Part shown: piece by piece, positions 1 through 27,943 of the stretch
Layout: each line of letters starts with the position of its first letter
How positions within the stretch are numbered: position 1 is the stretch's first letter
Source of the DNA: a virus
Reading direction: 5' to 3' (one strand)
Length of the DNA: 27,943 nucleotides
IMG/VR virus record: IMGVR_UViG_3300038549_000090
Location: 1 to 27,943 of that record
Notes under the pieces: generated by a model
What the model was told of the DNA's origin: nothing
What the model saw: only the letters and a program-made list of their open reading frames with translations
The model's database searches: none
Program-made: the position numbers and the translations under genes

Positions 1-2108
1 CTCGCGTCGATCCCGTGCGCGCCGACGAGCGGCCCGTCGCTCGGGCGCGTGTAGCCTCGCACCCACTGGCCCACCGGCCACGGTCGGCGCCCGAGGTATC
101 GCGTGCTGAGCAGCACCAGGCGCTCGCCCACGGCGTGATCGACCGGCGCGGTGTCGAGGAGCCCGCGCCACACGTCGTTGAGCCGCAGCCCGCCGAAGGT
201 GGGCGTCGTCGACTTGTACGCGATCACCTCGCGCCCGAGCAGCGCGAGGTGCCGCCCGTTGGCGATCGCGTTGTCGGTCGGGATCGGATCCCCGATGCTC
301 CCGCTGCCCGGGATCCGGCCCTGCACGTTGTCGACGACGATCCCGACGCCGGTGTCGTACGGCTCGGCGGTGCGCGGGTACGCGACGGCGAGCCGCGCGT
401 TGCCGGGCTGCGCGTAGCCCGGCACGTCGTTGAGGACGGCGCCCACGAGCAGGCCGGTCGCGCCGCCGGCGTCGGACTGGACGCGCCACGCCGTGGCGCC
501 GGTGCTCTCGAGGAGCGCCCACCCGAGCAGGCGCTGCTCGGTGAGCGACGGCAGCCCACCCTGCGAGAAGAGGAGCCACGCGAGGTACCACGGCGCCTCG
601 TCGAGACCGCGCTCGCGCACGGGGCGGAGCAGGTGGATCGGCACCGGCGTCGGCGGCACCGGGAACGCCCCCGCCGTCACCCCGTACGCGTCCTCGACGA
701 GCTGGAGCGTGATCGCGCCGTCCGCGAGCTGGCCGAGGTCGACGGCGGTCACGCGGCAGTACGCGTCGATCTTGGGGCGCGTCCACTGCACGCGCACGAC
801 GTCGCCGGGGAGCACGCGGTGGAACGATCGATCGACGACGACCGACCCGATCCACACCGGCCGTCCGAGCGCGGCGAGCTCGCGCGCGGCGATCTGCTCG
901 GCGATCCGCTTCGTCGTGACGCCGGGGAAGTCGATCGTCACCGACTGCCGACGTGCGTTCTCGGCCGCGGAGATGCTGGCCTGCTTCTGCGCGCGCGCCG
1001 CGTGCTGCTTATACGAGCGCGCGTGATCGCGATACGTCACGACCACCTCGTTGACGGTGTCGCCCCAGAGGTTGCGCTGCATCTGCGGCGTCGCGCGCGC
1101 GTTGTGCTCGTTGATCACCGGCACCGCGCCGCGATCGTAGTCGTCGCGCACGAGGCGCAGCTCGAGCAGCCCCGTGCGCGGGTTCTCGACGAGCACGCCG
1201 TCGATCTGATCCATGATCTCCTTGAGCACCGTGCGCGCGTCGGTCTCCTGCACGATGGCGCACGAGTAGCCGTGGCCCTCGGCGTCGAGGGTTGCCGCCG
1301 CGGCGTCGAAGCTCGTGAGGTCGAGTTGCTCCTCGGAGATCGCGAGTCGCCAACTCGGGTTCGTCAGGATATCGCGCACGACCTTGGCGGGGTTCGCGCC
1401 GAAGATGTCGTCGTTGAGTCGCGCGCCGACGCGAAGCTCGAACGAGACCTGCGGCACGCGCGGGCTCTCGCCGATCCCGAGTCCGAGGTTGTGCTCCGTC
1501 GCGAGCCCTCCGCGCGTGCCGCGCACGCACACCAAGAGCTGGCCGAGGAACTGCGGCGTGAGCGAGGCGTCGACGTTCGCCGCCGCGAACGCGCCGGGGA
1601 GCCCGTCGTTCGCGGAGCCGAGCCCCGTCTGCTTGCCGTCGAAGAACTGCACCCGCAACCCCAGCCCGCCGCCCTGGCCCGGGCCGCCGAAGAGCTGATC
1701 GTTGCCGACCGGGACAACGTCACCGGAGGAAAGCCCGCCCAGCCCCAACGACGTCTCCGTCGCCTCGTAGTAGTCGCCCCACCAGATGCCACCGAGCCGC
1801 GTAAACCCCATCCAACTCGGGATCGAGAGTCCGACGCAGAACAGGAGATCGATACCGTACGTGAATCCACCCGACGGCAGCGGCGCGGCCTCGGTGAGCT
1901 GGTTGCCGAACCAGATCAGCACCGGCGAGTCGACGCGACAGCAACCGTAGACGAGCGGAATCGAAGTGCCCGCCTCGGTGCGCGCCACGTCGAAGGCCTG
2001 CGGACGCGGCGGCGTGGTGCGCTGGCGACCGCCGTAGAGCCAGTCGGCGATACGCGAGATCGCGAAGACGCCGGCCCACGCGCCAGCCTGCCAGATCAAC
2101 GGGTGCAT
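1..2108 (-). CDS. Tail tip / host-specificity protein (J or GTA gp15-like), 3' end missing
   Basis: An open minus-strand frame runs from the ATG at 2108 off the left edge, giving 702 full codons and no stop. Residues 37-70 (VARTEAGTSIPLVYGCCRVD and onward) and the block around 230-305 (DDIFGANPAKVVRDILTNP) resemble tail-tip proteins of the lambda J / Rhodobacter GTA gp15 kind, which form the tail tip and contact the host. Residues 415-480 look like a beta-rich hub domain (HRVLPGDVVRVQW, followed by a VTAVDLGQLADG-type strand pattern). The ATG lies one base after the stop of the hub gene, so the two are probably co-translated. Tip proteins usually exceed 1000 residues, so much of the C-terminus, including any receptor-binding part, lies outside the window. 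Position after tape measure, distal tail and hub genes supports the call. The exact family is inferred from the translation by eye. Confidence 0.78.
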   Translation of the reverse strand, partial: MHPLIWQAGAWAGVFAISRIADWLYGGRQRTTPPRPQAFDVARTEAGTSIPLVYGCCRVDSPVLIWFGNQLTEAAPLPSGGFTYGIDLLFCVGLSIPSWMGFTRLGGIWWGDYYEATETSLGLGGLSSGDVVPVGNDQLFGGPGQGGGLGLRVQFFDGKQTGLGSANDGLPGAFAAANVDASLTPQFLGQLLVCVRGTRGGLATEHNLGLGIGESPRVPQVSFELRVGARLNDDIFGANPAKVVRDILTNPSWRLAISEEQLDLTSFDAAAATLDAEGHGYSCAIVQETDARTVLKEIMDQIDGVLVENPRTGLLELRLVRDDYDRGAVPVINEHNARATPQMQRNLWGDTVNEVVVTYRDHARSYKQHAARAQKQASISAAENARRQSVTIDFPGVTTKRIAEQIAARELAALGRPVWIGSVVVDRSFHRVLPGDVVRVQWTRPKIDAYCRVTAVDLGQLADGAITLQLVEDAYGVTAGAFPVPPTPVPIHLLRPVRERGLDEAPWYLAWLLFSQGGLPSLTEQRLLGWALLESTGATAWRVQSDAGGATGLLVGAVLNDVPGYAQPGNARLAVAYPRTAEPYDTGVGIVVDNVQGRIPGSGSIGDPIPTDNAIANGRHLALLGREVIAYKSTTPTFGGLRLNDVWRGLLDTAPVDHAVGERLVLLSTRYLGRRPWPVGQWVRGYTRPSDGPLVGAHGIDA

Positions 2109-2109
2109 C

Positions 2110-2955
2110 TTACGCCTGCACGATCACGCCGAGCCCCGTCGGCGAAGTCGGGTTGGTCGACGGCAGATCGGGGTGTCCGCCGAAGCGCGCGACGTTCGAG
2201 AACTCGTCGCGGCACGTGATCACGTCGTGCGCGCAGCCGCGCCACACCTCGAGCGCCGCGCCGCTGCTGAGCGAAGGAAACGGGACATCGAGCGTGAGCG
2301 TGGTGCCGCTCGCGCTGAGGATCGTGCGGCGCTCCTCCGTCGCGACGTGCACGACCTCGCCACCGGCGAACCACGCGTCGGGCTTGCCGCCGACGCTGCT
2401 GATCGTGAGCGCCGCGCCGACGAAGCTCACGACGGTGGCGGTGATCCGGTGCGTGCTCGCGCGGGCCACGCCACACCCCGCGTCGTAGAGCGCGTGGTTG
2501 CACGTCGTGCTTGCGACCGCGATCGGCAACCGCATCGTGAACGTCTGCTCGAGCGCCGACGGAACCCGCAGCCGCGCCAGCGTCGGCTCGCCGGGCTCGC
2601 CACCGTCGATCGTGATCCCCATGATCGGGCCCCGGTAGAGGCGCAACGTCTCGCCGCTGCGCACCTGGAGCGCGGTGATCGTGAGCTGCGTCGCCCGCGG
2701 CGGGATGCCGTCCTCGAGGAGCGCCGTCACCACGCCGTGATCCGCAGCGATCGTCACCACGAGCTCGCGCGCGCTGCCGATGTCCCCGGCGATCGCGTTG
2801 CCGCGGCTCACCGGGGCCGCGCCGTAGATCAGCCCGCCGTGGACGACGTCCTCCTCGGCGGAGGTGAGCCGGTAGGTCGCCCCGGCGATCACGAGCTCGT
2901 ACAGCTCACGCACGAGGCTGTCCTCGACGGAAGTCTCGTCGGCGTCGAACGTCAT
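2110..2955 (-). CDS. Tail hub protein, DUF2163 / phage BR0599 type (GTA gp13-like)
   Basis: The product is 281 residues. The N-terminal half is beta-rich (ELYELVIAGATYRLTSAEE; later LRLYRGPIMGI), as in DUF2163 hub proteins. The C-terminal part has the Cys-bearing BR0599 signature: CNHALYDAGCGV near residues 152-163, and RGCAHDVITCRDEFSNVARF followed by GGHPDLP near 240-267. In GTA-type and related siphophage tails this protein forms the trimeric hub that joins the distal tail ring to the tip. It lies directly upstream of the tip gene, with one base between stop and ATG. A G-run (GGGGGTAGACGA) before the ATG can serve as ribosome site. Its start faces a plus-strand lipoprotein gene across 47 bases. 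Confidence 0.8.
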   Translation of the reverse strand: MTFDADETSVEDSLVRELYELVIAGATYRLTSAEEDVVHGGLIYGAAPVSRGNAIAGDIGSARELVVTIAADHGVVTALLEDGIPPRATQLTITALQVRSGETLRLYRGPIMGITIDGGEPGEPTLARLRVPSALEQTFTMRLPIAVASTTCNHALYDAGCGVARASTHRITATVVSFVGAALTISSVGGKPDAWFAGGEVVHVATEERRTILSASGTTLTLDVPFPSLSSGAALEVWRGCAHDVITCRDEFSNVARFGGHPDLPSTNPTSPTGLGVIVQA

Positions 2956-2989
2956 TCGTCTACCCCCTGGCGCCGAGCGGCAAAGCGCG

Positions 2990-2995
2990 TACCAT
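2990..2995 (+). promoter_or_regulatory. Candidate -10 box (TACCAT) for the lipoprotein gene
   Basis: TACCAT lies 7 bases before the ATG at 3003, and no Shine-Dalgarno sequence is visible between them. The spacing fits a leaderless transcript. No TCGACC-like -35 box is present 17 bases upstream, so this promoter differs from the others in the window. Confidence 0.35.
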
Positions 2996-3002
2996 ACCGC
3001 GC

Positions 3003-3362
3003 ATGCGCAAGATCCCGGTTGTTGTGATGTGGTTTCTGCTTTCGGCTCTGATTTCGGCTTGCGAACGCGACCCGCTCACGGATCCGGCGCTGCACGATCT
3101 CGTGGACTGCGATCCGGCGTGGGGCCAGTTCACCGATCCCGGCCGGTGCGAGATCGCGTGCGCGGCCCCGCCGCCCGGATACCACCGGGATCCCGAGCTC
3201 GTCCCGTTCTGCGACGGGACGCTCGTCGACGGATACCGCCGCGAGTTCTGCACCAGCGCGACGCGCGCGGTCGTCGACGGCGTCGAGGGATGCTGCGTAC
3301 CGATCTCGGAGGGGGGCGTGATCAACGTCCACTTCGCGGTGTGCACCGATTACACGCCCTGA
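3003..3362 (+). CDS. Small Cys-rich lipoprotein, inserted against the structural operon (moron)
   Basis: The 119-residue product starts with a short basic N-terminus, a hydrophobic stretch and LISAC, a plausible lipobox with the lipidated Cys at residue 20. Eight more Cys follow (including CEIAC and a CC pair in EGCCVP), enough for four disulfides, so an exported envelope protein is likely. I do not recognise a named family. The gene is on the plus strand inside a minus-strand tail operon. It starts 47 bases from the divergent hub gene, and its TGA is two bases from the convergent distal-tail gene stop. Its signal-peptide segment is visibly richer in A/T than the neighbours. A role in lysogenic conversion or surface exclusion is a guess from position and export signal. 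The gene at 19974-20333 has the same length and layout. Confidence 0.75.
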   Translation: MRKIPVVVMWFLLSALISACERDPLTDPALHDLVDCDPAWGQFTDPGRCEIACAAPPPGYHRDPELVPFCDGTLVDGYRREFCTSATRAVVDGVEGCCVPISEGGVINVHFAVCTDYTP

Positions 3363-3364
3363 TC

Positions 3365-4585
3365 TCACTGCTGCACCACGCGCGCGGTGAGCTCGGCGGC
3401 GAACCCGTCGCCGGTCCACGCGACCGAAACATCGTCGCCCTCGAGGCGTACCTGCTCGAGGTACTCGACGCGCTCGATCGCACCGCTCACCGGGGCGTCG
3501 AGCGCGAGCTCCTCGACGGCGCCCGCCGCGGCGACCGCGAGCACGCGGCGATACGCGGTCCCTCCGCCGGCCAGCCGCAGCGCGATCCGCCGGTGCGCGA
3601 GCGACGGGTACCAGCTCGCGAGGTAGCCCGGCTCGACGCTGAGGGTGCCGGAACTGGCGTCGCCGACGGCGACCAAGTCGGGGCGGTACGTCGGCGCGAG
3701 GAACCGGTGCTGCGCCCCTCGGATCGCGTGGAGGAACGCCTTAAGCCACTGCCAGCCCCCGCGATCGTTGCCGCGCTCGATCCGCAGCGCGCGCCCCCAT
3801 TCCGGCACCGCGAGCACCCCGCGCGACGTGAGCGCCCCGCCCAGATCGACGAGCGCGGCCCCGGTCAGCGCGGGCTGCGCCGCGACGTCGAGCGCGTTGC
3901 CCGCGCTCCAGATCGGCAACCCGTCGAACGTCTCCACCGTGGCCCCGACGCCGACGGCGCCCCCCGCGTAGGCGACGCGCGTGCCGCGTGCGGCGAGGCG
4001 CCAACGGCCGAGCTCGACGGGGTGTCGATCGAGCGACTGCTCCGCCTCGAGCAGCACCGGCACGCCGGGCATCACGAGCGCGCCGGGCGCGGCCACGGTG
4101 GTCACGTCCGCGTCGACGGCGAGCGTCTCGGTGCCGACCGCCTGCACGACGGCCTCGTCGTAGGTCGCGCCGTCGGCGGCGAGCACGATCACGCGCTGAC
4201 CCGGCGCGGCCCAATCGGCGAGCGACAGCCCGTGGGTCTCGATCGTGGTCGGCGACGCGCCGGCGACGAGCACCGCCTCGTACGGCAGGCCGAGGAGGAA
4301 GGTCGGCGCGGCCGCGGCGGAGCCTGCGAGGAGCGTCAGGATCTCGCGATACCGCGCATCGTCCAGGAGCAGCTCGAACTCGTAGCGCTGACGCGGGCGC
4401 GCGAGCACCGCCCGCCGCTGCTCGCGACCCGAGTAGGAGCGGATCACGTCGGTCTGCCAGGTGTACGTGACGCGCGCGCCGTCCTCGGGCAGCAGGCACA
4501 GCGTCGCGACGCCCGCGGGGCCGACCGGGGCGACGAGCGCCGGCAGCGCCGCGGCCGCCGGCGCGAGCGGCGACCAGGCCCACAC
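3365..4585 (-). CDS. Distal tail (Dit / DUF2460-like) protein
   Basis: The 406-residue product has the signature WQTDVIRSYSGREQRRAVL near residues 43-61, followed by RPRQRYEFELLLDD. This matches the start of distal-tail proteins in which a '(S/G)GxEQRRxxxxxPR' segment leads the N-terminal beta fold. Such proteins form the ring at the end of the tail tube, below the tape measure. The C-terminal half repeats the theme (ERGNDRGGWQWLKAFLHAIRG, then a FLAPTYRPDL stretch), suggesting a second beta domain. The start is GTG at 4585, three bases after the TAG of the previous gene, with GGAGGAT upstream as a distant ribosome site. The neighbouring hub and tip genes support the role. DUF2460 membership is by resemblance only. 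Confidence 0.68.
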   Translation of the reverse strand: MWAWSPLAPAAAALPALVAPVGPAGVATLCLLPEDGARVTYTWQTDVIRSYSGREQRRAVLARPRQRYEFELLLDDARYREILTLLAGSAAAAPTFLLGLPYEAVLVAGASPTTIETHGLSLADWAAPGQRVIVLAADGATYDEAVVQAVGTETLAVDADVTTVAAPGALVMPGVPVLLEAEQSLDRHPVELGRWRLAARGTRVAYAGGAVGVGATVETFDGLPIWSAGNALDVAAQPALTGAALVDLGGALTSRGVLAVPEWGRALRIERGNDRGGWQWLKAFLHAIRGAQHRFLAPTYRPDLVAVGDASSGTLSVEPGYLASWYPSLAHRRIALRLAGGGTAYRRVLAVAAAGAVEELALDAPVSGAIERVEYLEQVRLEGDDVSVAWTGDGFAAELTARVVQQ

Positions 4586-4588
4586 GGG

Positions 4589-4933
4589 CTAGGCGATCCT
4601 CCGCACCGAGCTGCGGATGGCGCGATCGGTCCCGGCGAGCTTCTTCGCCGCGACGTCCCACCCGTCGGTGAGCACGAGCGCGGGCGAGATCCAGAGCTCG
4701 CTCTGCGCGCCCGCGATCGGCCACGTCGCGATCGCGCGCTGCGTCCCGCCCTGGACGCGCTCGTAGATCGAGATCAAGAACTCGTCGCCCGCCGCGAGCG
4801 CGCTCACGTCGAGCACGACCTGGACGACGGCGTTGTCGGTCTGCGGCGAGCCGCTCGCGTACGCGCTGCCGGTGACGAGACTCGTCTCGGTCGTACCGAT
4901 CGTCGTGGTGAGGTCCGTGGTGGTGATCGCCAT
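4589..4933 (-). CDS. Small tail protein of unknown function
   Basis: The product is 114 residues. The N-terminus is rich in Thr and Ser (MAITTTDLTTTIGTTETSL), then comes a predicted beta-sheet region (VVQVVLDVSALAAGDEFLISIYERV and onward) and a basic end. A strong GAGGAG ribosome site lies 9 bases before the ATG at 4933. It sits between a tail-surface protein and the distal-tail gene, and is probably translated with them. I do not recognise its family; an accessory tail-tip or decoration role is only inferred from position. Confidence 0.6.
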   Translation of the reverse strand: MAITTTDLTTTIGTTETSLVTGSAYASGSPQTDNAVVQVVLDVSALAAGDEFLISIYERVQGGTQRAIATWPIAGAQSELWISPALVLTDGWDVAAKKLAGTDRAIRSSVRRIA

Positions 4934-4954
4934 GCTCGCGCTCCTCGTCGAGGG

Positions 4955-5833
4955 TCAGCCGCCGACGGCGTAGACCGCGGCCGTCACGCCGGACACCGCG
5001 TTGTTCGGGCCGCTCTGCGCCCGCACGTAGATCGCGTCCCCGATCGCCGCGTAGCCCGGTGCGCCGGCGGCGGCCTTGGACAGCGTCTCGGTGACGTTCT
5101 CGACGACGGGCGCGTTCGCGATCACGATCTGCTTCGCGCTCGCCGATCCGACGGCGACGTCGACCTCGTGCACCGTGTTCGTCATCACCGCGTTGCCGAC
5201 GCCGAGGCCGACCTCGAACCAGCGCAACGGATCGCGCTCGACGCTCAAGCCCAGCGCGACCCACGCGCCCTCGCTCGTCGAGCCGGGCGTGATCGCGGTC
5301 CCGCACGACGAGCCCGGCACCGCGCCGAAGGTCCTCACGAAGCGCCCGGCCCACAGCAGATCGGGGCGCGTCGGCCGACAGCGCGCGCGCACCGCGACGC
5401 GGATCGCGGAGACGTTGGTCCCGCTGACGCTCGCCTTCGCGCCGATCGACGTGCCGGCGGGGACGCGCAGCGGGAAGCGGTAGACGACGCCACCGCTCGC
5501 GGCGCTCGAGAGGTACGGCGACGCGGCGGACGCGAGGAGGTGGTTGATCTCGTTGCCCGCGATCCCTCCGAGCCCGCCGTACGCCGAGCCGCCGGCCGTG
5601 TCGAAGCCAATCGTCACGAGCGCGTCGCGGATCTCGGCGCTGGCGCCGACGCTGTTGATCAACACCTCGAGCTCGTAGGCGTCGTACGCGAGCGCGCCGA
5701 GCACCTGCGCGTAGCTGCCGTACGCGTTCTGCGCCGGCGTCACCGCCGCGCCCTGCGCCGCCGCGGCGCGCGTGCCGTCGGCGATCGTCGACGCGGTCAG
5801 GAGGAAGCGGTTCGCGCCGATCGCGGCAAGCAC
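4955..5833 (-). CDS. Beta-rich tail or baseplate-associated protein, unknown family
   Basis: The 292-residue product is rich in Ala, Gly, Ser and Val. Residues 60-180 look like a jelly-roll or lectin-like sheet (GGVVYRFPLRVPAGTSIGA, AIRVAVRARCRP). The C-terminus (NVTETLSKAAAGAPGYAAIG, then AIYVRAQSGPNN) resembles phage structural proteins that end in a small beta fold. The GTG start at 5833 is the only usable start in this frame. It is supported by promoter boxes (TCGACC, 17 bases, CACGGT, 6 bases) exactly as before other genes here. The 46-base gap after the upstream gene holds only this signal. The function is unknown; position suggests a tail-tip accessory or receptor-contact protein. Confidence 0.6.
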   Translation of the reverse strand: MLAAIGANRFLLTASTIADGTRAAAAQGAAVTPAQNAYGSYAQVLGALAYDAYELEVLINSVGASAEIRDALVTIGFDTAGGSAYGGLGGIAGNEINHLLASAASPYLSSAASGGVVYRFPLRVPAGTSIGAKASVSGTNVSAIRVAVRARCRPTRPDLLWAGRFVRTFGAVPGSSCGTAITPGSTSEGAWVALGLSVERDPLRWFEVGLGVGNAVMTNTVHEVDVAVGSASAKQIVIANAPVVENVTETLSKAAAGAPGYAAIGDAIYVRAQSGPNNAVSGVTAAVYAVGG

Positions 5834-5839
5834 GCGATC

Positions 5840-5868
5840 ACCGTGCGTCCGGCGGCGGCGGTGGTCGA
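5840..5868 (-). promoter_or_regulatory. Putative leaderless promoter before the 4955-5833 gene
   Basis: The boxes are TCGACC at 5863-5868, a 17-base spacer that begins ACCGCC, and CACGGT at 5840-5845. Six bases separate the second box from GTG at 5833. No Shine-Dalgarno sequence is visible. See the finding on the shared motif. Confidence 0.5.
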
Positions 5869-5879
5869 GACGCGCACGA

Positions 5880-8399
5880 TCACGCCGGCGCGACCGTCCA
5901 GGCGAACCACGAGCCGTCGCTCGGGAACGTCTGCGGATCGCCGTCGGCGTGCACGACGCGCACGCGCGCCTGGTGCGTGCCGGCGATCGAGGTGTCCCCG
6001 CTCGCCCAGGTGTAGCGCACCTGCGCCGCGCTCGCGTCGACGACGGTCATCGCGACCGTCGCGGCGGTACCGTCGGGACGCCGCCACACCAGCGAGACGC
6101 TCTGCGCGCTCGCGAGCCCCGCGACGGGTGCGCCGTTGAGGAGCAGGGTCACGACCAGATCCGGCTCCAGATCGCCGGCGACGAGGGACACGGACACGGG
6201 GACCTCCACGGTGGCGACAGCAGGAGCGAGAGAGACGGCGCCGAGCGCGGGCGCGAGCAGGATCGTGCCGCGGCCCCACGGGCGCGAAGCCGCCACCACC
6301 GAGCCGAGCGCGGCGGCGTAGCCCGTCCACGTACTGACGATCGGATCGGCCACGAGCCGCCGGCTGCGCAGGAGCACGACGTCGAGGGTCGCGAGCGCGT
6401 ACGCGACCGGCTCCGCGGTGAGCGTGACCGTGCTCGACGCGGTCTGCACGACGAGCGCGGCGTCCGCCCCGGACCACGCGATCGCGGCGGCGTCGCCGGC
6501 GATCCGCCGCGCGATCTGGAGTCCCGCGTCGAGGCCGCCCCACGCGTAGCTCGCGGGATCGGCCACGATGCGCGCGCCCGAGTAGATCGTCGCGTCGGCG
6601 CCGCTCCACGCGTAGGCACCGTGGGCGGCGGGGAGCGTGCGTGTGGCCCGCAGCCCCGCGTCGGAGCCGGCGATCGCGAGCGACGCCGCGTCGGCGATCA
6701 GCACGCGCGTGCGGGACAGCGCGGCGTCCTGGCCGCTCCACGTCGCGACGGCGGCGTCCGCCACGATCCGGCGGGCGGCGAGCGCGCCGGCGGCGGCACC
6801 GGTCCACGCGAACGCGACGGGATCCGCGATCAGCCCGCGCCCGAGGCGCAGCGTTGCGTCGGCGCCTGCGACCGCGTAGCTCGTCGCGTCGGCCGTCACG
6901 CGCAGTCCGCGGCGCGGCGTCGCGTCGGCGCCGCTCCACGCGTAGCTCGTCGGATCCGCCACCATCGAGCGCGGTCCCTGGATCGCGACGATCGTCGTGA
7001 TCGCGCCCTGATTCGGCGTGTGGCTCCACGTGACCGAGTAGGTCCCGGCCGCGCTCACCTCGCGCGTGGCCATCACCATCGGGATCTCGCCGTACTGGTA
7101 GTTCACGAGCACTGACTGGCGCACCGTCCAGCCCGCGCTCGGCACGGACGTATACGGCGCGCCGACGCCGCTGCCGCCGGGGCCGCCCGTCCCGCTGAAC
7201 GGCGGCACGACGGGCGAGGATCCCCACCAGAACGCGACGAGCATCGCCTTGCCGTCGACGGTGACGCTGCCGCTCGTCACGGTGCCGCCCGCGCCGGTGT
7301 TGCCGATCTGCGCGAGTGCGTGCGTGATGCGCGCGCCCGCGGGCACGCCACCGACGACGGCGACGGCCATCGTGTGCTCGTCGGCGGGCGTGACGGTGCC
7401 GAGGAACTGGTGCCCGGCTCCACCGCTCATCGCCGCGCCGCCCGCGCCGCGGATCGTCCAGGTGCGCACACCCCACGACCCGCCGAAGTCGGCATAGGCC
7501 TCGTAGGCGTGCAGGGCCGAGAACGTGTTGCCACGCGAGTCCGAGACAGCCGAGGTGTCCGCGAGCCGACCGCCGACGCCGAGGATCGCGAGCGCGCCGC
7601 TCGACGGCGTGTCGAGCGTGATCGTCGCGTTGCGATTGCTGTACGGGTAGGGCTGCCAGTCGAGCCCGCTCGTCACGTACTCGAGGACGCCGCCGGGGCC
7701 GATCGTCGCGTCGGCACCACTCCACGCGTAGCTCGTCGGATCGGCGGCGAGCCGACGCCCGACGAGCAGCCCGACGTCGGCGCCGCTCCACGCATAGACG
7801 CCCGTCGGCAGCGGCGGCGCACCGGCCGCGAGATACGCGTCCTGCCCGGCCCACGCGTAGCTCGTCGCGTCGGCCGTCGCCCGCCGTCCGATCTTGAGCG
7901 CCGCGTCGGCGCCCGTGATCGCGTAGCTGGTCGCGTCCGCCGCGATCCCGTCGACGCCGTCGTCGACAAGGCCGAACGTGCCGGCGATCGTGTAGCCCGA
8001 CGTGCTCGGCACGCCGCCCGCGGTCATGGATCCGGCCGAGAAGTACGGCCCGCTCGTCGTCCACGTGAACGTGCCGTTGCCGCTCGTCGCGCCGCTGATC
8101 GTCCCGCTCTTGGCGGCCATGTCGAGCCGCACGACGATCGTCGCGCCCGCGCCCCACGTCAGCGAGCGCGAGAACACCTCGACGTCGGCCGTCGTGAACA
8201 GGCGCAGCGTCGAGTCGACGATCCAGACGCCGCCCGACGGCTGGCCGAACAGCGCATGGTAGCCGGCGTACGTCGAGCCGCTCGCCGACGAGAACGTGAA
8301 GCGGAAGCGCCAGACGCCTCCGTCCATCGTCGCGCGCGGCCACGCGCCGTCGGCGAACGTCTGCGGATTCGACGAGACGGTGAGGATCGTGGTCGCCAC
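5880..8399 (-). CDS. Repeat-rich tail-tip / receptor-binding protein with C-terminal BppU-like Ig domain
   Basis: The 839-residue product is modular. Residues 1-150 form a lectin-like beta domain (VWRFRFTFSSASGSTYAGYH and onward). Residues 154-232 hold four copies of a repeat of about 22 residues (consensus ADPTSYAWSGADATL followed by a basic RR or GRR). Residues 236-480 form a separate Gly/Thr-rich beta domain. Residues 481-700 hold ten more repeats. Residues 740-839 (DLEPDLVVTLLLNGAP, RYTWASGDTSIAGTHQARV, DGDPQTFPSDGSW) match the pattern of BppU N-terminal-type Ig domains in baseplate upper proteins. Repeats of the 'ADAxSYxxTGxDAxL' kind occur in other phage tail proteins. The start is GTG at 8399, 13 bases after the upstream stop, with no good ribosome site. 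A surface tail protein that touches the host or tail core is inferred. Confidence 0.7.
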   Translation of the reverse strand: MATTILTVSSNPQTFADGAWPRATMDGGVWRFRFTFSSASGSTYAGYHALFGQPSGGVWIVDSTLRLFTTADVEVFSRSLTWGAGATIVVRLDMAAKSGTISGATSGNGTFTWTTSGPYFSAGSMTAGGVPSTSGYTIAGTFGLVDDGVDGIAADATSYAITGADAALKIGRRATADATSYAWAGQDAYLAAGAPPLPTGVYAWSGADVGLLVGRRLAADPTSYAWSGADATIGPGGVLEYVTSGLDWQPYPYSNRNATITLDTPSSGALAILGVGGRLADTSAVSDSRGNTFSALHAYEAYADFGGSWGVRTWTIRGAGGAAMSGGAGHQFLGTVTPADEHTMAVAVVGGVPAGARITHALAQIGNTGAGGTVTSGSVTVDGKAMLVAFWWGSSPVVPPFSGTGGPGGSGVGAPYTSVPSAGWTVRQSVLVNYQYGEIPMVMATREVSAAGTYSVTWSHTPNQGAITTIVAIQGPRSMVADPTSYAWSGADATPRRGLRVTADATSYAVAGADATLRLGRGLIADPVAFAWTGAAAGALAARRIVADAAVATWSGQDAALSRTRVLIADAASLAIAGSDAGLRATRTLPAAHGAYAWSGADATIYSGARIVADPASYAWGGLDAGLQIARRIAGDAAAIAWSGADAALVVQTASSTVTLTAEPVAYALATLDVVLLRSRRLVADPIVSTWTGYAAALGSVVAASRPWGRGTILLAPALGAVSLAPAVATVEVPVSVSLVAGDLEPDLVVTLLLNGAPVAGLASAQSVSLVWRRPDGTAATVAMTVVDASAAQVRYTWASGDTSIAGTHQARVRVVHADGDPQTFPSDGSWFAWTVAPA
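6300..6959 (-). repeat. In-gene array of ten ~22-residue repeats (second block)
   Basis: This region encodes residues 481-700 of the 839-residue tail protein. Each unit begins AD(P/A)xSYAW(S/T)G(A/Q)DA and ends in a basic x-RR-(I/L)(V/A) segment, with a period of 66 bases. Later copies have drifted more than the first. Confidence 0.75.
7704..7940 (-). repeat. In-gene array of four ~22-residue repeats (first block)
   Basis: This region encodes residues 154-232 of the same protein. Its last copy (ADPTSYAWSGADAT) is identical in protein, and nearly so in DNA, to the first copy of the second block. The two copies flank the central domain. Confidence 0.75.
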
Positions 8400-8412
8400 G
8401 CGGGCGTCCGAT

Positions 8413-8826
8413 CTAGGTCAGCGTCGCGAGGGCAGCGCCGAAGTCGACGGTGAAGGTCTCGCCCGCCGCGAGGGTGACCGAAGAGCCGTAGTCGTAGTAA
8501 CCCATCAGGTGCTTCGTCGCCGTCGTGTCGTCGTAGATCACGGCGTAGCGGAACGGCCCGATCGAGCCGCCGCTCGCCGTGAACGTGACGTCCACGGCGG
8601 CGAGGGTGCCGGTGCCGCCGCTCGCCGAGTACGTGTTCTGGATGTCGACGCCGCCGGCGGGGTAGCCGTTGCCGGCGGAGATCTCGGTGATCTGCGAGAA
8701 CTGCGAGTGCGTCGCCACGTTCGGCGCCGTGTTGGTCAGCGCCAGCTTGAGCGTGTCGGTGTTGAGGTTCATGCCGCCGACGCCGAGCGCGCCGACCCAG
8801 CTCTGGTACTTGACGAACGTGGCCAT
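8413..8826 (-). CDS. Conserved small tail structural protein
   Basis: The 137-residue product follows a pattern seen in many phage structural modules. An N-terminal LNTDTLKLALTNTAPN block (residues 21-36) is followed by ITEISAGNGYPAGGVDI (46-62), then beta strands with FRYAVIYDDTT and a LAAGETFTVDF ending. Proteins of this type lie near the tail genes or act as decoration proteins; the precise role is not settled. It is the first gene after the tape measure, across a 36-base gap that carries only the two promoter boxes. The ATG at 8826 lacks a Shine-Dalgarno sequence. The next gene follows after 13 bases. Confidence 0.68.
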   Translation of the reverse strand: MATFVKYQSWVGALGVGGMNLNTDTLKLALTNTAPNVATHSQFSQITEISAGNGYPAGGVDIQNTYSASGGTGTLAAVDVTFTASGGSIGPFRYAVIYDDTTATKHLMGYYDYGSSVTLAAGETFTVDFGAALATLT

Positions 8827-8832
8827 GCGTCG

Positions 8833-8861
8833 ACCGTCGAGTACCGTCGAGCGGCGGTCGA
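8833..8861 (-). promoter_or_regulatory. Putative leaderless promoter before the 8413-8826 gene
   Basis: TCGACC (8856-8861), then a 17-base spacer starting GCCGCT, then GACGGT (8833-8838), then six bases to the ATG at 8826. The boxes fill the short gap after the tape measure stop. Confidence 0.55.
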
Positions 8862-8862
8862 A

Positions 8863-11800
8863 TCAGCGCCCCGTCAGCCGACCGCGCAGCGCGGGCGCGT
8901 GACGTCGGAGCGAGTTGAGGACGTAGGTTTCCGACGAGGATTCCATGAACGCGCGCATCCGCGACTCGTCGGAGACGTTGACGATCCGCAACGAGACCGG
9001 CGCACCGCCGCCGTCGCCGCCGCCCGCGGGGGAGCGTCCGCCGCGCGGCTCGACGGTGACCCGCTCGCCGGCGGACGCGCGGAACGCGACGACGTTGCGA
9101 TCGATCCCCGGCGCGCCGCCGACCATCCACGACCCGCCGTGCGCGAACGCCGGCAGGTCGAAGATCGTGTTCACCGCCGCGATCCCGCTCGCGATCCCCT
9201 CGCCGCCGCCACCACCACCGCCCTTGAGCGCGCCGAGCAGCAGGTTCACGCCCTCGCGGAACATGAGGCGCGTCAGGTCCGCGATCATCGCGTCGATCAT
9301 CTTCCGCCACGACGTCTCGGCGCCCGTCGCCATCGCAACGAACGCATCCTCGATCGACCCGATCGCGTTGCTGACGACTCCGGCGAGTCCGTCGCTCGCG
9401 CGCGTCACCTCGTCGAGCATCGCTGCGAAGCTGCCCTTCTGCGCCTGCGTCTTCTCGTTCGCGCTCGCGAGCTCCTGCTTGAGCCGCGCGACCTCGGCCG
9501 TGTACTCGGCGGCGGTGAGGCGTCCGTCCGCGTGGAGCCGGTACACGGTCTGGAGTCCGCGCGCGTAGTCGTAGAGCGGCGCGCGCACCTCCTCGAGCAC
9601 CTTGCGCTCGGCGTCGGCCTGCTTGGCCGCGGCGGTCTCGCGCACCAGCGCGGCGACGTTCTCGTCGGTGATCCGCGCGCCCGCGGTCGCCAGCGCGTTG
9701 CGCGCTTCGATCGCGGCGAGCTCGCGCTGGCGCTCCGTTGCGTTGAGCCGCGTGGCGTCGATCTCGGCACGCTTCGCCTCGATCAGGCGGTACAGCGCGT
9801 CGGTCTCGGCGAGGTACTTCACCTCGATCCCGCTCGTCGGCGCGACGGCGGTCGGCGTGTTGCCCACGGCCGCCGCGGGCTCGGCGTCGTAGCCGATCGC
9901 GAGATCCTGGCCACCCATCCGGCGCGGCCCGACGAGCCCCGCGCCGCGGGGCAGCTCGCCGGTGCGGGTCGGCACGGCCGCCGCGGCCTTCGCGAGCTGC
10001 TCCGCGTACTGCTGCGCGTCGATCTTCCCGGCGCGGAACAGCGCGTTGAGCTGCCCGACGGTGATCGAGTACGTGAGCAGCGGATCGCGAAGCTGCTTGA
10101 GCACGTCGACGGTGGGCAGCGACGAGTCGGCGAGCGCCCGCATCTGCTCGGCGAAGAACTTCGCGGTGATGCCGCCGTCCTTGAGCTGCGCCTTGAGATC
10201 CGCGATCGCATCGGCGCGGTGCGCGAGCTCGGTGCGGTTCTTCACCGCGAGGTCGCCGCCGACCTTGTCGGCGTACTGCGCCTCGATCTTCAAATCGCGG
10301 AGCTGCCGCTGCGCCTCGACCTCGGCGCGCGTCGGCGGGTCGAGCCAGACTCCGCGTGCGCCTCGCGCCTTCGCGACCGCGGCTTCCAGCGCGGCGATCT
10401 GATCGGCCATGGCCAGGGGACCGGTCGGCTTGCCGAGCTTGCCGAGCTGCTCGAGGTACTCGCGCACCGTAAGGTCGCCGTGCTTCATCGCGCGCGTCAG
10501 ATCGTCGACGGCATCACGCCGCTCGTACTCCTCCTTGCGCACGCGCACGACGACGGCGCCGTAGTCACGATCCGAGTTCGCCTTCTCGAGCTGCACGTCG
10601 CGCAGCGCGCGCTCGGCGTTCAGTTCGAGGCGCGAGCGCTCGATGCGCGCCGCCGCGTCGCCGCCGGCCTGACGCCAGACGAGCGCGCGCATCGCCGCCG
10701 CATCGCGGATCACGGTCGTCGCCTCGCGCTCGCGAACGTTGAGCTTCGTGATCGCCTCCTCGTTCTCGTCGATCATGCCGCGCCATCCGCGCGCAGCCTC
10801 GGCGCCGCGCCGCGCGGCCTCCTCGAACTTCTTTGCGGCGCGGTCCGCGTTGATCTTCTCGATGGCGGTCTGGAGCTGCCCCGTCTGATCGACCCACCCC
10901 TCGAAGCGCTTGCCGACGTCGAACCCGACGCTGTCGAGAATCGCGTTGCGCGTCTGGAAGCCGGCGAGGTACTGCTGCTGATCGAACTTCGGCAGTTCGA
11001 TCCCCGCCTCCGCGGCGAACCGCGCCGTCTCCTGGAGCTTGGCGATCCGCTCCTGCTCGTCGGCGACGCGCTTCGCCGCGAGGTACCGCGCGGCGTCGAA
11101 CCTCGTCCACGAGTAGCCGAGCCCCTCGTTGATCGCCTTGAGCTCGCTCATCTCGGCGGCGAGCTTGGATGCCTTCTCGGGATCGAACGTCGCCTCGGCC
11201 TGCGCCTGCATCGCGCGCAACTGCGACGTCAGATCCGTCGCGCCGTCCTCGACGTCACCGATCGCTTTCGCCATCAACAACGACGACGACGTGAACATCC
11301 CGCTGTCGCGCGCGTACTCGCCGATCGCGGTGCCCGCGTCGGCGAGCCACCCGAGCGCGTCCTTGAGCAAGCCGAGCGGGTTGGTGATGTAAAGGATCGC
11401 CTCGCCGAGAGGACCCAGGGCCTCGCGCAGACCGTCGGACAGCACGCGCGCCGCATCGAACGCGTGCCCGACGAACTCGAGCGCGAACGAGAGCGTGTCG
11501 AGAGCCATGCCGATCGTTTTGAACAGCCCCGTCGACTCGAACAGCTTTCCGATCGCGACGGTGATCTGGTCCTTGAGCATCGTCCATTGCTGGCCGAGCG
11601 TCGGCACCGTCTTCGCGAAGTCGCGATCGATCGAGGCGCCCATCTTCTGAAACGCACCGACGACGACGCTCGCCGTCAGCTTGCCCTCCGAGGACATCTC
11701 GCGCAGCTTGCCGCGCGTGACGCCGAGGGCCTGCGTGAGCACCTGCGCGACGTAGGGCAGGTTCTCCATGATCGATCGGAACTCGTCGCCCTGCAGCCGC

Positions 11801-12804
11801 CCCGACGAGAGCGCCTGCCCAAGCTGCATCACACCCGCGCTCGCCTCGCTCGCGCTCGGGCCGCTGAGCTGCACCGACTTGTTCACACGCGTCGTCAGCG
11901 CGTCGAGCTCGGCGGAGCTCAGGCTCATTTCGCGCGTCGCGGCGCGGAAGCGAACGTAGGCGCTCGTCGTGGCCTCGACGGAGGAGCGGGTCGCGGTCGC
12001 GATGTCGCGCATCCGACCGAACGTCGCCGACACGCTCTCGCCTTCGCTCGCGACGGCGCGGAGCTTGTTCTGCATCTCCTGGTAGGCGTTGGCGGCGTCG
12101 AGCACCTCGCGCGCGCCGTACGCCGCCGCGGCGCTCAGCAGCGCACCCTTGCCCGCGGCGAGCAGGTTCATGCCGCCGCCGCCACCACCGCCACCACCGC
12201 CCGCGGGACCTCCCTTGCTGCGCGCGAGCTCGGAGCTGAGCTTCGACGCCTGCGCGCGGTACTCCTCGAGCGTGATCGCGCCGCGACGTGCGAGGCTGTT
12301 GAGCGTCTCGAGGTCGGCGGTGAAGCGCTGCGTGGGACCGCGGATCGCCTCGAGCATCGCCTGCTCGCGCTGGATCGCGGCCGCGACGCCCTCGAACGCG
12401 AGCCCGGCGCGGCCGAGCCCGCTGACGAGGCGCCCGTGCTCCGTCGCGGCGCCGGCGGCGTTGCCCCAGAGGACCGCGAGCGCGCTCGCGCCGCGGAACG
12501 ACGCCGCGGCGACCTGCCCGAGCGTGTCGGCGGTGTAGCGGCCCACGGTGCCGAAGCGCTCGAGCCCCGTGGCCCCGCGCGACGCGGCGCCGGAAGCCCT
12601 GGCGAGCGCGTCGAGCGCGACGGTCGCGCGATTCGCGTCCGAGGCGAAGCGCCCGAGCGCGTCGCGGCCCCGCGTCGCGCCGAGTTCGATCCCGCTGCCG
12701 ACCCGGGCGCCCGCGGTCTCGGCGGCCTCGAGCTTGCCGACGAGGCGCTCGACGCCCGTCTCGGCGCTGCGCGTGTCGCCCGTGATCCTGATCGTGAAGC
12801 TCAT
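8863..12804 (-). CDS. Tail tape measure protein
   Basis: The 1313-residue, mostly helical protein sets tail length and is threaded through the tail tube. Residues 230-410 carry the tape-measure N-terminal domain signature (VMQLGQALSSGRLQGDEF at 325-342, SIMENLPYVAQVLTQALG at 344-361). A ten-Gly run lies at 202-211 before a hydrophobic helix, and another Gly run at about 1195-1201. The C-terminus (FAHGGSWMVGGAPGIDRNVV, then SAGERVTV) is the usual tape measure tail end. Five helical 'GxITxxEYxxQ' motifs recur between residues 172 and 1108. At about 0.15 nm per residue, a known rule of thumb, the tail would be near 200 nm. The ATG overlaps the stop of the upstream chaperone frame (ATGA), with GAGGAGGA as ribosome site. 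Confidence 0.93.
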   Translation of the reverse strand: MSFTIRITGDTRSAETGVERLVGKLEAAETAGARVGSGIELGATRGRDALGRFASDANRATVALDALARASGAASRGATGLERFGTVGRYTADTLGQVAAASFRGASALAVLWGNAAGAATEHGRLVSGLGRAGLAFEGVAAAIQREQAMLEAIRGPTQRFTADLETLNSLARRGAITLEEYRAQASKLSSELARSKGGPAGGGGGGGGGGMNLLAAGKGALLSAAAAYGAREVLDAANAYQEMQNKLRAVASEGESVSATFGRMRDIATATRSSVEATTSAYVRFRAATREMSLSSAELDALTTRVNKSVQLSGPSASEASAGVMQLGQALSSGRLQGDEFRSIMENLPYVAQVLTQALGVTRGKLREMSSEGKLTASVVVGAFQKMGASIDRDFAKTVPTLGQQWTMLKDQITVAIGKLFESTGLFKTIGMALDTLSFALEFVGHAFDAARVLSDGLREALGPLGEAILYITNPLGLLKDALGWLADAGTAIGEYARDSGMFTSSSLLMAKAIGDVEDGATDLTSQLRAMQAQAEATFDPEKASKLAAEMSELKAINEGLGYSWTRFDAARYLAAKRVADEQERIAKLQETARFAAEAGIELPKFDQQQYLAGFQTRNAILDSVGFDVGKRFEGWVDQTGQLQTAIEKINADRAAKKFEEAARRGAEAARGWRGMIDENEEAITKLNVREREATTVIRDAAAMRALVWRQAGGDAAARIERSRLELNAERALRDVQLEKANSDRDYGAVVVRVRKEEYERRDAVDDLTRAMKHGDLTVREYLEQLGKLGKPTGPLAMADQIAALEAAVAKARGARGVWLDPPTRAEVEAQRQLRDLKIEAQYADKVGGDLAVKNRTELAHRADAIADLKAQLKDGGITAKFFAEQMRALADSSLPTVDVLKQLRDPLLTYSITVGQLNALFRAGKIDAQQYAEQLAKAAAAVPTRTGELPRGAGLVGPRRMGGQDLAIGYDAEPAAAVGNTPTAVAPTSGIEVKYLAETDALYRLIEAKRAEIDATRLNATERQRELAAIEARNALATAGARITDENVAALVRETAAAKQADAERKVLEEVRAPLYDYARGLQTVYRLHADGRLTAAEYTAEVARLKQELASANEKTQAQKGSFAAMLDEVTRASDGLAGVVSNAIGSIEDAFVAMATGAETSWRKMIDAMIADLTRLMFREGVNLLLGALKGGGGGGGEGIASGIAAVNTIFDLPAFAHGGSWMVGGAPGIDRNVVAFRASAGERVTVEPRGGRSPAGGGDGGGAPVSLRIVNVSDESRMRAFMESSSETYVLNSLRRHAPALRGRLTGR

Positions 12805-13690
12805 CGACGTCCTCCTCGTGCGGGCTGCGGCGCGCGCCGCGGCTTACTCGCGGCCTCCGACTTCCGCGTCGCCTCGGCGTGCTCGGCGTCGTCGACGCTG
12901 CGGATCACGTCGATCAGGATCGCGCGCGCGTCGTCGTCCAGATCCGCGCGCGCGTGGTGCTCCACCCACGCGACGATCGCGGTCCATGGGATCTTGCCGA
13001 CGACCATGCCGACGGGCCGGCAGGTGTCGAGATCGTTGAGCGCGCGGATCGCGAGCTCGAGCACGACGCCCGCGAACGGCCCGAGGCGCGGCTCCTCGGC
13101 GAGGATCGCGCGCTGTTCCGCGGTCGGCGGTCGGCCCTTGCGCGCGCCCTCCTCGATCGATCGCCGCACCACCACAGCGCGACGCTGCCACACGATCCAG
13201 GAGGCTACGCTTTTCCCAGCGCGGCTCCGTCGGCGGCGCCACCGGCCGGCGGTGCGCTCGTCGTCGCGTCGGCGAAGTTCGCCGGATCGGCGATCCAGCG
13301 CCGGAACTCGTCGGCCAGGTCGGTGCGCTGCTCGTGCAGCGCGAGCAGCAGCTCGGCGACCGCGGCCGGCACGCACGCCGCAGGCTCGTGATCGCCGTCG
13401 TGGTAGACGTGCTCCCACCGCACGACGCTCGTCTCCGCGATCGTCCGCAGCGTCTCGCGCTCGGCGGTGAGCGCGTAGTCGACCTGGCGATCGGGACCGA
13501 TCGCGGCGAGGTCGGAGCCGAACTCCGTCGCGAGCCGCGCGCTCGTGCGCAGCGACGCGGCGCGCACGCCGCTCGTCGAGGCGCCGAAGTGCCGACACCA
13601 CAGCACCGGCGGCGTGTGGCCGTCGGGGTGGAACGAGATGCCGTGGAACGTGAACGGCCGGGCCGGCCGCGGAGCGATCGTGAACGCCAT
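12801..13690 (-). CDS. Tail assembly chaperone G-T fusion made by -1 frameshift
   Basis: Translation starts at the ATG at 13690, slips back one base at GGGAAAA (13211-13217) and continues in the -1 frame as SVASWIVWQRRAVVVRRSIE and onward to a stop at 12801. This gives about 296 residues. The downstream frame encodes a compact helical domain of about 135 residues (EEPRLGPFAGVVLELAIRAL, then a Lys/Arg-rich tail) and has no good start of its own close to the junction. In lambda-like phages the G and G-T proteins bind tape measure and tube proteins during tail assembly, and the gene pair lies just before the tape measure gene, as here. The stop overlaps the tape measure ATG. The frame arrangement is seen directly; its use is inferred. 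Confidence 0.75.
13205..13690 (-). CDS. Tail assembly chaperone, G-like (unshifted product)
   Basis: The 161-residue product begins MAFTIAPRPARPFTFHGISF and ends LGKA before TAG at 13205. The N-terminus is beta-rich and the middle (FRRWIADPANFAD) helical, with an Ala/Gly-rich end where the slippery site lies. It sits between the tail tube and tape measure genes, the position of lambda gpG. The ATG at 13690 is chosen over the upstream TTG at 13777 because promoter boxes lie at the usual distance from it (second box ending 7 bases before ATG). No Shine-Dalgarno is visible. Sequence similarity to lambda G itself is not obvious, so the call rests on position and frameshift arrangement. Confidence 0.75.
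   Translation of the reverse strand: MAFTIAPRPARPFTFHGISFHPDGHTPPVLWCRHFGASTSGVRAASLRTSARLATEFGSDLAAIGPDRQVDYALTAERETLRTIAETSVVRWEHVYHDGDHEPAACVPAAVAELLLALHEQRTDLADEFRRWIADPANFADATTSAPPAGGAADGAALGKA
13211..13217 (-). promoter_or_regulatory. Programmed -1 ribosomal frameshift site GGGAAAA
   Basis: In the zero frame the codons read CTG GGA AAA GCG TAG, so the heptamer is G GGA AAA, a canonical X XXY YYZ slippery sequence. A GGAG seven bases upstream could act as the internal ribosome-binding stimulator known for bacterial -1 sites. The zero frame stops one codon after the AAA GCG pair, while the -1 frame stays open to the tape measure start. Confidence 0.8.
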
Positions 13691-13697
13691 GGCGACG

Positions 13698-13726
13698 ACG
13701 ATCGCGGCCGCGTCGGCGGCGGTCGA
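13698..13726 (-). promoter_or_regulatory. Putative leaderless promoter before the tail chaperone
   Basis: TCGACC (13721-13726), then a 17-base spacer beginning GCCGCC, then GATCGT (13698-13703), then seven bases to ATG at 13690. Confidence 0.55.
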
Positions 13727-13777
13727 AACCCTTACGGGGCCGGCGGTGAGGGCCGCGGCCGGCGCGCGGTGACCCAA

Positions 13778-13798
13778 CGACCGGGGCGTCTCCGGTCG
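13778..13798 (-). terminator. Possible terminator hairpin after the tail tube gene
   Basis: CGACCGG and CCGGTCG pair perfectly around a seven-base loop, about 18 bases after the tail tube stop. There is no U-run, only TTGGG, so it may be a Rho-independent terminator of weak type, a 3'-end stabiliser, or chance in GC-rich DNA. It lies in the longest gap of the structural module (126 bases). Confidence 0.35.
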
Positions 13799-13816
13799 CC
13801 CTCGACAGCGTGGCGA

Positions 13817-15316
13817 TCAGTTCGCGGGGAGGTACGCGAACTGCGTCAGCCCGGCCTCGTAGCCGTACGTCTCGTCGGCCGCGGCCTCGGTGGACAGCGC
13901 GATCTTGACGTTCGTGTTCTCGCCGGCGTCGAGCGCGCCGTCGCGCAGCTTGAACGCGGGCATATCGAACAGCAGCACCGCGCCGGTCTCCGAGCTGAGC
14001 GCGACATCGAACGCGCTCGTTGCGTTGTTGCGGATCGCCGCGAGCGGCTTCTCGTCGGTGAAGACCACGGTGGCCTCGAGGTCGGCCATGAACTTTCCGA
14101 ACACGAGCCGCGCCGCGCCGCGCGTGCCCTGCTGCGTCTGCGGCTGCACGTTGTTCGTGATCGTCAGGGTCCAGTCGATCACGTCCGTCGAGATGCCGGT
14201 CTCGTCGGCGTAGTTCGCGATCCGCAGGCGCCGCACCTGATCGGACGTCGGCATGATCGCCGCGCGCTTCGCGGCGCTCGCCGTGCTGGGCCCCGTCGCG
14301 CGCGACGTCGACGGCGCCGAGATGTCGGCGCCGACGAACTCGCACTGCACGGTCACCTTGTCCTGATCCGCGGCGCTGATCGTCGCGGTGTTCAGCGCGC
14401 AGCCGGTGGCCATCGTGTAGAGCGTCGACGACCCGGGGCGCACCTGCGCGAGCTCGAGCGAGTAGGTGCGCTCGAGGTAGTCGGCGCTGATCGACGGCAC
14501 GTGCCGACAGAACGCGCCGAAAAAGATCTGGATCGTCTTGCCCGTGCCCGTGTCGGCGGTCCACGCCTGCGAGCGCCGATCGACGGTGAGCAGGTTCGCG
14601 GCGACGGAGGTGACGCGCGCGAAGCCGCGATCCGCGGCCGTCGCGAAGCCGAGCGCGCCGGGCGACGCGGCCGTGCCGCCGCCGAGCCAGATCCACGATC
14701 CGACCGTGAGCCCGAGCGTCGTGAAGTTCAGCGTCGTCGATCCCAGGTTGCCGCCGGCGTTGACCACGATGTCGGCGGCGCCGCCCTGGACGCCGACGAC
14801 GTAGAGCGCGGCGCCCGCCGGCGGCGACGCCTCGGCGGTGAGCCCCGTGGTCTTGATCTCGGTCGTGGTGCTCGTTCCCGCGAGCACCTTGAGGCCGTTG
14901 TTCGCCGCCGTGGCGAAGCCGTCCGCCCACACGAGCAGCCCGTTGGCCAGATCGCCGCTGGCGGCGACGGTGTATCCCGTCGACGTGACGGCGCTCGGCG
15001 TGTACTTCCACAACTTGCCGCCGGGCGCCTTGAGCGCGCTCGCGAAGATCGAGGGCGCGTGCCGCTCCGTGAAGTACAGCGACAGATCGCTCGTGAACGA
15101 CGGCGACGCCTCGAGCCCCACGATCGCGCCGAGGCGACGCGCGCGGCGAGGCGAGATCGGGTTGGCCGCGACGCTCGACAGGCTCGCGGTCATGCCGTCG
15201 AGCCCACCCTGATTCGGAAGCTCCTCGCTCCAGCCGCTCGTCGGGCTCACGCCGGCGGTGGCCTCGACGACGCTCGAGAGCCCCAGAGACTCGGTGTTGA
15301 CGGCAGCGCTGAACAT
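13817..15316 (-). CDS. Major tail tube protein
   Basis: The 499-residue product has the layout of tail tube proteins of the Phage_TTP_2-like kind. The N-terminus (LGLSSVVEATAGVSPTSGW, residues 11-29) matches the usual 'GxxxExTxGVxPxxG' start. A beta-rich core follows, with YLERTYSLEL near 276 and LTITNNVQPQTQQGTRG near 386-402, and the end reads ETYGYEAGLTQFAYLPAN. The protein is longer than most tube subunits. The extra length (about residues 100-250, Gly/Ala/Thr-rich beta segments such as TLGLTVGSWIWLGGGTA) suggests an inserted domain that could decorate the tube. It lies between the tail terminator and the tail chaperone genes, the expected place. The ATG at 15316 has promoter boxes but no Shine-Dalgarno. 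Confidence 0.85.
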   Translation of the reverse strand: MFSAAVNTESLGLSSVVEATAGVSPTSGWSEELPNQGGLDGMTASLSSVAANPISPRRARRLGAIVGLEASPSFTSDLSLYFTERHAPSIFASALKAPGGKLWKYTPSAVTSTGYTVAASGDLANGLLVWADGFATAANNGLKVLAGTSTTTEIKTTGLTAEASPPAGAALYVVGVQGGAADIVVNAGGNLGSTTLNFTTLGLTVGSWIWLGGGTAASPGALGFATAADRGFARVTSVAANLLTVDRRSQAWTADTGTGKTIQIFFGAFCRHVPSISADYLERTYSLELAQVRPGSSTLYTMATGCALNTATISAADQDKVTVQCEFVGADISAPSTSRATGPSTASAAKRAAIMPTSDQVRRLRIANYADETGISTDVIDWTLTITNNVQPQTQQGTRGAARLVFGKFMADLEATVVFTDEKPLAAIRNNATSAFDVALSSETGAVLLFDMPAFKLRDGALDAGENTNVKIALSTEAAADETYGYEAGLTQFAYLPAN

Positions 15317-15323
15317 GGGGCCG

Positions 15324-15352
15324 ACGATCGCGATCGGCGCGGCGGCGGTCGA
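15324..15352 (-). promoter_or_regulatory. Putative leaderless promoter before the tail tube gene
   Basis: TCGACC (15347-15352), then a 17-base spacer beginning GCCGCC, then GATCGT (15324-15329), then seven bases to ATG at 15316. It lies in the 52-base gap after the tail terminator gene. Confidence 0.55.
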
Positions 15353-15368
15353 ATCGCTACGCGAGGCG

Positions 15369-15794
15369 CTACGCGCGATCCTCGAACCAGAACGGCACCG
15401 TCACGGCGCGGATCGCCCACGCGTCGCGGCGACCCGGCGCGCTCGAGCTCGCGCGCAGGTGCACGGCCCCGCCCGCGGCGGGGAGCAGCGTCCGCAGCTC
15501 GAGCACGGCGCGCGCGTGCCCTGCGAGCACCAGGAGCGCCGCGTCGCCCTCGCCGAGCGCCCTGAACAGCGTCACGACGACCACGCCGGTGCAGGTCACG
15601 CGGCGGCTGCCCGCGGGGCCGAGCGTCGCGAGCTGGCGCTGGATCGGCCCCGTGGCGACGTGCGCCCAGCTCGCCGCGGACTCGGGCGGCGCGTAGATCT
15701 CGCCCCCGAACGCGTACGGCACGGCGGGGGCGAGCGTCGGCCACGTCGTGCGCCAGCGGTCCGCGATCGCCTCGACGGCGTCGGCCTCGGTCAC
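15369..15794 (-). CDS. Tail terminator protein (DUF4128 / gpU-like)
   Basis: The 141-residue product starts at a GTG that overlaps the upstream stop by four bases (GTGA). The N-terminal helix (TEADAVEAIADRWRTTWPTL) followed by alternating strands (SRRVTCTGVVVVTLFRALGE, AVLELRTLLPA) fits small tail terminator proteins that cap the tube at the neck. The end (AIRAVTVPFWFEDRA) is the usual final strand. Its place between the gp10-like neck gene and the tail tube supports the role. The family assignment is by pattern, not by search. Confidence 0.72.
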   Translation of the reverse strand: MTEADAVEAIADRWRTTWPTLAPAVPYAFGGEIYAPPESAASWAHVATGPIQRQLATLGPAGSRRVTCTGVVVVTLFRALGEGDAALLVLAGHARAVLELRTLLPAAGGAVHLRASSSAPGRRDAWAIRAVTVPFWFEDRA

Positions 15795-16192
15795 AGCACG
15801 ACCTCGCGCACGGCCACCGCGGCCGCGACCGTGGCGATCGCGGCGTCGGCGGCGTCCTCGAGGAAGTTCGCCGGAGCCTGCGGGCTGTGCCCGCGATTCA
15901 GGCGCGCGACGTAGCGCACGTGGTTGGTCACGTACGCGTCGGCCGTCGCGTCCGCGCTCGCGATCAGCGTGGCGGCGCCCACCGCCTTTGCGGCCTCCGC
16001 GCTGCCGACGTCGTCGCCGTCCTGCACCGGCGCGGGCGCGCTGAGCGACGGGATCGTGTTGGCGCGCGCCCACCCGGTGTCGACCGGCATGCGCTCGTCG
16101 ATGTTCGCGGCGATCTCGAGCGCGAGCGCGTTGCGCACGCGCGCGAACTCGCGGCCGAGCCGCGCGCGAAGCTGATCGCCCTGGCTGCTCAC
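15791..16192 (-). CDS. HK97 gp10-like neck / head-tail protein
   Basis: The 133-residue product carries the signature of the family: an N-terminal helix (RLGREFARVRNALALEIA), then IDERMPVDTGWARANTIPS, and later YVTNHVRYVARLNRGHS with a PANFLEDA end. These proteins act at the head-tail interface, and the 'PVDTGxxRxS' and 'Y....EfG' motifs are typical. The GTG at 16192 is preferred over a TTG at 16228 because promoter boxes (TTGACC, 17 bases, GACCGT) end 7 bases before it; the gap of 35 bases after the previous gene plus these boxes leaves no other ribosome site. The next gene overlaps by GTGA. Confidence 0.8.
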   Translation of the reverse strand: MSSQGDQLRARLGREFARVRNALALEIAANIDERMPVDTGWARANTIPSLSAPAPVQDGDDVGSAEAAKAVGAATLIASADATADAYVTNHVRYVARLNRGHSPQAPANFLEDAADAAIATVAAAVAVREVVL

Positions 16193-16199
16193 GCGCTCG

Positions 16200-16228
16200 A
16201 CGGTCGGTCGGCGCGGAGCGGCGGTCAA
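16200..16228 (-). promoter_or_regulatory. Putative leaderless promoter before the gp10-like gene
   Basis: TTGACC (16223-16228), the best match to the classic -35 sequence, then 17 bases starting GCCGCT, then GACCGT (16200-16205), then seven bases to GTG at 16192. Confidence 0.58.
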
Positions 16229-16230
16229 GG

Positions 16231-16455
16231 TCAGCGGCGCTTGCCGGCCCGCGCGGTCGCGGTGGTCGTGGGCAGCGTGTCGATCTGACAGGCCACCCAG
16301 AGCTGCAGGAGGTCGTACTCGGACAGCCCGCACTCGCGCCACGGGACCACATCGCCGCGCACGAGCTTGTGCGGGCCGACGGGCAGCGCCTCGCACGCGA
16401 CGACCACGCGCGCGCCGGCGTCGAACGGAGCGCGCGCGGCGCCGCTCGGGGTCAC
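16231..16455 (-). CDS. Small head/neck-region protein, unknown
   Basis: The 74-residue product starts at a GTG that overlaps the capsid gene stop (GTGA), so it is coupled to capsid translation. It has a beta-like N-terminal half (ARVVVACEALPVGPHKLVRG), an acidic helical middle (CGLSEYDLLQLWVAC) and a basic end (ARAGKRR). I do not recognise a family. Position between capsid and neck genes suggests a head completion or connector accessory part. Confidence 0.6.
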   Translation of the reverse strand: MTPSGAARAPFDAGARVVVACEALPVGPHKLVRGDVVPWRECGLSEYDLLQLWVACQIDTLPTTTATARAGKRR

Positions 16456-17546
16456 GGCGTGACCAGACCCGAGAAGTACGTGCCGCAGGTGGGCGTCACG
16501 ATCTCGAAGCCCTGGAACACGTCGACCACGTGCGTCCACGAGCCGAGCGGACCCGCGAGCTCGTCGCGCACGCGCCGCACGCTGACACCGTCGGCGACGG
16601 CGGCCGTCCAGACGGGGCGACAGAACGCCGGCGGCTGCGGCGTCGAGCGCGTCATCGCCGCCACCGCGTCGGTCTGGCCGATCGACGGGTTCACGAACAG
16701 CAGCGCGTCGTCGGCCGGAACGATCGGCGTGTTGGTGTACACGCTCTGATCGCTGGTCTTCGCCGCGCTGTTGTAGACGGCGGAGCTCGCTCCGCACCAC
16801 GCGATGCCGAGGAGCCGCGCGATCTCGTCCATGCTCGCCTGCCGCGCCATCCCGACGATGGCATTGCCGATCGCGCCGCCGGCGAGGCCGACGATCTGCG
16901 ACTTCACCTTTGCCGAGTTGCGCAGCTTGTGCGCGAGGCGGTTGCCGAACGCGATCCCCATCTGCGACGGGTCGGCGCCGGTGAGCAGCGAGAGGATCCG
17001 GATCTCGTCGGTGAACGCCTCGATCGGATCCGCCGACGCGTTGTCGACGTAGAGCCGGTTCTTCGCCGTGGCGGATCCGGTCGTGTCGGAGCTCGCGCCC
17101 GTGACGACCCGATACCAGTTGCCCGCGACGAACAGCTTCGCCGCCATGCGCCGCTCGAGGTGGAGCAGCGCCTTGTAGGCGAGGAGCGACGGGATCATCT
17201 CCGACGGATCGATCTCGACGTCGCTGGCCGCGGCCTCGGCGTCGTTCAGATCGTACGCGAGCGAGCGCGCGTCCGTCGAGTAGGTCTGGTACGAGTGCCG
17301 CCACCCGGCCTTCGCGGGCCGCGACTCGGGGCCGCGCACCTGCATCTCGTCGCGGTTGATGTCCGCGATCGAGAAGACCGGGTACGTGCCGCTCGGCTTG
17401 AGGACGGGCAGCCGCGGCACCATCGTCGTCGCGATGAACCGGGCGTCCGACTGCATGCGCCGCACGGCGACGCCGGTCATCGGGACATCGACGTAGCGCT
17501 GACCGTAGAGCGCCGACGTCTTGCGGAGGTTCTGCAGGATGCTCAT
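16452..17546 (-). CDS. Major capsid protein
   Basis: The 364-residue product matches the pattern of a group of phage capsid proteins with probable HK97 fold. It has an N-terminal segment with RFIATTMVPRLPVLKPSGTY, then FSIADINRDEMQVRGPESRP, a YSTDARSLAYDLNDAE segment near residues 91-106, and the helix LLAYKALLHLERRMAAKLF (about 122-140). The rest includes a DEIRILSLLTG helix and a final beta region (DVFQGFEIVTPTCGTYFSG). A GAGGGAG ribosome site lies 6 bases before the ATG at 17546. A perfect 16-base palindrome lies just upstream. It follows the protease-scaffold and decoration genes, as is usual for capsid modules. Confidence 0.88.
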   Translation of the reverse strand: MSILQNLRKTSALYGQRYVDVPMTGVAVRRMQSDARFIATTMVPRLPVLKPSGTYPVFSIADINRDEMQVRGPESRPAKAGWRHSYQTYSTDARSLAYDLNDAEAAASDVEIDPSEMIPSLLAYKALLHLERRMAAKLFVAGNWYRVVTGASSDTTGSATAKNRLYVDNASADPIEAFTDEIRILSLLTGADPSQMGIAFGNRLAHKLRNSAKVKSQIVGLAGGAIGNAIVGMARQASMDEIARLLGIAWCGASSAVYNSAAKTSDQSVYTNTPIVPADDALLFVNPSIGQTDAVAAMTRSTPQPPAFCRPVWTAAVADGVSVRRVRDELAGPLGSWTHVVDVFQGFEIVTPTCGTYFSGLVTP

Positions 17547-17563
17547 GTCGTTCTCCCTCGTCG

Positions 17564-17579
17564 GCGCGCCTAGGCGCGC
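17564..17579 (-). other. Perfect 16-base palindrome between decoration and capsid genes
   Basis: GCGCGCCTAGGCGCGC contains the TAG stop of the upstream gene and lies 17 bases before the capsid ATG. In RNA it could form a short GC hairpin that shields or punctuates the message. It could also be chance in GC-rich DNA. Confidence 0.45.
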
Positions 17580-18319
17580 TTGATCCCGTAGACGAAGACC
17601 TTGCAGGCGGCGTTGCCGCCGGCCTTCGCGATCGACGCGCGCAGCGTGCCGCCCGCGTCGATCGTGCTCGCGGCGTCGTCGATCGTCGTCGCGCGCGCGA
17701 GGGTCGTGTCGGCGATGTTCAGCGACAGCGCGCCGGTGATCGCCGTCGACGCGTTCTTGATCGTGACGGTGTTGGCCGCGCCGCCGGCCGTCGACGTCTT
17801 CATCGCGACGACGTCGATCACCTCGATCTTGTCGGTGATGACGAGGTCGTAGTCGGCGCTCGCCGCATCGGCGATCGAGAACACGTGCACGACGGGGGTC
17901 CCCGGCGCGACGTTGTTGTCGGCGACGTTCGACGCGATCGGGGCCGCGCTCGACGGGAACCGGATCCGGCGGTACTCGCCGGCGGCACCGGCGGCGTCGA
18001 CGGCGTAGGCGTTGACGACGTCGCCGGCGCCGGCCGTGACGGCCCGCCCCTGTGCGTCGGTCGTCAGCGCCGCGTTGGCCGCGTAGGCCGCGCCCGCCTC
18101 GACGATCGGCAGGCGATCGATGTAGAGATCGACCGCGTCGCCGGCGGCGGGAGTGCGCTTGTAGTGCGCGCCGATCACGCCGCCGGCGCGCTCGCCCGCG
18201 ACGGAGCAGACGTTGATCCCGCTCGACGTGAACTTGCCGAAGCGGAAGAGCTTCGCCGAAAGGTCGGCTGCCGCGGGGAGCCCGACCGGGATGGTGCTGG
18301 TGTCGATGTTCGCGCTCAT
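17570..18319 (-). CDS. Probable capsid decoration or head-stabilising protein (DUF2190-like)
   Basis: The 249-residue product is rich in Ala, Gly, Thr and Val, with few charged residues and alternating strands. The N-terminal half (DAVDLYIDRLPIVEAGAAY, then AVTAGAGDVVNAYAVDAAGA) resembles DUF2190-type capsid-associated proteins, which often read 'G..v.v......a.aG....G......a.......A...aaAG'. The second half is another beta-rich region (VIDVVAMKTSTAGGAANTVT) that ends in VFVYGIKRA. The ATG at 18319 has a GGAAGGA ribosome site 11 bases before it. It sits between the protease-scaffold and capsid genes, the usual site for a decoration protein. Confidence 0.68.
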   Translation of the reverse strand: MSANIDTSTIPVGLPAAADLSAKLFRFGKFTSSGINVCSVAGERAGGVIGAHYKRTPAAGDAVDLYIDRLPIVEAGAAYAANAALTTDAQGRAVTAGAGDVVNAYAVDAAGAAGEYRRIRFPSSAAPIASNVADNNVAPGTPVVHVFSIADAASADYDLVITDKIEVIDVVAMKTSTAGGAANTVTIKNASTAITGALSLNIADTTLARATTIDDAASTIDAGGTLRASIAKAGGNAACKVFVYGIKRA

Positions 18320-18339
18320 GATCTCTGGTCCTTCCTGCG

Positions 18340-19902
18340 CTACGACGTGAAGCCCTGCGCGCGCTCGTACGCCTGGTAGAGGCGCTTGCCCTCCGACGTC
18401 TTGAGCGCGCGCTCCATCGCCTCGTTCTCGTCGGCGATCTTGTTGTCGGCGGCAAACTTCTCGACGAAGTTCGCCAGGTCGACGCCCGCGTTGCCGCTCG
18501 CGGACGCGGCGCCGAAGTCGGCGCCGTCGACGGTGCGCGCGTGGCCCGGGTTGTGGCCGTGCGCGCGCATCGTCTCGCCGATCGCGGCGTCGGCGGCCTT
18601 GAGCGCCTCGACGGCCGTCTTGCGCACCGCCTCGTCGGCGATCGCCTCGACGGCGCGGAGCAGCGGGACGCGGGCGTCCTTCGCGAAGGACGCGAGCGTC
18701 GCGTCGGCGCGCTTCGCGAGCTCGACCGCCTCGCGCGCGTCGCGCTCCGCCTTGGCGATCTTGGTCGCCTCGTCGGCCCGCTTCGCGAGCTGCAGCGTCA
18801 CCTCGCCGTGGCTCTTGCGGATCTCGAGACCGTCGCTCGTCGTGTACACGACGGCATCGGCGGCCTTGGCCGCGACGACCGCGTTCTCGCGATCGGCGGG
18901 CGTCATCGCGTCGAACACGTCGACGGTGGCCCCGGTGAGGGTGGCGCGGTGCGCCTTCTGGGCGTCGGTCATGCTCGCCAGCGCGAGCGCGGCGGCGAGC
19001 TGCTTCTTGAGGCTGGCGATTTCGTCCATGCTCGCGACCTTCGAGGTCGGCTGAGCGGTGGTCGAATTCGCCGTCACGACGAGCCGCGACGACACCGCGG
19101 CGCTGGTCTGCGCGATCTCGTGCGTGTGGTTCGCGACCTCGCCGATCACGACGACCCCGCCGTCGCGGATCCACGGGTGGCTGTGCCAGCCGCCCTCTTC
19201 GACGCCCGGCAGGTTCTCCGAGCTCGTGAACCCGCTCGCCGCGTCGTCGATCCCGTAGACGATGTGCGTGTGACCCTGCACAGCCGACGTCAGCGCCGCG
19301 GTCTTGCCGACGTGCGCGGCGACGAGCGCGGCGTTGCTCGCGCGCGCTTCGCCGCTCGCCGACGACGCCGCCGTCTTCGTCGACGGAGCGGGTGCGCGCC
19401 ATCCGAGTCCCTCGATCGAGACCCCCGTGTACTCGCCGCTCTTGATCTTCGCGAGCACGTCGGGCGCGGGCTTGATCCCGACCATGAACCCCGACTTGCC
19501 GCCGGTGTCGAAGCCGAACGCCTTCGCGATCTCCGCGGTCATCGGCATGCCGAAGACCACGGTCCCCGTCGCGTCGCCGTCGTGCATCTCGTCGGAGGCG
19601 CGACACGTCGACATGAAGTCGGCGCAGACCTTCACGACGTCGGTCTCGACGATGTGATCGCCGTGGAGGTCGTAGTACGGCTCGCCGTTCACGGTGGACG
19701 TGAACGCCCAGAAGAACGCCACGCCGATCTCGTCGTCGACCTTCACGACGCGCGCGACGGTCGACCCGCTCGCCTCGGCCGCGCCGTTGACGCCGCGCTT
19801 GATCAGCAGCGTCGTCGCGTGCTCCTGCGCGGGGACGTCGACGACGGAGACGAACGAGAGCTTCGCGAGCTGGAGCTTGTGCTTGGGCTTGGGGGCGGCC
19901 AT
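18340..19902 (-). CDS. Prohead protease (XkdF-like) fused to capsid scaffold
   Basis: The 520-residue product joins two functions. Residues 15-165 follow the XkdF-type serine protease: YYDLHGDHI (76-84), the SDEMHDGD block with likely catalytic His107, and KSGEYTGVSIEG (154-165) with likely catalytic Ser162. Residues 205-262 form an unusual His-rich stretch (GHTHIVYG, GGWHSHPWI, NHTHEI). Residues 290-470 are helical and coiled-coil-like (MDEIASLKKQLAAALAL, KRADEATKIAKAERDAREA), typical of scaffold cores, and the end is a short helical domain (LYQAYERAQG). In such phages the protease cleaves the scaffold and capsid N-termini during head maturation. The ATG at 19902 carries promoter boxes and has no Shine-Dalgarno. 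Confidence 0.8.
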   Translation of the reverse strand: MAAPKPKHKLQLAKLSFVSVVDVPAQEHATTLLIKRGVNGAAEASGSTVARVVKVDDEIGVAFFWAFTSTVNGEPYYDLHGDHIVETDVVKVCADFMSTCRASDEMHDGDATGTVVFGMPMTAEIAKAFGFDTGGKSGFMVGIKPAPDVLAKIKSGEYTGVSIEGLGWRAPAPSTKTAASSASGEARASNAALVAAHVGKTAALTSAVQGHTHIVYGIDDAASGFTSSENLPGVEEGGWHSHPWIRDGGVVVIGEVANHTHEIAQTSAAVSSRLVVTANSTTAQPTSKVASMDEIASLKKQLAAALALASMTDAQKAHRATLTGATVDVFDAMTPADRENAVVAAKAADAVVYTTSDGLEIRKSHGEVTLQLAKRADEATKIAKAERDAREAVELAKRADATLASFAKDARVPLLRAVEAIADEAVRKTAVEALKAADAAIGETMRAHGHNPGHARTVDGADFGAASASGNAGVDLANFVEKFAADNKIADENEAMERALKTSEGKRLYQAYERAQGFTS

Positions 19903-19908
19903 GGCGCG

Positions 19909-19937
19909 ACGGTGGCGCCCGCTACGGCGGAGGTCGA
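19909..19937 (-). promoter_or_regulatory. Putative leaderless promoter before the protease-scaffold gene
   Basis: TCGACC (19932-19937), then 17 bases starting TCCGCC, then CACCGT (19909-19914), then six bases to ATG at 19902. Its -35-like box abuts that of a divergent promoter at 19939. Confidence 0.55.
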
Positions 19938-19938
19938 T

Positions 19939-19967
19939 TCGCCCGCCGCGGCACTGCGCGCGAGACG
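19939..19967 (+). promoter_or_regulatory. Putative divergent leaderless promoter before the secreted-protein gene
   Basis: TCGCCC (19939-19944), then 17 bases starting GCCGCG, then GAGACG (19962-19967), then six bases to ATG at 19974. It is a weaker match (one change in each key box), but strand, spacing and distance fit the others. With the minus-strand box it forms GGTCGA-T-TCGCCC, a near palindrome. Confidence 0.42.
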
Positions 19968-19973
19968 AGCGGG

Positions 19974-20333
19974 ATGCGTTCCCTCCTCGCGATCACGATC
20001 CTTCTCGTCGTCTCCTCCGTCGCCGTCGCGCTGCCGCCCGGCGAGGGCGACCCCGAGCCGTGCGACTACGACGACGGGTGCGGCTCGCCCGGCGACGCCG
20101 ACGAGCTCCCCGACGCGCCGCCGCCGAGCTGCTTCACGCCGATCCTGTGGACGCAGGACTGCGCGCACTGGGGGATCCCGCAGCCAGAGATCGCCTGCTA
20201 CCTCGACGGTCCGTACGCGTGCTGCCACACCGCCTTCGGCTACCTCGAGTGCATCGAGCTGCACGACGATCGCTACGACGAGCCGCTCTGCCCCGGGCTG
20301 CCGGGTCGCCCGTTCTGGCCCTGCACGCCGTAG
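19974..20333 (+). CDS. Small Cys-rich secreted protein, inserted against the structural operon (moron)
   Basis: The 119-residue product has a Sec-type signal peptide (MRSLLAITILLVVSSVAVA, with cleavage likely after AVA at residue 19). The mature part is acidic, rich in Pro, and has ten Cys, including a CC pair (YACCHT). No lipobox is visible. I do not recognise a named family. The gene starts 71 bases from the divergent protease-scaffold gene, and its TAG lies two bases from the convergent MuF-like gene stop. Length, orientation and end spacing are the same as for the lipoprotein gene at 3003-3362. An exported product that alters the host envelope during lysogeny is a possible role, but only from context. 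Confidence 0.72.
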   Translation: MRSLLAITILLVVSSVAVALPPGEGDPEPCDYDDGCGSPGDADELPDAPPPSCFTPILWTQDCAHWGIPQPEIACYLDGPYACCHTAFGYLECIELHDDRYDEPLCPGLPGRPFWPCTP

Positions 20334-20335
20334 GG

Positions 20336-21283
20336 CTACGCAAGGCGCAGCCGCGTCGTGCGCTTGCAGCGGCAGTTGGCCCGCTCCTCGATCGGCGCGA
20401 GCGGATCGCCCGGGAAGCGCAGCAGCGCGCCGCTGGGCGACGCGAACGGCTCGCCGTGACCGCGCTCCTGCCCGGACATCTCCGCGTGCGTGTCGCGCGT
20501 GCGCGCGCCCGGCGTCGCGAGCCAGGTGTGGACGAGCCGTGCAGCGTCGACCCCGCCGGCGTCCACGGCTTGCTGGAGCCCCTCGTCGGCGCCCTGGTGC
20601 ACGGCGGCCAACGCCTCGGTGCGCGCGATCGTGCGCGCGCGAAACGCGACGTAGCGCTCGTGGTAGCGCGCGACCATCTCGTCGATCTTCGACGACGAGA
20701 GCGCCTCGCCCGCCGCCGCGGCGCGACGGAGCGCTCGGTCGTAGCGGCGATCGCGCAGGTCGCGCGCGAGTGCGGCGGCGGCGTCACCCTCCTCGAGCGC
20801 GCGACGGTAAGTGAGCACGTGGCCGGCCTGCGTGGGCGTCAGGCCGATCGTGTCGTGGAGGTCGCGTGCGATCGAGACCGGGTTCTCGCCGCGGGCCACG
20901 CCGTGGAGCAGCACGACGCGCACGACCTCCCGCGCCTCCGACGTGATCCCGCCGCGGAGCTCGAGCGCGGTGCGGCGCACCCACGCCGCGGCCCGGGCGT
21001 TGCCGGCGTCGTAGCTGATCAGCCGATCGCCGATCTGCGCGTCGAGCCAGGCCGCCGCGGCCTCGGCGCCGCGCCCGTAGCCCGCCACGACCCGGGACGC
21101 CACCCGCGCCGCGGCGTCCTCGATCCCGAGCAGGATCGCGGCGGGCGCAGAGCTCGTGGCGATCCGATCGGCGAGCTCGCCCGGCGGGTTCTGCGCGACG
21201 ATCCAGCGCGCGGCGTCGCGCCACTCCACGCCAAGCTCGCGCTCGACGGCATCGAGGACCCGCTCGATCTCGTCGTCGCTCAC
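20336..21283 (-). CDS. MuF-like minor head / head morphogenesis protein (SPP1 gp7 family)
   Basis: The 315-residue product has the C-terminal MuF-type signature: ARTIARTEALAAVHQGADEG (residues 217-236), then HTWLATPGARTRDTHAEMSG and a GALLRFPGDPLAPIEERANC end with CRCKR. The N-terminal 200 residues are helical (DEIERVLDAVERELGVEW; GNARAAAWVRRTALELRGGI). Such proteins sit inside the head near the portal and help assembly or are ejected with DNA. The GTG at 21283 lies four bases after the upstream stop, with a GAGGA ribosome site. It follows portal and connector genes, as in Mu- and SPP1-like heads. Confidence 0.85.
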   Translation of the reverse strand: MSDDEIERVLDAVERELGVEWRDAARWIVAQNPPGELADRIATSSAPAAILLGIEDAAARVASRVVAGYGRGAEAAAAWLDAQIGDRLISYDAGNARAAAWVRRTALELRGGITSEAREVVRVVLLHGVARGENPVSIARDLHDTIGLTPTQAGHVLTYRRALEEGDAAAALARDLRDRRYDRALRRAAAAGEALSSSKIDEMVARYHERYVAFRARTIARTEALAAVHQGADEGLQQAVDAGGVDAARLVHTWLATPGARTRDTHAEMSGQERGHGEPFASPSGALLRFPGDPLAPIEERANCRCKRTTRLRLA

Positions 21284-21287
21284 GTCC

Positions 21288-21701
21288 TCAGGCCCTCACG
21301 TGGCAGACATAGACGGCGCGCGCCGCGTCGGTCTGCACGCCGAGCCCGCCGCCCTGCGATCCCGCGTCGCCGACGATCCGGTACGTCACGCCGCCGAGCG
21401 TGATCTTGTCGGCCGGGGCCGGCGTGACGCCCGCGGGCAGCGTGCTGCCGAGGATCGAGATCCGCGCATCGCGCGCGCGCACGATCGTGCCTCGCTCGGC
21501 CAGGGCGGCGACCTCGCGCGCGTCGAAGCTGGCGATCCAGCCCGCGACGACGTGGCTCGTCTCGGTCGTGGTCGTGCCGGCGCTCGCGATCGGGCCGCGG
21601 GCGCCGGTCGTGACCTTGATCAACACGACCTCCTCGTCGACGAACGGCGCGAGGCTGTCGCCGACGAGATCCGCGAGCGTGCCGTCCGTGATCAGCCCCA
21701 T
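21288..21701 (-). CDS. Putative head-tail neck / stopper protein
   Basis: The 137-residue product begins MGLITDGTLADLVGDSLAPF and is mostly beta-like. A conserved-looking end (KITLGGVTYRIVGDAGSQGG, then AARAVYVCHVRA) is reminiscent of small neck proteins in which a 'vtlgGxxYrI' strand precedes a DxaxAvYvc segment. Its ATG overlaps the upstream connector stop (TGATG). Position between connector and MuF-like genes supports a head-tail joining role, but the family is not certain. Confidence 0.6.
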   Translation of the reverse strand: MGLITDGTLADLVGDSLAPFVDEEVVLIKVTTGARGPIASAGTTTTETSHVVAGWIASFDAREVAALAERGTIVRARDARISILGSTLPAGVTPAPADKITLGGVTYRIVGDAGSQGGGLGVQTDAARAVYVCHVRA

Positions 21702-22312
21702 CAGAAGGGCCCCGTCCGGTCGTGCGCGTCGCAGTCGTCGAACGAGGACGCGCGGCTCGTGCCTCCTGCGTAGGCGCCGCCGCTCACGCCGCTGGCCGTG
21801 GCGACGCTGCCCCCGAGGAGCGGCCCGAGCGCGCGCGTGATCCCGATCGGCAGCACGGGCGCGGTCCCGTCGGCGGCGGAGGTCGGCCGCCAGAACTCGA
21901 CCGTGGGGGCGCCTTCGCCGCCGACGCTCTTGATGTTCGACCCCGTGTCGAGCTTGCTGGCGGCGTCTGCATCGACGGCGAGTGCGGCCACCGCCTCGAA
22001 GGTCGCGCGCGCGACGCGCTGGAGCTGCTCCAGCGCCGTCATCGTGGACCCGTCGGGGAGCGTCACGTCGCTGCGCGGGACCGCGAGCGTCGTCCCGGCC
22101 GCGTAGGTCGCGGACCCCGCGAAGCTGAGCGCGTCGATCCATCGCGTCGCTGCGACGAGCAGCCGCTTGCGCTCGTCGCCGCCCGCAGAGAGCGCACGGT
22201 ACCGCGCGGCGCCCTTACCGACGGCGGCGAGCAGGTAGTCGTCGCACGCCGCGAGTCCGCCGTAGACCTCGACGGCCGCGCTCGCACCGCTGAGCTGCAC
22301 CGAGTACGTCAT
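21701..22312 (-). CDS. Head-tail connector protein (DnaT-like fold family)
   Basis: The 203-residue product has the pattern of the phage connector group often annotated 'DnaT-like ssDNA-binding'. It has an N-terminal 'Y..L..cDdYL' segment (AACDDYLLAAVGKGAARYRA), then LLVAATRWIDALSFAGS (residues 52-68), LAVPRSDVTLPDGS (78-91) and an Ala-rich helix (RVARATFEAVAALAVD). These form the adaptor ring below the portal. The C-terminus has a Gly/Ser/Ala-rich extension (SVATASGVSGGAYAGGTS). The ATG overlaps the portal stop (ATGA) after an AAGAGGAG ribosome site. Confidence 0.7.
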   Translation of the reverse strand: MTYSVQLSGASAAVEVYGGLAACDDYLLAAVGKGAARYRALSAGGDERKRLLVAATRWIDALSFAGSATYAAGTTLAVPRSDVTLPDGSTMTALEQLQRVARATFEAVAALAVDADAASKLDTGSNIKSVGGEGAPTVEFWRPTSAADGTAPVLPIGITRALGPLLGGSVATASGVSGGAYAGGTSRASSFDDCDAHDRTGPF

Positions 22313-23805
22313 CGCTTGCTCCTCTTCTGCGGCGGCACCGCGGGTGGTTCCTCGTCGTCGAGCTGCACGTCCTGCTCTCCCTTCGCCGGATCGGGCGGTG
22401 TGCCGGGCACCGGCGCGCGCGGCAGCTCGATCTCGTCGGGCAGCTCGGCGAGCTTGGGCAGGCGGAGCCGCTCGAGCAGCGCGTTGCCGATCGTCTCGCG
22501 ATCGTCGGGGCCGAGCGTCACGCCCGCGCGCGCCATCGCCGCGAGCGCCTCGCACGCCTCGAGCACGGTCTGCGCCGAGGGCGGCTCGGGGTAGACGCGC
22601 GGGCAGTAGTCGTCGGGATCGAGCCCGTTGAGCCGGCAGATCCGCGCCGCGGGGCCGGCGGTCGCGGCCGCGCCGATCGCCTCGAGCGTACCGTTGAGGA
22701 TCGCGCCGAACATCGTCGTCTTGTCGACGTGCACGCTGCGCGCACCCTCGCCGTCGCCCATCAGCAGCCACTCCGCGCCGAGGAGGCGCGCGATCGCACG
22801 ATCGCGTGCCTCCATCGCGCTGCGCACCTCGCGCTGGCCATGCGCGGCGGAGGTCAGCAACTGGAAGTCCCACTTCGGCACCGACGACACGGAGCGCTTC
22901 TCGTCGGTGCCGAGGTACGGCGCCGAGTCGAGCGTCAGCGCGAGCTCGGGGTTGCGGGCGTGGTTCGAGGCGAAGTCGAGCACGGACTGGATCCGCGCGC
23001 GCACGTAGCTCTCGACGCGCTTGTCGCGACGATCGCAGCCGAGATCCTGCGCCGCCTGCTCGACGAGCGACGCGATCGGAACGCGCGCGACAGGGATCCC
23101 GTGGAGGCTGAACTCGAAACCCCAGCCCTCGAGCTGATCGAAGCGCCGGTATCGCTCGACGGGCTCGACGAGGTGGCGCAGCACGCCCACGCCATCGGGG
23201 GTGTCGCCGAGCAGGCTGTCGACGACGTATAGCAGCCGCTCGCGATGCAAATAGAACGCACCACCGCCGCTCGTCTCCTGCCAGGCGCCGCGCCAAGGCG
23301 AATGCTCGTCGGGCTTGTCCCAGCGCGCGATCGTGTGCTGCGGGCGGTGATCGAGGCGCGCCGTGACGAGACGTCCGTCGCTGCGGCGGCGCAGCACCTG
23401 CTCGAAGATCGCGAAGCCGCGGAACTTCGCGCCGAAGCCCGCCTTCGCGACGACCTGCCCCCACGGCAGATCCATGCGCGCATCGATCAGGCCCTCGCGG
23501 ACCAGATCCGTCGCCTGCACCGCGCGCCGGCCCCCGCGGGGCGACTCCTCGACGCACCACTTCGTTCCGGCGAGCAGCGCGCCCCACACGCGCGCCATCG
23601 CCGCGACGGTGAGGTGCGTGGCCACGGCGTTGTCGTACGTGGTCCACTTCTGCGCGCCGGCCAGCGCGGGATGCCGCTCCTGCCCGCCGCCGAAGTACAG
23701 CCCGCCGAACGACGACACGCCGTCGCTGCCCTCAGGCTTCGTCGGCGCGGGCTCTGCCGGCGGCGTCGAGGAGAACCAGCCGACGAGTGACTTGAGCAGG
23801 CCCAT
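22309..23805 (-). CDS. Portal protein (DUF935 / Mu gp29-like)
   Basis: The 498-residue product forms the dodecameric portal for DNA entry. The N-terminal region (WTTYDNAVATHLTVAAMARV) and the core follow the Mu gp29-type pattern, with KFRGFAIFEQVLRR (residues 129-142), LLYVVDSLLGDTPDGVGVLR, PKWDFQLLTSAAHG (302-315) and DRAIARLLGAEWLLMGDG (328-345). A helical stem and C-terminal clip region follow, and the end is acidic then basic (EEPPAVPPQKRSKR). The ATG at 23805 is 38 bases after the large terminase stop, and promoter boxes occupy that gap. No good Shine-Dalgarno is present. The gene heads a coupled block of portal, connector, neck and MuF-like genes. Confidence 0.82.
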   Translation of the reverse strand: MGLLKSLVGWFSSTPPAEPAPTKPEGSDGVSSFGGLYFGGGQERHPALAGAQKWTTYDNAVATHLTVAAMARVWGALLAGTKWCVEESPRGGRRAVQATDLVREGLIDARMDLPWGQVVAKAGFGAKFRGFAIFEQVLRRRSDGRLVTARLDHRPQHTIARWDKPDEHSPWRGAWQETSGGGAFYLHRERLLYVVDSLLGDTPDGVGVLRHLVEPVERYRRFDQLEGWGFEFSLHGIPVARVPIASLVEQAAQDLGCDRRDKRVESYVRARIQSVLDFASNHARNPELALTLDSAPYLGTDEKRSVSSVPKWDFQLLTSAAHGQREVRSAMEARDRAIARLLGAEWLLMGDGEGARSVHVDKTTMFGAILNGTLEAIGAAATAGPAARICRLNGLDPDDYCPRVYPEPPSAQTVLEACEALAAMARAGVTLGPDDRETIGNALLERLRLPKLAELPDEIELPRAPVPGTPPDPAKGEQDVQLDDEEPPAVPPQKRSKR

Positions 23806-23812
23806 CGCGCCG

Positions 23813-23841
23813 AGGCTCGTCGGCGCGTCGGCGGTGGTCTA
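23813..23841 (-). promoter_or_regulatory. Putative leaderless promoter before the portal gene
   Basis: TAGACC (23836-23841), then 17 bases starting ACCGCC, then GAGCCT (23813-23818), then seven bases to ATG at 23805. It begins just after the terminase stop. Confidence 0.5.
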
Positions 23842-23843
23842 GA

Positions 23844-25721
23844 TCAGCCGAGGCCCGGCAGCCGCGGCTCGTCCAGATCCGACCGGGCCGCGGCGTCGGC
23901 GTTGATGTCGGGCCCCACGACGATCGCGCCGAGCGTGCCGGGATCGTCGACGCGATCGGCGATGCACGCCGCGAAGGCGCGGGTGATCGCATCCACGAGA
24001 TCGTCGTGCTTGCCAAACGGAAAGTCGACGAGCTCGGCGCGCGCGAGCTCCCAGCCCGGATGCGCGACGATCACGAAGTTGCCGTGCTCGGCCTGCGCCG
24101 CCAAGGGGTCGGCGCGCGCCTGCTTGCTTTGCGTCTCGGCCGAGCTCGTCACGTAGCGGCCGACCGCGAGCTCGCCGACGACGTAGGACGCGAACAGCCG
24201 GCCCGTAGCGCCCGGATCTCGCGGGATCGACCAGTGGAGCGACGGGGGATCCTCGGCGTGGCGCCGACGCACGAACGCGTCCACGGCACCAGGACCGCCC
24301 CGCATCGCGTGCGTGTCCCAGAGGAAGAACTTCCGCGTCGTCGGCGAGCGCGCAACGCGCGCATCGGCGGTGCGGTCCGCGGTGGCACCCTCCCCGCTTG
24401 CCCAATCCCAGCCGCGGTGCCCGAGCGGAACGTCGGCCGGCACCTCGTGCGGTTGGATCACGGGCAGCCACTCGAGCAGGAACTTCGACCCGGTGCCGAC
24501 CTTCGGCGACTGCTCGAGCTGCGCGAGGATCGCGTCGCTGCCGCCGAGCTCGAGCATCTGCGCCTCGAGCCGCGCGAGCGACTCGGCGTCGTAGCGCACC
24601 GGATCGGCAAGCTCGCCCGGCGTCGTGCGCCAGTCCTGATAGCCGATCCTCGACGGGCGCCAGGTCGGCAGGCGCCGCACCGGGTGCGCGTCTCCCTGGT
24701 AGCGCATCTCGATCAGCAGCACCTCGTAGTCAAGCGCGGGGTTGCGCAAGACGATCGCGCTGAGGTCGTGCGGATGCACGCGCTGCATGATCCCGATCGT
24801 CGCGCTCCGCACGACGGGGCGCTGATCGTCAGGATCCGGATCGAGCCCCGTGCCGTGCGCCGCCCTCACCCAGAACGGGACGCTGATCTCGGCCAGCCCG
24901 CCTCCGGCGTTGCGGACGCGCGTCGGCAGGGCCATCGCGAACCAGCGCTGCGCCTCCAGGAGCTTCGCCGAGGCGTCGGACCCGTACGCGTCGCGCACGT
25001 TGTGCGGGTCGTCCCAGATCAGGCGATCGGCGCGGAAGCCGGTGGACGCACCGCCGATCGACGACGAGCGCCGCCAACCTCCCTTGTTGTTCGCGTAGTA
25101 CGTCTTGGAGTCCGACGACTCGTCGAGCTGGAAACGATCGCCCCAGAAGCGTTGATAGAGCTCGGAGCGGATCACCTTGCGGCACTTCTCGTTCGCCTCC
25201 TCGGTGAGCTGCGCGCTGTAGCTCCACGTCATGTACCGGAGGTCGGGACGGTTCCGCGGCCCCCACTCCCACGCCGGGAAGAACACGCACGTCAGGTACG
25301 TTTTCGTCGATCCTGGGGGAACGTTCCCGAGGAAGTTCTGGATCCGGTCGTGGTGGATCGCCTCGAGGTGGAGCGCGATCGCCTCCTGCACCTTGCCGCG
25401 GGAGAACGGTGTGCCCGGATCGATCACGCCCCAGAACAGCTCGACGAAGTCGAGCAGGCTCGCCTCGGCGCGTGCCTTCGCGTCGCGGAGGTTCGTGCGC
25501 TGCGGTGACCCGAGCAGCAGCCGGAGCGCACCGAGCACGTCGCGGTGCAGCGCCACGAGCTCGAGCGCGGTGCCCGTGGCGAGCTCGAGCGCGGCGGTGG
25601 GTGCTGCAAGCGCGGCGGCGCGGGGCGAGAGCGCGGTGCCGGTGCCCGCGGCCAGCGCGGCGACGGTGAGCAGCAGGAGCGCCGAGGAGGCGCGGCGCGC
25701 TTCGCGGATCGTAGGACTCAT
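23844..25721 (-). CDS. terL: Terminase large subunit
   Basis: The 625-residue DNA-packaging motor has an ATPase and a nuclease domain. Walker A is NVPPGSTKT (residues 133-141), Walker B DRLIWDDP (232-239), and a coupling motif GIMQRVHPHDL lies at 310-320. The nuclease domain has RGWDWASGEG (436-445) and KHDDLVDAITRAF (571-583) with acidic residues for metal binding. An Ala-rich hydrophobic N-terminal extension of about 60 residues (SALLLLTVAALAAG at 13-26) precedes the usual start of the fold (LLDFVELFWGVIDPGTPF at 89-106). The ATG overlaps the small terminase stop (ATGA). The 'C-terminal domain, TIGR01630-like' type is the best match by eye. Confidence 0.92.
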   Translation of the reverse strand: MSPTIREARRASSALLLLTVAALAAGTGTALSPRAAALAAPTAALELATGTALELVALHRDVLGALRLLLGSPQRTNLRDAKARAEASLLDFVELFWGVIDPGTPFSRGKVQEAIALHLEAIHHDRIQNFLGNVPPGSTKTYLTCVFFPAWEWGPRNRPDLRYMTWSYSAQLTEEANEKCRKVIRSELYQRFWGDRFQLDESSDSKTYYANNKGGWRRSSSIGGASTGFRADRLIWDDPHNVRDAYGSDASAKLLEAQRWFAMALPTRVRNAGGGLAEISVPFWVRAAHGTGLDPDPDDQRPVVRSATIGIMQRVHPHDLSAIVLRNPALDYEVLLIEMRYQGDAHPVRRLPTWRPSRIGYQDWRTTPGELADPVRYDAESLARLEAQMLELGGSDAILAQLEQSPKVGTGSKFLLEWLPVIQPHEVPADVPLGHRGWDWASGEGATADRTADARVARSPTTRKFFLWDTHAMRGGPGAVDAFVRRRHAEDPPSLHWSIPRDPGATGRLFASYVVGELAVGRYVTSSAETQSKQARADPLAAQAEHGNFVIVAHPGWELARAELVDFPFGKHDDLVDAITRAFAACIADRVDDPGTLGAIVVGPDINADAAARSDLDEPRLPGLG

Positions 25722-26416
25722 GGCGGGGGCGTCGTCTCCTTCTTTCGACGGCGGCGCGGTGGCGGCGCCTCGTCCACGACCGCCTCAGGCTTCGGCTTGC
25801 GCGGTCGGTACTTCACTTTTTTCGGCGGCGCGTCGGCCGGCGGGTCCTCGTCGCGCTCGGTCTCGTCGGCGGCGTCGGGTTCGTCGCTCGGTGCCGGCAG
25901 CATCCCGGCGACGCGCGCGCGCTCGAGCTGCTCCGTGACGATCGCGAGCGCGGCCCGCCCGGCGTCATCGAGCACGCCGATCAGCGCGTCGATGCGCACG
26001 TCGATCTGACCCACGACCGCGATCCCGCCGCTCACCTCGAGCTTCGCGGCGGGGTAGAGCCCCTCGAGGCGGTGCTTGCGATCGAGCGCGAAGTTGGCCG
26101 CCTGGAGCTCGCCCGCAGCATCGGCGCGGCGCTCACGGCGCTCCCACTCCGCGACGGCGCGGCGGCGCCGCAGCTCGCGCTCCTCGGCGCGCATGTCCGA
26201 GAGCAGCGTCCAGGCGTGGCGCGCGTCGTGGTAGCTGGAGCGGCGCCCCACGCCGAACGTCTCGCGGATCTTGCGCGTGAGGTTGCTCGGATCGAGGAGG
26301 TCCTCCGCGTCGACCAGCTTCGGATCGCACAGCCAGTCGACGATCCGCTCGACGCGCGCCATCACCTTGCTGTGGCGCAGGCAGTCGCCGGGCTTGCGAT
26401 CGTAGCGACGCACCAT
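25718..26416 (-). CDS. Probable terminase small subunit / DNA-recognition protein
   Basis: The 232-residue product has a basic, helical N-terminal half (RHSKVMARVERIVDWLCD; NLTRKIRETFGVGRRSSYHDARH) that could form a helix-turn-helix, then a charged coiled part (RAEERELRRRRAVAEWERRE) and a KHRLEGLYPAAKLEVSG block like that found in small terminases. The last 65 residues are disordered, acidic then Lys/Arg/Pro-rich. Small terminases bind the packaging site and deliver it to the large subunit. The gene lies just before terL with an ATGA overlap. Its ATG overlaps the previous stop (TGATG) after a strong GAGGAGGAG ribosome site. Sequence alone is weak evidence; position is strong. Confidence 0.68.
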   Translation of the reverse strand: MVRRYDRKPGDCLRHSKVMARVERIVDWLCDPKLVDAEDLLDPSNLTRKIRETFGVGRRSSYHDARHAWTLLSDMRAEERELRRRRAVAEWERRERRADAAGELQAANFALDRKHRLEGLYPAAKLEVSGGIAVVGQIDVRIDALIGVLDDAGRAALAIVTEQLERARVAGMLPAPSDEPDAADETERDEDPPADAPPKKVKYRPRKPKPEAVVDEAPPPRRRRKKETTPPP

Positions 26417-26892
26417 CAGGCTCCTCCTCGGGCAAAGACGAACGCGAGCTGCGGGTCCCGGCGCGGGGCCGTGGGGCGGCGGGCGTCACGCAGCGCACGG
26501 CGGTGATCGCGAAGCACGCGCGCGAGGAAGCGCCGGGCGAGGTCGATCTGGTGCATCGGCTCGGCGAGCACGCGCTCTCGATCGCGCGCCGCGATCGGGC
26601 TCGACGCGGCGGCGGCGGCGAAGTCGCGGACGGCCGCGAAGCCCGCGAGCAGCGACTCGCTCGCGTAGCGAAGATCGACGAGCGAGGCGTCGATCTTCGA
26701 CGGCGCGCCCCGCCGCGCCCGACCGCGGTAGCGATCGGTGCGTGCCTCGATCTCGCGCGTGCAGGCGGTGCAGCGCCAGGTGTCGCTCGCCTCGCCGCAC
26801 CGCACGCACCGGCCCGCCGCGCGCGAGGCGGCGCGACGTTGCTCGGCGGGTTCACGGGTGCGGTTGCGAGGCGTGGCCATCCATCGGGTCAC
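26416..26892 (-). CDS. Small zinc-ribbon protein, unknown role
   Basis: The 158-residue product (GTG at 26892; an ATG at 26880 is an alternative start) has a zinc-knuckle pattern CVRCGEASDTWRCTAC with spacing CxxC-8-CxxC, near residues 34-49. A helical, Arg- and Ala-rich part follows (SLVDLRYASESLLAGFAAVR; RRFLARVLRDHRRALRDA). It overlaps the probable small terminase start. A DNA-binding or regulatory role near packaging genes is plausible, but no family is recognised. No ribosome site is clear for either start. Confidence 0.65.
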   Translation of the reverse strand: MTRWMATPRNRTREPAEQRRAASRAAGRCVRCGEASDTWRCTACTREIEARTDRYRGRARRGAPSKIDASLVDLRYASESLLAGFAAVRDFAAAAASSPIAARDRERVLAEPMHQIDLARRFLARVLRDHRRALRDARRPTAPRRDPQLAFVFARGGA

Positions 26893-26915
26893 GCACGAAG
26901 GTCAAGTCGCGCGCG

Positions 26916-26935
26916 CCTGATCCCCACCCTGATCC
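26916..26935. promoter_or_regulatory. Direct repeat CCTGATCC, possible operator
   Basis: CCTGATCC occurs twice with a 12-base period (26916-26923 and 26928-26935), in the gap between the divergent zinc-ribbon and helix-turn-helix genes. Two half-sites on near the same helix face could bind a regulator. The repeat is short and may be chance. Confidence 0.25.
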
Positions 26936-27074
26936 AGGTGCACGACGTGACGCCACGATCTCGTCGAGTGTAGACAACGACGGTCCGGCGACCGGACAAG
27001 CGCTCGAGCTACTGGTCGGAGCCGTCGCCGCCGCTACCACCACGTCGGCGCTCGGCGCGACGACGATCCACGAC

Positions 27075-27230
27075 GTGGACGCGCTCGCGCTCCGTGCGCT
27101 CGCACTACGCGCCGCAGGGTCGTGCAGCGGCGCGGCTCGACTCGTCGGGATCTCGCACGTGTCGCTCGGGCAGTGGATCAAGCACCACTTCTCCGACGAC
27201 CTGATCCAGCACCTGCGCGGCGGCGACTAG
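27075..27230 (+). CDS. Small helix-turn-helix (Fis-type) DNA-binding protein, start uncertain
   Basis: The frame ends at the TAG at 27230 and contains GSCSGAARLVGISHVSLGQW followed by IKHHF. This has the shape of a Fis/HTH_8-type helix-turn-helix, where a helix, the turn around G-I-S and a recognition helix ending in W-I-K are expected. From GTG at 27075 it would be 51 residues. The frame is open further upstream, so a longer version (for example from CTG at 27012, 72 residues) is possible. Its last 126 bases overlap the end of the convergent Cys-rich gene on the other strand, so one or both ends are doubtful. The long run from 26893 to 27074 has no other gene and could hold its promoter. Confidence 0.45.
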   Translation: MDALALRALALRAAGSCSGAARLVGISHVSLGQWIKHHFSDDLIQHLRGGD

Positions 27231-27473
27231 CCTGGCGCGCTGCGGCCGACACACGGCGCAGCGGTAGCACGCGCTCGGCGCGGCGCACACCGCGCAGAGC
27301 CCCGCGGCGCGGCGGAGGGAGCGCACGGCGCGGGCCGAGCGTCGCTTGCGCGCCGCGCTCTCGGCTCGATGCGATGCGCACAGCAACGCGTCCTCGCAGG
27401 CCGCGGCGGCGCAGCCCGGGTAGAGGCACCGTCCCAGCGGGGCGAGCGCGAGCTTGCGGGACCAGTAGGTCAC
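27105..27473 (-). CDS. Cys-rich zinc-finger-type small protein
   Basis: The 122-residue product starts at a GTG that overlaps the upstream stop (GTGA). Two Cys clusters are visible: CLYPGC with a following CASH (residues 16-37), and CAVCAAPSACYRCAVC (61-76), both of zinc-binding style. The rest is Arg/Ala-rich and charged. It may bind DNA or protein, but no family is recognised. The last part of the frame overlaps the plus-strand helix-turn-helix gene, so the true C-terminus could be shorter in function than in length. Confidence 0.55.
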   Translation of the reverse strand: MTYWSRKLALAPLGRCLYPGCAAAACEDALLCASHRAESAARKRRSARAVRSLRRAAGLCAVCAAPSACYRCAVCRPQRARLVAAAQVLDQVVGEVVLDPLPERHVRDPDESSRAAARPCGA

Positions 27474-27706
27474 GGCAAGCACTCCGTCGGTGGCCAGTGA
27501 AAGGGCACGTTCCACACGACGCGCAGCCGCTCCTCCGGCGTGAGACGCCGCGCGATCTCGTCGCGTTCGGCGTTGTTGAAGCACAGCATCTCGACCAAGG
27601 CGTCCTTGTACGCGGGCAGAGCGAGCGCCGTCGGCCCCGTCGGTCCGTGCGGACCAGTGAACGGAATCCGTGCGCCGAAGTCGGGGCCATTGAATCTCTC
27701 GCTCAC
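27470..27706 (-). CDS. Small protein of unknown function
   Basis: The 78-residue product starts at a GTG that overlaps the upstream stop (GTGA), an arrangement repeated with the next gene. It has a Gly/Pro/Thr-rich N-terminal third (IPFTGPHGPTGPTALALP), then an acidic helical region (AYKDALVEMLCFNNAERDEI; LTPEERLRVVWNV). No family is recognised. Its place in a chain of overlapping small genes suggests coordinated expression. Confidence 0.58.
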   Translation of the reverse strand: MSERFNGPDFGARIPFTGPHGPTGPTALALPAYKDALVEMLCFNNAERDEIARRLTPEERLRVVWNVPFHWPPTECLP

Positions 27707-27943
27707 GCTGCGCACCTCGGGCAGTGGTGATAGTTGCGCGCCGACCCGGGCGTCACGCGCCAGCCGAGCGCCTCTGCTTGACGCTCGGCGTACTTGACGT
27801 CGACGCCCGCCACGTCACCGTAGATCGCGAGGCACGAGGTGCACCCCTCGCGATCGCAGACGATCCGGCCCGCCGACGGCGGGACACCATTCGACCTCTG
27901 CGCGGCCTTCCACGCGAGAGACGCAGAGTGGTCGTATCCGTCG
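27703..27943 (-). CDS. Partial zinc-ribbon-type small protein (5' end outside window)
   Basis: The frame enters from the right edge and stops at TGA (27703-27705), leaving 79 residues. CDREGC (CxxxxC) with a later YHHCPRC (CxxC) pair suggests a zinc ribbon. The sequence between (LAIYGDVAGVDVKYAERQAE, LGWRVTPGSARN) looks like a mixed alpha-beta fold. The start is beyond the window. It overlaps the next gene by four bases. The function is not recognised. Confidence 0.55.
   Translation of the reverse strand, partial: DGYDHSASLAWKAAQRSNGVPPSAGRIVCDREGCTSCLAIYGDVAGVDVKYAERQAEALGWRVTPGSARNYHHCPRCAA

Follow-up and report, generated by a model that had tools for sequence, protein, structure and literature searches.

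A leaderless phage mRNA is that of lambda cI, made from PRM, but cI is a single regulatory gene, whereas at the locus described here predicted promoters form an array over structural genes. In its recurrence through structural genes as a single promoter class, this array resembles the T4 late promoters, which are repeated before many late genes and provide a -10-type box for transcription with a phage sigma factor and a clamp. Unlike in T4, two sigma70-like boxes lie at the start codon here, and no sigma region 2 was found in the possibly incomplete records of G000, G001 and G002. The start-associated sequences of cluster K mycobacteriophages likewise place a conserved motif within a few bases of many phage start codons; these, however, contain one short Shine-Dalgarno-like motif, and not two spaced promoter-like boxes without a Shine-Dalgarno sequence.

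Leaderless genes with TANNNT about 12 bp upstream are described in a survey of cellular genomes for Actinobacteria, Deinococcus-Thermus and some delta-proteobacteria, with leaderless genes in eight of 33 delta-proteobacterial genomes (mean 15.8%) and with the stated limit that the survey sees only Pribnow-like promoters (PMC3160421). As in these genes, a -10-like box ends 6-7 nt before the start in the phage and a Shine-Dalgarno sequence is missing, while the phage -10 box is mostly (G/C)ANNNT, is accompanied by a strict -35 box TCG(A/C)CC and belongs to a structural module. The '-10 adjacent to ORF' box of Deinococcus acts experimentally as a promoter that gives rise to leaderless mRNA (PMC12340547; the word 'phage' is absent from its main text). 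It equally lies just before the ORF, but is TANNNT in contrast to the phage sites. That phage transcripts are often leaderless is stated in passing elsewhere (PMC5312081), and a literature search that covered few subscription journals returned no description of such a promoter array over phage structural genes.

A two-box motif before structural genes

The window, the whole stretch of 27,943 nucleotides of the metagenome-type virus record IMGVR_UViG_3300038549_000090 that was analysed, is a GC-rich phage fragment with 68-77% GC per kilobase. The phage, a bacterial virus, belongs to a little-known group. Seven minus-strand genes are preceded by T(C/T/A)GACC, exactly 17 bases and (G/C)ANNNT, with the start codon 6-7 bases further on. 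On this strand, the predicted promoter TAGACC-N17-GAGCCT (23813..23841) lies 7 nt from the ATG at 23805 of the Mu-like portal gene (22309-23805, PF06074), and TCGACC-N17-CACCGT (19909..19937) 6 nt from the ATG at 19902 of the XkdF-like protease gene (18340-19902, PF14550). TTGACC-N17-GACCGT (16200..16228) stands 7 nt before the GTG at 16192 of a tail completion/Neck1-like gene, and TCGACC-N17-GATCGT is found twice, 7 nt before the ATG at 15316 of the tail tube gene (15324..15352) and 7 nt before the ATG at 13690 of the gene following the tail tube (13698..13726). The two remaining predicted promoters are TCGACC-N17-GACGGT (8833..8861), 6 nt before the ATG at 8826 of the gene following the tape measure, and TCGACC-N17-CACGGT (5840..5868), 6 nt before the GTG at 5833.

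These are the seven minus-strand sites of a preliminary description, all of which are present with the exact 17-base spacer and the distance of 6-7 bases to ATG or GTG claimed for them. The 17 bp between the hexamers lies within the 16-18 bp of sigma70 geometry at each site, and the end of the -10 box about 6-7 nt 5' of the start codon is that of leaderless genes. An eighth, plus-strand site that had been counted with them, TCGCCC-N17-GAGACG (19939..19967), 6 nt before the ATG at 19974 of a small secreted-protein-like gene, is weak, lacks the T at the last position of box 2 and does not stand up in the same way, so that it is listed as doubtful.

The loose pattern T[CTA]G[AC]CC-N17-NANNNT-N5-8-RTG matches nine times in the window compared to a mean of 0.17 and a maximum of two in 100 dinucleotide shuffles, while other spacers give no match at 12-16 and 18-21 bases and one each at 22 and 23. 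The nine matches comprise the seven sites above, an in-frame site in the protease gene and a plus-strand match at 11681 within the tape-measure gene, which is probably due to chance. With respect to position, the 69 upstream regions whose gap measures 25 bases or more (13 from the window, 47 from the relative G001 and nine from the relative G381) contain box 1 predominantly at -35 (12), -36 (7) and -34 (2) and NANNNT at -12 (15) and -13 (9), whereas the top count at one position in 1000 base shuffles was 3 for box 1 (mean 1.45) and 10 for NANNNT (mean 5.2). The spacing of the boxes and their placement before the start greatly exceed what chance would give.

None of the eight motif genes in the window was flagged for a Shine-Dalgarno sequence by a simple word list, consistent with the earlier view that they lack a convincing one. 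The other called minus-strand genes overlap the preceding gene or follow a gap of at most 29 bases, with or without a Shine-Dalgarno sequence, with the exception of the divergent gene at 2955, which has AGGGGG, and of 26805 and 27715, uncertain calls near the right edge. Eight of the 29 genes with gaps of 25-70 bases show neither box 1 nor any listed Shine-Dalgarno word. Terminator-like sites are as frequent as expected (four versus 4.1).

With respect to composition, 17 of 19 phage sites have G at -12, two have C and none has T, while 21 of 23 aligned sites carry C at position 2 of box 1. As neither box keeps to TTGACA/TATAAT, scanning positions 4500-24400 with a simple sigma70 consensus detected no site where 0.5 were expected, and hexamers near TTGACA/TATAAT with T at -12 were not found in the window.

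Relatives and the nested site in the protease gene

The same array is carried by G001 (59% terminase identity) and G381. Of the 13 sites picked in these two phages by box 1 alone, 12 carry A at -11 and 12 carry T at -7 (P about 4e-9 and about 1e-9, respectively, against local base content), which extends the conservation of the A and T of box 2 noted in the window to held-out sequences. Sites precede the homologues of the tail tube gene (G001 49969, G381 9255) and of the gene following it (G001 48410, G381 10809) as well as the genes in the same position following the tape measure (G001 44749, G381 14639), the proteins of which show no similarity by BLASTP to the protein of gene 8826; the protein of gene 5833 has no similarity to G001 41849. 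The protease genes of G001 (54701), G381 (4895) and L204 (6174, spacer 18) possess sites at the matching place. Upstream of the portal gene of the relative L007 the arrangement is TCGACC-N18-TACCGT-N8-ATG, and the portal-region sites of G001, L201 and G381 have a spacer of 18 nt, TAGCGT and 9-11 nt to the start, with the site in G001 fronting a small ORF that precedes the portal. At G001 55053 the boxes are located 20 nt from the start with the Shine-Dalgarno sequence AAAGGAG in between, and at G001 61638 and L204 2823 box 1 is at the right distance without a good box 2. Of the loose-pattern matches in G001, two of nine lie off called gene starts.

Among the loci examined gene by gene, the array is confined to close relatives and is absent from the examined stretches of L001/G004, L087, L095-L099 and L113; 86 more distant terminase loci were scanned by pattern. 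The portal protein as the sole query retrieved no relative. The distant phage G004 (42% terminase identity) contains four near-identical copies of TTGACA-N17-TAACCT-N7-ATG.

The in-frame site in the protease gene, TCGACC-N17-GAAGGT (19037..19065, minus strand), a predicted internal promoter absent from the preliminary description, lies 7 nt from the ATG at 19029-19027, codon 292 of the gene. The predicted nested product (18340..19029, minus strand), a putative scaffold of 229 aa and mostly helices, aligns with the proteins of relatives read from their in-frame starts, while no Pfam match was obtained for it at E 0.1. Its structural model is mainly helical (pLDDT 75.7, with a low pTM of 0.32), and this helical C-terminal part of the protease gene is probably a scaffold; another gene, at 17570-18319, has a match to the PHROG 'head scaffolding protein'. 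In lambda C/Nu3 the scaffold arises by internal translation, beginning at an in-frame start within the protease gene. An in-frame product nested in the protease gene, predicted in the present case, is common to both, but here a recurrent promoter-like site is located inside the protease gene.

This nested site was found, together with in-frame internal starts, in all four phages with a readable gene (window, G001, G381 and L204), with the protease part of G001 being a separate gene. In the three relatives the distance to the start is greater and a Shine-Dalgarno sequence lies in between: the start is 19 nt away in G001 and 27 nt in L204, while G381 has an ATG at 13 nt, which the Shine-Dalgarno sequence abuts, and a GTG at 22 nt, which it suits. 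Within genes the pattern is otherwise rare: the window, G001 and G381 together have seven such sites across 88 kb of coding sequence, among them their own three nested ones. The window, G001 and L204 each have a second pattern match in the protease gene, for which no use is visible.

Start-associated boxes in the probable host phylum

Genomes were sampled from the phylum of the MAG 'Deltaproteobacteria bacterium OFTM73', the probable host phylum, which we infer to be Myxococcota. In G089 (73% GC) TANNNT peaks at -12, the same offset as in the phage, in 19 of 200 upstream regions, and G080 (69% GC) has a weak TANNNT peak with five at -12 and five at -13 among 162 regions. Across 95 genomes of the phylum TTGAC-N18-TANNNT-N6/7-ATG occurs 333 times, compared to 45 times for the reversed pattern. 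The phage pair of boxes, TCG(A/C)CC joined to NANNNT at the phage offset, was however present in none of the 372 upstream regions scanned in G089 and G080.

Promoter reading and alternatives

Judged from sequence, the motif very probably represents sigma70-type promoters that give rise to leaderless or nearly leaderless mRNAs, with TCG(A/C)CC as the -35 box, a fixed spacer of 17 bp and, as the -10 box, (G/C)ANNNT, whose A falls at -11 and whose T falls at -7. RNA polymerase would initiate at the start codon or within about two bases of it. Since copies precede those structural-module genes or gene groups that follow a gap, the module would be read, presumably late, as several mRNAs, leaderless or nearly so, on which ribosomes would initiate directly, while genes within each group may start via overlap, close spacing or a Shine-Dalgarno sequence. 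The copy inside the protease gene would provide a separate mRNA for the C-terminal, probably scaffold, part. The promoters for leaderless mRNAs that the preliminary description had proposed gain support from the relatives, from the sites separated from their starts by a Shine-Dalgarno sequence and from the canonical hexamers at the same geometry in G004.

That the array merely reflects chance or the composition of a GC-rich, CG-repetitive genome, seen by a motif-seeking eye that allowed variants, has a negligible probability and is refuted by the shuffle tests, the spacer scan and the held-out relatives; the array is a real sequence feature, mostly as first described. The fixed distance to start codons devoid of a Shine-Dalgarno sequence would also suit a signal acting in translation, with an enhancer or a protein-binding site on the mRNA taking the place of the Shine-Dalgarno sequence and transcription coming from far upstream. 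This reading is very unlikely, though, as four cases combine boxes 13-27 nt from the start with a Shine-Dalgarno sequence in between, which argues for promoters. Furthermore, the sites share no RNA structure (no pairs in an alignment of 15 sites), and sigma70 spacing, A-11 and T-7 recur, with a distant phage showing canonical hexamers at this offset. Even less probable are ECF-sigma promoters with a CGTC-type -10, an idea raised by CGTC at box 2 in four of eight window sites: most ECF factors use a GGAAC-type -35, which box 1 does not resemble, and CGTC is present in only three of 15 sites of relatives, while A-11 and T-7 are constant. With CGTC not conserved, the ECF identity was rejected.

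Promoters read by a dedicated factor, be it an alternative host sigma or a phage-altered host RNA polymerase, instead of the main sigma alone are a less likely but still tangible alternative. TCG(A/C)CC/(G/C)ANNNT is consistently unlike the TTGAC/TANNNT of the sampled genomes, where the phage pair was not met, and G001 encodes a 146-aa protein with Sigma70_r4 (PF04545, 30.5 bits, cut-off 24.1), which as the cause of the array is only a lead. On the other hand, T occupies -12 in some of the relatives' nested and portal-region sites (TACCGT, TAGCGT), and therefore both box forms may belong to one class. (G/C)ANNNT at -12/-13 is equally found in 19 of 206 upstream regions of G089, compared to 25 with TANNNT, some after TTG(A/C)C. 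The strict pattern TCGMCC-N17-GANNNT-N5/7-ATG occurs in 92 of 95 phylum genomes, more often than the reversed control, although coding and upstream matches are pooled, many listed matches resemble in-frame codons and the control ignores codon bias. Moreover, sigma region 2 (PF04542) was not detected in G000, G001 and G002, records that are possibly incomplete, G004 has a region-4 match yet no array, and within the phylum, too, proteins of the region-4 family are common. A more specific proposal, rather doubtful at present, is a late promoter class peculiar to a lineage of phages, TCG(A/C)CC-N16-CGANNNT, made for leaderless translation and served by host RNA polymerase that a phage factor redirects, perhaps the captured sigma-region-4 protein of G001. 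As this class would also drive the scaffold mRNA inside the protease gene, the scaffold-to-protease ratio would be set by transcription.

If sigma70-type leaderless promoters are indeed at work, this phage would express its structural module as a series of leaderless messages and not as one long leadered operon, which would provide a natural test of ribosome behaviour on abundant leaderless mRNA, in a group in which such mRNA has received little study, and an example of transcriptional dosing of a product nested in the protease gene. For gene callers the motif is a start signal at genes of such phages that lack a Shine-Dalgarno sequence. On the plus strand, CTGGCG-N17-TACCAT (2967..2995), noticed by eye 7 nt before the ATG of the ORF at 3003, is a possible host-type leaderless promoter with CTGGCG as a weak -35 box.

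A two-box motif ahead of structural genes

The window, a virus record of 27,943 bases with a GC content of 68-77% per kilobase, has no tRNAs and no Rfam matches that reach the gathering score. Its minus strand encodes the structural module of a tailed phage. The genes, called with a simple codon-model caller, include those for the large terminase (23844-25721), a Mu-like portal (22309-23805), a MuF-like head gene (20336-21283), an XkdF-like protease with a long C-terminal part (18340-19902), the major head protein (about 16452-17546), the tail tube (13817-15316) and the tape measure (8863-12804), as well as tail completion, tail terminator, tail chaperone and further tail genes up to the left end. 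In front of seven minus-strand genes, a preliminary description had noted a -35-like hexamer (box 1, TCGACC and variants) followed by a -10-like hexamer (box 2, mostly (G/C)ANNNT). All seven sites are found; exactly 17 bases separate the two boxes in each, the start codon lies 6-7 bases further on, and none of the seven genes as called has a listed Shine-Dalgarno (SD) word, as had been stated. An eighth site, proposed before the plus-strand gene starting at 19974, is present but lacks the T of box 2 and is doubtful.

By our gene calls, the gaps ahead of the seven motif genes measure 36-126 bases, while the remaining minus-strand genes overlap their predecessor or follow it by at most 29 bases, except gene 2955, which is divergent with AGGGGG upstream, and two uncertain edge calls. 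The loose pattern T[CTA]G[AC]CC-N17-NANNNT-N5-8-RTG matches nine times in the window versus a mean of 0.17 (maximum 2) in 100 dinucleotide shuffles, so that the motif stands well above background; spacers of 12-16 and 18-21 give no match, and 22 and 23 one each. Two of the nine matches had not been described before: one on the plus strand at 11681, inside the tape-measure gene, is probably due to chance, and one on the minus strand at 19065-19027 is nested in the protease gene.

The motif is real and recurs in related phages. As judged from sequence, promoters for leaderless mRNAs, as originally proposed, are the best reading: the sites would be sigma70-type and the messages leaderless or nearly so, and one of the predicted promoters lies within the protease gene. 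Both leaderless promoters and late promoters in repeated copies belong to known kinds, and PMC5312081 remarks as an aside that phages often make leaderless transcripts. New here are the predicted combination of the two over phage structural genes, the shifted hexamers and the recurrent, predicted nested promoter; no published report of such an array was found in the literature searched, which covered few subscription journals and included PMC3160421, PMC12340547 and PMC5312081 in the parts available.

Two small plus-strand genes (3003-3362 and 19974-20333) are oriented opposite to the structural module and encode moron-like, cysteine-containing proteins with N-termini that by eye resemble signals and without a Pfam match; small plus-strand genes occur also in the related phage G001, at 35964 and 50029.

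The array in related phages and their probable hosts

Terminase alignment identified the relatives L007 (4.8 kb, terminase 62% identical) and G001 (62,396 bases, 59%), and portal alignment G381 (20,275 bases), L204 and L201. TCG(A/C)CC-N17-GANNNT-N5-7-RTG precedes seven called genes in G001 and five in G381. In the window, G001 and G381 alike, sites stand before the tail tube gene (homologues 33% and 34% identical) and before the next gene (31% and 36% identical where matched), and homologues of the protease gene are likewise among the site-bearing genes; all three phages also have a site before the gene following the tape measure, whose protein is dissimilar between the window and the relatives. 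In G001, the loose pattern matches nine times versus a shuffle mean of 0.83 (maximum 4), two of the nine lying away from called starts. A further G001 site, TCGCCC-N17-GATGCT (35895-35923, minus), about 60 nt upstream of the gene start at 35835, is possibly another promoter of this class with a longer leader.

The two boxes also emerge separately. When the upstream regions of the window, G001 and G381 with gaps of 25 bases or more are pooled (69 in all), box 1 clusters at -35 (12), -36 (7) and -34 (2), and NANNNT at -12 (15) and -13 (9), whereas the top single-position counts in 1000 base shuffles are 3 and 10, respectively. When 13 box-1 matches at -33 to -37 in G001 and G381 were chosen with box 2 ignored, the first box-2 position was G, the second A and the sixth T in 12 of 13 each, the sole failure being the site preceding the G001 terminase.

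A pattern-based scan of species genomes located a related terminase at seven loci, the best in the MAG Deltaproteobacteria bacterium OFTM73 (G003, 38%); the other six are alphaproteobacterial, from a Chthonomonas MAG or from another bacterium. Within the phylum of G003, 57 of the 95 genomes hold a strong match (best E 1e-16 or lower, mostly 54-69% identity) to a sigma-region-4 protein of G001, and 29 more, including G003, show only weak matches of a sort that could also come from other sigma factors; the phage records (50,697) gave no match and the plasmids (72,556) a single weak one. This phylum, which we infer to be Myxococcota, is the probable host group. In its 95 genomes TTGAC-N18-TANNNT-N6/7-ATG occurs 333 times versus 45 for the reversed pattern, a control that ignores codon bias. 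A 380-kb portion of one of these genomes, G089 (73.2% GC), has a TANNNT peak at -12 in 19 of 200 upstream regions and a weaker GANNNT peak (9), and 320 kb of G080 (68.6% GC) show a weak TANNNT peak (5 each at -12 and -13, out of 162). Together with a survey in which 8 of 33 delta-proteobacterial genomes had leaderless genes, at a mean of 15.8% (PMC3160421), these counts suggest that in hosts of this group it would be nothing unusual to find leaderless TANNNT promoters at this offset.

Promoter versus translation signal and the nested site

The boxes might alternatively aid ribosomes and hence be fixed relative to the start codon, as the 6-7 bases in the window would fit. The distance is, however, not constant: ahead of G001 gene 55053 the boxes lie 20 nt off the start with AAAGGAG in between, and nested sites in G001, G381 and L204 are three more cases with the boxes further from the start and an SD between. 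The box pair therefore holds to a geometry of its own, with an SD showing up where the predicted message has room. No common RNA structure appears among fifteen aligned sites, and G004, a less closely related phage, combines canonical hexamers with the same offset in four near-identical copies of TTGACA-N17-TAACCT-N7-ATG. Sigma70-family proteins read this spacing, the A at -11 and the T at -7, and promoters remain the preferred reading. The G004 copies end a near-identical block common to four genes (27129-28348), a predicted repeated promoter of leaderless type.

In the window protease gene, TCGACC-N17-GAAGGT is followed 7 nt on by an in-frame ATG (codon 292). Counterparts at the matching place in G001, G381 and L204 have spacers of 17, 17 and 18 and TACCGT, TACCGT and CACGGT as box 2. 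In-frame starts follow after 19 nt in G001 (AGGAG in between), after 13 nt (ATG) and 22 nt (GTG) in G381 (AAGGAG, which adjoins the ATG and is placed better for the GTG) and after 27 nt in L204 (GGAG). Strong protein conservation sets in just past the nested starts. Pattern sites inside genes number seven in 88,242 coding bases of the window, G001 and G381, three of them being the nested ones; one additional, unexplained match lies in each of three protease genes, those of the window, G001 and L204. G001 differs in encoding the protease part upstream in a gene of its own, which has a site too, the nested site lying in the next gene. The two G001 genes, for the XkdF-like protease and the middle-plus-C-terminal part, overlap (52969-54701); a single gene takes their place in the window, in G381 and in L204, and the predicted nested promoter goes with the C-terminal part in the split arrangement.

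The predicted nested product of the window (229 aa, no Pfam match) is modelled as mainly helices (pLDDT 75.7, pTM 0.32). It may be a scaffold, judging by its position between an XkdF-type protease and the capsid gene. For this role the protease C-terminus has a competitor in the gene preceding the capsid gene (17570-18319), for which the PHROG match (5.9e-9) carries the name head scaffolding protein.

Shifted hexamers and the sigma factor

In 23 aligned sites, picked with the A and T of box 2 required, the -35 box has C at the second position in 21 and A (14) or C (9) at the fourth, and the two bases ahead of the invariant -10 A are C (21/23), then G (19/23). None of the 372 G089 and G080 upstream regions has TCG(A/C)CC plus NANNNT at this offset. 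The array need not imply a separate sigma factor, since box 2 begins with T (TACCGT or TAGCGT) at nested and portal-region sites of relatives and (G/C)ANNNT stands at -12/-13 in 19 of 206 regions of G089 (TANNNT in 25). No sigma region 2 was detected in the records G000, G001 and G002. The 146-aa region-4 protein of G001 (locus L169, 8282-8722, minus; Sigma70_r4, PF04545, 30.5 bits, cut-off 24.1) is possibly a captured host gene and transcription regulator; its bearing on the array is a lead only, as G004 has a region-4 match yet no such array.

In G001, CGCCTAGGCGA-like half-sites recur by eye upstream of a few gene starts (near 1744, 3346 and 17745) and look like repressor operators; given an integrase match, this phage may be temperate.

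Follow-up and report, generated by a model that had tools for sequence, protein, structure and literature searches.

The tail gene region of the virus analysed here contains two overlapping reading frames, located between the genes for the tail tube and the tape-measure protein, with the second in the -1 frame relative to the first. How these two frames are expressed is the question raised by this locus. The whole stretch of DNA that was analysed, referred to as the window, is 27,943 bases long and has a GC content of 72.5%. An earlier note, made from the letters alone, took the two frames as parts of one tail chaperone gene that is decoded by programmed frameshifting after the plan of lambda G and G-T. 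The frameshift in the lambda G/GT chaperone has conserved counterparts in double-stranded DNA phages (Xu, Hendrix and Duda 2004, in the part reviewed in PMC5009743). In lambda, mostly G and a small share of GT are made, and the ratio governs tail assembly (PMC5009743). In the list given in PMC5313236, the frameshifted chaperones confirmed by experiment are those of lambda, P2, L5, TM4, phiC31, HK022 and HK97. The upstream frame of the window is designated G and the downstream frame T, and the features of the locus are collected in Table 1.

Table 1. Features of the G-T locus and its neighbours in the window
Feature	Position	Strand	Remarks
G-like ORF (0 frame), major tail assembly chaperone	13205..13690 (ATG 13690, TAG 13207-13205)	-	161 aa; profile of relatives' G, HK97 chaperone 2ob9
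Slippery heptamer G GGA AAA (GGGAAAA)	13211..13217	-	only GGGAAA in the window, both strands counted; aligns with GGGAAAC/AAAAAAC of relatives
Shine-Dalgarno-like GGAG, 7 nt upstream of heptamer	13225..13228	-	family-wide enrichment of GAGG/GGAG at that spacing
Predicted stem-loop, beginning 6 nt after heptamer	13148..13204	-	-33.6 kcal/mol; family-wide structure at that place
T-like -1 frame from slip site	12801..13217	-	138 aa (GK SVASWIVW...); PF23812, phrog_3817, profile of relatives' T, GC3 switch
Tape-measure protein	8863..12804	-	1313 aa; ATG overlapping T stop (ATGA), GAGGAGG ahead; domain matches
Tail tube protein, upstream neighbour	13817..15316	-	domain matches

The sequence CTG GGA AAA GCG TAG, on which the earlier note was based, was found at positions 13219-13205 of the minus strand, at the 3' end of the 161-aa ORF, and the interval 13205-13217 given in that note extends from the heptamer through the stop codon. 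The heptamer is in the phase X XXY YYZ and lies one codon ahead of the TAG. When the codons of the G gene itself were shuffled, an in-frame XXXAAAZ within the last five codons appeared in 0.015% of the trials. From the slip site, the -1 frame reads GGG AAA AGC GTA GCC TCC TGG and stays open for 136 sense codons past AAA, close to the 135 or so estimated before, until TGA at 12803-12801, which overlaps the tape-measure ATG at 12804. When GC content was computed by codon phase, the GC3 peak followed the 0 frame until about 13211 and the -1 frame thereafter, indicating that the coding truly shifts frame at the slip site.

Both products are supported as tail assembly chaperones, T by a library family and G by the family profile and the predicted fold. 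The T protein matched phrog_3817 (tail chaperonin) with an E-value of 3e-10 and gave 62 bits against a profile of the T proteins of relatives; its score against PF23812 (Phage_TAC_18) was 20.9 bits (E 4e-4), under the curated cut-off of 27 bits, and the T proteins of relatives gave 40-81 bits against the same model. For the G protein alone, no family was matched in searches of the domain and family libraries. Against a profile of the upstream ORFs of relatives, G gave 21 bits, the best of 200 shuffled sequences giving 1.7 bits, and these upstream ORFs match the tail assembly chaperones phrog_313 and phrog_8233, the latter being one profile that covers both G and T. The joined G-T sequence gave an E-value of 0.065 against phrog_8233, with no decisive gain in score. 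The AlphaFold model of G (mean pLDDT 81) matched viral tail assembly chaperones in BFVD, including a protein of phage Loki (E 8e-4). Against PDB, no significant match of G was detected by sequence or by Foldseek; in a second look at 118 PDB chains, the HK97 chaperone 2ob9 came first with a Z-score of 5.8, which is below 8, followed by 4.4 for the next row, and the alignment covered 97 of 107 residues with an rmsd of 4.2. The T structure gave no significant match by Foldseek.

Close relatives of the G, T and tape-measure proteins of the window were not found by single-sequence search of viral_contigs, and the G protein query against the phage collection gave nothing. Relatives were obtained only by scanning with an alignment of four T sequences, which yielded 70 loci, 64 of them viral and 6 from genomes, chosen by similarity of the T domain alone, the heptamer not being a criterion. 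An in-phase XXXAAAN heptamer occupied the same place in 66 of the 70 relatives, with 0-8 codons between it and the stop of the upstream frame. These heptamers are chiefly GGGAAAC or AAAAAAC, some with runs of six A; at the last position most of the family has C, and the A of the window heptamer is unusual. The earlier note had named conservation in related phages as a check, and relatives with the heptamer lost, both frames kept and a new start gained as the refuting case. Such a case was sought among the 70 relatives, and the four exceptions turned out to carry other slippery motifs, with no evident new start. Three of them (L048, L056 and L072) have an in-phase GGGGGAA and one (L005) an in-phase GGAAAAA at the same place, and the possibility that these four loci without XXXYYYZ are losses of the slip site was rejected. 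GGGGGAA, the 'fivetwo' motif, is common among the annotated frameshifts of phages (PMC10885494), and GGAAAAA is assigned here, by the name of the motif only, to the 'twofive' motif of the same study. As examples of turnover of the slippery motif, the positions are 2369 in L048, 2363 in L056, 1370 in L072 and 2501 in L005. The heptamer stands directly at the stop codon in RcRudolph (GGGAAAC), Sulfitobacter M39 (GGGAAAC) and Shewanella S0112 (AAAAAAC), and the same arrangement was observed in BcepGomr, in the Pseudomonas phages 73, Yazdi-M and NP1, and in Stenotrophomonas AXL_3. The joined product is annotated in the records of RcRudolph and RcSimone-Hastad. The lambda plan proposed for the window is thus supported by the chaperone homology of both halves, by the conserved site and by the annotated joined genes.

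T might instead be a separate protein made from its own start, either GTG at 13193 or the run of GTG at 13175-13169, and this initiation might or might not be coupled to termination at the TAG. GTG codons are indeed present near the 5' end of the T frame, and some public records list the T of relatives as an independent ORF that has a start of its own. In the first part of the window T frame, the only candidates are GTG codons (13193, 13175, 13172, 13169 and 13064), none of which has a Shine-Dalgarno-like sequence ahead of it, in contrast to the tape-measure ATG with GAGGAGG; the description of T as having no good start was therefore a fair one. The T frame was scanned in 54 dereplicated loci including the window, starting at its preceding stop and ending 15 codons short of the conserved GxGPIPW core, and in 13 of these loci no ATG, GTG or TTG was present. 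Eight of the 13 have that stop 3-5 codons away from the heptamer. In these 13 loci, therefore, separate initiation of T from those codons is excluded. Together with the retention of the heptamer in the 66 relatives, this makes an own start for T very improbable, and programmed frameshifting is preferred.

Alternatively, one gene that was originally continuous could have been broken into two frames, either artificially, by an indel from sequencing or assembly, or by a genuine mutation that inactivated it; the window is a single contig. The same break, however, is found at the same place and with a slippery site in all 70 relatives, and GC3 periodicity is strong in both frames. Because the arrangement is conserved, this explanation is refuted for practical purposes, its probability being close to nil.

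The two elements that flank the heptamer were analysed across the family. In 40 of 50 dereplicated loci, one of the tetramers GAGG, GGAG, AGGA or AGGG was present 5-12 nt upstream of the heptamer, compared with 24.9 expected from shuffling synonymous codons within the same gene (400 rounds; maximum 32). Because the 50 loci are related, the family counts, here and for the downstream structure, are not fully independent. The peak was at seven nt (32 observed, 18.2 expected), which is exactly the spacing of the window GGAG pointed out in the earlier note. Taken alone, the window GGAG is weakly significant, with a chance of about 10% under the synonymous expectation.

For the 60 nt just downstream of the slip site, the fold was more stable than in synonymous shuffles, with a mean z-score of -1.82 and 31 of 50 loci below -1.64, while every other offset tested in T or G gave a mean z between -0.2 and -0.7. 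The hairpin predicted six bases downstream of the window heptamer, which was absent from the earlier note, gave a z-score of -2.5, with 1 of 200 dinucleotide shuffles equally stable; against synonymous shuffles it was weakly significant, 7 of 100 being equally stable. The 141-nt fold around the window site is unexceptional (z 0.16), so that the claim of a hairpin leans on the fold of the shorter stretch together with the test across the family. At the family level, both stimulators exceed the synonymous-codon expectation, which is evidence of selection for them. Since the GGAG and the hairpin of the window are each weak alone, the stimulators of the window itself are plausible rather than proven.

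Slippage by RNA polymerase on the A run, instead of by the ribosome, deserves hardly any credence: some relatives have A6 runs, but the run is only four in the window and three in the GGGAAAC of many relatives, runs of three or four A are too short for efficient polymerase slippage, and the conserved upstream Shine-Dalgarno-like element and downstream RNA structure fit ribosomal slippage.

Programmed -1 ribosomal frameshifting of the lambda G/GT kind is thus the highly probable mode of expression of this locus. Most ribosomes would terminate at the TAG to give the 161-aa G, while a minority would be held by the GGAG seven bases upstream and the hairpin six bases downstream. On these ribosomes the Gly and Lys tRNAs would slip from GGA AAA to GGG AAA, and translation would continue through AGC GTA GCC to give a G-T fusion of 296 aa. 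By analogy with lambda, G may coat the tape-measure protein and the T part may recruit tail-tube subunits, in which case the G:GT ratio would set tail assembly. For this phage, we infer the slippage itself, its efficiency, the action of the GGAG and the hairpin, and the role in assembly. The annotation of the locus is accordingly corrected: what would read as a chaperone with an orphan frame behind it becomes G and a G-T product.

The frameshift is very probably real, yet ordinary, being the known lambda G/GT plan that is already annotated in related phages. The window resembles lambda in the position of the site between tail tube and tape measure, in the -1 direction, in the heptamer kind of slip, in the short G and long GT products, and in a T that is out of frame without an evident start. 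It differs in the heptamer, which is GGGAAAA in the window and GGGAAAG in lambda, and in its T, which appears to belong to Phage_TAC_18/phrog_3817, a group that presumably does not include lambda T. GGGAAAG is among the most efficient heptamers in E. coli (PMC5009743, PMC4066793). The Rhodobacter phages RcRudolph and RcSimone-Hastad (joined CDS OP009285, MW677525) share with the window a homologous T (31% for RcRudolph), the same arrangement and, in RcRudolph, a GAGG upstream; the fusion is annotated in both. Their heptamer, directly at the stop, is GGGAAAC instead of GGGAAAA, and in RcRudolph T and the tape measure are separated by an additional minor tail gene, which the window lacks. The same frameshift has been proposed for gp12/gp13 of Acinetobacter phage Loki, on the basis of an AAAAAAC located at the stop (PMC5313236). 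The Loki protein matched by the G model in BFVD is a 262-aa putative tail assembly chaperone; unlike the window, Loki has the AAAAAAC motif and an HK97 gp10-like gene between the chaperones and the tape measure. What sets the window apart is small: GGGAAAA in place of GGGAAAC, and a T that is followed directly by the tape measure. The trick is common to most long-tailed phages, in which its wide conservation was already known, and to every relative recovered here; the window is a further example, divergent and high in GC.

A modest extra is the statistical evidence that the TAC_18 clade keeps an upstream Shine-Dalgarno-like element and a downstream RNA structure. A three-part signal is defined by an upstream Shine-Dalgarno-like element, a heptamer and a hairpin that begins 4-10 nt downstream (PMC4066793). 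The -1 signals of IS911/IS3 and dnaX are likewise built from a Shine-Dalgarno-like element (GGAG in IS911), a heptamer and a hairpin, but they belong to other genes and products, and the stimulators of the window are predicted ones. It appears reasonably likely that the TAC_18 chaperone clade carries the full signal, with the Shine-Dalgarno-like element at a fixed seven-base spacing, the heptamer and a downstream structure that is under selection at synonymous sites, in phages that diverge strongly in sequence and in GC content, and that the heptamer can turn over to GGGGGAA or GGAAAAA with the arrangement kept. If this is true, the clade would represent a natural experiment on the tuning of the G:GT ratio.

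Several minor observations were made on the window and its relatives. In several relatives a gene of the Neck1/tail-completion type sits between T and the tape measure; in the window, T and the tape measure overlap directly (12801-12804), and the gene for a Neck1-like protein is located upstream, at 15791-16396 (minus strand). The ATG of the G ORF at 13690 (minus strand) is without a Shine-Dalgarno-like sequence (gcgatcgtcgtcgccATG), in contrast to the tape-measure start (gaggaggacgtcgATG), and the true start of G may be elsewhere, or unusual. Two small, cysteine-rich ORFs of 119 aa each, 3003-3362 and 19974-20333, are located on the plus strand, the structural genes being on the other. Both have signal-peptide or lipoprotein-like starts; neither matches a Pfam family, and the two do not match each other. 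The only A6 run of the window is at 25822 (minus strand), in GCCGAAAAAAGTG, inside the ORF 25718-26416.
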